DNA of 64,000 nucleotides from Yponomeuta sedellus (Eukaryota; Arthropoda; Insecta; Lepidoptera; Yponomeutidae): contig OW203738.1 in NCBI GenBank assembly GCA_934045075.1, positions 868,001-932,000 of the forward strand, in the 5' to 3' direction. Within the stretch, counting starts at the first letter, position 1. Each line of letters starts with the position of its first letter. Below the pieces are notes generated by a model, which was not told where the DNA came from, did no database searches, and saw only the letters and a program-made list of their open reading frames with translations. The position numbers and the translations under genes are program-made. Shown in pieces: positions 1 through 64,000 of the stretch.

Positions 1-307
1 TTTGTTTACTGAATTTTGTCAGTGAACCTAATTTTTTTGTCAAGTAATACGAGTATTCTATCGGTAGATCGGTAGTTGAAACTGTTTTATATTTTGTTTT
101 GGAGATATTCAGCTGATATAAGCTGTACATATTACAAATTAATTTGTCTACGGTAGAAAATCACCAGTTAAGTTATGCAATGAGTAAGTACGTAACTTAC
201 TTAACAATTTACTTTCTCATTTCATTACTATCCTAGGCGAATTTAAGTTTTCATGGCATAACACATTTTAAACTTTCGTGACTTGAACTTATTATTACAC
301 TCGTAAT

Positions 308-395
308 ATGACCACGATGACGTCGTCGAAACGTCGAGGTAAAATAGCAATAAATTACTGCACGATTAAGCCCCGAAAATATTCTAATAATTTTC
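308..395 (+). mobile_element. Penelope-like element, 3' end fragment
   Basis: The motif CGAAACGTCGAGGTAAAAT followed by an AT-rich stretch and GATTAAGCCCCGAA recurs at 9555-9640, where it follows a recognisable Penelope-type endonuclease tail. I therefore read this as the 3' untranslated end of a 5'-truncated Penelope-like retroelement. No coding part is left here. Confidence 0.55.
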
Positions 396-954
396 ATGGC
401 ATACCTAGCAATGTTTATTCAGTGTCACTTACTAAGAAAATACCACGTATTCCACTGCCAGCGACAATATATCATCGGTCACTGGAGAAATACCCACCGG
501 CGACCGCGGCCCGGCCACGCGATTTCTTACCGAAACAGATATTTGTGCTGGCGTGCGCTTACTGAAATAGATATGTGCTGGGGTCAATGTGCCATGAAAT
601 ATGGTTTGACAACTAAGTACTCGCCTTTCACGAGGGAAATAAAATGGTAGTTTATTTATAGTTGCCTCCTTGAAAACGCATGAATTTTAATGCCTTCCAG
701 TCTGTTGGGTTTGGATTCCACGTCGCCGAGTTTCTATTTTGGTTTATCGGCAATGCTATGGGATTATGGTCAGGTTTACATTCTCTTGAAATACTGTTAC
801 ACATTAAAATGCTTTACGTAAACCTTATTAGGTTATACTGTAACAGTTCCACATTTCTGTTATAGTGTAACAGTTCCACACTAACTATTGGAAAATGCTT
901 TACTAAAGGCCACCATCCTGCAGGCCTTTAGTATGATTTGTTGTAGTTTAATAT
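396..954. other. No gene recognised
   Basis: AT-rich DNA with only short chance frames. A tandem pair reading GTAACAGTTCCACA occurs near 840 and 870. The right part may include the LTR belonging to the retroelement leader that follows, but I cannot place a TG...CA boundary. Confidence 0.4.
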
Positions 955-1391
955 GGTTGTTCGCACGAGAATCGATCGCGCGACGTAATCATGAATCTGT
1001 GGTCATTCACTCATTCGTGTCGTTCCGGTGCCGTCGCCCGTGCCGCTCGCTCGCTACTAATTTATCCAGCCATCTTCACACACATTCGCACGGTGACATA
1101 CGCGCGTGATAAGTGCTCGAATTCTCGTAAAGTGATAGACATTTGGTGACCCAGAAACTTTATCAGCTCAAAGAACAATATATTGACAATATTAGACTAC
1201 AAGTGAACAGTGCAGGAGTGTTCTCCGTGCGCTGGACGCATCAGCTCATCCATCACCGCTCATCATCTGCCCAACAGCTAAAGCGAGCCATCATCCACCA
1301 TCACCAAGTAAGTCCATTCACTTCACCTCCCATTCCGCTCTCTCAACCAGCCCATCTTGAGGTAGACCTAGCCGACACTGGCTAACTACCA
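955..1391 (+). mobile_element. LTR-retrotransposon-like leader (solo remnant, copy 1)
   Basis: About 435 bp shared with an inverted copy at 35757-36195. The segment GATAGACATTTGGTGACCC has the look of an LTR end followed by a primer-binding site, as in insect BEL/Pao or Gypsy elements. A splice-donor-like AAGTAAGT follows near 1308. A short frame ending ADTG-stop is open in both copies, yet the differences between them include amino-acid changes, so I do not call it a gene. No gag, pol or env is attached. The leader assignment is inference from the TGGTGACCC motif. Confidence 0.45.
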
Positions 1392-1477
1392 ATGGTAAAT
1401 CCGGGGATTCGTGGGTTCGCATCGTGTATCAATAACTTTGTTTTTTAACGTACATTTGTGAAATTGTAGTAGCAATA

Positions 1478-2080
1478 CTGCTGAGTGCTTAGTGTGAGTT
1501 TGACAGATCCAATCAAATAACTTTACTACCGCGTTAATCGAGCATTGAGTAGTGAGTATGAGTAAGTTAACCATTCAAACTGGCAATACGCGCCACAGTA
1601 CAACTCGCACTCGCGTTTATTCGTGTTTTGGCTAGTAAACATGTTCACTTCTCAACGTAAACCATTACAACTCGCACTCAGCAATTTTAATTTCCATATT
1701 TGTCGCTAGGTGGCGCTTCCTCGATGCCACAGAGTGCTTAGTGCGAGTTTTTTAACTACTCGATCGCGTTAATGTAAACTCATATTTCTATGACATCGAG
1801 GAAGCGCCACCTAGCGACAAGTATGAAAATTAAAATTGCTGAGTGCGAGTTGTAATGGTTTACGTTGAGAAGTGAACACGTTTACCAGTCAAAACACGAA
1901 TAAACGCGAGTGCGAGTTGTAGTGTGACAGCGTTTTGCCAGTTCGAACGGTTAACTTACTCATATTCACTACTCGATGCTCGATTAACGCGGTAGTAAAG
2001 TCATTCGATTGGATATATATGAGATTACGTTAACGCGATCGAGTAGTTAAAAAACTCGCACTAAGCACTCTGTGAAAGAA
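1478..2080. mobile_element. Foldback/MITE-like palindromic element
   Basis: The left end reads CTGAGTGCTTAGTGTGAG and the right end CTCGCACTAAGCACTCTG. Inside, 1512-1728 and roughly 1791-2025 are near-perfect inverted arms of over 200 bp sharing, for example, GAGGAAGCGCCACCTAGCGA. The inner segment 1730-1785 recurs inverted at 2022-2077, so the structure is nested. No transposase frame is present, so it would be non-autonomous. The pattern fits a foldback DNA transposon or MITE. Confidence 0.7.
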
Positions 2081-2261
2081 AACATCGTAAACAATGCTGA
2101 GTGCGTGAGGTGTACAGATATCTCAGCTCGTGAAATTGCCTATCCGCGCTAAACACGTGAAGTAATTAAGTCATAGTATACCAGGTCTTTCAGATAAAGC
2201 CTGTGGCTTACAGTAAAACGTATCGACATAATAAAAAAAAGATTACAGTAATTTTGGTGTC

Positions 2262-2654
2262 AAAAACATATTTAGAGGCTAAAAATTCCATCCGTGCCGG
2301 TATTCGAACCCGCAACCTCTGGCTATCTCTGCCAGCGCTCTTTTCAACTCAGCTAATGGGCGACCAACTGGCATCAGTGAAATTTCGAACCTCTTTACAG
2401 TATTCTCTGTATTACGTACAGGCAGCGACATCTGGCTGAAGTAATTTGCATCACTTGCAGCCCCGAGTACGTACATTGCAGTTAGGTTTCACGTCGGAAT
2501 AATATCGCTGTACCCACCATTAGCTCAGTTGGAAAGAGCGCTGGCACGGATAGCCAGAGGTCGCGGGTTCGAATCCCGGTATGGGTGGCATTTTTAGCCT
2601 CTAAATAGGTTTTTAAAACTGTCCTTAGCACGGGTTAGTGCATTAAAAAGAATA
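2262..2654 (+). mobile_element. hpSINE copy 1 (tRNA-like hairpin SINE)
   Basis: Complete-looking copy: it opens with CATATTTAGAGGCTAAAAA, contains an antisense tRNA-like block (2283-2372), a spacer, then a sense tRNA-like block (2518-2588) with box B GGGTTCGAATCCC, and ends GGGTTAGTGCATTAAAAA. A 13-bp target-site duplication with two mismatches flanks it (2249-2261 and 2655-2667, TAATTTTGGTGTC-like). The tRNA fold has a CTGGC/GCCAG anticodon stem but a non-canonical loop, so this is not a functional tRNA gene. Confidence 0.8.
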
Positions 2655-2669
2655 TAATTTTTGTTTCGA

Positions 2670-3190
2670 CAACCGATTTCCCCTAGCTTATTTAATGCAT
2701 GACGTCAAATGGCAGGTCATATTGTCTTTATAGGTATTCAGTAGAAATATAAGAAATCACATCGTTATGAAAACAAACATTTGCCTCTCGAGCGATTCAA
2801 CTCGAGTACGAGATTCGAGACACCTACTAACCTATACGTAAGTGTCTACAATTTTTATTTGAAGGGAAGTTGGTGATGCTTAGAGCTCCGAACCTTAAAA
2901 ACGTTTTCCACTATGTTTTCCGTTCGACTCACAGAAGTCTATCAAGACACTTTATATTAAGAACGACTATCAACACTAAGTTTGGAGTTTTTTTGTCCAT
3001 TTTTTCTCCAAAATAATCTAGATTTTGAAACGGACATCTAAATTTAATTGTAACGTTCATTAAGCCGCAGCTTCTGCGCTACTTTGAATAAAACCTTTTC
3101 ATTTAATTTTATAGGAACGCGTAAAATCGAGTTGCCATTAAAACTATGCTCAGGTTAAAGTTGTGAAAAACGTTTTTCTTCTTTGATCCC
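2670..3190. other. No gene recognised
   Basis: AT-rich intergenic sequence without a convincing frame, repeat family or structure that I can name. Confidence 0.5.
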
Positions 3191-3191
3191 T

Positions 3192-3348
3192 TTACTCTTC
3201 TGTGGAGCCTGGGGCTGATGAAAGGGCTTTCCATTTATCTCTGTTTATAGCTAAGGATGGAAGCTCCAGCCAAGTTACTCCCTTCTCCTGCGTCTCAGAG
3301 AGAACAGACCTCTTCCACGATTGAGACGGTCTTCCGACCATCATCAAG
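3192..3348 (-). pseudogene. Non-LTR retrotransposon C-terminal tail, decayed
   Basis: Read on the minus strand, an open stretch of about 50 codons begins with the GRPSQSWK motif, continues through WLELPSLAINRDKWKAL and ends at a stop near 3192. Spaced tryptophans followed by GRP...W and LA.NR..WKAL are typical of the region downstream of the reverse transcriptase in insect LINEs. The rest of the LINE is missing. I infer a 5'-truncated insertion; the exact clade cannot be set from this tail. Confidence 0.6.
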
Positions 3349-3399
3349 ATAAAAAACGTAGGTAGGTGTGTAGTATGTAGATTCGATCCAATATCGATA

Positions 3400-3625
3400 T
3401 CAACCCTTGTACTACGTCCCCACTACCGGAGCACGGGTCTCTTTCTGCATCGCAGGAAGGTTTGGCCACACTCCACCCCGGGGGCCAAGTCCGGGTTGGT
3501 GGAGGATTGTAAGACAGTCGCTGGCCTTACTGTCAGAAGTTATCAAGCCGCCCATAAGGCTTCTGACATAGCTTAACAACTGCCATTACAAGACAACCGC
3601 CACTAAGGGCTTATTGTACATTGCA
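3400..3625 (-). mobile_element. 5S-SINE copy, 3' body only
   Basis: Matches the body of the 5S-SINE family (CCACTCCACCCCGGGGGCCA, GGTGGAGGATTGTAAGACAG, TTATCAAGCCGCCCATAAGG). The 5S-like head is missing or too decayed to see. Confidence 0.75.
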
Positions 3626-3715
3626 AAGCACTGAACCGCTTTACCATGGGGTCAAGTCCGGGTTGTTGAAAGTGAAACAAAGGATGTTACTGGTTATTTC
3701 AGCAGTAAAATTGAG

Positions 3716-3845
3716 TGAAATTCACCAATCCAGACTTGGCCCCCGTGGACTAATCCGGACTTGGCCTCGTGGTGGAGTATGGCCTATACATTCCTTAGGG
3801 AAGAGACCTGTGCCCCGCAGTGGGGACATAATGGGTTGATGATGA
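3716..3845 (+). repeat. SINE/LINE-tail repeat ending in GATGATGATG
   Basis: ACTTGGCCTCGTGGTGGAGT, TTCCTTAGGGAAGAGACC and CAGTGGGGACATAATGGG match 45985-46097. The sequence resembles the tail of the 5S-SINE but ends in GATGATG, suggesting a 3' end shared by several retroposons. Confidence 0.6.
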
Positions 3846-4170
3846 TGTCGACAGTCAAGGAAATGAAATTTTTTAAAAACTTTTAGACGTTCAAAAGGCA
3901 CGACCACCCACGCTAAAAGCCTAATAAAAATAACTTGGGATATATCGTAATTTTGCAAAGAAAATATTCCTAAGTACTTACGAACTTTGATTTAATTATC
4001 TTATATGAAAATAAGGTGATGTTTGAAGCGTTTAACTTGGAATTTCCACACAAGAGAAAGCTTCAGACAAAGCCTCTCAAAGTATCGACATACTTACATT
4101 ACGAGTACCTACTTGACGCGTTTTGTAATTTGGTTTAAATTTAATTTGTTTCGCTTGAACTGTTTATTAA
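3846..4170. other. No gene recognised
   Basis: AT-rich sequence between a SINE tail and a LINE remnant. I see no supported gene or repeat. Confidence 0.45.
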
Positions 4171-4177
4171 CATTATT

Positions 4178-4420
4178 ATTTTGAGAAGTATGTGTAGTGT
4201 TATTTTGAATGACAGGATACGCAATAGTCTGATTAGAAAACGTTGTGGACTGAAAGAGGATGTAGTGACTAGAATTGAGAAAGGAATGTTGCATTGGTTT
4301 GGACATGTGGAGAGGATGAAGGAAGAAAGATTAAAGAAACAAATGTATATTGCGAATGTGAGTGGAAGGGCTGGCAAGAGACGTCCGAGACGGACATACA
4401 TCGACCAAAGTTTGTTTATG
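4178..4420 (+). pseudogene. LINE C-terminus, WFGHVER family, copy 1
   Basis: The frame reads RSMCSVILNDRIRNSLIRKR, then MLHWFGHVERMKEERLKKQ and a GRAGKRRPRRTYIDQ motif. This is the conserved tail that follows the reverse transcriptase in many insect non-LTR elements (an RTE- or Jockey-like relative). The same block recurs at 13457-13912, 17985-18590 (minus) and 49589-49760. Only the last 80 or so residues survive and the expected downstream part is replaced after the YIDQ motif. It is a dead fragment. Confidence 0.75.
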
Positions 4421-4794
4421 CCTTGCGAAGAACCAGAGATGTGGCATCTGAGAAAGCGGCACTTTAAGCTTATCATGGTTATGTTTCATCATAACTGCGC
4501 TATTGCATAATTTTAGGGGGAAACTCTGTTGAAGTCGACAGAGTATTTAAAGTACAAAAAAATGCATTAGATCGGTCTGCGGAGCAGGATTCATTGATAG
4601 TTGTTAACCACTTTTCAAAAAAATTAATATTTTACCATTACCTTGCCTTTATATTTACGAAATAAGCTTATTCGTACAAAAACATCGTGACCTCTTTAAA
4701 AAAAATGTAATGTAATAAGTCGATCGATTAGATATAAGAATAAGCTCTATAAGCCTTTTCAACGACTAACTTTGTACAAAAACAACATATTCTG

Positions 4795-4905
4795 AATCGC
4801 TTTTAGTAATAAGGCCGCCAGTTGTACTATATTTTTATATAATTTCTGTTACTTTAATTTCTGCGTACAATGAAGAATTTTCTATCTATCTATATATCTT
4901 GACAG
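4795..4905 (+). repeat. LINE 3' end with CTAT microsatellite tail
   Basis: TTTTAGTAATAAGGCCGCCA, then ACAATGAAGAATTTTCTATC and a CTAT run match the 3' ends at 11405-11533 and 40843-41155. This is a common lepidopteran LINE 3' terminus. Confidence 0.65.
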
Positions 4906-5095
4906 GAAAATGACTAAGTAGTATTCTTATAAACCTTTCATGTACTGACCTAAATTAAAACAAAGCCCCAAAAATGCAATATTCATGACGCAGTACTGCG
5001 CCTGCGACCGCCTTTGTCGCTACACAGCTGCGTGTTCCCACGATTCCCCATTCAAATTAGACGTAATTAGAATTTTGTCGTGAACGCTCGATTTC

Positions 5096-5560
5096 TCCTC
5101 CTTACCATTGTTGCAAGAAGAAGGTATTGTCTTCCAAGTTTAAATAAATATATTTGTGGTGCAGCTGGGGTTATGTTGCACTAATGGAGGAGCAATGCAA
5201 TTGTGGAGCCTCATCGCAATCCATGGTGCACCTACTCAAATGCCTATTGTGCCCTCTGTTGGGTGGCTGCCCTCGGTAGAAGTGGAGAAGAAACGCCTGG
5301 TCGTAGTTGAAAACACTTTAACTTTCTTTAAGCACAGAGATACACGTTGCAAGAAGGTGATAAAGCCAAGAAGAAAAAAAATGTTGCCATATCAGTGGTA
5401 CAATCTCACACCTGCACTCTGGAGGACCTTACAGAGGCCAACGCTGCTGCAATTGCAGTAGCCAACTATTGGGCAGGAAAAAATTAAGCTGGTCGAATTG
5501 CTGACAAGAAAAAAAGAACAAGAAATAAATATACTAACTTCCACATAGCACAAAAACTTT
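5096..5560 (+). other. Unassigned short frame, possible gene fragment
   Basis: A frame of 101 codons (5156-5461) overlaps a second frame whose residues LEDLTEANAAAIAVANYW also look protein-like (about 5409-5470). I do not recognise either. The shift between frames would fit a decayed coding fragment, but chance is equally possible. Confidence 0.15.
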
Positions 5561-5651
5561 CTGTGATCTCAAACGAGGTTACACCGTGTTATTGTGTCTA
5601 GACAAGGAAATTATGAACAAATTAAGGAACAATGACTGTCCCATGTTTATG

Positions 5652-5721
5652 ATTATCTAATGTCTCAGACTGAGTATTATAGGTGAGTACCTATAATACT
5701 CAGTCTGAGACATTAGATAAT
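5652..5721. repeat. Perfect palindrome, 33-bp arms, 4-bp spacer
   Basis: Arms 5652-5684 and 5689-5721 are exact reverse complements around GAGT; the inner arm reads CTGAGTATTATAGGT. The sequence matches no repeat family in the window, so it looks like an inverted duplication made in place. Confidence 0.9.
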
Positions 5722-5758
5722 ATAATAATAGTATAATATAAATACTATTATTATATTA

Positions 5759-5924
5759 GTATAATATTAGACACAGTTTCATATTTAAGGGATGTAATGT
5801 AGACAAATATATTTTATTATAAAAACCTGGATTCCCGATACGTGGACAATCCAGGTTTTTATAAATAAAATATATTTGTCTACATTACATCCCTTAAATA
5901 TAAAACAGTGTCTAATATTATACT
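5759..5924. repeat. Near-perfect palindrome, about 76-bp arms
   Basis: Left arm 5759-5834, loop near CCCGATACGTGGAC, right arm 5849-5924. The arms include AAGGGATGTAATGTAGACAA and its complement. The outer end of the right arm was later used as the insertion site of the hpSINE that follows. Confidence 0.88.
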
Positions 5925-6182
5925 ATTTTTATTTTTAATGCACTAACCCGTGCTAAGGACAATTTTAAACACCTATTTAGAGGCTAAAAATTCCACCGAT
6001 GCCGGGATTCGAACCCGTGTACGTAATACAGAGAATAGTGTAAAGAGGTTCGAAATTTCACTGATGCCGGTGAGTCGCCCATTAGCTCAGTTGGATAGAG
6101 CGCTGGCACGGATAGCCAGAGGTCGCGGGTTTGAATTCTGGCATGGGTGGAATTTTTAGCCTCTAAATAGGTTTTTAAAAAT
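5920..6182 (-). mobile_element. hpSINE copy 2
   Basis: Minus-strand copy with both termini. A perfect 12-bp target-site duplication GTGTCTAATATT lies at 5908-5919 and 6183-6194. The antisense and sense tRNA-like halves are joined with an internal deletion near 6018. The sense half holds CCCATTAGCTCAGTTGG and GCGGGTTTGAATTC. Confidence 0.9.
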
Positions 6183-6267
6183 GTGTCTAATATTTTTTAT
6201 AAAAAAATTCTACGATGTAACTACAAAACACTAACAATAATAGTTAACAATAATCAAAGTATAACGT

Positions 6268-6356
6268 ATCCGATATCAACCCACTGCTAGTCTCCCTGCA
6301 TCGAAAAAAAGGTTCAATCAAGGCCGGGTTGGTAGAGGATTGTAAGACAGTGTTAG
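6268..6356 (-). mobile_element. 5S-SINE fragment, decayed
   Basis: GATATCAACCCACTGCTAGT and GGTTGGTAGAGGATTGTAAG identify a degenerate part of the 5S-SINE body. About half of the unit is missing. Confidence 0.6.
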
Positions 6357-6799
6357 AACGCATGAACGTAACTTATGTGCGCAATGAAGTACAAAGTAAA
6401 TACTCGTAAGTAGTCATTCTGACTTGACACGCATAAGTGTCAAGCTCACACGAGGCCACCTTGTCTTTGGCCACACTCTGCTACATGTCCCAGTAAATTG
6501 TCCCAGTAATTCCCGGTAAAACATGCTCGCTACTGCCTAGACACTCCAGCGCTGAATGTTTAATAAGCACCGTAAGGAGATTACCAATGTAAGGTGTATT
6601 GACGTTTTTCGACACAAGTGAGGCTTTGTCTGATGAAGGAATAACGTCTTTTATTTCGATTTTAATTACATCTGTATCAACGTTCTATTAGAAATTGCGG
6701 AAGGTGTTTTCGAAAAAGATTAAGGCTCAGAGATGATCAGAGAATGGACACAAAACATAGAACAGTTATAAAACATGGTATGGTTGTAAGTTCTTTAAA

Positions 6800-6945
6800 G
6801 ATAAAAAGGCGAGGTAAAAAGTACCCGAAACCGGTGTGCGTACTTGCAACGACTGATGAACGTTGATGAAGGGTGATCTGTTAGGATCTTGGCAAGTGGC
6901 AGTCCCTCGTTTTTGCCTACCCCTCTAGGGTCCAAGCGTAAAATT
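6800..6945 (+). mobile_element. LINE 3' end of the WFGHVER family
   Basis: GGCAAGTGGCAGTCCCTCG and TGCCTACCCCTCTAGGGT match the last codons and 3' untranslated region of the LINE at 13457-13915. The upstream coding part is absent. Confidence 0.6.
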
Positions 6946-6988
6946 ATGTTATTTTCTGTTTTTACTGAAAGCTGATAGCAGTATTATA

Positions 6989-7554
6989 ATTAAAACTGTT
7001 TTTATACGGATTTATGCTCGTTTATTACATTTTTACAATTTTCCAACGTTTCCAAGAATGATACGTGAGGCAATAGAGATCCGCCGGCATCCAAATTTTA
7101 ATAGAGATCGTGGTTGGAACATACCGGTAGCATGGGAACCAGTGCTTAAGTGCATGAGACCCCCTTGCTAAAAGTGTGACTGTAGAATAAATAATAAAAA
7201 ATAAATTTAATTTCAATTAATAATCGGTATCTTTAAGTTCATATAAAGTAATTAGTGTATAAATTTAATTTTAACTTCAATTACTAATAATCAATATTGT
7301 TGACTTTATATAAAAAATAATTGGTTTGTCTATTTTGGAACGTAACTTCATAACTAACTTTTGTAATTTTTGCCGAGGGTAGTAAACTAACCGTTAATGA
7401 TTTCTAAAAGACACCTGTCACCTCAGTCATCCGGGACCACGGCACCTGAAAAAGTGCCGAAACGTTGGAAAATTATAAAAATGTAATAAACGAGCATAAA
7501 TCCGTATAAAAACAGTTTTAATTATGTCTACTGCTCGTGTTAACCTTAGAAAAA
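6989..7554 (+). mobile_element. Penelope-like element, 5'-truncated, with inverted terminal piece
   Basis: A perfect 12-bp target-site duplication AGCAGTATTATA (6977-6988 and 7555-7566) defines the unit. Its 3' end carries GTGCCGAAACGTTGGAAAAT (7457-7476) and about 60 bp up to 7525. The same 60 bp occur inverted at the 5' border (6990-7053). Between them lies the tail of a GIY-YIG-type endonuclease frame. Inverted terminal pieces on 5'-truncated copies are a known habit of Penelope elements. Confidence 0.85.
7058..7171 (+). pseudogene. Penelope-like endonuclease C-terminus
   Basis: 37 codons and a stop. The frame reads MIREAIEIRRHPNFNRDRGW and then IPVAWEPVL. The pattern REAIEI..HPNFNRD.G...P.AW.PVL is the conserved C-terminal segment after the GIY-YIG endonuclease of Penelope-like retroelements; the endonuclease makes the target nick for insertion. 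Reverse transcriptase and the catalytic GIY-YIG residues are missing, so this piece is not functional. The apparent start codon is internal to the original protein. Confidence 0.8.
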
Positions 7555-7712
7555 AGCAGTATTATAGTCTTTTATTTTATTAAAAATAATGATTATCTCT
7601 TTTTTTTATAAAATAAAATTATAGTTCTTATAATAATATATAATTTTCCGTAATATTGTTAAATCTTTGCTTATTTGATACTGTTTATGTTGGCAGGCTT
7701 ACTCTTAAGTAT

Positions 7713-7935
7713 ATTATTTTTAATGTACTAACCCGTGCTAAGGGCAATTTTTAAAACCTATTTAGAGGCTAAAAATTCGACCCATGCAATTCTGTACGTA
7801 ATACAGAGAGTATTGTAAAGAGGTTCGAAACACTGATGCCGGTGACTTGCCCATTAGCTCAGTTGGGAGAGCACTGGCACGGTTAGCCAGAGGTCGCGGG
7901 TGGAAATTTTAGCCTCTAAATAGGTTTTTAAAAAA
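7713..7935 (-). mobile_element. hpSINE copy 3, internally deleted
   Basis: Both tRNA-like halves are shortened: TAATGTACTAACCCGTGCTA starts the unit on the plus strand and GCCTCTAAATAGGTTTTTAA ends it. The box B region of the sense half is deleted. I see no clear target-site duplication. Confidence 0.75.
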
Positions 7936-8379
7936 GGCGATCGCTCCATAATAAGATTCTTTCACTACAAGCGCTTTGGTGACAACCGCCCAGTGACAAT
8001 CAAATCGTAGGAAAGCTGTAGGAAACAGCCGCGCTAATGCCACAGGGGCGGATCCCAGACACATTTGTCAGCGATTATCCGCAGACATCTGTTTGTCATA
8101 GCTCCCAGCGCTGCGGACATGCGGCGGCTGACGGATTAACACGTTGTGATATTATTTAGGGCTTCGATTGTCACGTGGTTAATGGGTAGACGTAACGTGG
8201 CAATTATAGTATTAGCCATATTAGCCCGCGTGGGATATGACTGTTTTGATCATTACTGTACTAAGCAATGTCTAATTGGTGTCGTCAATAAATATAGTAT
8301 CTTTCTCCTTTGGTTCTTTCTCAATTATGAAATTCAAGAAGTTAAATTAAAAAAAAAACTTGATACATCGAGTAAATGT

Positions 8380-8425
8380 GAGTGGAAAGATAAATCAGCT
8401 CCTCCTTTTTTTAAAGTCGGTTAAA
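8380..8425 (+). repeat. Terminal fragment of the GAAGTCGGTT repeat
   Basis: CTCCTCCTTTTTTTAAAGTC followed by GGTTAAAAAA matches the end of the repeat at 32640-32805. Confidence 0.45.
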
Positions 8426-8476
8426 AAACTATCCCAAACCAACATTCTTAGATCTAATAGAGGATATTAAGAGGGA

Positions 8477-8876
8477 GGAAGCGCTCGTGGCCTAAGGAAG
8501 CGCTCGTGGCCTAGGGAAGCGCTCGTGGCCTAGGCGAACCAAGTGATTGGAATCAATCACTTGGTCAAGCAACAACAGGCGCGGTCAGGTACGGGATGGG
8601 TGAGCGTCCCGTGACTACCGCTAGTGGTATTTTTTCTGAGCGCTTCCGTGCTTCGCAAGGCACGCTAAGCCGTTGGTGCCGGCTGTCATATAATGGCAGT
8701 CGTTAAGCCATGTCAGAGGCCTTATGGGCGGCTTGATAACTTCTGACAGTGAGGCCCGCCACTGTCTCACAATCCTCCACCAACCCGGACTTGGCCCCCG
8801 TGGTGGAGTATGGCCTAACCTTCCTGCGATGCAGGAAAAGATCCGTGCCCCAGCAGTGGGGACATATAAGGGTTGA
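8477..8876 (+). mobile_element. 5S-SINE, full length, head triplicated
   Basis: The 19-bp unit GAAGCGCTCGTGGCCTAGG is present three times in tandem (about 8477-8534) before the rest of the element. The 5S-like part reads GGTCAAGCAACAACAGGCGC and GGATGGGTGAGCGTCCCGTG, comparable with box A, intermediate element and box C of 5S rRNA genes. The tail ends GGGTTGATAACGA. Confidence 0.85.
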
Positions 8877-8948
8877 TAACGAAGACGGAGGAATTAATAA
8901 ATACCGAGATAAATGTAGCGGGAAATTAATTTTGAAGAAGCAAAGTAC

Positions 8949-9147
8949 ATAACATAACATTTATATACAGGCACATACATTGCTGCTGGCCCCACACTAG
9001 GATGTCGTGGGAACCAGAAACAGCGACATCACAAACATGTAATCATCCAAGACCTAGGGTTTTTTTTATCCCCAGCTGGGGTTCGAACCCGGGACCTCTC
9101 GAATAGTCGGCAGATCCACTACCGCTGTGCCTTAGAGGTCATCAGAG
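8949..9147 (-). mobile_element. SINE-B (tRNA-derived, TGTTATGTTA tail)
   Basis: On the minus strand a tRNA-like head with GGTTCGAACCCCAGCTGGGG is followed by ACATGTTTGTGATGTCGCTG and a tail of TGTTATGTTATG. Sister copies lie at 29050-29200, 31868-31949 and 40893-41090. Confidence 0.75.
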
Positions 9148-9234
9148 GCGAAAAAAGTTTGGCAGGACAGTGTCAAACTCTAGTCTTCCTCTTTGTTTGT
9201 GGGCTTATGATATAGATAGATTAATTAACAAACA

Positions 9235-9645
9235 CCTAAGTATATATTGCGCACCATACTTATAGAGATCGATCCAACAATCGCCATTATGACAGCCGAA
9301 TTGTGCGTGAAGCGGTTGAAATTAAGAAACACAAAAATTTTAATCGGGAATGTGGTTTCGAATTGTCGCAAACGTGGGATCCGGTCATCAAGATGTGTTC
9401 GAGTGGAAAAAAGTCGCATGGCTTGTCGTCCTACATTGTCAGTGTAGTGTGTCGCAACCCTAATAGTGCTTTGTGATGGCTGATTGAAGGTAGTCTGAAA
9501 CCTCATCAGCCGAAGATGCGAACGGGTGCCAGCCATCAGTCTTCTCGTGACCATGATTAATGTAACGTCGTCAAAACGTCGAGGTAAAATAGCAATAAAT
9601 TACTACGCGATTAAGCCCCGAAGATATTCTAACTATACTTAGAGA
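9235..9645 (+). mobile_element. Penelope-like element, 3' part
   Basis: Contains a decayed endonuclease C-terminus (9259-9430), then sequence down to the terminal block CAAAACGTCGAGGTAAAAT shared with 308-395. The 5' end is truncated. Confidence 0.7.
9259..9430 (+). pseudogene. Penelope-like endonuclease C-terminus, decayed
   Basis: Reading from 9259 in the frame of CGATCCAACAATCGCCATTA gives NNRHYDSRIVREAVEIKKH, then NFNRECGFELSQTWDPVIK. The spacing RIVREAVEI-KH-NFNRE-G---S-TW-PVI is the Penelope endonuclease tail also seen at 7058-7171, but the two copies come from different subfamilies because their 3' ends differ. The other frames crossing this stretch are shadows. The element lost its reverse transcriptase. 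Confidence 0.75.
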
Positions 9646-9954
9646 AATTCTCCATACCAGTTATTCTCTTGTTACGAAAAATACCAGCCAATTCCCTTAA
9701 ACAAGATTTGCATCTCCCGTCAACAAAGCGAGCTATTGTATCCATATTTACTGCCCCAAGCCAAAGGCATACAGTCGGAAACATCGAGCAGTAAAATTTT
9801 GCGCTGTAGAGCGAACCTTATAGTCGTTGACTGCATGTGTAATCTAATTCAAGTACCATATACATGGCCCTACAGTTCGATCTAGATAATCGGTTACCAC
9901 TTACTAGCTCGGGAACGTCTTGTCAAGGTCTTGTTACTTTTTACTTACTTATAT

Positions 9955-10319
9955 TCGTTATCAACCCTTGTATGTCCCCACTGCTGGGGCACAGGTCTCT
10001 TCCTGCATCGCAGGAAGGTTAGGCCATACTCCACCACGGGGGCCAAGTCCGGGTTGGTGGAGGATTGTAGGACAGTGGCGGGCCTTACTGTCAGAAGTTA
10101 TCAAGCCGCCCATAAGGTCTCTGACATGGCTTAACGACTGCCATTATATGACAGCCGGCACCAACGGCTTAACGTGCCTTGCGAAGCACGGAAGCGCTCG
10201 GAAAAATGCCACTAGCGGTAGTCACGGGATGCTCACCCATCCCGTACCTGACCGCGCCTGTTGTTGCTTAACCAAGTGATGATTCCAATCACTCGGTTCG
10301 CCTAGGCCACGAGCGCTTC
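9955..10319 (-). mobile_element. 5S-SINE, full length, with target-site duplication
   Basis: A perfect 12-bp duplication ACTTACTTATAT (9943-9954 and 10320-10331) gives precise ends: GAAGCGCTCGTGGCCTAGG at the 5' end and GGGTTGATAACG at the 3' end, about 365 bp. A long target-site duplication without terminal inverted repeats is the mark of LINE-driven retroposition. Confidence 0.9.
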
Positions 10320-10459
10320 ACTTACTTATATGAAAAGTAATAACTCCTATTATTATTTCAAGTTTGAAATTAGAAGTTTTCCAGTTAATGTTATGCTCAA
10401 TAATTTAGCTGAACAATTTATTACACATATTTTTTGGTACCATAAAGAATTTAATTTAT

Positions 10460-10540
10460 ATATTTGCCCTTGGCTCCTGTGGTGGATTATGGCCTAACCT
10501 TCTGCCCGAGCAGAAGGGACATACAAGGGTTGATATCGAA
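10460..10540 (+). repeat. 5S-SINE tail fragment
   Basis: GTGGTGGATTATGGCCTAAC and GGGACATACAAGGGTTGATA match the last 80 bp of the family. Confidence 0.65.
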
Positions 10541-10689
10541 ATTATTTAATAGTCGTAGTTATCGTACTCTAAAATGTAAAATGTCCTGTTAATACTAACA
10601 AAACTATTTATCAAGAGTTGATCAACCATGTACAAAACAAATAAATGCAACAAATAAGTGCACCACGTACCGACTATATTCTTCATTCA

Positions 10690-10836
10690 ATCCACTCCAT
10701 CCAAAGGTTGTCTGGAAGAGATCACTCTTAGCGATAAGACCGCCAATTGTATAAAATTACTTATATTTAAGAATCATAGTTGTAATATTTTTCTGGTTGT
10801 GCAATTAAATGTTCTCTATCTATCTATCTATCTATA
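10690..10836 (+). repeat. LINE 3' end with CTAT tail
   Basis: GGTTGTCTGGAAGAGATCAC, AGCGATAAGACCGCCAATTG and the final CTATCTATCTAT run match the shared LINE 3' terminus also seen at 33150-33293. Confidence 0.75.
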
Positions 10837-11234
10837 AATGACAATACGTTTTGTAACTACGTTTATAACTACGCAGCTTTGTTTAGTTCAAACGTCGTTG
10901 AGTGTACAACTCGCGAGCAGCAAACAACAGCGGCAGTGCTGCCAACACGATAAGCCGTGTGATTGCAGGCGTGCCAACGCGCAGTAATCTTTGAACATAA
11001 CGCGTCGCCACCAGTGGCCCTAGCCAGGACGGGTGCGGCCACTGAATTAGTTAATTGTGGCTTCAGGTCAGGCGATGCAGAGGCGATGCTGGGAAGTCTG
11101 CGCTCAATATTTGTAGGGTGAGGTACTGGGAAGTGCTAGCTAGCGCCTTCAGTGATAAATTAAGAATAAAAAAGAATTACAATAAAAATGAAGATGCCTA
11201 TACCCAGCAGTAGCCTCTACCTATACTAGTAGGC

Positions 11235-11352
11235 CTATACCTCCACCAACCCGGACTTGGCCCCCGTGGTGGAGTATGGCCTAACCTTCCTGCGATGCAG
11301 GAAGAGACCCCTGCCCCAGCAGTGGGGACATACAAGGGTTGATAACGATACC
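11235..11352 (+). mobile_element. 5S-SINE, 3' 115 bp only
   Basis: Begins at CCTCCACCAACCCGGACTTG and ends at ACATACAAGGGTTGATAACG. It is a 5'-truncated copy. Confidence 0.75.
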
Positions 11353-11404
11353 CAGCAGTAGGGTTTACCGGGCTGGTGATGATGACGATGAACAATAAAA
11401 TCAA

Positions 11405-11533
11405 ATAAATGGTTGACTGGAAGAAATTACTTTTAGTAAGAAGGCCGCCACTTGTACTGTACTGTTATTTTATAAGTCTCTTATGTAATCCTTGGTGTAC
11501 ATGCAATAAAGAATATTCTATCTATCTATCTAA
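11405..11533 (+). repeat. LINE 3' end with CTAT tail
   Basis: TTTTAGTAAGAAGGCCGCCA, TGCAATAAAGAATATTCTAT and a short CTAT run define the copy. Confidence 0.75.
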
Positions 11534-11965
11534 TCGTAACTTTAATTAGAATTTCGATTTACTATGTAATTCAACTTTTACTGAACACACAATTTTTTGA
11601 AAGTTGTATACTCCTGTAAAGGTGTTTCACACGGAATTGTACCTTAGAATAAGTAGTTTTTAAATGAAATGTGAAAATACTGTTGGAGTAGCTAATAAAT
11701 AATAATAACTTGTATTACAATACTTTTTTTTTTCAAAAAGTAAAATCTTAACCACTATGACAACTATTTTTAGGGGTTGTTCATCCCAGGTTCTAGACAG
11801 TCTAGAATGTAGGATTAACAAAGTCGGACTTTAATCGTTTTCCACCAAAAGCAGCCTATTCTCTCCTTTTTAGCAGAAATCGATCAAGTCCTAGGAATTT
11901 GATACGTTCTAGACGATTTATAGACTTTTAATGTTTACTTTTTGATATCGAAAATATTTAACTAC
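11534..11965. other. No gene recognised
   Basis: AT-rich sequence with no supported gene or repeat. Confidence 0.45.
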
Positions 11966-11970
11966 TAAAC

Positions 11971-12695
11971 ATTTTAAAAACCTATTTAGAGACTAAAATT
12001 TCCACCCATGCCGGGATTCGAACCCGCGACCTTTGGCTATCCGTGCCAGCGCTCTTTCCAGCTGAGCTAATGGGCAACTCACCGGCATCAGTAAAATTTC
12101 GAACCTCTTTACAATAAGATAAGATAAAGATATTTATTGAGTCACAGACATCGGTATACATATAAAGTTAGGCTAGTTTACAGGTTGACTTATAAGTAGG
12201 TATACGTAATATTCTATCACATTAGAAACCAAGCTAGGTAGATCTTTCTAACGCCCCCCTTCGGTTATCATTAGGTCAAAATTTAAATTTAAATACAGCA
12301 AATCTAGGTAAAAACTACTTTCTTTCCTTTTTTCACTATCAGTAATCTGCTCCCACATTACGCGCACCAAATGCAGAACGATCCCATTCGTGTATTACCA
12401 AGTCCCATATAAATTACTATCATACATTTCAAGATTCTAACGGGATTCGGTGAGCGCAATTAGGTCGCAGATACGATCCAAGTTTTATTCAAATCTTTTG
12501 AAATTGCGGGTAGAACAACATTTATAAAAATAGCAACAGACCAAAAAAAAATCTTCATCAATCAGCCAAGATGCACTTTGATTAATGACAATCAGTAGAT
12601 AGTCCACAATAGCCCGACCTTTATGATAACTTACTCATTACCCATTACCATTCTCTGTATTACGTATACGGGTTAGGTAGTGCATTAAAAAGAAC
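11971..12695 (+). mobile_element. hpSINE copy 4, split by a LINE insertion
   Basis: The left part (11971-12112) has AACCTATTTAGAGACTAAAA and the antisense tRNA-like block. After an interruption the right part (about 12646-12695) resumes with ATTCTCTGTATTACGTATAC and the terminal GGTTAGGTAGTGCATTAAAA. Confidence 0.7.
12113..12645 (-). mobile_element. LINE 3' end inserted into hpSINE
   Basis: On the minus strand the block ends AATAAATATCTTTATCTTATCT-like (within 12113-12140), a usual LINE 3' terminus with short TTATC repeats. The two sides are exactly adjacent positions of the hpSINE consensus (TTTACAATA / TTCTCTGTATT), which shows nested insertion. No intact coding part is visible. Confidence 0.6.
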
Positions 12696-12892
12696 ATCCT
12701 AAGCATTTTCCCGCTAGTTTAGTAGCTCCATTTTAGTTCGCTCTGTTAGTGGGCTTGTTGGCTTAATTCGCTGTATGAGATTACGCAGTGGCATTATTCT
12801 CGCTCGTAATTGTTTCCTAGATAACGGTTATTAGATATCGGCTATTGCGTATTAGGAGTTATTGGGGCGTACCGTATTGTGCATACTGTGGT

Positions 12893-13440
12893 TATGATAT
12901 CATCAGGCGTTTGCCTGCTATTGATAGTTTTTTTAAAGTAGCCTGTATACGTCCCACTTTAGGGCACAGACTTTCTGTTAGAGTAGTCGTAGTCACTCTC
13001 TGATTCTGAGAGAAAGACTGCATTACGCAATTTAATTCAAAAAAAAAGAATTTCTGTTTCCTGAATGTCAATGTACAATGTAAGCCGCTGCCTTCGGAAC
13101 GTATTGTAGTGGAGAAAAAGGCAGCAGAAAAAAAACTCCACTCTGACCATCTTTTCTCAAGTCATCTTAAACCAAATACATCATTTGCCATACGTAAACC
13201 TTATAAGATTTCATGGCTACTAACAACCCTAAATGCCAAAGCATTAGTCAAATGTCTCATAATAGTAGGGGAAAACATAAGTGCTGCGGTCAGATATACG
13301 AACAGCACTCGTTCACGAGCATATCGCAGTGGTCAGCCATCATCAGTCTCCATTATGGAGGGAGATAGATGACCTGATAGTAAGCAAACGCCTGATGATA
13401 TAGGCGTAAAGGCGTTTGCTTACTATTGACAGTTTTTTGA
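12893..13440. repeat. Region bounded by inverted GCAAACGCCTGATGATAT boxes
   Basis: ATATCATCAGGCGTTTGCCT at 12893 is inverted at 13378-13401 and repeated in part at 13413-13440, which also makes a local hairpin. Between them lie a SINE fragment (12928-12990) and a dispersed repeat (13265-13375, shared inverted with 50755-50905). Confidence 0.55.
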
Positions 13441-13456
13441 AGTATGTATTTTATTT

Positions 13457-13912
13457 ATGAATGGTAGCGAGACTTGGGTGTGGCAAAAGAAGCAAGAAAG
13501 TAGAATGAATGCAGTAGAAATGAGGTCATTGAGAAGTATGTGTAGTGTTACTTTTAATGACAGGATACGCAATAGTCTGATTAGAGAACGTTGTGGACTG
13601 AAAGAGGATGTAGTGACTAGAATTGAGAAAGGAATGTTGCGTTGGTTTGGACATGTGGAGAGGAAGGAAGAAAGATTGACGAAACAAATATATATTGCGA
13701 ATGTGAGTGGAAGGGCTGGTAAGGGACGTCCCAGGCGGACATACATCGACCAAATTGGGGATGTATTAGCAAAGGGAAAGATAAAAAGTACCCGGAACCA
13801 GCGTGCGTGCATGCAACGACTTATGATCGTTGATGAAGCGAAGGTGATCTGTCAGGATCGTGGCAAGTGGCAGTCCCTGCTCTCTTCCTACCCCTCTGGG
13901 ATACAGGCGTGA
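13457..13912 (+). pseudogene. LINE C-terminus, WFGHVER family, longest copy
   Basis: An open stretch of 151 codons carries MRSLRSMCSVTFNDRIRNSL, MLRWFGHVERKEERLTKQI, GRAGKGRPRRTYIDQIGDVL and ends with WQSLLSSYPSGIQA then a stop. It corresponds to the domain after the reverse transcriptase thumb in insect non-LTR elements. Relative to copy 1 one residue is missing after HVER. The start codon is not the native start: the element is 5'-truncated, so no endonuclease or polymerase activity remains. Downstream the 3' end runs into ATGTATGTAT-like repeats. Confidence 0.8.
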
Positions 13913-13929
13913 TGTTATGGATGTATGTA

Positions 13930-14050
13930 TTTTTAAAGTAGCCTGTATGTATACGTATGTATACGGCAGGGCACAGGTTTCTCTCAGAAGGAGAGAGTGT
14001 TGGAATAATTACCACGCGTGCCTACCGCGGTTTGGCAATTACAATCGGTG
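13930..14050 (+). repeat. SINE fragment (GGGCACAGG/TCTCAGAAGGAGAG type)
   Basis: GGGCACAGGTTTCTCTCAGA, GGAGAGAGTGTTGGAATAAT and TACCACGCGTGCC match the second half of the tRNA-derived SINE-C family widespread in Lepidoptera. Confidence 0.55.
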
Positions 14051-14187
14051 AGGTTTTTTTACAGATCAGACACTCAGGTTTTTTCACAATGTTTTCCTTC
14101 ATATTAATCCGTTCAGCTGTTATTGCGTGATTGAGTAACTAACATCTAAACATCGTCACAAAGTTTCATGTTTATAATATTAGTAGG

Positions 14188-14344
14188 TAACTATTTAGAG
14201 GCTCAAAATTTCACCCATGCCGGGACTCAAATCCGCGCCCTCTGGCTAACCGTGCCAGAGGTCGCGGGTTCGAGTCGAGTGGAATTTTTTGCCTCTAAAT
14301 AGGTTTTCAAATTGTCCTCAGCTTGGTTAGTGCATTAAAAAGAC
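14188..14344 (+). mobile_element. hpSINE copy 5, short form
   Basis: Antisense and sense tRNA-like halves are joined directly inside the anticodon arm (CTAACCGTGCCAGAGGTCGC). The flanks read TATAATATTAGTAGG (14173-14187) and TATAATATTTGTTAGG (14345-14360), an imperfect duplication of about 15 bp. Confidence 0.75.
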
Positions 14345-14464
14345 TATAATATTTGTTAGGGTTCTAACCTAACTGGATTTAAAATGAGTGGACTGTATAT
14401 TCACTGGTAAAATATAATATAATGGTCCGAAAATATAATAAATAACATATGAGTGCAACGACCT

Positions 14465-14602
14465 AACAGTAGCGTAGTCCAAGCGAGAGAGCACTCCGGA
14501 GCCGTTGGCGTTGGTGCGGTGACGTCGGCGGCGCGTGCGGCGGTGCGTGGGGCTTTAGCCAATCAGCGCCCAGCAGCCGCGCACCTCAACTATCGGTGTC
14601 TC
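14465..14602. other. GC- and CpG-rich patch
   Basis: A 140-bp patch with many CG dinucleotides (for example GTGACGTCGGCGGCGCGTGC) and a CCAAT-like GCCAATCAGC lies in AT-rich surroundings. It could be a promoter relic or an unidentified repeat. No adjoining gene is visible. Confidence 0.3.
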
Positions 14603-14880
14603 CGACAATATTAGTAGGTACTATAAATGTGTAATATTAGTAGGTATTGAAAATGTGTTATAAACGTTATAAGCGGTATGTATTATGAATTTTATTTGTT
14701 GTTTACTGTGATTTTATTTGTACTTTTTATTTTTACTCCTATATTAAAAGTATACGTACTTTGTAGTATGAAAACTTTAAATTAATATATTATTCATTAA
14801 TTAATAAAAGGCATTACATAGTCTGAAAATTCGCACAATGCTTCGTCATAAAAACTATCACAATAAACAATAAAATAAAA

Positions 14881-15245
14881 CGTTATCAACCCTTGTATGT
14901 CCCCACTGCTGGGGCACGGGTCTCTTCCTGCATCGCAGGAAGGTTAGGCCATACTCCACCACGGGGGCCAAGTCCGGGTTGGTGGAGGATTGTAAGACAG
15001 TGGCGGGCCTTACTGTCAGAAGTTATCAAGCCGCCCATAAGGCCTCCGACATGGCTTAACGACTGCCATTATATGACAGCCGGCACCAACGGCTTAACGT
15101 GCCTTGCGAAGCACGGAAGCGCTCGGTAAAATGCCACTAGCGGTAGTCACGGGACGCTCACCCATCCCGCACCTGACCGCGCCTGTTGTTGCTTAACCAA
15201 GTGATTGATTCCAATCACTCGGTTCGTCTAGGCCACGAGCGCTTC
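14881..15245 (-). mobile_element. 5S-SINE, full length
   Basis: Flanked by ATAAAATAAAA on both sides (14870-14880 and 15246-15256). It is almost identical to the copy at 9955-10319, so probably recent. Confidence 0.88.
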
Positions 15246-15515
15246 ATAAAATAAAAAATCAAACTTAATTAATCAAAAATACCGCCCCGGGACACACCCG
15301 ACCCAAAAGTTCCCATGACGCTAGCAGCATTACCCCGTTGCACCGCCAGGGAGATCCTTTGCATCAGGTATGCCCCGGAACGAACGTCATACCCCCGACT
15401 CCTCAGGCGCCGACCGATCCCCGAATAAAAAGTTTTGCCTCATCCCCCCATACCCCCATTGTTTCCACGGCCAGTGGGGCGAACAAATAGTGACGCATAA
15501 GCTGGCTATACTTCC
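15246..15515. other. No gene recognised
   Basis: Contains C-rich, unique-looking sequence (CGCCCCGGGACACACCCGAC near 15283). I find no supported gene. Confidence 0.35.
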
Positions 15516-15517
15516 GT

Positions 15518-16041
15518 TTTTAGGGTTCCGTACCTCAAAAGAAAAAAACGGAACCCTTATAGGATCACTTTGTTGTCCGTCTGTCCGTCCGTCCGTCTGT
15601 CAAGACCCTTTTTCTCAGGAACGCGTGGAGGTATGAAGCTGAAATTTATATCAATTACTCAAGTTTATTGTCCCTTGAAGCTGTGAAAAAAATCAAACTT
15701 CTACGCCAACGCAATCAAAAGATACAGCCGTTTATGCCGCAAATTTTCGACACTTGCAAGGGAATCAAAACCTACAGGGTGCTTCCCGTGAACTCAGAAT
15801 CTTGAAATTTGGTACGAAGCAACGTCTTATAGCATAGATAAAGGAAAAATTACGAAAACCATAAATTTTTAGTTACATCACATAATATATATTTTTTTAA
15901 TAATTTTAAACTTACTACCCATTTCCACATAAACGCGTAGAGGTATTAAATTGAAATTCATACCAAATACTCAGGTCTATAATACAGGTTTGTACGGAAC
16001 CCTCGGTGCGCGAGTCTGACTCGCACTTGGCCGGTTTTTTA
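15518..16041 (+). repeat. Dispersed lepidopteran repeat (GGTTCCGTAC ... ACTTGGCCGG)
   Basis: Starts TTTTTAGGGTTCCGTACCTC, holds GTCCGTCTGTCCGTCCGTCC and ends CTGACTCGCACTTGGCCGG. A second copy, split by a SINE, lies at 46297-47190. I know this unit as very common in Lepidoptera; it shows no coding capacity here. Confidence 0.75.
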
Positions 16042-16232
16042 ATTTTGGTGCTGTTTCAGCAGCAACACCCGCAGTCGCAGCAGTCACACCCAAATGGGAA
16101 GGCGCAAAGGTGTAGTATTGGTTTTTATCTGAATAAGAAGCATTCGATACAAAATTTGTTTCGTTGCTTGACAAAGATTGAGCAGCTCTGCCAATTCCTT
16201 TCAAGGTAGTACAAAAATTACTTAGTAGTTAC

Positions 16233-16544
16233 ACTATTTTTATTTTTAATGCACTAACCCGTGCTAAGGAAATAAAAATAGTGTAATCATGTGGGTACAG
16301 TGATATCGTTCCGATGTTAAACCTAACTGCAAAGTAGGTAGTCGGGGCTGTAAGTAATGCAATTTGCTTAAGTCAGATGTCGCTGCCTGTACGTAATACA
16401 GAGAATATTGTAAAGAGGTTCGAAATTTCACTGATGCCGTGAGTCACCCATTGGCTCAATTGGTAGAGCGCTGGTACGGATAGCCAGAGGTTGCGGGTTC
16501 GAATCCCGACATGGGTGAAATTTTTAGCCTCTAAATAGGTTTTT
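16233..16544 (-). mobile_element. hpSINE copy 6
   Basis: A perfect 13-bp target-site duplication ACTTAGTAGTTAC (16220-16232 and 16545-16557). The body is a single sense tRNA-like unit, but the terminal 40 bp are inverted (ACTATTTTTATTTTTAATGC against AATAAAAATAGTGTAATC), so even this copy has inverted ends. Confidence 0.9.
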
Positions 16545-16559
16545 ACTTAGTAGTTACCA

Positions 16560-16910
16560 ACATACTCTTTTCAGATTAAATAGAGTAAAAGTTAAGTTGA
16601 ACCTACTTTGTCAGTCGGAGTAAGTGACAACCCAACTCAAAATTAAACCATAATCTTCAACTTTTACGACGACTCGTTTAAATTAACAAAGTTGGCATAT
16701 TACTTTCTGTCAGTCACTACTAATAACAATAGTTGTTGTTCAGGCTAGTTCTGCCAGATATAAGGCAAAATAGATGATGTTTTTTTTTTCAACTGCAGCG
16801 GTCTAGATTTTTATATAACTTGTTACTTAATTACGAGTTATACATTAAAAAAATCCCTGCGGTTACGTTTGCGTTCACGTTTTGCGCTAACTCTTTATAG
16901 CGTGGTCTTA
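16560..16910. other. No gene recognised
   Basis: AT-rich sequence, without a supported feature. Confidence 0.4.
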
Positions 16911-16913
16911 TTG

Positions 16914-17405
16914 CAGTTCATTCAGCCTTTGTATATCCCCACTGCTGGGGCCCGTGGTGTCACCAACCTGGACTTGGCCCCCGTGGTGGAGTATGGCCTA
17001 ACCTTTCTGCGATGCAGGAAGAGACCCGTGCCACAGCAGTGGGGACATACAAGGGCTGAATGAACTGCTGGGGCATGAGTTTCTTTCTGAATAGCAGGAA
17101 GGTAAGGCCATACTCCACCACGGGGGCCAAGTCCGGGTTAGTAAAGGATTGTAAGACAGTGGCGGCCCTTACTGTCAGAAGTTATCAAACCGCCCATAAG
17201 GCCTCTTACATGGCTTAACGACTGCCATTACGTGACAGCCGGCACCAACTGCTTAACGTGCCATGCAAAGAAAGCGCTAGAAATATATGCCACTAGCGGT
17301 AGTCACGGGATGGTCACCCATTAAGCACTTGACCGTGTCTGCCGTTGCTTAACCAAAGTGATTGATTCCAATCACTCAATTCCACTAGGCTACGAGCGTT
17401 ATCTC
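16914..17405 (-). mobile_element. 5S-SINE, rearranged with inverted tail
   Basis: The minus-strand body (17068-17405) is joined at its 3' side to an inverted second tail (16955-17066), so GCAGTTCATTCAGCC at 16914 faces GGGCTGAATGAACTGC at 17053. The boxes CCCACTGCTGGGG recur in both directions. Confidence 0.75.
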
Positions 17406-17980
17406 AATTAAATAACATATTTTTGTTTGAAAAGGGATAGTTTTTGTAGTTAATTATGACAAAACCGAGTACGTTGTGTAGCCAATTAGTATTATAAGAA
17501 GTCGATTCCACCAAAATATTTTTAAGTCGGCGTTAAAGCTGTCTTGAGCTTCAGCTTCTACGCCATCTTGAGAGTGTTTTAGTAGAACCGAATTTTTACT
17601 TAACCCTTTACCATGCATTGCTATAATAGTTTCCACCATAAATTGAACCTTATCTCTTTAAAATAAATTCAAAACTTATGATAAATTTGTACTGGCTCTG
17701 CCTATTAAAGGGTAAATAAGACCGTGAGTCCTGCGGCTTGTTCATTTGTGTCGAAAAAGTTATTATTATAAAATTAAATACTTTTATTGCACTTTAATTT
17801 TAATAATAAAATCGTACAATGCGGTGAACTTAACGCATTCTCTACTAGTCAACCGCAGGAAGTAGATAAAAAAGTTGGTAGGCGTGCAAAAAAAAAACCA
17901 GATTTACTATTGTTTTTTTATAGTGTAAAGTTCTCAAATCTTTATTTGAGTGATGGTTTTACTTGTAACAGAAGTACATA
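17406..17980. other. No gene recognised
   Basis: AT-rich. Short frames are present, but none resembles a known family. Confidence 0.4.
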
Positions 17981-17984
17981 CAGA

Positions 17985-18590
17985 ACCTCACGCCTGTATC
18001 CCAGAGGGGTAGGCAGAGACCAAGGACTGCCATATGCCACGATCCTGACAGATCAACTTCGCTTCATCAACGTTCATAAGTTGTTGCATGCACGCAGACC
18101 GGTTCTTTTATATTCCCCTTTGCTAATACATCCCCTATTTGGTCGATGTATGCCTGGGACGTCACTTACCAGCCCTTCCACTTACATTCGCAACACACAT
18201 TTGTTTCTTCAATCTTCCTTCATCCTCTCCACATGTCCAAACTAACGCAACAGGCCTTTCTCAATTCTAGTCACTAAGACAAAAATGTACCTCGAACAAG
18301 AAGCACATACACTTGTTATTAATTCTCTTTAATATCCTAGTATCTAAATGGCCCTAACTTTTAAGTAAGTATTATGTTTTTTATAGGTAAGACAGCCTGG
18401 TAAAAATGTTATACATTTAAGCTACTAATGTGCACTTGTTTACTGTATCAAGCGTGTACTACAATTGTAAACTTATGAATAAAGAAATCTGTAAATCAAA
18501 TCAATTCTAGTCACTACATCCTCTTTCAGTTCACAACGTTCTCTAATCAGACTATTACGTATCCTGTCATTCAAGAAGTAGTTATTTCAT
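17985..18590 (-). pseudogene. LINE C-terminus, WFGHVER family, interrupted
   Basis: On the minus strand the 3' end (CACGCCTGTATCCCAGAGGG, CTTGTCACGATCC-like) and the GRPRRTYIDQ region can be followed from 17985 to about 18260, and the upstream portion resumes at 18501-18590. A 224-bp insertion separates the halves. Several substitutions and frame breaks show it is dead. Confidence 0.7.
18277..18500 (+). mobile_element. Retroposed 3' end, 16-bp target-site duplication
   Basis: The sequence TCAATTCTAGTCACTA is present at 18261-18276 and 18501-18516, exactly flanking this block. The block ends AATAAAGAAATCTGTAAATC, a polyadenylation-signal-like motif near its 3' terminus. I read it as a LINE or mRNA 3' end retroposed on the plus strand. 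No coding sequence is recognised. Confidence 0.8.
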
Positions 18591-18980
18591 AATCCAAAAA
18601 CGTCATAGAAGAGTCGAATCACAAATACCCTATGAACGCTTAGGCAACACCGCAGGTTGAAGCTAGCTCAGAATTTCTCGACTTTTACGAGCTCACTCGG
18701 GATCTAGCACGCCAAATTGAAATAGCCACGTGACAGATGAGCTATGCGCACTCCCCGTGCTGAATTTAAATTGGACGGGTTATAACAAGCTGCCTTCACA
18801 ATGTTCATGCTTTGCTCGAGAAATGCAATCAGCTTTCTTTACAGTCTGAGGGAGGTATTTTAACCGGAGTAGTAATTTTCTGCTGCATTTGCGTCTGCTA
18901 ATGAAGATGGTCCTTTTGTTTCGATAAGCAAATGATTAAATATAAAAAAACTGTTTTGTAACTTGGCGTAGTTTACAGTT
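18591..18980. other. No gene recognised
   Basis: Unique-looking sequence with no convincing frame. Confidence 0.4.
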
Positions 18981-18982
18981 TT

Positions 18983-19028
18983 TTTATGAAGCCTACCTAC
19001 AAACGTCCCTGTGGGGCACAAGTGTTCT

Positions 19029-19063
<35 letters not shown>
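18983..19063 (+). repeat. SINE fragment with GA microsatellite
   Basis: GTCCCTGTGGGGCACAAGTG then TCTCTCAGAG leads into about 16 GA units (19030-19061). It matches the SINE-C half at 13930-14050 and probably expanded from its TCTCAGAGAGAGA segment. Confidence 0.65.
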
Positions 19064-19065
<2 letters not shown>

Positions 19066-19082
19066 TGGCCTAAATTACTCTA

Positions 19083-19255
19083 AAAAACCTTAAAGGCAAA
19101 AAATTTCACCCATGCCGGGATTCGAACCTCTGGCTATCCGTGCCAGCGCTCTACCAATTGAGCCAATGGGCGACTCACCGGCATCAGTGAAATTTTGAAC
19201 CTCTTTACACTATTCTCTGTATTACGTACAGGCAGCGACATCTGGCTTACGCGAC
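19083..19255 (+). mobile_element. hpSINE copy 7, 5' half
   Basis: Antisense tRNA-like block with ATGCCGGGATTCGAACCTCT and the following CAGGCAGCGACATCTGGCTT. The sense half is missing. Confidence 0.75.
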
Positions 19256-20020
19256 ATCCGCCTTTGCACGTAATTTTTATCACAAACCTGTTATTTAAGT
19301 TTTATTTTTAATAAGGTTTTTATTGTGCAATAAAGTTGTGCAATAACAAACAAACTCTGTTTGTCATAAATTTTCCAAAACCCATCGTGTTTTGGAAAAT
19401 TTATGCCTTGTGGTGTCTCTCACCATGTTTTCCTTCACCAGTCAATTTAGTAGAATCAAAATAAAATATTAAAAAAACTATGTCACTCAGAGTTTCTGTC
19501 ACTGGTTTTTGTGGAGAATAAAAAAAGATCACACCATCATTTGTGTAATATTATGCAAAAATTATTGATTTTTGTAATAACTATCTAACGGTGGCTTTAA
19601 TCGGCCTGTGCAAACGCGACTTATACGCTACAGGTACTTATAAAAAATGTAACTTTTCTAGGTACCTACATTTTTTTTCTAGTAAGTTTGTTCGAGCGCG
19701 ATTTGGATTTCTGTACTTTCCTTTATCTTTTTATTTGTCAAAACTGAAAAAATAAACATTAAGTACAACGTTTTCATTGATCAATTTCTTAATTTCATTA
19801 ATTTTAATGAAAATAAATAAAAACAAAAATTATTAATATAAATGTAATGTTTAATAATTGTTGCAGGTTAAAGCAAATCAACATACACTACTGCATTTAT
19901 TTTAGTCACTTATTGAGATACTTCTAGCCACTCGACTACTACGATTCGCAAAACAAAAATCGATCAAAATTGTACTAAAACTAGATTAGGTAAAGTCAAC
20001 TGCGCAAATGGGGTTAGGAA
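19256..20020. other. No gene recognised; one short hairpin
   Basis: AT-rich. A 17-bp inverted repeat (CATAAATTTTCCAAAAC) with a 7-bp spacer lies at 19363-19403, followed by a fragment resembling the SINE-C core (CACCATGTTTTCCTTCACC). Confidence 0.45.
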
Positions 20021-20023
20021 GAC

Positions 20024-20281
20024 GAACTGATTAGCATTTATATAATACTAGAAGCTTAACTGATTAGCATTTATATAATACTAGAAGCTTAACTGATTAT
20101 CATTTATATAATACTAGAAGCTTAACTGATTAGCATTTATATAATACTAGAAGCTTAACTGATTAGCATTTATATAATACTAGAAGCTTAACTGATTATC
20201 ATTTATATAATACTAGAAGCTTAACTGATTAGCATTTATATAATACTAGAAGCTTAACTGATTAGCATTTATATAATACTA
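20024..20281 (+). repeat. 33-bp tandem array, 8 units, 99-bp higher order
   Basis: The unit reads AACTGATTAGCATTTATATA then ATACTAGAAGCTT. Eight units follow one another almost without change. The only variable site (GATTAG or GATTAT) runs G,G,T,G,G,T,G,G, so expansion went by blocks of three units. Confidence 0.92.
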
Positions 20282-20478
20282 GCTGTGCCCCGCGGTGTTA
20301 CCCGAGGTTCATCGATTTTCCAAAGCGAATAAAATATTTTCCTGCTGTTAAACATAGCTTATGTGTTAATCAAGGATATTAGCTAACTTGATACCAACAT
20401 CGCTCCAGCCGTTTAGACGTGAAAAAGTATCAAACATACACACTAACAAACTTTCGTTTTTATAATATTATTTATTCT
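20268..20478 (+). mobile_element. Helitron-like non-autonomous element
   Basis: Begins AATACTAGCTGTGCCCCGCG, contains GCTCCAGCCGTTTAGACGTG and ACACACTAACAAACTTTCGT and ends at TTTTTATAATATTA. The combination is typical of short Helitron-type elements in Lepidoptera. Its first bases coincide with part of the tandem unit upstream. Confidence 0.6.
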
Positions 20479-20514
20479 ATTTCCATTTTTATGTGCAATA
20501 AAGTATTCTCTATC

Positions 20515-21540
20515 TATTTAGAATAGAATAGAATAGAAATGTTTATTACCAAAACACACAACAATTAACAAAAATAGTATCAACAGACAATCAACATTGT
20601 TTTGTTTAGACTGCTTCTAACCATATTTATCAATCTATCTAAAGTCGGTCTTACTACAGTCGGTCGCAAAGGCTAAGCTATTGTCAAAATTAGTCCGAAG
20701 CAACGTGGCCGCTTAGTAAACAAGCAGTCAAGCACGTTAGAGCATAAACTTAGTTAAGGCCCGATCCGGTTGCCAGATGCCATAACTAGACGCTAAGCCT
20801 ACGGATTACGTCCTGGTTGGAAATTGACTATATGGGAATGCCTGACAGCAGATTCCGGTCCCAAATAGGTTAAAGCGTCTAATTCAAAGACCAATATTAA
20901 GGTAACAAGACCACTCGCTAACGTTAAAGAAAAATATCGTGAGGAAACCTGAGTGTCTGAGGTGTTCAACTGTTGGCAACTCTAGCATGTGTACCAACAT
21001 TGAGAAATTCATTCCCTCCAAAGCAGCATGAATGAGTGCACATGCAATACCTACCTTATTTTTATTTAATTACTAGCCGATCCAGCGAACTTCAAACCGC
21101 CTAACAGTCGATTCTCTAATTTTATTTTTCTCACCGTAAAAACCATCTTCGTACTTCAAGGAATATTCTCTCGACTTTTGCGCTTACCAACACATTCAGC
21201 GATTCATTTTTATATTATAGAAGAAAGAAGATAGGTATGTTTAGTTTGTTTGATGCTTCCATCAGCAACATACAAAACATGGTCCTGCGAGCCGGATTAT
21301 GTTTTGCAGCATATACGTATGAGTACGCATTTTAATAATAAATTCCACACAACAGAATAACTTGTCCTGGTGCCTAACTAGGGTACCCTGATAACAGAAA
21401 AAGAGAAAAGACATTACAAACTTGGAAATACCCTCAGAATATAGCTGTATTATTCTAAACGTAGACTTTACTTTTCTCTTACAACATTAGTATCAAGTAA
21501 CATAATCGTAACAAAAGACAACGAGATATTAATTTCCCTT
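20515..21540. other. No gene; scattered repeat fragments
   Basis: GAATAGAATAGAATAG (20520) precedes a reversed LINE-tail-like stretch. A SINE-C core fragment (AAATATCGTGAGGAAACCTG) lies at about 20931-20960. A possible Helitron-like start (TTACTAGCCGATCCAGCG) lies at about 21070. I find no coding sequence. Confidence 0.4.
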
Positions 21541-21549
21541 ATAAGAATA

Positions 21550-21733
21550 TTGGAACAATCATTTGTCCGAATCGGAGCGGCATTTGACCAAATCTTTTAG
21601 CTGTCTATAGTTGCCTTAGATTGAATAATTTAATTATCATCTTAAGAAGATTATTTGAACAAATGTTGGACCAATCATTTGGCCAAACCCGAGCAGCTCA
21701 TGGTCCATTCGGCTGGTTATCTATACTTATAAA
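21550..21733 (+). repeat. Two copies of a short dispersed repeat
   Basis: Copies at 21550-21618 and 21665-21730 share AATCATTTGGCCAAACCCGA-like boxes and CTATAGTT/CTATACTT. A third copy lies at 22838-22904, on the other side of the mariner foldback. Confidence 0.6.
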
Positions 21734-21749
21734 TAATCAAACGGAATTG

Positions 21750-21811
21750 GAAATAAACTTTTTGTATCTAATGCTACTAAATAGTAGCATTAGATACCAT
21801 AAGTTTATTTC
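21750..21811. repeat. Palindrome, 29-bp arms, 4-bp spacer
   Basis: Arms around AAAT with inner part GTATCTAATGCTACT. There are only two mismatches. Confidence 0.85.
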
Positions 21812-21935
21812 GAATTCTAAATACGACCAATTCTTATAAACAAGACATAAATTAAATTTATTAATTAAGTATAGTACCTATTATTATTATTATTTACATA
21901 CTAAATAACAACTATCGTTAGTTAACTTATTTAGT

Positions 21936-22708
21936 ATTAGGGGTTAAAGTATGAAATTGCCGTTTTATTGCAATAGGTTCTTTGAATTGACATAGAATCT
22001 TTATGGTTTGAGGTTTTCGAATGAAACTTTTTTCAAATGGTTTCTATGATGTTCTTTTTTTAAAAAATGTGAAACATTTGAATATCGACTTTCAATTGTT
22101 TTTGTTGTTCAATTTAGACAAGAAAGATGGATACTGCGAAAATTCGAGTGATTTTTGAATACGAGTTCCGACGCGGAACTTACGCGAAAAAAACAGCCCG
22201 CAATATCAATGCTGCGTTTGGAGAGGGGTCTACCAATGAACGCACCATGCGATTTTGGTTTAAACGCTTTCGTGATGGAAATTTCGACTTAAAGAACGAG
22301 CCACGAGGAAGACCGCCCACACAGGTGAATAACGATGAATTAAGAGAGATAGTGGAAGCCGATCCTAGTCAAACTACCCAGGAATTAGCGGCAGAGTTTA
22401 ACGTCATTAGTAGACCCCTCTCCAAACGCAGCATTGATATGGCGGGCTGTTTCTGCCGCGTTAGTTCCGCGTCGGAACTCGTATTCAAAAATCACTCGAA
22501 TTTTCGCAGTATCCATCTTTCTTGTCTAAATTGAATAACAAAAACAATTGAAAGTCGATATTCAAATGTTTCGTATTTTTTAAAAAAGAACATCATAGAA
22601 ACCATTTGAAAAAAGTTTCATTCGAAAACCTCAAACCATGAAGATTCTATGTCAATTCAAAGAACCTATTGCAATAAAACGGCAATTTCATACTTTAACC
22701 CCTATTAT
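21936..22708. mobile_element. Mariner foldback (head-to-head 5' ends)
   Basis: Arms 21936-22233 and 22410-22708 (about 298 bp) are inverted copies of the 5' end of a mariner transposon, beginning TTAGGGGTTAAAGTATGAAA next to TA dinucleotides. The 176-bp centre is single-copy transposase sequence. Both ends are left ends, so no normal right end exists. Confidence 0.85.
22127..22420 (+). pseudogene. Mariner transposase N-terminus, truncated
   Basis: About 95 residues survive: a paired helix-turn-helix region with KIRVIFEYEFRRGTYAKKTA, ERTMRFWFKRFRDGNFDL and the linker EPRGRPPTQVNNDELREIVE. This domain binds the terminal inverted repeats in mariner/Tc1 transposases. The sequence breaks after AAEFNV, where the inverted arm begins, so the catalytic DDD domain is absent. 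The frame then runs by chance into the antisense arm until a stop at 22534. It resembles the cecropia/SETMAR branch by eye. It could at most give a DNA-binding peptide. Confidence 0.85.
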
Positions 22709-22837
22709 TAACATATTATTATATACAAAAAGGGTTTTACATAAAAAAAACTCTGAACCACTGCCGTTGGGGAGTGTTCCCAAAACGCTTGCGGCAGCTG
22801 CATTACTCCTCTGAATGGCAAACATAATTTAACAGAT

Positions 22838-22904
22838 ATTGGACCAACCAGTTGGCCAAACCGGAGCGCCGTTTGGTCCACTCGTTTGCTAGTCTATAGT
22901 TACT
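22838..22904 (+). repeat. Third copy of the TTGGCCAAACCGGAGC repeat
   Basis: ATTGGACCAACCAGTTGGCC and GTCTATAGTTACTGTA match 21550-21733. Confidence 0.55.
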
Positions 22905-22997
22905 GTACAACTGAATGGTCCCGCTTGCCAACTGTCGCCGCTGCTGCCTATTGTCCTGTTAACTTGCTACTGGAACTTTGCTTAGCTTTCACTATAT

Positions 22998-23200
22998 AAC
23001 TAGTCAAATCAACCCTTGTATGTCCCCACTGTTGGGGAACGGGTCTCTTTCTGCATCGCAGGAAGGTTAGTCCATACTCCACCACGGGGGTCAAATGCGG
23101 GTTGGTGGAGGTTTGTAAGACAGTGGCGTGCCTTTATGTCAGATGTTATAAAGCCGCTCGTAAGGCCTCTGACATGACTTTGAAACTGCCAATACAGATT
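22998..23200 (-). mobile_element. 5S-SINE, 3' body
   Basis: TCAACCCTTGTATGTCCCCA to AAGCCGCTCGTAAGGCCTC. It is 5'-truncated, without the 5S-like head. Confidence 0.78.
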
Positions 23201-23311
23201 AAATACCATACTCCATACTATATAATTAGCTAGTGCTTCGATTAAAAAGGATGTGAAATACCACCTGAACCAGTGTCACACAACATTGAGGATCAACATT
23301 GGAGTATCGTT

Positions 23312-23622
23312 ATACTATTTTTATTTTTAATGCACTAACCCGTGCTAAGAACAATTTTAAAAACCTATTTACAAGCTAAAAATCCCACCCATGCCGGGAT
23401 TCGAACCCGCGACCTCTGGCTACGTAACTGCAAAGTAGGTACTCGGGGCTGTAAGTGATGCAATTTACTTCAGCCAGATGTCGCTGCCTGTACGTAATAC
23501 AGATAATAGTGTAAAGTGGTTCGAAATTTCACTGATGTCGGTGAGTCACCCATTAGCTCAGTTTGAAAGAGCGCTGGCACGGATAGTCAGAGGTCGCCGG
23601 TTCGAATCCCGGCATCGGTGGA
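23312..23622 (-). mobile_element. hpSINE copy 8, main part (split by the LINE)
   Basis: Holds the inverted terminus (CTATTTTTATTTTTAATGCA), a short antisense tRNA-like half and a full sense tRNA-like half ending at GGAATTTT. The remaining 30 bp lie at 28141-28171, beyond the LINE. The duplication AGTATCGTT at 23303-23311 and 28172-28180 belongs to this SINE. Confidence 0.88.
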
Positions 23623-23884
23623 ATTTTATTTTTTTATTTTTTTTTTTATTTTTTTATTTTATTATTTATCAAAGCCCACAGCACAAAACAATATAAAATA
23701 AGTAAATAAATGTAGGCCAAACATAGGCCAATTACGGACTAATATTTTTTTATACTAATCTTATTTACGAAACACAAAGCAGGCAACAGAGTTGCCTGGT
23801 CTTAGTTATATTAAACAAGGTTTTGAATACCAAAATTAAGAATATCAAAATCAACATAATTCATGCAAAACATTTCGGCGCCTG

Positions 23885-23947
23885 TATGTGTATGTAAGTG
23901 TGTGTGTATGTGTGTGTGAGGGTGTGTTTGTGTGTGTGTGAGAGAGA
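23885..23947 (+). repeat. GT-rich microsatellite in the LINE 3' region
   Basis: TGTATGTGTATGTAAGTGTG and further TGTG runs, ending in GAGAGAG. Confidence 0.7.
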
Positions 23948-23972
23948 TTGAAGAGAAAGTCTGAAGTTCAAG

Positions 23973-26918
23973 TTATTTGATGTTTTTTATGGTTTTTATG
24001 ACCTGGTGTCTGAAAGCTTCTTGAGATACATGAAATATATCAATGTCTGAAAAAGATTGATTATAAGTTTTTGGCAAGCGACAACTTATGGAATTCTGAG
24101 CGTAATTCGTGTGGACAAAAGGAACGTGAAAGAGACTGCGGATATCATGTCTAGTGCGAGTAGATGGGGCTCGTAAATTTAATAAAGTATTAACTAATTC
24201 AGGACTGTCAGCAATGCCGTTGCAGATTTTGTATAAAAACTGCATGTCTAAGACTATACGCCGATCAATAAGAGTCATAATGTTATGCCTCTGACAAGAA
24301 GTCAAATAGTCGTCGTTGGGGTAACCAGATCTGTAATTAAGATGACGTAAAAAAATTTTCTGAAGTCGCTCAACTAGATCTTGATAAATAATATACTGCG
24401 GATTCCAAATACAACTGCAGTACTCCAATATGCTTCTAACATAAGCATAGTACAGAACGCAGAGACTTTTTGGGTTTTTGAAAGGTTTACTGACCCTAAG
24501 AATAAAACCCAGACTTCTAAAAGCCCTGTTAGTGATAGCCTCAATGTGATCCTGGAATGTTAGCTTAGAGTCTAAAAGCACTCCCAAATCACGTATTGAA
24601 GTAACTTTTTGAATTTGTGAAGTATTGATATAGTAAATGTGGTTGATAGGTTTGGTACTCCTCGTAAAACTGACTTGATTACACTTCGCAGCATTAACGT
24701 TGATCCTGTTATTAAGATAATATATTGTCAAGCGATTAAGATCCTCTTGCAGATGAAGACAGTCCTGAGTCGATTTGATTCTCATGTAAATTTTCTTATC
24801 GTCAGCAAACAAGAGAAACTTAGCATGCCTAAAACAATTTCCAATATCGTACAGATAGGCTACATAGAGGAGCGGTCCCAATATTGACCCTTGCGGGACC
24901 CCAGACGGTACAGGGATAAAATCAGACTTTAGATCACCTATTACTACTGCCTGACTTCTGTTGTTGATATAAGATTCAGTCCAGCGGAGCAGATCACCTC
25001 TAATGCCTAGCATTTCAAGTTTCTGTAATAGTATTATGTGATCCACGCGGTCGAACGCTTTCTCAAAGTCAGTGTAAATTACATCTAATTGTCCTCCGCC
25101 ATCCATACCCCTGAGAATAGCATCAACGAAAATAGCAAGATTGGTAGTAGTTGATTTATGTCGCACAAAACCATGCTGTTCACTAGGTATATTGAGAGAA
25201 ATGTTCGAGTAAATATGGTTATGTACCACCTTTTCCATTACCTTGCTGAAAACGTTTAAAATTGAAATAGGCCTGTAATGTTCTACGTGAATCTTAGCAC
25301 CTTTCTTATGTACCGGAACAATATGTGCTACCTTCCAAATTTCCGGTACCACTCCTTCTCGAAACGATTTATTAAAAATTATGGCTAATGGTTTAACAAG
25401 TGATACGGCACAATTAGTCACTAGTATAGAAGGAATTCCGTCACTGCCAGGTCCCTTACTTTTATCAATATTGCTTAGCAATTTGAGAAGGTAGTCTTCC
25501 GACACCTCAACAGATGATAAAACTTGTAGATGTGAAGGTTCAGGCAAATCCATTCTAGAGTAAGAATCGGCAGGGACACTAAACGTTTTACCAAAGTATT
25601 GACTAAATGCGTTGCAAATATCTAGTTGAGTAGTGAGTATTTTAGTATCGTAATTCATGTTTTTGGGGTAACCAGATGCGTCCTTTCGACGCGATCTTAC
25701 GTAAGACCATACAAGCTTAGGATTGTGTTGTATACCTTCTTCGGCTGATTGTATATGTTTAGCAAAACATTCCTCCAGCACTCTTTTTTGTCTTCTACGT
25801 AAGAGGCTGAAGGCATCATAATCTGAGGGATTTTTATGCTTTTTCCAAAATTTATGATACTTTGTTTTCTCCTTAATTATGTTTATTAGCGCCTTACTGT
25901 ACCACACAGGGTATTGATATGAATTACTAGCCAATACCTTAGGTACGAATCTATCAATTGCTTCATGAAGACACGAGTACAATTGGGAGACCGCCTCATC
26001 CACCGTGCCTCCGGCAAGATTGGACCAATCATAATTCGAGATGTGTTTATTGATAGCTATGTAGTCTCCCTTTGGAAACTTATACTTAAGACTTTTAGTA
26101 ATTGGTACAGTTGCAATCGAGATATCGACCGACTCAATTTCCAGAGCTGGGTGGAAGCGATCTTCATCAACAGCAGGGGTAAGAGCCACACAAATCTCCA
26201 CAGCAAAGTTAGAAAATACCAGATCCAAAACGTTGCCACAGCTATTTTTAAATTTATTAGATTGATTTAACCCCAGGAAACTCATATGATTAACCAACTC
26301 TGTAGCAGAATTCTGTATTTCAATCGAGCCCCTTTTTATGCATAACGGTTCACCTAAGTCCCAGTTCAAACACGGTAAATTAAAATCACCCAATATCATG
26401 AAATAGTCATCGGAGTGACATTGCGTGACGTTACTAAGTGCCTCAAGAAAATTGTTTACTCGTAGGGGTAGGTTACGATCAGGAGGTATATATACGAGTG
26501 CAATATGTAGGTTGCGTTGGGCACCCAACGTTTCCCTTGGAATAGTCAGCCAGAGACATTCGTGATCGTCGCGCTGCCAGTCCGTTTGTGCGCGCGCGCA
26601 AAGTGAGTGTGTAACAAGCGCCATCACGCCACCGCCCGCTCCAGGCGTGTCACGGTCCCTACGAAATACCTGGTAATGATTGAGGTCGGTTAATTCAGAA
26701 TTTAAAATGCTGCTGCAAAGCTTAGACTCGGTGACAAGAACAATTTCATAGTTAAAGCCTGACATACTGTTATAGAAAGTTGTCGTTTTGGTTCGCAATC
26801 CATTTACATTTTGGTAAAATAAGCGCAATTTATCGAATTTTATAATTACTTTTAAATTTATAATCTGAGCATACTGTGGTATGTGACAACAATGGATTAT
26901 GACCCAACCAGCGACCAC
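23973..26918 (-). CDS. LINE ORF2: AP endonuclease and reverse transcriptase
   Basis: 981 codons, open throughout. The endonuclease part (about residues 30-260) shows YQNVNGLRTK, VTESKL and LGDFNLP near residue 176, the usual Mg-binding positions of the apurinic-endonuclease fold that nicks the target. The reverse transcriptase (about 470-760) shows SKGPGSDGIP, VHKKGAKIHVEHYRPISIL, YTDFEKAFDRVDH, SGVPQGSILGPLLY and FADDKKIY near residue 702, where the FADD box carries catalytic aspartates. The C-terminal part has RSILEYCSCIWNP. Order and spacing fit the Jockey/CR1 group. The first methionine is plausible but its N-terminal 25 residues are not conserved-looking. Whether the copy is active depends on ORF1 and its promoter, both damaged here. 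Confidence 0.95.
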   Translation of the reverse strand: MVAGWVIIHCCHIPQYAQIINLKVIIKFDKLRLFYQNVNGLRTKTTTFYNSMSGFNYEIVLVTESKLCSSILNSELTDLNHYQVFRRDRDTPGAGGGVMALVTHSLCARAQTDWQRDDHECLWLTIPRETLGAQRNLHIALVYIPPDRNLPLRVNNFLEALSNVTQCHSDDYFMILGDFNLPCLNWDLGEPLCIKRGSIEIQNSATELVNHMSFLGLNQSNKFKNSCGNVLDLVFSNFAVEICVALTPAVDEDRFHPALEIESVDISIATVPITKSLKYKFPKGDYIAINKHISNYDWSNLAGGTVDEAVSQLYSCLHEAIDRFVPKVLASNSYQYPVWYSKALINIIKEKTKYHKFWKKHKNPSDYDAFSLLRRRQKRVLEECFAKHIQSAEEGIQHNPKLVWSYVRSRRKDASGYPKNMNYDTKILTTQLDICNAFSQYFGKTFSVPADSYSRMDLPEPSHLQVLSSVEVSEDYLLKLLSNIDKSKGPGSDGIPSILVTNCAVSLVKPLAIIFNKSFREGVVPEIWKVAHIVPVHKKGAKIHVEHYRPISILNVFSKVMEKVVHNHIYSNISLNIPSEQHGFVRHKSTTTNLAIFVDAILRGMDGGGQLDVIYTDFEKAFDRVDHIILLQKLEMLGIRGDLLRWTESYINNRSQAVVIGDLKSDFIPVPSGVPQGSILGPLLYVAYLYDIGNCFRHAKFLLFADDKKIYMRIKSTQDCLHLQEDLNRLTIYYLNNRINVNAAKCNQVSFTRSTKPINHIYYINTSQIQKVTSIRDLGVLLDSKLTFQDHIEAITNRAFRSLGFILRVSKPFKNPKSLCVLYYAYVRSILEYCSCIWNPQYIIYQDLVERLQKIFLRHLNYRSGYPNDDYLTSCQRHNIMTLIDRRIVLDMQFLYKICNGIADSPELVNTLLNLRAPSTRTRHDIRSLFHVPFVHTNYAQNSISCRLPKTYNQSFSDIDIFHVSQEAFRHQVIKTIKNIK

Positions 26919-27140
26919 CGTGATACAAGCAACAACAGGAATTTAAGATTAATTCAGGTTTTTTCTTCAGTGTAGGTGAGTGAGCAAAAACTTTAAATAT
27001 TGAGTTAAACGTGTAAAGTGCAGTGTAGTGTATTGTGTTCGTGTTTGTGTTTGTGAATGATGGTGAATTTCTTAGTAGTATTATTGGCAGCACCTTACAA
27101 ACTATTGATAATTGTAAGTACATAAAATAAACACAAAAAA

Positions 27141-28140
27141 TCAAGACACAATTTTCTTCAGGTCTGTTTCTGTTGAGATAGGTATCGCCGGCGATTTGTC
27201 GTTTCTCCGTACATATATACGACAGTTTTTTGTCCATGTATAGTGAAAAGCGCATTCCTTTGCTTTTGCTTTACAGGCTTGCAAAAGTTTTTTGTTATTT
27301 AGCGTCAGGTGTTCGTTGACGTATATGCGGGTAGATTCACCACTAAAGCCCAGCTTGGCTGTGTACAAGTCACGGCATTTGCGCGCCAATGAGTATACAA
27401 GGTCTTTTGTTTTCCTCTGTCTGAAACGTACGATAAGCGAGCGCGGACGACCAACTATTGGTCGGAATGGCTGTACACGGTGTGCAAATTCGATGTCGTT
27501 AGTAGCGAGTTCGACACCAATAATTTTTGCAATTTTTTGTACTAATCCTTCGGTGGATTCACCTTCCGACTCGGGGATCCCACTAAGCTCGAGGTTTTGT
27601 AGACGCGCCCATTGTTGCTGTTGATGACTTTCACGTTCGAGCGTAGCAAGACGCACTTCCATGCCTTTGCATTGGCTAAGCAAGTTTTTGTTCTCCGACA
27701 AAGCAGCCTTGACTTCAGAGTCGCTTTTGTTTAGTGACGCCCTCAACTTTTCATTTTCACCTCTCACCTCAGTTAAACTAGATTGCAACTTAGCCATCCG
27801 GACTTTAAAGGATTTTAGTTCGGCGCTTATTACTTCACGTACTATTATTGGTAGTTCTTCTTTTATAATGCGAAGGATATCAGCTCGGAGTTGTGAAGAA
27901 TAACATGAACTCACTGGTATCTCAGTAAGGGAGGGCTGTGTGTCGCTAGATGTTACAGTTGTAGGCCTCCGGTGCGTGATGTTAGGTTCATCTACTGCGC
28001 TAGGTTTTACAGGAGTGTTACTATTGTCCCCTCTGGGCTGTTTGGACTTACATTGAGGACATTTCCAAGCTACCTGATTTTTAAAATTATGTTCCGTTAG
28101 ACCAACACATAAGTAGTGGAATAGTTGCGAGCATGACCGC
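27141..28140 (-). CDS. LINE ORF1, 5'-truncated: PHD-like finger, coiled coil, FP25K-like domain
   Basis: The LINE part of this frame begins inside a PHD-type zinc finger: CSQLFHYLCVGLTEHNF and WKCPQC remain, but the first Cys pair is gone. A long charged heptad-like stretch follows (LRASLNKSDSEVKAALSENK), a probable coiled coil for trimer or multimer assembly. The C-terminal part (IYVNEHLTLNNKKLLQACK, WTKNCRIYVRR) resembles the C-terminal domain of baculovirus FP25K proteins, a domain I know from ORF1 of insect LINEs. ORF1 proteins bind the element RNA. The frame stays open upstream to a start at 28197-28199, but those roughly 20 codons are hpSINE and flanking DNA, not LINE. It ends 222 bp before ORF2. 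Confidence 0.85.
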
Positions 28141-28171
28141 TTTTTATCCTCTAAATAGATTTTTAAAATAA
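28141..28171 (-). mobile_element. hpSINE copy 8, remaining terminus
   Basis: TTTTTATCCTCTAAATAGAT then TTTTAAAATA is the hpSINE end displaced 4.5 kb by the LINE, followed by the AGTATCGTT duplication at 28172-28180. Confidence 0.85.
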
Positions 28172-28180
28172 AGTATCGTT

Positions 28181-28755
28181 GTCCTTTTTTTTCAGACATT
28201 TAATTGGACATCTGTTTAACTTGTACGCTCATTGGATAAAACGTTTTTTGAATTAAAAGATAATTTTTTTCACTGTCTAAAGATATCGTCAAAAATCGCG
28301 TAGGACGTAGATAAGAATATTTACGATTGTATATGGATTAGATTATAAATCTAATTCATTTTATTTTTTGTAAAAATGCCTCTTGTATAAGCTGTCGGCT
28401 TTCCAATAAACAATAAAATTAAGCAAATTGCAAAGGATATCCCTAGCAGTGCAGCGCGGTAATGCTGCCAGCGTTATGGGAACCTTTAGGTCGGATATGT
28501 CTCGGGGCGGTTTGATTGACTTATTTTATTTAGTTTGTATTGTGTGTGTGCAATTTTGTTTGTTTATTTTATTGACTATTCTACTATTTTATTAATAGTA
28601 TTTTATATGATATGACGATACTGTTGTGGATTTCTATAGTTTAAGGCATTCTTTTGATTGCATGTGACATTTTTCAAAAAATACATTTGATAAAATTAAA
28701 TACATACATATGGTACACCCATACGACCCAAACACAATACCCTTCTTTTAAACGG
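28181..28755. other. No gene recognised
   Basis: AT-rich sequence right of the LINE/SINE composite. Confidence 0.4.
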
Positions 28756-28759
28756 TACT

Positions 28760-28905
28760 GCAGTCGGTAAAGGAGCACTAAATGTACACGTCCGTGCACA
28801 AAAAACGCGGCGCCGCGGGCCGTGAAACGAGCTCTCGGCGACTGTGTACACCTGCGGCCCGGGCCACCGGACACGCATCTGGACTGGACTGCGAGAGGGT
28901 AGTTA
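28760..28905. other. GC- and CpG-rich patch
   Basis: CG-dense stretch (AAAACGCGGCGCCGCGGGCC; CTGCGGCCCGGGCCACCGG) within AT-rich DNA. Frames over it are of low complexity. Promoter relic or unknown repeat. Confidence 0.3.
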
Positions 28906-29049
28906 AGGAAAAGCTTGCCCCAGTTTCATTGGAGTTTTATTTCTGTGCGTCGGGCTAGGCTTTTAGGGATCCTGCGGTCGCATTTGAAGTTGAACCCTTT
29001 TCTGATTGTTGTCAATACAACTGAAAGGCAGGAACAGGATCAAGTTAAT

Positions 29050-29205
29050 TAAATCCCGGGTTCAAATCCCGGCTGGGAACAAAAAAAAGCCAAGGTCTTG
29101 GACGTTTACATGTTTGTGATGTCGTTGTTTCTGGTTCCCACGACACAGGGTATCCTAGTGTGGGGCCAGACGCAATGTATGTGCCTGTATGTAAAATAAA
29201 ACAAA
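29050..29205 (+). mobile_element. SINE-B copy
   Basis: CCCGGGTTCAAATCCCGGCT (box B-like), TTACATGTTTGTGATGTCGT and AGGGTATCCTAGTGTGGGGC identify the family; the 5' part of the head is missing. Confidence 0.7.
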
Positions 29206-29280
29206 AAATATAATTTAACAAAAAATGTTAACACTCACTGCCCAGCGAAACATATCTTCGAAGCTTGCTACATCAGCAAG

Positions 29281-29505
29281 CACATGTCACGTCGGGGACA
29301 CCACTATAGGGAAGAGTGGGTGATCGCGCTTTTCCACTATAAAGGGAAATTTCCCGCCAGGCATCGTATGCCTAGGGACGGCCGGTCCAACTAGTGTTAG
29401 TCTGACGTTATATTTATGGTATGTCATTGAAACACTTTGATTGCGCGATGCAGGAACGTCGAAGTTTGTAGTGCGGGCGCAGAATTGACATATGCTAGCC
29501 ACAAG
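29281..29505 (+). repeat. Repeat family F, copy 1
   Basis: Shared over about 220 bp with 40420-40640: CACCACTATAGGGAAGAG, GGGAAATTTCCCGCCAGGCA, GGGACGGCCGGTCCAACT and ATTTATGGTATGTCATTGAA. I see no RNA polymerase III boxes or coding capacity. Family unknown to me. Confidence 0.7.
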
Positions 29506-29634
29506 TCCATTTCTTGAGGTTTCTGAAAAAAAAAAAATTGAAATATGCGGAGCTGACGGCATATATCCATTAGTGGAGAGGCACAGGAAGAAGGAGAAAT
29601 TTTATTATATATATCTGTGAATTTTTTTTTTTTT

Positions 29635-29890
29635 ACGCAGCATCTATATTTGTGTCCTACTGCTGGACAAAGGCCTCCCCCAATTCAGTCCAGAGTTTTT
29701 TGTCCTGGGCCGCCTCAGACCACTCCGGCAGATGGTTGTCGAGATCATAGTCTTCTAGGTCAGCCTCGATTTCAATGTCCGTCGTGTGTCACCTACTCGG
29801 TGGCGAGTTTCGCCCACCTATTCGGGTGCATTCGACTAACATGACAGCCCAGCTCCACTTCAGTTTCGCCATCTGGACACCCAAGTTGAT
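29635..29890 (-). pseudogene. LINE C-terminus, WQW/EAFVQQ family, decayed
   Basis: Minus-strand reading shows AKLKWSWAVMLVEC, then EWSEAAQDKKLWTELGEAFV and a QQ-stop. The pattern KW.WA.H ... W..AAQD...W..LGEA.VQQW is the last segment of an RTE-like insect LINE. Sister copies are at 48610-48860 and 54825-55080. Internal stops and lost linkers show decay. The plus-strand frames here are shadows. Confidence 0.65.
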
Positions 29891-30239
29891 TCTTATTAGG
29901 AAGTGAAGTTAAATAGAAATACACAATTGTGAGTAGGTATTCCCAAGTTAGCTAGCTCATGCAATTGCAGCTGTGTTTGCAAAGCTATCCAAAAACTGGT
30001 TAACCCGATTCTGTTTGGTTTTTATTGTAGTTTGCGATCGTACTTTTTAGTTTTTGTCGCTTTTTGTGAATACAGTTGCGAGCACAATCCAGCCACATAT
30101 ACTGGTGGACATGCCATTCACGCTTAGATTACGTAGAATATTTGGCACAATATTTGTATTTTTGTGCTAACACAAAAGTTTCACATGTTGACATCGGCGT
30201 CACAAAAAAATGCTGTTTTAAATCCGTGCATAGGCAGTC

Positions 30240-30302
30240 TTAACACGTACCTACTACTGCAGAGCTGTGCCCTTCTCTCTCAGAGAGAAATAGAGAGAGT
30301 CT
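30240..30302. repeat. Short SINE-C fragment
   Basis: TGTGCCCTTCTCTCTCAGAG resembles the GGGCACAG/TCTCAGAGAG half of SINE-C. Confidence 0.35.
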
Positions 30303-30404
30303 TAATGACTATAGATATGGGAGTAATGTTATAGTTCATTTTGGCTAGGACTGACTGGAATATCTTGATAAAATATATAAATTTTGTAAATCTTAACGTT
30401 TGCA

Positions 30405-30620
30405 GAAGGGCCCGTAAAGGTCGTCCCAGATGGGCATATATCGATTAAATACGGGATGTATCACAAAAGGGCAGGATAGAAAGTACCTACCCGTAACCGG
30501 AGTCCGTGCATGCAACGGCTAATGAACGTTGATGAAGCGAAGATGATCTATCGGATCGTTGCAAGTGGCAGTCCCTGGTCTCTGCCTACCCATCTAGGAT
30601 ACAGGTGTGAGGTTATGTTT
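30405..30620 (+). pseudogene. LINE C-terminus and 3' end, WFGHVER family, decayed
   Basis: GTCGTCCCAGATGGGCATAT matches the GRPRRTYID coding segment, and GCAAGTGGCAGTCCCTGGTC with TACAGGTGTGAGGTTATG the terminal codons and 3' end of the LINE at 13457-13912. The frame is broken by indels. Only this end was inserted or survives. Confidence 0.65.
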
Positions 30621-30624
30621 TTTA

Positions 30625-31865
30625 AATTTTGGGCATAAAAATAAGTTTATTTTTTTGTATTTTTTCTAAATCAGTCATACCTTCTTTGCATACATTGAAG
30701 AGTAAGCCATCACAATACGAATATTCACGTGACATTTTTTCATTAGTAAAAATGCTCTAATTTGTTTAAATTTCCACACCATCTTTGCATTTTCCCGTCC
30801 CAAACGATAAAACTGAAACGAAAAAGATTAACGAGTTTGATGTTTTTTAAAAGAAACTCTTTTGCCAGCAGTTAAGGTCGAAAATTCATTGGTTAGTGCC
30901 GCGTAGCGCGCAAGATGGTCGATACAAGTGTGACAAAAGTTTTTATTTCATTAGGGTGTCCAACAGTGCGCGTGATAGTGAAATATGTTGCATCAAGAAA
31001 TTAATAAAATGATTCTTAATAACCGAAAATGCTAGTGTGCAAATTTTACATTAAAATGCTAAAAACGCTATGTAAAAACAGATAGAAACAGATACATATG
31101 AAGAGGAAACTCATCCTCAATAGGAACTAAAATGTTGCTCACAATTAAATCAATAAATTACTTTAGAAATAAAGTTTTAACTCTACGTTGAGACACCTCT
31201 CATCCAGCGCTTAAATGATTAAAAATGATTATGTTCATAACCATCTAGCATTTACTTTTTGTTTCTTGATCTACAATTTTACTCATACACAATTTTTTTG
31301 TTTTAAATAAAATAAAAATACAAAATATTAAATAATCCTGCACTTTCCAGTCTCTTTTAACAAAAAAATTTGAGTTCAAATTCCTATCCTCAAATGTAGT
31401 AGGTACCTACTCTTATTGACATAAATGCTAGATATTACCATCTATTATGTTTTTTTTTAAAAAGATGTGTCTTTTTTGCTGCAAGATGTCCCAATAAAAA
31501 TCCAAATTATGGTCACCCGCCTCGCCTGCACCCTGCAGCCTGTAATATATGCCGACCGATCAGTATGCAAATAGTAAATCTTCTTAGAGGCACTCGGAAG
31601 CTTTCGGTAGAGCAACTATACGACTCCTAACATTGCTTATTCCACCTTCAATACGTGAAGGTTTTAAACTATTTAGACGGTGTGAATGCGGTTTAATGTG
31701 GGGTATTGGGTCTGTTTATATTGCACGCCACTGCGACAGCACCGTTCGAGATAAAGATGTTTATTCAGTTTTTTTTTGTGCTCGGAATTGATAGAGGGGA
31801 GCGTTGTTTTGATGCCAAATGGAATTATTTATTTGTGCGCAGAAAAGATGAAAGAAACTTTATAA
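30625..31865. other. No gene recognised
   Basis: 1.2 kb of AT-rich, unique-looking DNA. No frame over 60 codons resembles a known family. Confidence 0.45.
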
Positions 31866-31867
31866 TA

Positions 31868-31949
31868 ACATAACATAACATTTACACACTAGGATACCCT
31901 GTGTCGTGGGAACCAGAAACAACGACATCACAAACATGTAGACATCAAA
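31868..31949 (-). mobile_element. SINE-B copy cut by the assembly gap
   Basis: AACATAACATTTACACACTA and CCTGTGTCGTGGGAACCAGA match SINE-B; the copy runs into N at 31950. Confidence 0.7.
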
Positions 31950-32149
31950 NNNNNNNNNNNNNNNNNNNNNNNNNNNNNNNNNNNNNNNNNNNNNNNNNNN
32001 NNNNNNNNNNNNNNNNNNNNNNNNNNNNNNNNNNNNNNNNNNNNNNNNNNNNNNNNNNNNNNNNNNNNNNNNNNNNNNNNNNNNNNNNNNNNNNNNNNNN
32101 NNNNNNNNNNNNNNNNNNNNNNNNNNNNNNNNNNNNNNNNNNNNNNNNN
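31950..32149. other. Assembly gap (200 N)
   Basis: Exactly 200 undetermined bases. The left side is inside a SINE-B and the right side enters a large palindrome, which may explain why assembly failed here. Confidence 0.99.
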
Positions 32150-32160
32150 GGAATTATTTT

Positions 32161-32210
32161 TTAGGAAATTTTATAGTATTAGGTAATCCTAATACTATAA
32201 TTTTCCTAAA
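32161..32210. repeat. Palindrome, about 23-bp arms, 4-bp spacer
   Basis: TTAGGAAATTTTATAGTATT and AATACTATAATTTTCCTAA face each other around TAAT with one small indel. Confidence 0.8.
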
Positions 32211-32546
32211 CTACGAGGGTGTCAAAGTAATTAAAGTTAAACCAGCTAAATATCTTACAATAGTTATACTTATATACCTATTGCGTTTTGGAGTCGGTGC
32301 CAGCCGTATTAAGTTTAGCCGCGAACAAGAGCCGCGCGCGCCCGCGTCCCCCGCAGCACCGCGCGGCCCCCCCTCGCGCCTTGCGTCCCCCGCCACCGCG
32401 CCGCACGTCTCTTGTTCGCGGCTAAACTTAATACGGCTGGCACCGACTCCAAAAAGCAATAGGTATATAAGTATAACTATTGTAAGATATTTAGCTGGTT
32501 AAACTTTAATTACTTTGACATAGTTTAGGAAAATTATAGTATTAGG
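32188..32546. repeat. Large palindrome with GC-rich loop
   Basis: Arms 32188-32331 and 32410-32546 match almost fully (AGTCGGTGCCAGCCGTATTA and its complement), apart from ACGAGGGTG extra in the left arm. The roughly 80-bp loop is over 80 percent G+C (CGCGCGCGCCCGCGTCCCCC), whereas the arms are AT-rich. Foldback transposon or hairpin-forming MITE. Confidence 0.85.
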
Positions 32547-32639
32547 TAATAGATATTAGGAATTATTTTTTAATTTTTAGTTTTTTTTGTGTTCACGCAT
32601 TTGAAGTCGGTTTTATTTTTTTTTAAGTTCATTTTTTTA

Positions 32640-32805
32640 TTATTAAATTTAAATGGGACCACCCTTGAGGTATTACCTATACGCCGAAAAAAGATTTGTT
32701 CAAATCGGTTCATAATTGGCGGAGTTATCGCGTAACAAACATAGAAAAACATACGGGTCGAATTGAGAACCTCCTCCTTTTTTTGAAGTCGGTTGAAAAG
32801 AGAAC
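32640..32805 (+). repeat. Dispersed repeat ending GAAGTCGGTT
   Basis: GGGACCACCCTTGAGGTATT, CGGAGTTATCGCGTAACAAA and CTCCTCCTTTTTTTGAAGTC, then GGTT, form a common lepidopteran interspersed repeat end. Confidence 0.6.
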
Positions 32806-33149
32806 AATAAAATCTCTCGCGGAAAATTAGTATGATTGATAGCCCCTGCTAAATAATACACTGAATATTTTGAGTTCGGGCTAATTACAGATAGGTACGG
32901 AAATCCAATATCCGCGGCGGCGGGTGATCTCCCGAAGCTCGGGGTCCCAAATGGTTCGAGGACACGAGAGGACACAAAAATACCGAAGTGGAAAAGAAGT
33001 GGTTTTGAATGAAGAAAAGAGACATTACTTGAATCGTAACACAGAAACGTGTCAAATCAAACCGAGTGATAGGAATCAGTCACTAGGCCTTAACAACAAC
33101 CTCCAATATACTTCATGTACACCTACCTACCTACTCTCTTGATCTGTCA

Positions 33150-33294
33150 GTTCTAACCATCCCAAGGTTGTCTGGAAGAGATTGCTTCTAGCGATAAGAA
33201 AGCCAAATGTATACGGCAATACTTAGATAAGTAAGCCTTTTTATGTATTTTGTTTTCTGGTGTGTACAATAAAGAGGTCTAATCTAATCTAACA
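33150..33294 (+). repeat. LINE 3' end with TCTAA tail
   Basis: AGGTTGTCTGGAAGAGATTG, TAGCGATAAGAAAGCC and GTACAATAAAGAGGTCTAAT, finishing in TCTAA repeats. It joins the following 5S-SINE directly. Confidence 0.75.
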
Positions 33295-33582
33295 ACACGC
33301 GCGGTCAAGTGCTGGATGGATGACCATCCGTTGACTACCGCTCGTTACATTTTTTCCGAGCGCTTCCGTGCTTCCGGGCCATTGGTGCCGGCTGTCATGT
33401 AATGGCAGTTGCAAAGTCATGTCAGAGGCCATATGGGCGGCTTTATAACTTCTGAAATTAAGGCACGCCACTGTCTTACAAACCTCCACGAACCCGCATT
33501 TGACCCCCGTGGTGGAATATCGCCTAACCTTTCGAAGAAACCCGTGCCCCAGCAGTGGGGGCATACAAAGGGTTGATATCAA
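33295..33582 (+). mobile_element. 5S-SINE, 5'-truncated within the 5S-like head
   Basis: Starts at GCGCGGTCAAGTGCTGGATG and keeps GGATGACCATCC, the box C-like part. Tail ends GGGTTGATATC. Confidence 0.78.
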
Positions 33583-33599
33583 TTCAATATCAATACAGG

Positions 33600-33945
33600 T
33601 GTAAACTTAAAAGGAAGATTCGACCCTATCATTGTTACCACTGTTATATATAATATTTTTTTATTTTATATTTGATATTCAATAAACATTTGCTAAATTT
33701 GTCGGAGTTCAATCTCCAAACGACTGCACATAGTGTATCTCCCTCTTTTTATTTTTCGCTCCCTATACTAAAAGTATCTGTCCATTCCCGTTACTTTGCA
33801 TCCATTGCAAAGGTCTGTTATTTTTTATGTCGTAGCTCAATTTAAGGCTGGGCGTACCTCTAAAATAGATGTTAAAATTGATTATAGTTATGATGACGAT
33901 TAAATTGGCCTTTTTTTTGCATCTACTTAATGAGATGATTTATAC
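33600..33945. other. No gene recognised
   Basis: AT-rich; no supported feature. Confidence 0.4.
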
Positions 33946-33949
33946 AGCG

Positions 33950-34308
33950 TCCAGTGGTATCTTCACTCACACTAGATAGATGAAGGGACCACTCCGACGC
34001 TGTAGTGCCTGGGACATGGTTTTATAGATGGTGTAGGCTTGCCCAGCACCTATACCACCCTGACAGCTTAGTCGGCCTAGCCCACAGGAAAGACTAGTCA
34101 ATACGTGCGGAGCCAACCAAGCCGCGGGTTTCCTCACGATGTTTTCCTTCACAATTAGCGTGTGGTATTGCGACTACAAATTCGCAAATGTACGTAACTT
34201 AGGAATTAAACAAAGTCATTGGTACATGCCCGCACTCGGGATCGAATCTGGGGCTCTCGCTTGCCAGTCCATGGTTCTACCCACTGAGCTACTACCGCTT
34301 CCAATGAT
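33950..34308 (-). mobile_element. SINE-C, near full length (tRNA-derived)
   Basis: On the minus strand: tRNA-like head GCGGTAGTAGCTCAGTGG with box B GGTTCGAT-like sequence, then the core GAAGGAAAACATCGTGAGG, then ATAAAACCATGTCCCAGGCA. It matches 55757-56150 over about 350 bp. Confidence 0.8.
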
Positions 34309-34380
34309 GACGATATTATTAAAAAAATACGAACTTGAGTCTTAATCGTAACTAATTGGTATTTGAGCTATCCTGAGTTT

Positions 34381-34647
34381 TTTTTAATGCACTAACCCGT
34401 GCTAAGGACAATTTTTGCGCTCTTCCAACTGAGCTAATGGGCGACTCACCGAAGTGATGCACATTACTTCAGTCATATGTCTCTGCCTGTACGTAATACA
34501 GAGAGTATTGTAAAGAGGTTCGAAATTTCACTAATGCCGGTGAGTCACCCATTAGCTCAGTAGGAAGAGCGCTGGCACGGATAGCCAGAGGTCGCGGGTT
34601 CGAATCCCGGCATGGGTGGAATTTTTAGCCTCTAAATAGGTTTTTAA
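34381..34647 (-). mobile_element. hpSINE copy 9
   Basis: Inverted terminus TTTTTAATGCACTAACCCGT, a shortened antisense half, then a complete sense tRNA-like half (CACCCATTAGCTCAG to CGGGTTCGAATCCCGGCATG). No clear target duplication. Confidence 0.8.
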
Positions 34648-34649
34648 CA

Positions 34650-35224
34650 AATAACAAAAGTGTTATGTTATTTCGTGAATCCTTAATAAGGTCGTAATAT
34701 GAAGTTTTTACAGTCCTAATTTACAGCTAGCTACATGCCTAGTTAGGACCTTGTCTAATTCAGCTGGCACTGACTCGTAATGTGCAGATTAATTGCAAAT
34801 CAGGCGGCGGGCGGCAAACACGCGTTTTCTGGCACACACACAATGATGGTTTTGGGACGACTGTATAATGTAGGCGGGGTGAATGAGTTATTTTAAGGCA
34901 TAATAGAACTAACGCTTTGAGTTTAGTAACAATAGGTTAATGACTAATAGGTCAGTATTTAGGCAGTAAACTAAACTAAACATGCATTTTTCTAACTAAA
35001 ATATTCGTCAGCACTACACATTATTGATTCGTCAGCACGACTTGATTTTTTTGTCATAAAAGTCCATTTTTTGCTCTGATTCGTGGAGCTTAAACATGGT
35101 TGGTTGCTCGTCTCTGACTGAATTTGAAAGTACTTTATTCAAGATTTGAATAAAAAAATACAAAGCGATTAATAAAGTGTGTCTGAAGCCCTCGTTGGTA
35201 ATATAATACCCCGTTTTTATGAAA
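34650..35224. other. No gene recognised
   Basis: AT-rich sequence without a supported feature. Confidence 0.45.
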
Positions 35225-35236
35225 AAAAGGAGTCAA

Positions 35237-35481
35237 TTTTAAAAACCTATTTAGAGGGTAAAAATTCCACCCATGTCGGGATTCAAACCCGCGAACTCTG
35301 GCTATCCGTGCCAGCGCTCTTCCAATTGAGCTAATGGGCGACTCACGGCATCAGTGAAATTTCGAACCTCTTTACACTATTCTCTGTATTACGAACATGC
35401 ATGGGTGGAATGTTTAGCCTCTAAATAGGTTTTTTAAATTGTACTTAGCACGGGTTAGTGCTTTAAAAATTGAAATAGTAT
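35237..35481 (+). mobile_element. hpSINE copy 10
   Basis: Perfect 12-bp duplication AAAAGGAGTCAA at 35225-35236 and 35482-35493. The antisense tRNA-like half is complete, while the sense half is reduced to GCATGGGTGGAATGTTTAGC and the terminal tail. Confidence 0.9.
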
Positions 35482-35489
35482 AAAAGGAG

Positions 35490-35756
35490 TCAAACTAAAA
35501 TACTATTGTGCGAATCAAACACCAATTGTTTCAAGTAATGTTGAATTAAACAACGTGTAAGAGGCACAGAAATAGATGGAAACTAAAGTAATAAATATTC
35601 CCATTAGTGTTATAGCCTAGAGACTGTTATGTATCACAACTTTAGCTATAACTTAGTACAAATCGTACCCAATTGTAAGCATGCCTAAGTGGGTATCATG
35701 TATGAGACAAGCCCTAAACGTATAAAGAACTACATGGACGCAATAAAGTTACTGGT
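35490..35756. other. No gene recognised
   Basis: Unique-looking AT-rich sequence. Confidence 0.35.
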
Positions 35757-36195
35757 AGTTAGCCAGTGTCGGCTAGGTCTACCTCACGATGGGCTGTTTG
35801 AGAGAGCGGAATGGGAGGTGAAGTGAATGGACTTACTTGGTGATGGTGGATGATGGCTCGCTTTAGCTGTTGGGCAGATGATGAGCGGTGATGGATGAGC
35901 TGATGCGTCCAGCGTACGGAGAACACTCCTGCACTGTTCACTTATAGTCTAATATTGTCAATATATTGTTCTTTGAGCTGATAATGTTTCTTGGTCACCA
36001 AATGTCTATCACTCCACGAGAATTCGAGCACTTATCACGCGCGTATGTCACAGTGCGAATGTGTATGCAGATGGCTGGATAAATTAGTAGCGAGCAAGCG
36101 GCACGAGTGACGGCACCGGGGCGACCAGAATAATGAACAATGAGTGACCACAGATTCATGATTACGTCGCGTCGATTCTCGCTCGAACAGTTACG
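35757..36195 (-). mobile_element. LTR-retrotransposon-like leader, copy 2
   Basis: Inverted relative to 955-1391 and about as long. It contains GATAGACATTTGGTGACC on the minus strand. Neither copy is attached to gag or pol, so both are remnants of the same 5' region. Confidence 0.45.
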
Positions 36196-36257
36196 TATAA
36201 TTTTTTTTGGCATTCTCACACCTAGCTTAGAGCAAAATATGAACTTTATAAGTATAA

Positions 36258-36603
36258 GTGAAGCGCTCGTGGTCTAGGCAAACCGAGTGATTGGAATCAA
36301 TCACTTGGTTAAGCAACAACAGGCGCGGTCAGGCACGGGATGGGTGAGCGTCCCGTGACTACCGCTACTGGCATTTTTCCGAGCGCTTCCGTGCTTTGCA
36401 AGGCACGTTAAGTTGTTGGTGCCGGCTGTCATATAATGGCAGTCGTTAAGCCATGTCAGAGGCCTTATGGGCGGCTTGATAACTTCTAACAGTAAGGCCC
36501 GCCTTTCTTACAATCCTCCACCAACCCGGACTTGGCCCCCGTGGTGTAGTATGGCCTAACCTTCCTGAGATGCAGGAAGAGACTCGTGCCCCAGCAGTAG
36601 GGA
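36258..36603 (+). mobile_element. 5S-SINE, nearly full length
   Basis: GAAGCGCTCGTGGTCTAGGC, GGTTAAGCAACAACAGGCGC and GGATGGGTGAGCGTCCCGTG are present. The terminal GACATACAAGGG is cut at CAGCAGTAGGGAAG. Confidence 0.85.
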
Positions 36604-36609
36604 AGTCTA

Positions 36610-36900
36610 AGCCGTCAATCCGAGCGACGGTAGCTCTGTGTGTGGAACAATGGACTCGTAAGTGAGAGACCGAGATTCGATTTCCAGTGCGGGCGTCTAC
36701 CAATGACTTAGTTTTTTTAAGTCATGTGCATTTGTGAATTTACTGTTGCAATACCACTCGTTAACGTTGAAGGAAAACAGGAAACCTGATAATCTAATTG
36801 AATAAGGAGCTCAAATACCTCAGCGCTTGAAATTTCCAATCCTCGAGGGGAACACGTGGTAATTAAGCCCATACAATCTCTCCCGGATATAAACATAATG
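36610..36900 (+). mobile_element. SINE-C copy
   Basis: GCGACGGTAGCTCTGTGTG with GAGATTCGATTTCCAGTGCG, then ACGTTGAAGGAAAACAGGAA (a short deletion in the core) and ACACGTGGTAATTAAGCCC. Confidence 0.65.
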
Positions 36901-37117
36901 GTATCCAGACAGAAACGAATTTATAAGAAGAATAAATAAATGAAGAACTTATAAACGTACGACCCCAGCCTATAACGTAAGCGCATAAATCCACAGGAAC
37001 TATGGCTGGGCGTCAAACGCACTGGTTTGCAAATGCTCTTCTATTTAACCTCGTACAGTCGAAAGCAAAACCTGCTAGCTTATAGTCCAGTAATTAATTA
37101 ATTTAATTTATATTATT

Positions 37118-37390
37118 AATATCGTCGTCGTCGTCGTCGTCAGGCTATACTAGTCCACTGCTGGACTATTATAGCCTGACCCTCCCCTAAAGAGCGCCGG
37201 TGCTATCATAGGGGGTAATGCCCATAATCCCCACGCTGGGCATGCGGGTTGGGGATCGCAGTTCGGTGGAATTGTACTGCAGGGGGCGCTGCTGCCCACC
37301 CCCCGGTTTGTGTCCCTTAGTCGCCTTTTACGACACCTGCGGGAAGAATTGGGTTAGTGCTATTCTGTAGGCCAACACCACGCAGCAATG
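37118..37390 (+). repeat. TCG microsatellite and dispersed repeat
   Basis: Eight GTC/TCG units (37120-37142) lead into AGTCCACTGCTGGACTATTA, TAATCCCCACGCTGGGCATG and CTTAGTCGCCTTTTACGACA. I recognise this block as a common lepidopteran repeat. No frame is conserved. Confidence 0.55.
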
Positions 37391-38117
37391 GTTATTAATA
37401 TCATAAATGGCTAACTCTTTGTGTAGGCAACGTACGTTAACGTTTGTTTTTGTAGTAAAAACACCTCGTCGGAACTGCAAAGGAATATTCGTGATAATAC
37501 TTCGTATAATCTAGTTGGCTTCGCTGATTTAACATGGTACTAGAATTTATTGTGAATGCTGTGTGAGTCTTTAATAAGCAACCTTAAAAGGCTGAGACTG
37601 TTAAATCCTATATGTATATATTTGACACAACTGAGTGAACAGTGCGACTAAAAAGTGTAAGGCAATGTTACTCTCTTCTTTTTTTCAACCCTCTTGATAA
37701 ATTAGCTGGAGTTGGGACTAGGAAATCTTGCTCTATTTAAAAATATGTCTCAAAAGCTTAGCGGTGTCTGGATCTCGGTAATTGTATTCAACTAGAGTAG
37801 ATAAGAGATATATTTGCCTAACATTGCCTCCTTGACCTAATAGTACCACGTTTCATTACCATATCGAATGCCCAGTAGGCTTTTCTCCCGCTGGGAGCAA
37901 CATTTATACAATCCGCTATTTGACTCTCTTCTCAAATAAGTCTTACAAATGGTGAATATCTCTTCCATTAGACCAAAAACTTTTTGTATATTTTTTGAGG
38001 ACCAAAAAGCAACCAAAAAATATACTTTAAAACTTTTAGTTGCTAATCAGCCCAAAACGAGGTCAGCCATTTTTGTCTATGGTTTGAAGACCTGAAATCT
38101 TGTAAGCAAGGTTTGAC
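37391..38117. other. No gene recognised
   Basis: AT-rich sequence; no supported feature. Confidence 0.4.
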
Positions 38118-38125
38118 ATTCAACA

Positions 38126-38278
38126 ATGATTATACTATTTTTATTTTTAATGCACTAACTCGTGCTAAAGACAATTTTAAAAACCTATTTAGAGGCTGAA
38201 AATTCCACCCTTGCCGGGATACGAACTCGCGACCTTTGGCTATCCGTGGAATTTTTAGCCTCTAAATAGGTTTTTAAA
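38126..38278 (-). mobile_element. hpSINE copy 11, minimal form
   Basis: Only about 150 bp: the inverted terminus, part of the antisense half and the terminal GTGGAATTTTTAGCCTCTAA. It is flanked by ATTCAACA at 38118-38125 and 38279-38286. Confidence 0.75.
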
Positions 38279-38338
38279 ATTCAACATATTATTATGTGCA
38301 AGTGATCTGTGAGTATAGTGAAATAACAACAACGCAAC

Positions 38339-38566
38339 CATGATTTCCTCGAGTTTACATGCAAAATATAGCAATTATCATTACTACATTGTTCGAGAAT
38401 GCAAAGACATGTCTAGAAAGACCCTCGGAATGTTGTGGATTCGTGTACCCAGTGAAATAAACATACGAAAAACTGTCTGAAACTTGCCAAAAGTGACCAC
38501 AATACTTTATCGACTGAAACTCGGTTGTATTTATGTGAAGATCACTTTGGTGTAAGTCCTATAATA
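38339..38566 (+). pseudogene. THAP-domain first exon, frameshifted
   Basis: From the ATG at 38339 the frame gives YIVRECKDMSRKTLGMLWIR, VPSEINIRKT and then a stop. Shifting by one base restores LKLAKSDHNTLSTETRLYLC and EDHFG, followed by a splice-donor-like GTAAGT at about 38560. The order (C-x-n, LW..VPS, RK.W..LA, LCEDHF) is that of THAP zinc-finger domains, DNA-binding modules found in P-element-type transposases and in host transcription regulators. The first zinc ligand, usually Cys before VVPEC, is Tyr here, and the Trp after RKT is hit by the frameshift. It is therefore a dead copy of a 5' exon; no further exons are visible. Confidence 0.65.
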
Positions 38567-39245
38567 ATCAACGTATACCGGCTCTGGCTGACAGATATTT
38601 GTTTACAAATCAAAGATGCTTTCTATATGGCGGATAGCGTTTTCACCGTTCTTAATTAAAAATAAAAATATTTGCAAATTTTGCGGCCACCTTACATACT
38701 TACTTAATAAAGTCCGTATATTTCAGTTTCTTACGTTAAATACTACAGAAAATATTAATTTATCGCGTCAAATTTGATAAGAGTCAAGTAGCGGATTGGA
38801 CTCTGTGTATAATTAATGAATCGATAATATATTGTCTGCTTACTATTAGGGTACCCTAGCCACAAATGAACTTTTGCAGTTGACTGTACAACAATGCTAC
38901 GCGTCCAAAATACGCCATCAATGCGGTTTTTATGATCACGGCAGACTAACCGCGGAATTATGTGAATACGTGTGCTCGTTATTGGTTAAATAAATGGTAG
39001 TCAACTGGGGTTAATTGGCACTAAACTCGCAGCCGGCTTTGCTAAGCGGACTAGTGGAAACGATTATAATAAACAGTTGTCCGCTAGCAGTATTCACTGT
39101 CATCCTACTACAGTACAGTGGGTTTATTCAAACGGTTAGTGACCAGCGTTATACGCGAATAAAATTTACATCTATTTAATATAAATGTCATGAACGCTTT
39201 GCACCTTTTCTCCAAAACTACCGGCCTATTGAATGTTACGCTCTT
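38567..39245. other. No gene recognised
   Basis: AT-rich DNA downstream of the THAP exon. I looked for further exons and saw none. Confidence 0.4.
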
Positions 39246-39249
39246 AGAA

Positions 39250-39310
39250 TGTGCAATAGTGAATGAATGAATGAAAATTCTTTATTGCACTAAAACAAAA
39301 TTGTTCAAAG
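39250..39310 (-). repeat. LINE 3' tail with GAAT repeats
   Basis: GAATGAATGAATGAAAATTC then TTTATTGCACTAAAAC is the reverse of a TGCAATAAAG-type LINE 3' end. Confidence 0.5.
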
Positions 39311-40418
39311 CCGAGCATTAGTACAATTTCGTTAAAATTATTAATAAATAATATTTTCTTTCAGATAACAAACGTTGATGTGGAGAGTGTCAGAAAAAAA
39401 TATGGGCGTGATTACATAAACTAGATAAATGTTTACATCCATACAGTTATAATTTAAATATACGTTAAATATAACATGACACTGAATTACATATTAATTG
39501 CAAACTACCTACTAACGATCAATATTACCACAGACGTATGTAGTACTTAGACCATTGGTGGCAATAATTTTGTTTAACTTATCTTGAGATAACCTGTCCA
39601 TTTTTTGAAAATAATTTCTGACGTTAAGTGCCCGGAAAATATGACGATAGAAATAAAACCCATACTCTCTCTCTCTCTCGCTGACATAGGGTCTGTGCCA
39701 TGAAAAAGGCTTAAAAAAGGGGGCTATATTCTAAAGAATCTTGTTTATTTGTAAACCACATGCCCCTAAACTAATTATAAAACATACAAATTTTCCGCGC
39801 CTACGGACATCAGCTTAGACATTTCCTTAGATAAACACGAGTGACAAGTCGACCCCTCTTTAAAATTCCAACATTCAAGGGCAAACAATATTCAGAGCTG
39901 TTCCGTATCTCCCCACTCTCCTTCACAGGCTAGGCAAACAGGGTGTGACATTAAAGGGGTTTTCTTTGATAATAGTAAAGAATAATATTGTCGAAGCATC
40001 TACGCAGCTCTAAAGGGATGCTATGGTGATTGTAAGAGGGTAGTTGACAAAAAATATATTTTCTTATGAAGATAGATTTTTTAACTCAATAATATGACTT
40101 GACGAAAAGTAGCTTTAGGCTCAAAAAAGGTGCAAAAACTCTCCAACATATTACCTCTCTCTATATTAACTAAGAGATGCTAGCTGCAAAAAGTTTGCAA
40201 ACGCGGTAAATATTTCTATTGTTGCTTTTGTAAAAGACTTATTTAAAAAAATATATAACAATGCAAACATGCATTCATTTCACCTCAATCTAATTTTAAG
40301 TTTTCCAACAATCTTAATAGAATATTATTTTTACTAAATTATTATATTGCATTTATAAGAAAAGTAAGGGGTATGATGGTCCTACTGTAATCTGTAATCA
40401 AAGCATGATGGGACTGTA
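39311..40418. other. No gene recognised
   Basis: Long AT-rich stretch with a short CT run at 39666-39680. No supported gene. Confidence 0.45.
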
Positions 40419-40419
40419 T

Positions 40420-40642
40420 CACGTCGGGCTCACCACTATAGGGAAGAGCGGGTGATCGTGCTCTTCCACTATAAGGGGAAATTTCCCGCCAGGCAGATCG
40501 TATGCCTGGGGACGGCCGGTCCAACTGTTGTTAGTCGGACGTTATATTTATGGTATGTCATTGAAACACTTTGATTGCGCGATGCAGGAATGTTGGAGTT
40601 TGTAGTGCGCGCAGAGATGACATGTGCTCGCCACAATGTGAC
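40420..40642 (+). repeat. Repeat family F, copy 2
   Basis: Same orientation as 29281-29505; GGGAAATTTCCCGCCAGGCA and GATTGCGCGATGCAGGAAT are shared. The copies diverge sharply at both ends, so these mark the element borders. Confidence 0.7.
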
Positions 40643-40842
40643 ATTGTACTTTGAAACACACATCAGTTTTTTTAAATAATAATAATGCAGTTTTAAATAC
40701 AACCCAAAGCAGTCCACATGCCTTGGGATTAATAACCACGCTTGCCCACCGTGCGTAGGGGATTACAAAACAATTTTCAATCTTTATTTTAGTTACAGTA
40801 AAAATATAGCACTTAAAAAGAAATAGAAAATGAATTGATTTG

Positions 40843-41155
40843 TGAATTGCTTTTAGTAATAAGGCTGTCATTTGTACTATATTTTTGTAATATAACATAA
40901 CATTTACATACTAGCATATACATTGCTTACAGACCCACACTAGGATACCCTGTGTCGCGGGTTCAGAAACAGCGACATCACAAACATGTAAACATCCAAG
41001 ACCTGGGGTTTTCTTGTTCCCAGCCGGGGTTCGAACCTGGTACCTCTCGCATGGTAGGCAAATGCGCTACCGCTGCACCACAGCGGTCGTCAAATTGTAT
41101 CATTCCTGTTACTGCAATTTGTGTGTGCAATAAAAAATATTCTATCTAGAAACAC
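40843..41155 (+). repeat. LINE 3' end split by SINE-B
   Basis: TTGCTTTTAGTAATAAGGCT precedes the SINE and GTGTGTGCAATAAAAAATAT follows it, so one LINE 3' end was interrupted. Confidence 0.7.
40893..41092 (-). mobile_element. SINE-B, full length
   Basis: The minus strand starts with GACCGCTGTGGTGCAGCGG (tRNA-like box A region) and has AGGTTCGAACCCCGGCTGGG (box B), then GTTTACATGTTTGTGATGTC and the tail TGTTATGTTAT. Confidence 0.82.
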
Positions 41156-41249
41156 AAAACAATCAACAAAACAGGCGTGGAATTATTATCGGCAAAATAT
41201 ATGAGAAAAAAACAAACAGAAAAGCGAGACAACTCACGAATTAAACAAA

Positions 41250-41281
41250 CATTTTATCTATCTATCTATCTATCTATCTAA
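41250..41281 (+). repeat. ATCT microsatellite
   Basis: About seven ATCT units, likely the tail of an eroded LINE. Confidence 0.8.
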
Positions 41282-41660
41282 TTAGAACGAAGACATTCCT
41301 ATTTGCTCGTCGAAAACAAAAATCGGAAACCATAAGTAGATGGCACTTCAAAATTTGCAAATCGACCCACGACTTGCGAGCCGTAAAAAACCTTACGCTC
41401 ATTGTAATAGGGCCTATAACAGTCCGATCATGCTTAAGTCGTAAATTCGCAATAATATTAGAGGGGGAAATATGAAGAGGAATGCCTTTAGCATTCACCC
41501 CAGAGTTGTCTTGTAAACGACATAACTCGACAAGATGTTGCGAGCGCGGATGGCGAAATTATTGGGGACCGAAGGGGCGGTTTAAGGGTGCGTTCACATG
41601 ACAAACCTTAAAGAAAGTACCCACCTATATAAAATCATAATTAAAATTAGAATCTATTGG
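41282..41660. other. No gene recognised
   Basis: A 74-codon minus-strand frame is present, but it matches nothing I know. Confidence 0.35.
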
Positions 41661-41673
41661 AATAAATAATTAT

Positions 41674-41911
41674 AAAAACCTATTTAGAGGCTAAAAATTT
41701 CACCAATGCCGGGATTCGAACCCGCAACCTCTGGCTATCCGTGCCAGCGCTCTACCAATTGAGCCAATGGGCGACTCACCGGCATCAGTGAAATTTCGAA
41801 CCTCTTTACACCATTCCCTGTATTACGTACAGAGAATTTTTAGCCTCTAAATAGGTTTTTAAATTTGTCCTTAGCACGGGTTAGTGCATTAAAAATAAAA
41901 TAGCGTAATAG
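41674..41911 (+). mobile_element. hpSINE copy 12
   Basis: AAAAACCTATTTAGAGGCTA, a complete antisense tRNA-like half and terminus GGGTTAGTGCATTAAAAA. Flanks ATAATTAT at 41666-41673 and 41912-41919 are consistent with a target duplication, though AT-rich. Confidence 0.82.
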
Positions 41912-41938
41912 ATAATTATATTAATACCAATAATAATT

Positions 41939-42017
41939 GGCCAGCCTATTTCCAAATTAGTTCTACAATCATGAATTATATTCATGATTGTAGAACTAAT
42001 TTGGAAATAGGCTGGCC
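41939..42017. repeat. Perfect palindrome, 37-bp arms, 5-bp spacer
   Basis: GGCCAGCCTATTTCCAAATT to ATCATGAA, spacer TTATA, then the exact complement. Confidence 0.92.
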
Positions 42018-42061
42018 ACAGCACAGGGAATCCTAGTTTGGGAACGAGTAACCACCATTGA

Positions 42062-42425
42062 AGCGCTCGTGGCCTAGTCGAACCGAGTGCTTGGAATCAA
42101 TCACTTGGTTAAGCATCAACAGGCGCGGTCAGGTGCAGGATGGGTAACAATCCCGAAACTACCGCAAGTGGCATTTTTTTGAGCGCTTCCGTGCTTTGCA
42201 AGACACGTCAGGCCATTAATGCCAGCTGTCACGTAATGGCAGTCGTTAAGCTATGTCAGAGGCCTTATGGGCTGCTTGATAACCTCTGACAGAAAGACCC
42301 GCCACTGTCTTACAACCCTCCACCAACCCGGACTTGGCACCCGTGGTGGAGTATGGCGTAACCTTCCTGCAATGCAGGAAGAGACCCGTGCCCTAGCCGT
42401 GGAGACATACAAGAGTTGATATCGA
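42062..42425 (+). mobile_element. 5S-SINE, full length
   Basis: GAAGCGCTCGTGGCCTAGTC, CAACAGGCGCGGTCAGGTGC, GGATGGGTAACAATCCCG and tail AAGAGTTGATATCGATG. It is more diverged than the copy at 14881. Confidence 0.85.
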
Positions 42426-42429
42426 TGAA

Positions 42430-42990
42430 CAAAGACATACTAGTATGAACGGACCTTAAGGACAGTAAAGTTAAGAACGCAAACCCTTATGGTAAGTCTT
42501 AAAGTTAGTTCACACGTCCCAGACATATTTTTGAGAGTACGAAACTCAAAGAGCTCAGCTTTACTGCACCAGACGAACGAAAACGTGCACTACTGCATAC
42601 CTTTAAGAATTAATACCGTTTTTACACCTAAAAGCAAAAAACTAAACCTAAGAGAAAACTGCATAAAATTAAAACGAATAGAAAAGTTGAAGGGGAATGA
42701 GGGCAAAAAAAGAAAACTTAATTGCATATTAATAATTAATAGCGGAATAAAAACCACTTCGCAACACTGGGGTAGCGGCAACAAAAGGAGGCGATGAGAG
42801 ATGAAGAAATTAAAATTTTCGCTGTTCTTCAGACGATAGCCCGCGCTACCCTGGTCTCCCCTTGGCTGCATCGGATACAATGAGGTCCCATTAAAGTATT
42901 AGACTGACGGACACTGGCGCACATTAAGACATGGTAAGGTTTTGGGGAAATTTGTGTGTATTTTTATTTTATTCAGGACACAAATAGTCA
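42430..42990. other. No gene recognised
   Basis: Frames of about 100 codons occur on both strands (42489-42797, 42590-42880), but neither resembles a protein family and the composition is biased. Probably chance. Confidence 0.35.
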
Positions 42991-42994
42991 CGAG

Positions 42995-43080
42995 ACAAGT
43001 GGCAGTCCCTGACCTCTGCCTACACCTCTGGAAAACAGGCGAGAAGTTATTTATGTATATATATGTATACAAAATTAGAC
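42995..43080 (+). repeat. LINE 3' end, WFGHVER family
   Basis: ACAAGTGGCAGTCCCTGACC and TACACCTCTGGAAAACAGGC, then a TATATATGTATAC tail. Confidence 0.55.
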
Positions 43081-43227
43081 CTGGAGATCCCTCAAGTAAA
43101 CAGAATATTAATAAGAAAAGTATATATTATAGTGTATATTTACTTATTTATATATTATATGTACTTATTGAGTACTTGTCAGCTTATCTAAATTTAACTA
43201 AGTTTCTTTTCCGTTTTGTTTCGAATG

Positions 43228-43350
43228 CCTACCATTCAATCTCTTGCACCATCTGTGGTTGACTGGTAGAAAATGCTTATAGCATTAAGTCCGCCACATT
43301 GCCATTGTGTTTTTTTTACTTATGTGCAATAAACGTATTAATAATAATAA
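43228..43350 (+). repeat. LINE 3' end with TAA tail
   Basis: GGTAGAAAATGCTTATAGCA, TTAAGTCCGCCA, TGTGCAATAAACGTATTAAT and AATAATAAT. Confidence 0.65.
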
Positions 43351-43559
43351 TAGCATGCTACTTTTAACCAGTTAACCGAAAATGTTTTGATTCTAAGAAT
43401 TTGCACTAGTGCAGAAAAATTATCTTCCGCGCCTTGATTATGTAACTTTTAACTTATTATATGTGTTAGCTCAGGGTCTTGATATCGAGGTAAATAAGCA
43501 AGTGGACTGTATATATAAATTGATGGTTTAATTGGAAAAAGAAGATAATTCAAAATTAG

Positions 43560-43685
43560 TGTGTATCGACACGTCGGATGTTGTGAAGTGCCGCATACCG
43601 CGCCGCGGCCCGCCGTCCTGCTTGCAAGTTGTCCGGCCGGTTTTGGCCTGCGGGGCGCGGGGCACCGCTCAGTGACGTAGGTCTC
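43560..43685. other. GC- and CpG-rich patch
   Basis: GCATACCGCGCCGCGGCCCG and GGCCTGCGGGGCGCGGGGCA. Unassigned, like 14465-14602 and 28760-28905. Confidence 0.3.
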
Positions 43686-43817
43686 CAACAATATGTGAGT
43701 GCGAAAGCGCAACGTTTACTTAGGTCTGCTGCATAGATATGGGGCTAATTTATGTATCACACACAGTGGGTAGCGCATTTCAGTAGATATCTGATACGTG
43801 ACAGTGATTTTGTTCCA

Positions 43818-43940
43818 CATAAGATAAGATAAGAATATTCTTTAATGTACACCAGAGCACATATTATAAAACATGTAAAGATACAAAGTACAATAATTGG
43901 CGGCCTTATTGCTAAAAGCTATTTCTTCCAGACAACCATA
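43818..43940 (-). repeat. LINE 3' end
   Basis: AAGATAAGATAAGAATATTC then TTTAATGTACACCAGAGCAC and CCTTATTGCTAAAAGC are the reverse of the shared 3' terminus. Confidence 0.65.
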
Positions 43941-44139
43941 CAACGGAAAGTTGCTGAAGGAAATAAGAGGCGGGTAGTCGGTGCAAATATGAATATATTA
44001 ATACACTACTTATATAAATAACAATATTACATAAACAGTTACACACATAGTTACGAGTATGATAATTGTACGACAAAGTCCAGTAGAGATTTTGTTTTTG
44101 CACACAGATGTATACGTGGAATGTTGGCAGTCAACTCAT

Positions 44140-44607
44140 TTAAAAACCTATTTAGAAGCTAAAAATTCCACCCATGCCGGGATTCGAACCCGCAACCTCT
44201 GGCTATCCGTGCCAGCGCTCTACCAATTGAGCCAATGGGCGACTCACGGCATCAGTGAAATTTCAAACCTCTTTACACTATTCTCTGTATTACGTACAGG
44301 CAGCGACATCTGACTTAAGCAAATTGCATTACTTACAGCCCCGACTACCTACTTTTTTGAAATTTGAAATTTCACTGATGCCGTGAGTCGCCCATTGGCT
44401 CAATTACAGCCCCGACAAGCTACTTTTTTGAAATTTGAAATTTCACTGATGCCGTGAGTCGCCCATTGGCTCAATTGGTAGAGCGCTGGTACGGATAGCC
44501 AGAGGTTGCGGGTTCGAATCCCGGCATGGTTGGAATTTTTAGCCTCTAAATAGGTTTTTAAATTTGTTGCTTAGCACGGGTTAGTGCATTAAAAATAAAA
44601 ATAGTAT
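44140..44607 (+). mobile_element. hpSINE copy 13, long hairpin form
   Basis: Perfect 11-bp duplication AGTCAACTCAT at 44129-44139 and 44608-44618. It has both complete tRNA-like halves, antisense first. Between them a 73-bp segment (ending GTCGCCCATTGGCTCAATT) is tandemly duplicated (about 44330-44475). Confidence 0.92.
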
Positions 44608-44618
44608 AGTCAACTCAT

Positions 44619-45105
44619 GTTCAGCATTATTGCTAAATCATATTTACGTATTATGGTGCACAAGACCACGACTTGCGTTTTGGTAGCTTGCAGTAAGTCT
44701 CTACCAAGTGTACATTTGTACTTCCTCAGAAACTTGGCCAATGAATTAGAAATGCTGTCTATACCAAGTTCTTCAGCAGGACAAAGTAGTAATAGTGGCA
44801 TTAACATCCGGTTACGGTATAACCATCTCGCCTCATCTTGGTCAGGTGTTAATGGAAACTAAGAGACTAGGCTGGCCTTTTCTTTTAATAACAAGAAAGG
44901 CTTGAAAAGAAAATGTCTAGAGAAAAACGGAGGAGAGTTTGTTGGTTCAACGCGTTTTTCGAGCCACCTCAGATTCTGCAGAATTCAAAGGATGCGATAG
45001 AGATGAAAGACTTGTACTTCATCAAGGTCTCCTAAGGTAGGTGTTCTCTGTCTACAGCGGATAAAGTAGTTGTATAGAATAAGCAGTTGTATAAGACGTA
45101 TTGTC
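44619..45105. other. No gene recognised
   Basis: A frame of 81 codons (44617-44862) overlaps the SINE duplication and looks like chance. Confidence 0.4.
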
Positions 45106-45116
45106 TGCAAATAGTA

Positions 45117-45168
45117 TATAGATAGATAGATAGATAGAGAACACTTTATTGCACAACCAGAAAAATAA
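45117..45168 (-). repeat. LINE 3' tail with ATAG microsatellite
   Basis: GATAGATAGATAGATAGAGA then ACACTTTATTGCACAACC is the reverse of a GGTTGTGCAATAAAG-type 3' end. Confidence 0.7.
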
Positions 45169-45184
45169 TATAGCCATGATTTCT

Positions 45185-45470
45185 TCCGCTAAGTGACTAC
45201 CGCTAGTGGCATTTTTCCTAGCGCTTCCGTGCTTCGCAAGGTACGTTAAGCCGTTAGTGCCGGCTGTCATATAATGGCAGTCGTTAAGTCATGTCAGAGG
45301 CCTTATAGGCGGCTGTATAACTTGTGACAGTAAGGCCCGCCACTGTCTTACAATCCTCCACCAACCCGGACTTGGCCCCCGTGATGGAGTGTGGCCTAAC
45401 CTTCCTGCGATGCAGGAAGAGACCCGTGCCCCAGCAGTGGGGACATACAAGGGTTGATAACGATAACGAC
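45185..45470 (+). mobile_element. 5S-SINE, 5'-truncated
   Basis: Starts at AAGTGACTACCGCTAGTGGC, downstream of the 5S-like head; tail GGGTTGATAACGATAACGAC. GATTTCTT flanks both sides (45178-45185 and 45471-45478), a likely short duplication. Confidence 0.8.
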
Positions 45471-45560
45471 GATTTCTTAAATCTGAGTAATGTTATACAA
45501 TTGGCAGTCTATTATTAGTCTTAATGGCGTAACAATCTTGAACATTCTTTGTACACTTTT

Positions 45561-45626
45561 TGTCAAATCTAGCTAAACTAAAGAGTGTAAGTTCTCTTAC
45601 ACTCTTTAGTTTAGCTAGATTTGACA
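45561..45626. repeat. Perfect palindrome, 31-bp arms, 4-bp spacer
   Basis: TGTCAAATCTAGCTAAACTA to AGTGTAAG, spacer TTCT, then the exact complement. Confidence 0.92.
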
Positions 45627-45635
45627 CTATTTAGA

Positions 45636-45900
45636 AGTGGTAGCAGCCCAATGGGTAGAACAATGGACTTAAATGAAGAGACCGATCGATTTCGATCACA
45701 TCCCAGTGTGGGCATGCGACCAATGACTTTGTTTTCTAAGTTATGTGGGTTTGTGAAGTTATCGTAGTTATACAACTCGCTAACTGTGAAGGAAAATATC
45801 GTGAGGAAGCCTTAGCGCTTATAATTGCCAATCTGCGGCGGGCATGCATGGTAAATAAGCCCATACTCTCTCACTGAAAGAAAACCTGTGCCCTACAATG
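45636..45900 (+). mobile_element. SINE-C copy
   Basis: AGTGGTAGCAGCCCAATGGG (tRNA-like head), CCAATGACTTTGTTTTC, then GTGAAGGAAAATATCGTGAG and CCCATACTCTCTCACTGAAA. Confidence 0.7.
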
Positions 45901-45984
45901 GGTCGTTCATAAGCTACATTAAAGAAATTGGTGGACCTAGTGATTGTCATAGAGCGTAATAGTATTATGAATGTTGTAGTACCA

Positions 45985-46097
45985 ATGCACCAATCCAGAC
46001 TTAGCCCCCGTAATGGAGTATGGCCTATACTTTCCTTAGGGAAGAGACCCGTGCCCCTCAGTGGGGACAAAATGGGTTGATGATGATGTAGTACTTT
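45985..46097 (+). repeat. SINE/LINE-tail repeat ending in GATGATG
   Basis: CACCAATCCAGACTTAGCCC, TTTCCTTAGGGAAGAGACCC and AAATGGGTTGATGATGATG, as at 3716-3845. Confidence 0.65.
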
Positions 46098-46296
46098 GTG
46101 CGTACAAGATAAATTCCCGTAGGATCAGAACTGGCATCCCCATGCCAGTGAAATAAACAGGAGCCGGGCCCGGGCAAAAGCCCCCGAAACGGGCGGAAGC
46201 AATTTTTCATTAAAACAAAGAGCGAAATAATTGAGTGTCGGCGACCGAGTTAAAAGTTGGAATAGCGGCATCACGCGTCGTTTGTCTCGGCCCGCG

Positions 46297-47190
46297 TTTT
46301 TAGGGTCCCGTAACTCAAATGGAAAAATGGAACCGTTATAGGATCGCTTTATTGTCCGTCCGACCGCCCGTCTATCAAGAGACTTATCTCCGGAACGCGT
46401 GGAGATACCTCCACGCATTTGAGTTTAAATTAAAACCGCATACAAAAGTCTACAGTCCCATGAAGTTGTAAAAATATCAATATTGTAAGCTTAAGCAAAA
46501 ACATAGTAACAACTATATATGCTTATATTCTTTTTAATGCACTAACCCATGCTAAGGATAATTTTTAAAACCTATTTAGAGGCTAAAAATTCCACCTATG
46601 CCGCTTAGTGTATTAAAAAGAATATAATCATGTGGGTACAGCCACATCATTACGATGTTAAAACCTAACTGCAAAGTAGGTACTCAGGGCTACAAGTTAT
46701 GCAAATTAGTTCAGTCAGATGTCGCTGCCTGTAAGTAATACAGAGAATATTGTAAAGAGGTTCGAAATTTCACTGATACCGGTGAGTCGCCCATTAGCTC
46801 AGTTGGAAAAAGCGCTGGCACAGATAGCCAGAGGACGCGGGTTCGAATCCCGGCATGGGTGGAACTTTGAGCCTCTAAATAGGTTTTTAAGATTATATAT
46901 GCGGCAAAAAATTCTTTATTTTGACACTGAAGGGAATCAAAATTCATTTAGTACTTTTCATTGACGTAGAACTATGAAATTTAATCGGTAGTATTGTCGT
47001 GTACTACAAACACCGGAAGAAATTTGAAATTTATACGTGCATCTGTAATTCAATAACAAAAAATATTTGTAGTTCGGGATTGACTTGGAAATACCTTTGA
47101 GTCTCGATACCTACACTATTGGCAATTATATACCTAGAACTTTTATAGAACCCTCGGTACCCGAGTCCAACTCGCACTTGGCCGGTTTCT
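46297..47190 (+). repeat. Dispersed lepidopteran repeat, split by hpSINE
   Basis: TTTTTAGGGTCCCGTAACTC starts the unit and CCAACTCGCACTTGGCCGG ends it. The hpSINE at 46523-46893 was inserted into it. Confidence 0.72.
46523..46893 (-). mobile_element. hpSINE copy 14
   Basis: Flanked by TATATATGC at 46514-46522 and 46894-46902. The inverted terminus (CTTTTTAATGCACTAACCC) is followed by a short antisense piece and the complete sense unit. Confidence 0.85.
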
Positions 47191-47368
47191 TCCAAAAAAA
47201 AAAAGCCAAAGATTTATAAGTTACAGGGGTGGGTGACCCGTGTTGTTCCTGGATGTAGATCACAAATTAGAGAAGACCGTGTGGACAACATTATTTTAAA
47301 TATAAATTACGATGTTTCAGAGGTTTTCGTGATCTTAGCGACGTACTTAAAAAGACGCAACGTTACCT

Positions 47369-47436
47369 CAAAGAATGCTATTGAGTATGATTTTATTTAT
47401 TACATAAATAAAAAAAAATCATACTCAATAGCATTC
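47369..47436. repeat. Palindrome, 32-bp arms, 4-bp spacer
   Basis: CAAAGAATGCTATTGAGTAT to TTATTTAT, spacer TACA, then the complement with four extra A. A shorter outer pair, TACGATGTTT at 47309 and AAACATCGTA near 47443, extends the symmetry. Confidence 0.85.
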
Positions 47437-47528
47437 TTTGCTAAACATCGTATTGTTTAGTAGCCTCGTTGGCTAGAAAAAATTCTTAAAATTAGTACAT
47501 AAAAGCGAACTTAGAAGTTAAGGCTCTA

Positions 47529-47703
47529 TATACTCTACTCTTTACCTAATACAGAGAGTATTGTTGTAGGAAAGAGAGAAAATTGAAAGTTTCACTGATG
47601 CCGGTGAGTAGCTCAGTTGGAAGAGCGCTGGCACGGGTAGCCAGAGGTCGCGGGTTCGAATCTTGGCATGGGTGGAATTTTTAGCCTCTAAGTAGGTTTT
47701 TTT
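47529..47703 (-). mobile_element. hpSINE copy 15, truncated
   Basis: Flanked by TTAAGGCTCTA at 47518-47528 and 47704-47714 (11 bp, perfect). It keeps the sense tRNA-like half (GTAGCTCAGTTGGAAGAGCG, GCGGGTTCGAATCTTGGCAT) and lacks the usual A-rich terminus. Confidence 0.85.
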
Positions 47704-47728
47704 TTAAGGCTCTACTATTCTAACTTGA

Positions 47729-47838
47729 TTTATATATCAACCCTTGTATGTCCCCACTGCTGGAGCATGGGTCTCTGCCTGCATCGCAGGAAAGTTAGGC
47801 CATACTCCACCACGGGGGCCAAGTCCAGGTTGGTAACA
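47729..47838 (-). mobile_element. 5S-SINE tail fragment
   Basis: TATCAACCCTTGTATGTCCC to GGCCAAGTCCAGGTTGGTAA. Confidence 0.72.
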
Positions 47839-48210
47839 TTATTGTATGTATGTTCGTCAATATTTGGAACTCACTGGTTTGATTTAAAACATATTTTTTT
47901 TGGTTAATAGGTTAGACTGCCCAGTAGGTCAAGAATCTGAAATGAAAAGAAATTAAATGAAATGGAAAGGTTTTAGTAGCGCAGTAAGTGCGGCTTGGTG
48001 AACGTTACAATTCAAATTAGGTGTCCATTTCAACTTGATTTAGCTAACCGGATATTCCCAGTCGCCGGCAGTTTTCCCCAGCTTAACCTTAGAGACTCAC
48101 CGAAAAACCAGCGGCGAATAGGAAACGCGGCAATTAGCACGCCCGCGGTACTGTGCCCCGGTACTGATTCAGCATTAGAATCGCATTTACCATGGGAAAG
48201 AATCGTTATC

Positions 48211-48563
48211 GTTATCAACCCTTGTATGTCCCCACTGCTGGGGTACGGTTCTCTTCCTGCAGAAGGTTAGGCCATACTCCACCACGGTGGCCAAGTCCGG
48301 GGGAGGATTGTAAGACAGTGGCGGGCGTCTGTCTGTCAGAAGATATCAAACCGCCCATAAGGCCTTGACATGGCTTAACGACTGCCATTACATGACACCC
48401 GGCAGCAACGGCTTAGCATGCCTTGCGAAGCACGGAGGCGCTCGGAAAAATGCCACTAGCGGTAGTCACGAGACGGTCACCCATCCTGCACCTGACCGCG
48501 CCTGTTGCTGCTGAACTCAAGTGATTGCTTCCAATCACTCGGTTCGCTTTGGCCACGAGCGCT
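48211..48563 (-). mobile_element. 5S-SINE, nearly full length
   Basis: TTATCAACCCTTGTATGTCC to GGCCACGAGCGCTTA. GAAAGAAT near both ends (48198 and 48568) is a possible duplication. Confidence 0.83.
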
Positions 48564-48609
48564 TACGAAAGAATACCGCCATCAAAATGTGGCACCCATG
48601 TATCATTAA

Positions 48610-48860
48610 ACTACAGTCAATCAAACAGCTTGTTGGTACCCGTCCACTACTGAACTGAGGCTTTCTCCACGGCACGCCACTTCTCTCCATTCTCGGATAT
48701 CCCTCATCCAGCCAACGCCAGTAATCTGCCTTAGGTTGCCAGTCCCTCGAGCCGGTGGGCGACTTACGCTGCGTTTGCCAGTTCATGGTCTTTACTCAAG
48801 AACCTTTAATCCCATCGACCACTGGTTCTTCGGCAAATGTGACCAGCCCACAACCACTTC
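48610..48860 (-). pseudogene. LINE C-terminus, WQW/EAFVQQ family, decayed
   Basis: Minus-strand reading shows the AGH/RRTSGRWD region, a conserved basic linker and KWRAVEKASVQ followed by a stop, equivalent to the W..LGEA.VQQW end of the relatives at 29635-29890 and 54825-55080. Several stops and indels are present. I infer an old 5'-truncated insertion. Confidence 0.55.
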
Positions 48861-49365
48861 TGTAGGGTAAAAGACCCACTTAAAACTAATACTCAAAACT
48901 AATGAGAAAACACTTATAAAGTCTGTCCGCGTCGACGCCTCTCGACTTGTCAGCCGGCGCCGTTCGGGATGGGTGCACTGAGGTTTGGGGACCCCGAAAC
49001 TTCCCTGTCTATCCCACGAGCTCTTTCCCTAGAAAGCTACCTAGGTACCTGCAGTGCACTTTCACGACACCGCGTTTTATCACCAAAACCACACCAAAAG
49101 TGTCTACTGTTTTGGGCGATCCGTCGACCGATAACAAAACACTGTCAACATTGGGAACCGTCCCTGAACTTATTTCGCACTCCACACGAAGATATAAACC
49201 CGGCAATCTAATTGCCACACAAATTACACGTTTCATGCGCAAAAAACAAGAGGTCAATGTGCCAACTCATCTGACAGCTGTCAAGTGGTGTTGCCAAAAT
49301 CACAATCCTATTCTAAACAACTTCAGCTTGCTAGTCTTATAGGCTATGGCAGTCACCTTAGTTTT
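48861..49365. other. No recognised gene; overlapping open frames
   Basis: Frames of 131 and 80 codons overlap on the plus strand (48947-49342, 48969-49211). The composition is unusual (Pro/Thr-rich), but I recognise no motif. Chance or an old repeat. Confidence 0.25.
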
Positions 49366-49370
49366 TTTGG

Positions 49371-49527
49371 GATTGTTTCATAAAACTACAATTCGTAGTT
49401 TATTACGAGAGTTCGAAGTACATTGCGTAGCTGGGTCTACGTTTAAAGCCGTGGGTTAATCAACTTTGCAATGTACACGGAATCGACGTATTAAACTACG
49501 AATTATAGTTTCATGAAACAGGCCCCT
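49371..49527. mobile_element. MITE with terminal inverted repeats
   Basis: GTTTCATAAAACTACAATTC and GAATTATAGTTTCATGAAAC are inverted ends of about 33 bp; a second internal pair GTACATTGC/GCAATGTAC lies inside. About 157 bp, non-coding. Confidence 0.75.
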
Positions 49528-49588
49528 TGTGTTTCGTAACAAAATGCATGATTCGCACCAATTTCCTAAATAGAATTTAAGACAAAGA

Positions 49589-49760
49589 GCTACATTCCTT
49601 TCTCAACTCTAGTCACTACATAGTGACTAGAATTGAGAAAAGAATGTTGCTTTGATTTGGACTTGTGGAGAGGATGAGGAAAGAAAGATTGACGAAACAA
49701 ATATATATTGCAAATGTAAATGCAAGGCACATCCCAGGCGAACATACATCGACCAAATTC
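49589..49760 (+). pseudogene. LINE C-terminus, WFGHVER family, with inverted 5' end
   Basis: 49616-49760 codes for part of the RIEK-ML-FG-VE-RKERLTKQIYIAN region, decayed. Its first 27 bp are inverted just upstream (TTTCTCAACTCTAGTCACTA against TAGTGACTAGAATTGAGAAA), making a hairpin with a 3-bp centre. Confidence 0.7.
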
Positions 49761-49937
49761 TCCACACAAAATTCAAAAAAACCTGCATGCTACTATTCAT
49801 TTACAAATGGAAGTAAACTTTAATGTATTCCATCCTAATATTGTGAAATAAAATAAGAAAAATATTCTCACGTACTGAATTCACGTTTAATATCAAGGTA
49901 CAACATTATGAACCGCTCGTGATCGTGAAGCAAGTGA

Positions 49938-50275
49938 GAGGCGCTCGTGGCCTAGTCAAACCGAGTAATTGGAATCAATCACTTGTGCTTCGCAAGTCAC
50001 GTTAAGCCGTTGGTGCCGGCTGTCATATAATGGCAGTCGTTAAGCCATGTCGGAGGCCTTATGGGCAGCTTGATAACTTCTGACAGTAAGGCCCGCCACT
50101 GTCTTAATATCCTCCACCAACCCGGACCGGCCCCTGTGGTGGAGTATGGCCTAACCTTCCTGCGATGCAGGAAGAGACCCGTGCCCCAGTAGTGGGGACA
50201 TACAAGGGTGGATAACGAACGGACGAACTTGAGTTAAGCAACTACAGGCGCGGTAAGGTGCTAGATGGGTGACTG
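49938..50275 (+). mobile_element. 5S-SINE, rearranged
   Basis: The head (GGCGCTCGTGGCCTAGTC) is followed by a deletion that removes most of the 5S-like block. That block appears instead downstream at 50236-50275 (GTTAAGCAACTACAGGCGCG, GATGGGTGACTGA). Confidence 0.75.
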
Positions 50276-50375
50276 AGATGAGTATATTGAATTATAATAG
50301 ATATGCAGCATTTTTTAAAATATTTAAGTCATTTCGAAAAAACGAAAAAACTTAACAACATTTAAATTAAACAGG

Positions 50376-50594
50376 GATATCCATAACGTAAACACTAGAA
50401 ACAGAAACGAAATTGCTTTATCTAAACTCAGATAAGCCAAGGTAAATGCATCTTTTGTAGGACTAAGTGTACGTTTTTACAATAAAATTCCAGAACATAT
50501 TCTATACCTGCCTGAAAGCAAATTTAAAAAATTCATTAAAAAGGCCTATTATAGAAAAGATCACTTTATAAATGATGTAAGCCCTTGGCAGTAG
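50376..50594 (+). pseudogene. LINE ORF2 C-terminus (CR1/Jockey-like)
   Basis: Seventy-two codons with one internal stop read RDIHNVNTRNRNEIALSKLR-like, then VNASFVGLSVRFYNKIPEHI, LPESKFKKFIKKAYYRK and INDVSPW before the stop. The block (S+RFYNK+P..I..LP...FK..+K......Y....++) is the typical C-terminus of insect CR1/Jockey reverse transcriptase proteins. It comes from a different LINE than the one at 23.6-28.1 kb, whose C-terminus differs. The rest of the element is missing. Confidence 0.7.
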
Positions 50595-50754
50595 ACCAAT
50601 TCCACAACGAGTAAATTATATGTAGCAACCGAATCACTGCAATCCTCAGTGTTAGTTATGTCATATTTTAAGTTTGTACAGACGACGTGATTGCATTATT
50701 AGTAAATATATCATACATTCTATAACTGACAAAAACTTAATCTGCAGGTTTGCT

Positions 50755-50905
50755 AAAGGTCATTCGAATGGTGGCGTGGTGGCCGGGTCATCTATCTCCC
50801 TCCAAAAAGGTTGAGACTGATAATGGCTGACCTCTGCGTTATGCTCGTGAACGAGTGCTGTTCGTGTGTCTGGCCGCAGCACTTGTCATGTTTTCACGGC
50901 CTATG
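50755..50905 (-). repeat. Dispersed repeat shared with 13265-13375
   Basis: TCATCTATCTCCCTCC, AATGGCTGACCTCTGCG and CTCGTGAACGAGTGCTG match, inverted, ATGGCTGACCACTGCG-like and CTCGTTCACGAGCATA-like boxes at 13265-13375. Confidence 0.6.
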
Positions 50906-50929
50906 CAAAAAAATAATAATAATGCCTTA

Positions 50930-51883
50930 CACCATTTTTATTTTTAATGCACTAACCCGTGCTAAGGAACAAATTTAAAAACCTATTTAGAGGCTAAAAA
51001 TTTCACCCATGCCGGGATTCGAACCCGCAACCTCTGGCTATCCGTACCAGCGCTCTACCAATTGAGCCAATGGGCGACTCACGACATCAGTGAAATTTCG
51101 AACCTCTTTACAATATTCTCTGTATTACGTACAGGCAGCGACATCTGACTTAAGCAAATTGCATTACTTACAGCCCCGACTACCTACTTTGCAGTTAGGT
51201 TTAACATCGGAACGATATCACTGCACCCACATGATTACACCATTTTTATTTTTAATGCACTAACCCGTGCTAAGGAACAAATTTAAAAACCTATTTAGAG
51301 GCTAAAAATTTCACCCATGCCGGGATTCGAACCCGCAACCTCTGGCTATCCGTACCAGCGCTCTACCAATTGAGCCAATGGGCGACTCACGACATCAGTG
51401 AAATTTCGTACGTAATCTGTACGTAATACAGAGAATATTGTAAAGAGGTTCGAAATTTCACTGATGTCGTGAGTCGCCCATTGGCTCAATTGGTAGAGCG
51501 CTGGTACGGATAGCCAGAGGTTGCGGGTTCGAATCCCGGCATGGGTGAAATTTTTAGCCTCTAAATAGGTTTTTAAATTTGTTCCTTAGCACGGGTTAGT
51601 GCATTAAAAATAAAAATGGTGTAATCATGTGGGTGCAGTGATATCGTTCCGATGTTAAACCTAACTGCAAAGTAGGTAGTCGGGGCTGTAAGTAATGCAA
51701 TTTGCTTAAGTCAGATGTCGCTGCCTGTACGTAATACAGAGAATATTGTAAAGAGGTTCGAAATTTCACTGATGTCGTGAGTCGCCCATTGGCTCAATTG
51801 GTAGAGCGCTGGTACGGATAGCCAGAGGTTGCGGGTTCGAATCCCGGCATGGGTGAAATTTTTAGCCTCTAAATAGGTTTTTA
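50930..51883 (-). mobile_element. hpSINE copy 16: 954-bp palindromic tetramer
   Basis: Two hpSINE units in one direction (50930-51412) face two in the other (51415-51883), making arms of about 470 bp around 51413. A single 12-bp target duplication AATAATGCCTTA (50918-50929 and 51884-51895) flanks the whole, so the tetramer inserted as one unit. Each tRNA-like block has CATTGGCTCAATTGGTAGAG and GCGGGTTCGAATCCCGG. Confidence 0.93.
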
Positions 51884-52180
51884 AATAATGCCTTAGCATT
51901 TAAAGTTATTAATGGCAATCAGGGAATCTTATGCGTATAGGTGGTATCTAATGTATTAGATTTAAGAGGACTTGAGAAAAGATGGTTAGAGTGGAGTTTT
52001 TTTTCCCGCTGACTTTTTCTCCACTACACTACGGCCCGAAGGCAGGGGCTTTCTTTTTCATGTTACATTGTACTTTGACATTCAGCAAACAGAATGTAAA
52101 TTCTTTACGTTGAAATAAATTGAATTGAATTGAATTAATGTTTAGTTGTAAGTTCTTTAATTCTTCACGTTTCCGCAGCG

Positions 52181-52393
52181 TTGCAGGTGCCGTGGTCAGC
52201 GGTAGAATACGTAATGGCGAGAATACTTTGTAGTTGGGATGATCTCGACGAATTCTTGCCAGAGTCAGAGGTGGAAAATGGGACACCCATATTGTGGAAT
52301 CTATATAAAAAAACGCTTTGGAAAAATAACAACATTTCCAATGAAATAAAATCTCTCTATGTGCGTCGAAATTGGCGACAATTGAGTTTATAA
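52181..52393 (+). other. Unrecognised open frame of 70 codons
   Basis: The frame has a natural-looking amino-acid composition (SWDDLDEFLPESEVENGTPI; LWKNNNISNEIKSLYVRRNW) and no low-complexity bias. I cannot assign it. It could be a fragment of a transposon protein or an isolated exon; no splice sites are convincing. Confidence 0.2.
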
Positions 52394-52655
52394 AGTGTCA
52401 GGAGTCGATCAGACCGGCTGCGCTCGAACTTCCCACTTTATACGCAGTTTTATTAAAAAAGTTCAACCAATGAACGTTGCTAGTGAAGTGGGAAATTGGG
52501 GACTCGCATAATCCGCCTCGGGAGGAATGACGGAAATTATTTGAGTGAGTTCGATGCAAATTGAATAATTATGTTTGCTGTTACTGAAGACTAGGATTTG
52601 GCATCGTATCGGCGGAATAATTGCCTGGCATGTATTAAGTCGCTTAGATTCGATA

Positions 52656-52815
52656 TCAACCCTTGTTTGTCCCCACTGCTGCGGCACGGGTCTCTTCTTG
52701 CATCGCAGGAAGGTTAGGCCATACTCCACCTCGGGGGCTAAGTCCGACAGCCGGCAACCACGGCTTAACGTGTCTTGCGAAGCACGGAAGCGCTCGGAAA
52801 AATGCTACTAGACAT
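52656..52815 (-). mobile_element. 5S-SINE, internally deleted
   Basis: ATATCAACCCTTGTTTGTCC to GGGGGCTAAGTCCG joins directly to CAGCCGGCAACCACGGCTTA, so about 110 bp are missing from the middle. Confidence 0.78.
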
Positions 52816-53099
52816 ACATCATCATAGGCCTTTGCGTCCATCACGGATGATTCAAACAGTGCCTAAGGACACAGGACTTCACACTTTTTTGAGTGACTGA
52901 AAAGTCCAATTCGAGAGCGGCAGCCCCTGCCGCATGTAGGACATATGAAGAGAAGGTCCGGAACCGGGTCATTTCAGATTTGGTGCCTCCTGGTTCTCTT
53001 GTCCGCCAGTGCCGAGCACCATACTTCGTCGCAGGTCTTGCGGCCCTCCCGAACCTTTGCTCTCCAGGCTTCTCTGTCCACAACGAGTTCCTCCCAGCT

Positions 53100-53338
53100 G
53101 TCGTACATACATACATACATACATACATACATACATACATACATACATACATACATACATACATACATACATACATACATACATACATACATACATACAT
53201 ACATACATACATACATACATACATACATACATACATACATACATACATACATACATACATACATACATACATACATACATACATACATACATACATACAT
53301 ACATACATACATACATACATACATACATACATACATAC
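53100..53338. repeat. ATAC microsatellite, about 59 units
   Basis: Uninterrupted ACAT/ATAC repeats over 235 bp. All six frames stay open across it (Thr-Tyr-Ile-His or Met-Tyr-Val-Cys repeats), which produces six spurious long frames between 52841 and 53419. Confidence 0.98.
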
Positions 53339-53469
53339 GAACTAAACACGTTACCCACCTTTTGGGCTTCCCCGCAGTCGTGTAAAAAAGACACGATTTT
53401 GCACAGAATGAACAATTAATTGGAACTCATATAGACCATAAAACGGATAATACAATACCTTGCGCTCGC

Positions 53470-53592
53470 CCAAAGCGGTCGTGGCCTAGTCGAACAGAGT
53501 GATTGGAATCTACTGGAATCAACCCGTTAGTAACGGGACGGTCATCCATCCAGCACCTAACCGCGCCTGTTGTTTTTGGAGTGATTGATTCC
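53470..53592 (+). mobile_element. 5S-SINE head fragments, rearranged
   Basis: AAAGCGGTCGTGGCCTAGTC opens in one direction; ACCGCGCCTGTTGTTTTTGG (reverse) follows. Two broken halves are in opposite orientation. Confidence 0.6.
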
Positions 53593-53599
53593 AATTCTT

Positions 53600-54590
53600 T
53601 TATTTTTTTAAATATTTTTTTTTAATCTCTGTGTCAATTATATTTTTCGGAATTCTTCTGAATTAAAATAACCAGGGTACTATACGCTGCAGGACTTTCA
53701 ATGTCATTAATATCGTTGGGCTAGTCGTACCGTCAATATATGTGTTGGATTAAAAATGAAATTTTATTAAGGTCAGAGTAGTCCTTTGCATTCGACCACT
53801 TGGTTATATTCCTTGCTTTGTATTCTGCATCAAAATCAACGTTGAAGCACAATCCCTCCTAACTCAATTGAAACATTAATAACTTCAAAATTTCTTACAG
53901 CAAAGTGTAATATAACTTTTGGTCGAACAAAAACACAATCGGCAGATAACCGCGGCATCCACGCCCGCGGCCCTTTTTGCAAATTTACCTAGTTACGGCA
54001 ACGGGAACAATCTTTCGGGAAAAACGTTCCCCGCGGTAATTAACCAATCAGGGCCTTGTAATAGACGGAGTTGCCTAATGGCGGGCATTTTGCTGGATTC
54101 CCCTAAATTTTCAGTTTACGTCGAGTTGGGAAGTGGCCGATTAAAAGTTTAAAATTGAGCTTCGCCGACAGTTTTAAATGTTATTATTTCAAAAGGCGCG
54201 GGAGTTGGTCTGCTGTTGAGTAATGCCTGTTCGGAGTAGTCGTTAATTTAATTAAATCAGACAATATCCTTTGTAGGTCCTCCTTTAAATTTGCTTTAAT
54301 TTCGTTCGAAGAACTGTTAACTTCGAAATTTACCGTTATTGAGATTTAAGACGTACGTTTTAGCAGAAATTTATTACAAAAGAAGATACAATTTTGGGGC
54401 GAAATAAAGTTATTTTGGTATGTTTGTTGGTAAAACAGTCATAATTTGATTATAGAGTTTTAGGATAACTATCGACAAAAATAAAAAAATGCAAGGTACA
54501 TTGTACAATATAGAAGTAGACAGTAATTGAAAGGTTTTGACTTATAGCGATATTATAGTTGCAACCAAATAATTTTCACTATCGTGTGAC
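53600..54590. other. No gene recognised
   Basis: About 1 kb of AT-rich sequence; no supported feature. Confidence 0.45.
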
Positions 54591-54599
54591 GTTATACCA

Positions 54600-54806
54600 T
54601 GGTTAAGATTAAGGTAAGCCCATATGGTTAAGATTAAGGTAAGATTAAGCCATATGGTTAAGATTAAGCCCATACTCCGCCTCGGGGGCCAATTCCAGAT
54701 TGATGGAGGATTGTAAGACAGTGGCGGGCCTTACTGACAGAAGTTATTAAGCCACCCATAGGGCCTCTAACATGGCCTAACGACTGCCATTACATGACAG
54801 CCGTCA
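54600..54806 (-). mobile_element. 5S-SINE body, with a small upstream duplication
   Basis: AAGCCCATACTCCGCCTCGG to ATTACATGACAGCCG matches the body. Before it CCATATGGTTAAGATTAAG occurs repeatedly (54599-54670). Confidence 0.7.
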
Positions 54807-54824
54807 TGCCTTCTTCTTCTTTCT

Positions 54825-55080
54825 TCTTTTTCAGGCATTATTAGTTCATTGCTGGACATAGCCCACCCCTAATGAGCGCCATAGCGCCCTGTCTTTAGCT
54901 TGCTGCATCCAGCACCTGCCGGCAGTTTTTCGCAGATCGCCATCCCACCTGATCGGAGGGTGTTCAACACTGCATTTGCCGAGTCACGGTCTCCACTCAA
55001 GAACAGGTATACTCCGGTTGTTGGTTCTTCGCGATATATGGCCAGCCCACTGCCACTTCAGCCCGCTAATTCACTGGTAA
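54825..55080 (-). pseudogene. LINE C-terminus, WQW/EAFVQQ family, best of three
   Basis: Minus strand: LKWQWAGHISRRTNNRSIPV then LEWRP-stop, GKCSVEHPPIRWDGDLRKTA, GRCWMQQAKDRALWRSLGVG and YVQQ-stop. This is the conserved end of an RTE-like LINE (WQWAGH, RW.DDL, W.Q.A.DR..WR.L.EAYVQQW). One in-frame stop interrupts it. Upstream domains are absent. Confidence 0.75.
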
Positions 55081-55089
55081 CTTTGTTTC

Positions 55090-55750
55090 TCTGCTATCAT
55101 GCCTATTACACACTTATACAAGCTATTTTGTTCCAAAGCGATGAATGACAAAAACCAAAACACTCTTTTCCTGTCGTATTGACGCACAGACACGTCTGGC
55201 GTATCAAAAACAAATTACAGGCAATAAGGGCTCAGCCGGGCTGGGCACACAGACGACAAGATAAGGGTCGGGCCACTAGTTTCGCGTTTACTATTCTAAG
55301 CTTCAAAATTTCCTTTTATGATACATACAAAAAATGTGACGACTAAATTTGGACCTGTTGTTTAAGTATCTAGTTTTCTTTTACAGTTTTAGTTTAGGAA
55401 CGACTATGTTAACTAATAAGACTGTTTGTGTGTGTGCGTGTGTTTGTGTGTGTGTGATTGTGCGCTAACATAATGAAGCTAAATGCAGGTCGTGGTACAT
55501 GGTTTCTGCAGCTGCAATTCTGCAGCTAGGTAAAAACAATTTCGAGAAAGGCCAAGATTAAGATGCAGCTGGGCTGGACAGTGTTTGGGAAACTACGCCG
55601 AGTCTTCTCGTCATCCATATCGCAATGATTGAAAACGATTGTGATTTGAGAAAGGATAACCACACTGGAGATTTTCACTGACTTTTTCTTCGTTACAAAA
55701 TCCAAAGACATCTTTCATTAACGATAATGCACATTGATATTCAACAGATA
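55090..55750. other. No gene recognised
   Basis: Contains a GT-rich run (55423-55460). No gene is supported. Confidence 0.4.
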
Positions 55751-55756
55751 GGATGA

Positions 55757-56150
55757 AAGCGGTGGTAGCTCAGTGGGTAGAACCATAGACTAGCAAGCTA
55801 GAGCCCCAGGTTCGATCCCGAGTGCGGGCATGTACCAATGACTTTGTTTAATTTCAAAGTTACGTACATTTGCGAATTTGTAGTCGCAATACCACACGCT
55901 AACAGTGAAGGAAAACATCGTGAGGAAACCCGCGGCTTGGTTGGCTCCGCACGTATTGACTAGTCTTTCCTGTGGGTTAGGCCGACTAAGCTGTCAGGGA
56001 TGTATAGGTGCTGGGCAAGCCTACACCAACTATAAAACCATGTCCCAGGCACTACAGCGTCGGAGTGGTCCCTTCACCCATCTAGTGTGAGTTAAGATAC
56101 CACTGGACACTGTATAAATCATCTCATTGAGTAGATGCAAAAAGGCCTAC
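55757..56150 (+). mobile_element. SINE-C, full length
   Basis: GCGGTGGTAGCTCAGTGGGT (box A) and CAGGTTCGATCCCGAGTGCG (box B) form the tRNA-like head, then CCAATGACTTTGTTT, the core GAAGGAAAACATCGTGAGG and AAACCATGTCCCAGGCACTA. Confidence 0.82.
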
Positions 56151-56154
56151 TCAT

Positions 56155-56460
56155 TGAACATTCTTCATGTAGACAAAATTTTTGATTTCCATTTCTGTGT
56201 ATTTTGTGGCCACACGTACTTATTCCTGCATAAGCTGCATCCGTGTTGAAATTGACACTCTGTAAATCTTTGGGACGCAATCGACTGCGGAAAAGCTTCC
56301 CGATGTTAAGATTGTCAAACCAACCCGGTATGAGAAATATTTTTATAGGTTAAGAATGACTTGAATAAGAATAAGATGGGGGTATTATTTCCACTGAAGA
56401 AAAACGCTGTACGTTAACTCAACTGTCTCATCATGTCTGTTTGAGGTATTCACATTCCTT
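56155..56460. other. No gene recognised
   Basis: AT-rich; no supported feature. Confidence 0.4.
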
Positions 56461-56465
56461 AATTC

Positions 56466-56572
56466 GCTCCCCAACTGAGCCAATGGGCAAGTACCGGCAT
56501 CAGCGAAATTTCGAACCTCTTTACAATATTCTCTGTATTATTTACAGGCAAGGACATCTGGAATCTCTTATC
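56466..56572 (+). mobile_element. hpSINE fragment
   Basis: CCAACTGAGCCAATGGGCAA, GGCATCAGCGAAATTTCGAA and TATTCTCTGTATTATTTACA belong to the antisense half and spacer. Both termini are missing. Confidence 0.75.
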
Positions 56573-56810
56573 CTTTCAATTAGAGAAAGCATGTGCCCTG
56601 ACATCTAGCATATGAAAACTGCTTGTAGTTTTTTTTTCTTATACTGACTTATAACGAAATAGTACAAAGCTACGTAAAGGATGTGAATAAAATTTTACAC
56701 TTCAATGTCTGACTTCAAGTGATACTGCTTTTCGGAACAGAAAGTCATTTATTGAGCTCCCAGCGACAGCACAGTGCTATACTTGATGTGACAATAAGGT
56801 GTCCCTAGTA

Positions 56811-56935
56811 GGATGTTATTGGGCATTCTGGACCAGCTTCCATTCGTTTGAGCTCACGACGCACCGCGCCGGTTGGCGCGGCTTGTCGCTCTCTCAAACT
56901 CATTACAGCTATTCCAGAATACCCAATAACATCGA
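56811..56935. mobile_element. MITE-like hairpin, about 125 bp
   Basis: GATGTTATTGGGCATTCTGG and CCAGAATACCCAATAACATC are inverted ends; CACGACGCACCGCGCCGGTT lies in the loop. Confidence 0.75.
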
Positions 56936-57264
56936 GTGATTCTAATTTATAGTTTCAATAATTTTACGAGCAACCTACACAGTTTATGATAAATTCCATC
57001 AATGAAAACGAATGACACTAGGAAGCTTGAGTGAATGCAACTCACCATCATCTTGGTGGAGATAGGTCCGCATAGTCACTGAGTTGAATTAAATAAAGGA
57101 TCCCCAAGCTCAACTGAATTGTATTTACCCACTAGCTATGTTTTGTGCAGTTTCGTAATATACTAGATAAAACAGCACACATTATTTGCGGTATCGGTTA
57201 GGTTTCCTCATTAAGACAATGACATGAAATATTCCAAGTGATACTTGTATTTACCCAGTCATAG

Positions 57265-57825
57265 TTTTGTGACCAGATTGGCTTCTCCCACTGAATGAGT
57301 TTAACACCACTGGTGTCTACTTTTCATAACAGTGACACAAAACTTTGCTTTTTCAACCCAGTTTGTTTTGTAGTCAGATTGACGTCTCCCACATGAACAA
57401 GGTACAACACCACAAATTTTGTTATCAGATTGACTTCCCGTGATGGCCCTTCATACAATAACATAAAAGTACAATTTCAACTTAATCATATTTTGTGGTC
57501 AGATTGACGGCTCCCACTGTTAGAAAGATTCAGCACCACAAATTACTTTGTGATCAGATTGACTTCATGTGATGAACCTTCTTGCGCAACAGTGACACAA
57601 AACATTTTCGTCTTAACTGTATTTTATGGTCAGATTGACGTCTCCCATTGTAAAAAAGGTGATTCCAACACAACAAAATTTTGTGATCCTTTTCATGTGA
57701 CACAAATACTGGGTGATTGGCAGAACCAGGAAATACTTGTATTTTAGGCATATTTTATGGTCGGCACAAAGAATACCTTACTTTTCCCACAAAAATGTTA
57801 GTGATCAGATTGAAGTCTCCTGTTT
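57265..57825. repeat. Degenerate tandem block with GTCAGATTGACGTCTCCCA boxes
   Basis: Boxes of the type TGGTCAGATTGACGTCTCCC occur at about 57271, 57371, 57422, 57496, 57551, 57627 and 57801. Two subtypes alternate: one with CTCCCACTG and one with ACTTCATGTGATG followed by ACAGTGACACAAAAC. The period of a pair is roughly 125 bp. Frames here are accidental. Confidence 0.7.
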
Positions 57826-57929
57826 ATCGTTCACTATGGAAAACACAAAACATTGCACAGTAGGAAAAATGTACTTCTACAGTTACTTGAATCCTTGGGT
57901 ATACTTAAGTAAAATCGTGAATTAATGAT

Positions 57930-59350
57930 AATATCACTGACACATAAAAGTATACTTTCATTAATGGAAATCTATTTCCTACTAACGTGTCACTTTAGTT
58001 AACGCGAATGCGAATATGATAGGTGGCTGGCAGGGATTGTCAACCTTTAGCTGTTGACGCAGGAGTTATAAATTTGATACGAAGTATACACGGTGTAAGA
58101 AAAAATATGTTGTCAAAAAGTACAGTTTTATTTATAAAAGTTGGTTCCTTTGAACATTCCTTAAAGGTATTCCGGTAATAAAGCATTTTCCATGTTATTA
58201 TTTTTTTAAGACTTGATGTTAAAGTATTTTAAGAAATCATGATTTTGTAAATACGACCGACAGCATTTTGTCTTTTTTTAATTGAAACTTGAAGATATTA
58301 TTCTCATCCCATTATACGTAACTGAACCTATGCAGATAGTTTTATATTTTTTCAACAGTTTTCTAACATCAGTTCTCGTTCATTTTCTATCTAAATTTAT
58401 CTGTAACATACAGTAAAATAAATACAGTAAATTTTACATAACCCATAAATAAAGAATTTAGAGGGGTCATAATATTTTAATGTATCACCTACATAAGAGA
58501 TAACCAAAGGTTGACTATACTAGCTATACTCTAGTCTAAGATCCACACGGAAAAAACTCGTTGCATCAAAATATTTAGCTGTAGGTATCATTAATACCTA
58601 ATGTTTGACTTTCACATAATATTGTGGAGTCTACCAAATGCTTTATAAAGAATACCTAGATAAGTATTATTTATCCTGAAATACATTTATATAGTAATTT
58701 CATCGATATCATACGATGTTTTCTATGGATAAGCTAGAGGAATTAATTATAATTTCCTATTTAGCTCATCATCCGATTTCTGGTAACTGGAAATAACAGT
58801 TTATTTTCTTCTGCTATAGTGAAATATTCACCCAATTCGAACATTATCTGATTAAGATCAAGAAAATCTAAAGTAAATTGCAACATGTGTATCTAGGACT
58901 ATTTACTCCTACCTAGGTATGAAACCTACGAATTTGCTACGTTAACGTTATTGGATCCGTTGCAAGCTTCTGATTGCGAAACATCTTACCTACAATAATC
59001 GATATATTGGTCACATTATGTTGCAATGGCAACCAGCCACATTAACTTGAGCTATTAAATAGTGCTGACATTATGAGAATAACATATAGGCTTGACCTTG
59101 CTACCGGTCAAGATGATTTGGTTAAGTACCTACTTTTGAAGGCAAAGCAAAAATTTTGGGTGTTCGATACTAAAAAGTAATATGTATTACTTTTATCAAC
59201 AATCACCTATATTCATACACCTATAAATAAAGGCGATTTTCGCATTTACTTCATTACAGTACTTGTAATAAAAAAACAACATACACATTTAGGATATAAA
59301 CCTATAACACCCTGATTTATCTAAAATTCTCATCACTTCCGATAACGTGA
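57930..59350. other. No gene recognised; AT-rich DNA before the polymerase locus
   Basis: I looked for a long terminal inverted repeat of a Polinton-type element and could not define one inside the window. Confidence 0.4.
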
Positions 59351-59354
59351 TAAC

Positions 59355-59372
59355 GCTGTTCAGTACAGTCTC
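59355..59372 (+). promoter_or_regulatory. Possible initiator of the spliced gene
   Basis: GTTCAGTACAGTC near 59357 contains TCAGT, the arthropod initiator core. It lies about 70 bp before the ATG at 59429. It is suggestive by position only. Confidence 0.25.
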
Positions 59373-59428
59373 CGTGTGGTGTAATTATCTACGACTTCCT
59401 CGCTACCAGTCACTCCATCGGTATCAAA

Positions 59429-59434
59429 ATGTTA
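59429..59434 (+). other. Possible tiny first coding exon (ATGTTA, donor GTAAGT)
   Basis: ATGTTA is followed by a consensus donor GTAAGT at 59435. However, the phase does not fit the long frame of the next exon when the strongest acceptor (TTTCAG at 59647) is used, because a stop appears at once. Either another acceptor or another first exon is used, or this is not the start. Confidence 0.25.
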
Positions 59435-59647
59435 GTAAGTATATTTATTTACATCCTAATTTTTTTTTTTTACGTGTTCCACTGACTAAACCGTATTAGT
59501 CCCTATATGAAAACTATGTCCCGAACTATGTCTAAAAAATATGTTCCAGTCACTACATTTATCTAGTATAGTAATTACAATACGGTGTATAAATCGTTTA
59601 GGTTAAATGTATAAGACTGGTATAAAACTATGTTATTATTATTTCAG

Positions 59648-61036
59648 GTCTGACTCCGAGTTTGAATTCTCTGGTGTACCTATTGCTGTGCAGTCGAGTA
59701 AGAAGCAAAAGACTCCAACCAGCTCCAAACGCAAAGCATCGAGCTACGTTGAGGAGACAGTTAGGTAAGAATACAATACATCTATAGTTTATTATAAATT
59801 ATTGTACACTTTACACATCGTTTCAAATGACGATTCCCTCGATGTAATCAAGCTGTTGATGAAAATCTTGGAACATTGAAAGAGATAACAACTGTTTATT
59901 TGTTTGTTTCATAACTAAAAGTTGTTTATTCGTCTTAATAATTCAAACCATAGGTTTGACCCTTAAACCTTATTTTCTATAGCCTAAAGCCGGGGCCGCT
60001 GCACCATGTTACGCGTGTTACAAAAAACGTAACACTTAAATATAATAAAAGTGGGACATGGTATAACACGTTAGGTACTTGTTATATAACGTTACGTTAC
60101 GTAACACGTAAAGTGTTAATACCACTCCCCATTTTTGTTTTAATAACGTGTTACATTTTTTGTAACACGCGTAACATGGCGCAGCGGACCCGGCTTAACA
60201 TTGATCGTTACGGTAAATGTTTACATCCAGGGAAAAGTTTACTGGAATAGAATTAGTCTCGTTATATTATTCGTTGTTACGTTGTCGCGTCATTTGACTC
60301 TAGCACACCGCTGAGTCATTGAATCGTTGATTACATTGCAGGCATGTACTCGTAAAGGTTAACATGCTGTCGACTGTTTACTTTGCATCTTACTAGTCGT
60401 GGGTTCGATACCCGCTTCGCGTAGTATTTTTGTTTTCCATGTAAGATATGCTTATTAAGAATCACTTGGGATATTTGCTTATTAAGAATGACATATATGG
60501 GATAGATCAAAAGTAGATATGTACCCTTCATATTAAACTATCATCCACTTCATACTCGTTCAATGTATGTGTATCTCCTATAGATAGCCTACCCAATCGG
60601 AATATAGGTATAAGTTTATGAAGGTACTTATGTTTTAAAATATATTGTTCACTTTTACAGGTCTGCAAGCACCTTAAAGAAAAAGACGGTGGGAGATCTT
60701 TTCGGGATTTTGCGAGACGCAGAGAAGGTCGCTAAAGCGACTCCCGAGCAGCACCAACTGGGGTCGAGTCTAGTGACGCGGGTCGCCAATGGTCACGTTC
60801 GTCGGACAGCAACGACGGAAGGAGAATTCTATATAGAATTGAAGGTCTACAACACTACCGATGCTGCAAGTACCAACGTTCAAGAGAGGTGGAAAAAAGC
60901 GTTGATGGTAATAAAATTGCAGACTGATACGGACACACCGCACTGGGACGTATTACAGAAATTTATTAAACAAGTTTATTCACTGTATGATAATAGTGAG
61001 GCGAGTTTTTTTAGTGATAAGATAAATATAAAATAA
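59648..61036 (+). CDS. Spliced gene of unknown function upstream of the polymerase
   Basis: Two exons are supported: 59648-59764 (acceptor TTATTTCAG, donor GTTAG-GTAAGA) and 60661-61036 (acceptor TTTTACAG, stop at 61034-61036). The same frame runs across the junction. The first exon is acidic at its start (DSEFEF), then basic with a likely nuclear-localisation patch (SSKKQKTPTSSKRKASS). The second continues with TLKKKT and then a compact domain of about 115 residues with no motif I know (GDLFGILRDAEKVAK, FYIELKVYNTTDAAS, ERWKKALMVIKLQTD). No signal peptide or membrane segment is evident. The total is at least 163 residues; the start is unresolved. It ends 116 bp before the polymerase start on the same strand, which suggests the two belong together. 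A host gene next to an insertion is the alternative. Confidence 0.6.
59987..60196. mobile_element. MITE with 45-bp inverted ends, inside the intron
   Basis: GCTGCACCATGTTACGCGTG and CACGCGTAACATGGCGCAGC are inverted. Total about 210 bp, with inner AACGTTACGTTACGTAACAC. It lies wholly in the intron between 59765 and 60660 and leaves the splice sites intact. Confidence 0.8.
60372..60425 (+). other. tRNA-like box B in the intron
   Basis: GTGGGTTCGATACCCGCTTC forms a T-arm-like hairpin, preceded by CTTTGCATCTTACTAGT. No full cloverleaf can be drawn. Probably a tRNA-derived repeat fragment. Confidence 0.3.
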
Positions 61037-61152
61037 AATTCCTTTAATTTATAATAAACATATTATTTTGCTACTTACCTATTTATTTTTGTGTCTAAAA
61101 CCTAAATTTTAATTATCTGTTTCCTGGTCAATCTTACTACTTTTTATTTACA

Positions 61153-64000
61153 ATGCCTTATTGCATTACTTGCAAAACTCTTGTCAACCCAAAAAGTTGG
61201 GTGGGTCATATGCGCAGCACTGACCACAAAAGCAAAGTCGCAACTCATCATTTGTCAGAAGATGTTGAGGTTCTGACCTCTGCATTCCGTAATCGTATTG
61301 CAACTTATAAGATACAGGCTAACGGTGATGGTCAGCACTCAATTGAAACCTTTTTCGAGTCTATCCATAATAAATTAAAATCTCTGATTGATATTTCATT
61401 GAAAAAACACGTTTGCATAAAAGTCAATGTTGAGCTTTTTTCATTTTTCCTTATGTACAAAAACGATTTGCAAGAACTAAAATCGTTTGGCACGAAAAAC
61501 ATTACCATACACATGAACCACAACTTCAATTCCATTTTTTCAGAAATCATAAATACATTGAAAAAAAAGCTTGAAGAGTTTCAAGAGCGAGATAGCGGTT
61601 GGACATTTTTGAGTAACTCTCATTTGGAAATCAATGTAAATAAATATCAACCATTGAGTGGGTCATCGTTTATAGATTTACCAAAATTTATAAAAAACAA
61701 AAAAGCATGTTTGAATATAAAAAATGATGATCCTTATTGTTTTCTTTGGTGTGTTACAGCTGCTCTATTCCCTTCAAAGAGCCACCCCGATCGTGTCTCG
61801 TCTTATCCCGATTTTCGCGATATTTTTAACACTCAAGGCTTATCATATCCAGTAACTTTTTCTGACATCCCGGTGTTTGAAAAAAATAATCCAGATATCG
61901 CTATTTTTGTGTATGGCTTACAAGGCAAAAAAACTGTTGTAGGTCCACTATACAGATCAGAGTCTTCCACTGCGAAAAATATCGTTCATCTGCTATTTCT
62001 CGAGAATGATGAGGGCTCTCACTTTTGTTTGATCAAAAACCTTCCCCGTCTGGTTAGAAGCCAAATATCTAAACACCATCAGCAACTGCATTTTTGCTCA
62101 TCATGTCTGTTATTTTTTAAAACATCTAATGAACTAGTCATTCATGCATGTGGTGGTATTGCTACAGCTCTTCCTAACCAAGGGTCGGTTCTTCAATTTA
62201 AGAATTACGAACGAAAACAAAACATACCCTTTATCATTTATGCTGATTTTGAGACTATGCTTCAACGTCATCTGGGGTGTGAAGCAGACCCTAACATTGC
62301 GAGCACTAGCCTGCTACAACAACATGTGCCCTCAGCGTTTGGTTACTATATTGTTTGTACAGTGGATGCCAAGTATAATCGCTACGTCAGCTATCGGGGA
62401 TCAGACTGTGTATCAAAATTTGTAGAATGGTTGTATCGAGACATGAAGCAAATACACACTATTTTAAAAGCTAATATTAAAATTATATTCACGGATAATG
62501 ATTCACAAAATTTTGAAAATGCTGTCCGCTGTCATATTTGTGATAATCTTTTAATATTTGACAAGGTTCGAGACCACTGTCACATCACTGGTCACTATCG
62601 GGGGGCAGCTCACAAGCATTGTAATTTACAATTTAAACTACCAAATTTTGTTCCAGTTGTTTTCCACAATTTGTCAGGCTACGATTGCCATTTATTTATC
62701 AAAGAACTAGGCGAGGCGCCTGGTCCGATTAGAATAATACCTAAAACAAAAGAAAACTATATTTCTTTCACGAAGTATATACCATTATCGAAAGATGAAG
62801 GTATCCAACTTCGATTTATCGATTCATTTAAATTTTTAGGTACCAGTTTAGAAAAACTCACGAAAACAATGAAGGTGGAGGAATTCTCGTTGTTGAAATC
62901 ATTTTTTGCAAATGACACTGAACTCAAATTACTCACTCGCAAAGGTGTTTATCCATATGACTATATGTCACATTGGAAATGCTACGAAGAAAATTCCCTC
63001 CCACCCAAATCTGCTTTTTATAATACTATCAGTGGTGAAGAAATTTCTGATCAAGATTATGAACATGCCAAGTCAGTATGGTCAACTTTCTCCATTCGTA
63101 ACTTAGGTGAATACACTGATCTATACGTTAAAACAGATGTCTTGCTACTAGCCGATATTTTTGAACATTTCCGCAAAACATGTAAACGATATTATCAATT
63201 AGACCCGGCATTCTACCTCACAGCACCCAGCTTATCATTTGATGCGATGCTTTTGAAAACTAAGGTCAGATTAGAATTGCTTAGCGACTTAGCGATTATT
63301 CGGATGATTCAGGATGGAATACGGGGTGGTGTATGTATGTGTTCCAAGCGACATGCGAAAGCAAACAATAAATACATGTCTGAGTACGACCCATCACGTC
63401 CCGAGTCCTTCATAACGTATATTGATGCTAACAATTTATACGGCTTCAGCATGTCTCAAGTATTACCTTTGTCAGATTTCAGATTTTTGGAACAGTCTGA
63501 AGTGAATACCATTGATATCACATCAGTTCCTGATAATGCATCTTTTGGTTATATTCTTGAAGTGGATATTATTTATCCCACACACCTACACGACTATCAC
63601 AATGATTTCCCATTTTGTCCTGAGCGATGCATACCACCCGGTGGAAAGAGTTCGAAATTAATCCCTAACCTATACGATAAATATCGATATGTTATTCATT
63701 ATGTGCATCTTAAAACATGCTTGAAACATGGATTAATACTAAGAAAAATCCATAGAGTCATTACTTTTCGTCAAAGTGCTTATCTCAAACAATACATTGA
63801 ACTTAATACAAAACTGAGGCAACAAGCCCAATCAACTTTCGAACAAGACTTTTTCAAACTCTTGAACAACAGCATATTTGGAAAGACTATAGAAAATACT
63901 GAACACAGAGTAAACGTCTATTTGGTAAATCAATGGAGCGATAGTCAAAACAAAACGAAAAAATGCACATCGGCAGAAAAATTGATAGCCCGTCCAAACT
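61153..64000 (+). CDS. Family-B DNA polymerase, protein-primed type (Polinton/adintovirus-like), partial at window end
   Basis: 949 codons, no stop, running off the right edge. N-terminal C2H2-type finger: C4, C7, H19, H25. A conserved-looking region follows with YCFLW (C196) and SHFCLIKNL (H290), a Cys/His order that recalls papain-like folds; its function is not known to me. A second cluster has C315, C318, H331, C333. Exonuclease motif I is YADFE (D365, E367). A third zinc cluster with DHCHITGHYRGAAH (C460, C463, H475, C476, H487, C490) resembles endonuclease VII-type knuckles. Exonuclease II is NLSGYD (N506, D511) and III is YVKTD (Y658, D662). Polymerase motif A is DANNLYG (D758) and motif B KLLNNSIFGK (902-911). 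Motif C and the thumb lie beyond 64000. Such enzymes copy linear DNA from a terminal protein. The exonuclease residues are intact, so proofreading would be expected. ATG chosen as the first in frame. Confidence 0.9.
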   Translation, partial: MPYCITCKTLVNPKSWVGHMRSTDHKSKVATHHLSEDVEVLTSAFRNRIATYKIQANGDGQHSIETFFESIHNKLKSLIDISLKKHVCIKVNVELFSFFLMYKNDLQELKSFGTKNITIHMNHNFNSIFSEIINTLKKKLEEFQERDSGWTFLSNSHLEINVNKYQPLSGSSFIDLPKFIKNKKACLNIKNDDPYCFLWCVTAALFPSKSHPDRVSSYPDFRDIFNTQGLSYPVTFSDIPVFEKNNPDIAIFVYGLQGKKTVVGPLYRSESSTAKNIVHLLFLENDEGSHFCLIKNLPRLVRSQISKHHQQLHFCSSCLLFFKTSNELVIHACGGIATALPNQGSVLQFKNYERKQNIPFIIYADFETMLQRHLGCEADPNIASTSLLQQHVPSAFGYYIVCTVDAKYNRYVSYRGSDCVSKFVEWLYRDMKQIHTILKANIKIIFTDNDSQNFENAVRCHICDNLLIFDKVRDHCHITGHYRGAAHKHCNLQFKLPNFVPVVFHNLSGYDCHLFIKELGEAPGPIRIIPKTKENYISFTKYIPLSKDEGIQLRFIDSFKFLGTSLEKLTKTMKVEEFSLLKSFFANDTELKLLTRKGVYPYDYMSHWKCYEENSLPPKSAFYNTISGEEISDQDYEHAKSVWSTFSIRNLGEYTDLYVKTDVLLLADIFEHFRKTCKRYYQLDPAFYLTAPSLSFDAMLLKTKVRLELLSDLAIIRMIQDGIRGGVCMCSKRHAKANNKYMSEYDPSRPESFITYIDANNLYGFSMSQVLPLSDFRFLEQSEVNTIDITSVPDNASFGYILEVDIIYPTHLHDYHNDFPFCPERCIPPGGKSSKLIPNLYDKYRYVIHYVHLKTCLKHGLILRKIHRVITFRQSAYLKQYIELNTKLRQQAQSTFEQDFFKLLNNSIFGKTIENTEHRVNVYLVNQWSDSQNKTKKCTSAEKLIARPN

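Follow-up and report, generated by a model that had tools for sequence, protein, structure and literature searches.

Back-to-back inverted insertions of a tRNA-Ser-like retroposon in Yponomeuta sedellus suggest a repeating, probably circular RNA template copied from both edges of a break

A tRNA-Ser-like unit of 308 nt is present in 17 copies in the 64,000-nucleotide stretch of Yponomeuta sedellus DNA analyzed here (the window), of which 13 are built from two inverted arms and four from a single arm (Table 1). Such back-to-back inverted insertions would be explained by an RNA of repeating, probably circular form, copied into DNA simultaneously from the two edges of a break. The reading that we favor, and hold to be rather probable, is a SINE-like, tRNA-Ser-derived non-autonomous retroposon inserted by twin priming on a template that endlessly repeats the 308-nt unit; a small circle of RNA would be the simplest template of this kind. 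That the element is a viroid-like SINE, with a circular RNA made without a known ribozyme and copied by twin-primed rolling-circle reverse transcription into near-clonal back-to-back arrays, is in our judgment evenly poised. The unit, its A and B ends, the flanking duplications, the variable junctions, the variants shared between arms and the near-identical multi-unit arms can be read directly from the DNA.

Where the original prediction listed at least 16 inverted copies, the inverted architecture holds in 13; those at 11973, 19083, 47540 and 56471 are single-orientation copies or fragments. The copy at 47518/47704 does possess the duplication ascribed to it, but has one arm and is not an inverted hairpin. 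Similarity of the copy at 16270 is far beyond chance (E 2.6e-136), and the copy at 50918-51884 possesses arms of 482 and about 469 nt, each exceeding one unit. A LINE of about 4.5 kb interrupts the copy at 23303/28172. The LINE protein of the window has 288 relatives, and among the 120 of these that were listed, the organisms named are Lepidoptera.

Table 1. Copies of the 308-nt unit in the window and anatomy of the reference unit (window coordinates)
Feature	Position	Strand	Remarks
Two-arm copy	2262..2652	.	B left, A right; imperfect duplication
Two-arm copy	5908..6194	.	A left, B right; duplication GTGTCTAATATT
Two-arm copy	7714..7932	.	A left, B right; no 8-bp duplication found
One-arm copy, B end	11973..12116	-	
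Two-arm copy	14191..14341	.	B left, A right; imperfect duplication
Two-arm copy	16220..16557	.	A left, B right; B arm crosses unit joint; duplication ACTTAGTAGTTAC
One-arm copy, B end, diverged	19083..19252	-	
Two-arm copy split by LINE	23303..28180	.	A left, B right; duplication AGTATCGTT
Two-arm copy	34378..34647	.	A left, B right; internal deletion within A arm
Two-arm copy	35225..35493	.	B left, A right; duplication AAAAGGAGTCAA
Two-arm copy	38118..38286	.	A left, B right; duplication ATTCAACA
Two-arm copy	41668..41909	.	B left, A right; 9-bp duplication ATAATTATA
Two-arm copy	44129..44618	.	B left, A right; 71-bp internal duplication; flanks AGTCAACTCAT
Two-arm copy	46514..46902	.	A left, B right; B arm crosses unit joint; duplication TATATATGC
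One-arm copy, unit 104 to B	47518..47714	+	duplication TTAAGGCTCTA
Two-arm copy, more than one unit per arm	50918..51895	.	A left, B right; duplication AATAATGCCTTA
Fragment, single orientation, no recognized end	56471..56560	-	
Reference repeat unit, 308 nt	51577..51884	+	recurs at 308-nt spacing
Unit numbering			unit position 1 = 51622; unit 264 (B end) = 51884; unit 265-308 = 51577-51621
tRNA-Ser-like module	51785..51853	+	anticodon GGA by ARAGORN; Rfam tRNA 38 bits
Small stem-loop GCAC-GGGTTA-GTGC, unit 276-289	51589..51602	+	between B and A
B end CCTCTAAATAGGTTTTTAA	51866..51884	+	
A end region GCATTAAAAATAAAAATGGTGTAAT	51600..51624	+	read through into next unit at this site

Thirteen Rfam tRNA matches and 11 ARAGORN tRNA-Ser calls fall in the window, and the unit, with a G+C content of 43.5%, carries a tRNA-like module with putative Pol III box sequences. 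All four pairs of the small stem-loop are retained in most copies; no compensatory change was found among copies, so that this speaks of conservation only. Treated as a circle, the 308-nt unit has a predicted fold with a z of -5.0 relative to 60 shuffles. Whole units, queried on both strands, did not match any Rfam ribozyme family, the type I hammerhead included, at E up to 10; the word CTGATGC was found once only. Rfam matches to mir-2513 and MIR869 were not taken as microRNAs, their scores being below the gathering score; mir-2513 also scores equally on both strands, as would be expected of a palindrome.

Every two-arm copy of the window (13/13; the B ends of copies 23310 and 50930 lie beyond the first mapped stretch and were assigned by hand) is bounded on one side by an A end (TTAAAAATAAAAATAGTATAA or variants) and on the other by a B end (GGTTTTTAA), in keeping with the constant polarity described originally; exact counts on both strands gave 14 start motifs and 11 end motifs. 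In a sample of 73 copies from 314 kb of the 657-Mb genome, 43 have two arms and 30 a single orientation, which, unlike what is expected of a tRNA-derived SINE, is not the usual form; 16 of the sampled copies are one-arm B copies. The outer ends of the 43 two-arm copies are A/B in 34, BB in two, AA in two and other in five, and at least 34 of 38 with unlike ends has a p of 3e-7 under independent, even drawing of ends. Both AA copies also have 40–59 bp of flank inverted, and one of them, L027, lacks a duplication of 6 bp; the AA copies are a different event from the A/B copies.

All nine exact flanking duplications of the original prediction were found where it placed them, while its two imperfect ones, at 2249/2655 and 14173/14345, are visible as inexact matches and in no exact form. 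Across the window and 20 other stretches, with one of 69 copies omitted at a locus edge, exact flank matches of at least 12 bp were observed in 18 of 68 copies and in none of 4,556 mispaired flanks; for at least 10 bp the values were 25 of 68 copies and 0.7% of mispaired flanks, and an exact match of 8 bp is absent in 30 of the 68. Duplication length is variable, about 8–15 bp, which points toward target-primed reverse transcription; the insertion driven by reverse transcriptase that had been proposed for this tRNA-like retroposon is supported. Duplications also flank single-arm copies, some with an A end and others with a B end, and opposed arms sit within one shared duplication, as in a twin-primed insertion of the L1 type.

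Within one copy, the arms agree in 216 of 234 informative cells, as compared to 24,154 of 42,401 (57%) between copies. The arms thus share variants, but the position of the inner junction varies copy by copy, which argues that the hairpin is formed anew at insertion; the arms are not two fixed halves, their inner limits differing among copies. L1-type twin priming would show microhomology at most inversion junctions; of 44 arm junctions here, 18 overlap by at least one, four abut and 22 have extra or unaligned bases; in copy 5917, the A arm reaches unit position 211 and the B arm begins at 105. A dimeric SINE, in which the left and right halves would be constant, was rejected: successive units in an arm agree in 45 of 47 informative cells, and no consistent left/right difference was found between them. 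Arm lengths are uncorrelated (rho -0.18, p 0.32, n = 32, two of the 34 A/B copies having been left out for possessing more than two segments; rho 0.10 when five arrays were added), and arm ends cluster at unit 98–108 (15/114). These two observations, together with the imperfect clonality and incomplete sister-arm pairing described below and the 22 of 44 junctions with extra or unaligned bases, are counted against the model.

Exact neighboring-unit pairs numbered 4,260, against 0 in a reversed control, and the first 100 places comprise 61 chains of 2–6 units and six minus-plus palindromes. In seven arrays, chosen and not a random sample, the longest arms reach about 6 units (arm lengths of chosen arrays: 1,291+1,261, 1,675+1,080, 1,267+1,136 and 773+808 nt), and nearly all variants of an insertion are common to the units of both arms. 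All six complete arrays are flanked by duplications of 10–14 bp, the longest mispaired match being 8. Unit joints are identical within each of L034, L036, L037, L038 and L040, with an array-specific extra A in 8/8 joints of L034; in L035 just 4/8 joints are alike, hence clonality is imperfect. Units of opposite arms are 99.2% identical versus 97.9% between insertions, and for 27 of 41 units the nearest unit outside their own arm lies uniquely in the sister arm. The rare variant 96A is not confined to one locus: it occurs in 65 clusters, and in nine of these both orientations carry it, the minus one preceding the plus in every case; in L037 it is present in just one of six units.

A model for the insertion emerges. 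The template would be a clonal RNA in which one 308-nt unit repeats, and which is probably circular because the arrays are clonal. Where the target is broken with a stagger, one of its strands would prime at A, on the AT-rich stretch directly 3′ of the small stem-loop, and the other would prime at B (UUUUUAAAA), directly 5′ of the stem-loop, on the same kind of template. Extension from either primer would run the same way around the unit, at times for several rounds, and the two cDNAs would be joined at a variable point to give an antisense arm, a junction and a sense arm, flanked by duplications of about 8–15 bp. The RNA nature of the template, its circularity, the acting reverse transcriptase and the order of steps are what we infer, as are the parts played by the A and B sites and by the stem-loop. 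The two BB copies and the 16 one-arm B copies need a variant of this model, and the absence of any ribozyme match at E up to 10, which leaves the putative circle without a known means of closure, is counted against it.

Twin priming could also have used a linear RNA of several units, the transcript of an array already present in the genome, with no circle during insertion. Arrays are common in the genome and could be transcribed, and the presence of variant 96A in 65 clusters means that an array could have parents. We nevertheless consider this unlikely: T-runs, which can stop RNA polymerase III, are present in every unit, even long arrays keep their outer ends at A or B, no source flank was noticed in passing in the end alignments, and a further step would be needed to spread a variant through all units of the first array. 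Template jumping of the kind proposed for R2, leading from one linear monomer RNA to the next and combined with twin priming, would suit the A end adjoining the unit start, as if the 3′ and 5′ ends of an RNA had met; the identical joints in five arrays, including the extra A of L034, and the rarity of arms that stop at unit 1–10 (2/114) make this very improbable.

The fixed outer ends and the variants common to both arms would follow if a hairpin RNA, as first predicted, were the element copied, with reverse-transcriptase jumps between arms changing the junctions. Against it stand the junctions that vary among copies, the duplications on one-arm A and one-arm B copies, and the arms several units long, so that the simplest view is of a hairpin formed insertion by insertion on a repeating template that is itself no hairpin; we give a copied hairpin very little credence, though a long hairpin RNA is possible where a locus is transcribed. 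Snap-back, whereby the first cDNA would fold over and serve as its own template, suits the two AA copies with inverted flank and is retained for them; it was rejected for A/B copies, 5917 among them, as their outer ends are unlike and the second arm often has unit parts missing from the first, and as a general explanation its likelihood is vanishingly small. Long palindromes can be artefacts, and assembly or amplification error, or later recombination of neighboring copies, could place arms in opposition. However, a single duplication encloses both arms, arm lengths and junctions vary, and across 264 kb orientation is mixed in 41 of 69 clusters of this element versus 3 of 51 of a second abundant repeat, rendering this explanation extremely unlikely.

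MITEs and foldback DNA transposons share with this element inverted arms, shortness and a lack of coding sequence; such transposons have symmetrical terminal inverted repeats and duplications of one set length, in place of which this element has unlike ends, duplications of 8–15 bp and arms of variable length. The nearest kin of the preferred twin-primed retroposon are tRNA SINEs, L1 twin priming and metazoan retrozymes. HaSE1, a tRNA-derived SINE of Helicoverpa armigera, has the same tRNA-like module, few-hundred-base size, AT-rich 3′ end, variable-length duplications and high copy number (PMC3272025), whereas the insertions here are mostly inverted and two-armed, many are multi-unit, and the tRNA-like module is internal to the unit and not 5′-terminal; terms for inversion or tandem count 0 in the main text of that paper. 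Inverted insertions make up 639 of 2,068 L1, 4 of 477 SVA and 1 of 5,554 Alu insertions in one study (PMC2912911), and the original view that inverted ends are abnormal for a SINE is borne out by the Alu figure set against 43 of 73 here. L1 twin priming yields the same two opposed cDNAs per insertion between duplications, with the 3′ end at one edge and an internal site at the other (PMC2912911); here the second priming site (B) is nearly constant, and the arms overlap and can each span several units. For metazoan non-LTR retrozymes, a circular RNA template has been shown; they are similar in unit size (150–450 bp), tandem from dimers up, self-paired and under 45% in G+C (PMC7229834, PMC7761336), compared with 43.5%, 308 nt and chains of 2–6 here. 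The present element differs from retrozymes in its tRNA-like module, back-to-back arrays and lack of an Rfam ribozyme match, hammerhead included; the word ‘inverted’ occurs 0 times in PMC7229834. The TRIMs Helenus and Ajax likewise bear a Pol III-type gene module (tRNA-like or 5S) in a repeated mobile unit, but have direct LTRs and 4–5 bp duplications (PMC10886601) in place of inverted arms and 8–15 bp.

Titles and abstract openings of the literature searched, a body lying outside Repbase, Dfam and subscription papers, contained no such SINE. No relatives were found in plasmids, nor any exact motif matches in IMG/VR or prokaryote genomes, as expected for an insect element; these absences are no evidence of novelty.

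If true, the model would link SINEs with circular-RNA retroelements and mean that RNA circles can form by a route that needs no known ribozyme. Twin priming would be documented naturally in thousands of insertions whose second priming site is nearly fixed and whose arms come from one source, so that the later half of target-primed insertion, which is poorly known, would become readable in sequence. Many loci would also be able to yield long double-stranded RNA, which would be likely to trigger silencing by small RNAs.

Mapping every copy in the window onto a 308-nt reference unit (51577–51884) of the tRNA-Ser-like repeat resolved 17 clusters, 13 carrying the unit in both orientations and four in a single one; the 16 inverted copies of the original prediction were thus an overcount. 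Its constant polarity held, with one A and one B end (the two characteristic outer ends of the unit) outside in 13/13 two-arm copies, the B end being hand-assigned for the copies starting at 23310 and 50930, and the nine exact flanking duplications that it listed are present where it placed them. Exact matches to the end motifs on both strands of the window number 14 for the start and 11 for the end. A LINE that encodes endonuclease and reverse-transcriptase domains interrupts one two-arm copy, 23303/28172; wherever an organism is named among the matches listed for the LINE protein, it belongs to the Lepidoptera.

The surrounding assembly comprises 657.5 Mb in 57 contigs, from which we retrieved three sets: twenty 10-kb stretches, each around a different one of the 40 listed probe matches, five arbitrary 10-kb stretches, and seven stretches picked for arrays. 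Both orientations occur in 41 of 69 clusters in the window and the probe-match stretches; with the arbitrary stretches included, 43 of 73 copies are two-orientation and 30 one-orientation, and removal of the 20 probe-match copies leaves a two-orientation share of 30/53. The outer ends of the 43 are A/B in 34, BB in two, AA in two, undefined plus A in four, and a 5′ end plus A in one; the 30 divide into 16 B-ended copies, 13 A-ended copies and one fragment. Because the arbitrary 50 kb held only three copies (two of them two-orientation), the copy number is uncertain. A second abundant repeat, serving as control in the same 264 kb, showed mixed orientation in 3/51 clusters versus 41/69 for the unit, making a general assembly fault less likely.

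Judged by its flanks, each insertion looks like a single event. Exact flank matches of at least 12 bp were found for 18 of 68 copies versus 0 of 4,556 mispaired flanks, and matches of at least 10 bp for 25 of 68 versus 0.7%; 30 of the 68 had no exact flank match of 8 bp. In the 28 two-arm copies that have an exact match of at least 9 bp, read with the A end on the right, A is the first base of the duplication in 20, and the base before the duplication is A or C in 23. Duplications of 10–14 bp flank the six wholly fetched arrays, where the longest mispaired match was 8.

The arms themselves indicate that the hairpin is formed anew at insertion, from one source. The inner junction varies in position among copies, and the arms of one copy agree in 216/234 informative cells versus 24,154/42,401 between arms of different copies, at sites picked from the very copies compared. 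Copying of the second arm from the first was ruled out, since one arm often has unit parts missing from its partner (in copy 5917, the A arm extends to 211 and the B arm starts from 105). The two AA copies (L027:1866–2150 and L032:7349–7714, both elsewhere in the genome) are of a different kind: 40–59 bp of flank are inverted too, a snap-back mark, as if a cDNA had folded back on itself and gone on copying into the target.

Paired 13-base unit starts separated by 285–305 bases were matched exactly 2,182 times in forward and 2,078 times in reverse orientation; the reversed control pattern had no match. The first 100 listed places, on one contig, contain 61 chains of 2–6 unit starts and six back-to-back chain pairs, all minus-plus; their sole plus-minus neighbour pair sits between two minus-plus palindromes. 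These pairs and chains, and the sequences of seven arrays (L034–L040), chosen rather than random, indicate that the template is a repeat of one unit. Variants common to all units, in both arms where there are two, lie at unit positions 138 (8/8 units, L034), 119 (9/9, L035), 96 (7/7, L036) and 21 (4/4, L040); other array variants are present in every unit save one, and many are common to the whole young subfamily. Unit joints are identical in L034 (8/8, including an extra A peculiar to this array), L036 (7/7), L037 (6/6), L038 (5/5) and L040 (4/4); in L039 three are alike, a fourth match being the arm junction, and in L035 4/8 are alike, the rest differing chiefly in A-runs. Unit identity is 99.2% between opposite arms of one insertion, 99.0% within an arm and 97.9% between insertions, and for 27/41 units the closest unit not in the same arm lies uniquely in the sister arm, ties counting as misses. 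The rare variant 96A gave 90 matches in 65 clusters and is therefore not private to L036; nine clusters carry it in both orientations, every one minus then plus. One match falls in just one of the units of L037, showing that units of one array can differ.

Features of the window and of the fetched arrays
Feature	Location	Strand	Description
LINE	23973–28199	minus	endonuclease/reverse-transcriptase frame of 981 aa; second frame with Baculo_FP domain
Arm ends at unit 98–108 (examples)	6018, 7792, 41832, 47540, 51417		
Control repeat	14881–15246		~366 bp; 18 other clusters, mostly one orientation
Palindrome	22056–22587		arms 184 nt, 95% complementary, around a 135-aa frame (22127–22534) presumably resembling the start of a mariner-type transposase
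Tandem repeat	20025–20282		33 bp, 7.8 copies, 98% matches
TACA repeat	53104–53338		perfect, 58.8 copies
Long dispersed inverted repeat	33914–34303 / 55754–56143		95% complementary
Long dispersed inverted repeat	1013–1391 / 35753–36131		95% complementary
Scaffold gap	31950–32149		200 N
Array	L034		arms 1,291+1,261 nt
Array	L035		arms 1,675+1,080 nt
Array	L036		arms 1,267+1,136 nt
Array	L037		one-arm, 1,872 nt
Array	L038		incomplete, reaching the end of the fetched stretch
Array	L039		arms 41+1,189 nt
Array	L040		arms 773+808 nt

The simplest reading is that reverse transcription is primed by the target at both edges of a staggered cut, on a single repeating template. Priming would occur at A, directly 3′ of a conserved stem-loop (unit 276–289), and at B, directly 5′ of it, and the two products would subsequently be joined; the BB copies (two) and the one-arm copies ending in B (16) would need a variant of this scheme. 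A circular template would explain why units are near-clonal, joints uniform and arm length unrestricted; the main rival is a linear RNA of several units, transcribed from an array in the genome. Ribozyme families gave no match to the unit, and a circle would have to form without a known ribozyme. The lengths of A and B arms are not correlated. Arm ends pile up at unit 98–108 (15/114, 13 of the 15 being B arms; p = 1.4e-5 against a uniform expectation), which may mark the 5′ end of an RNA, a site of cleavage or a strong stop.

The element departs from the usual SINE plan. Among known systems, one study recorded 5′ inversion for 639/2,068 L1, 4/477 SVA and 1/5,554 Alu insertions (PMC2912911), and metazoan non-LTR retrozymes are described as hammerhead-bearing units of 150–450 bp, arranged in tandem and expressed as circular RNA (PMC7229834). 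By the hammerhead criterion the unit, which tested negative for one, is not a retrozyme. Back-to-back arrays are not described in the portions of the L1-inversion and retrozyme literature compared. The element would work like a mixture of L1-type inversion and retrozymes.
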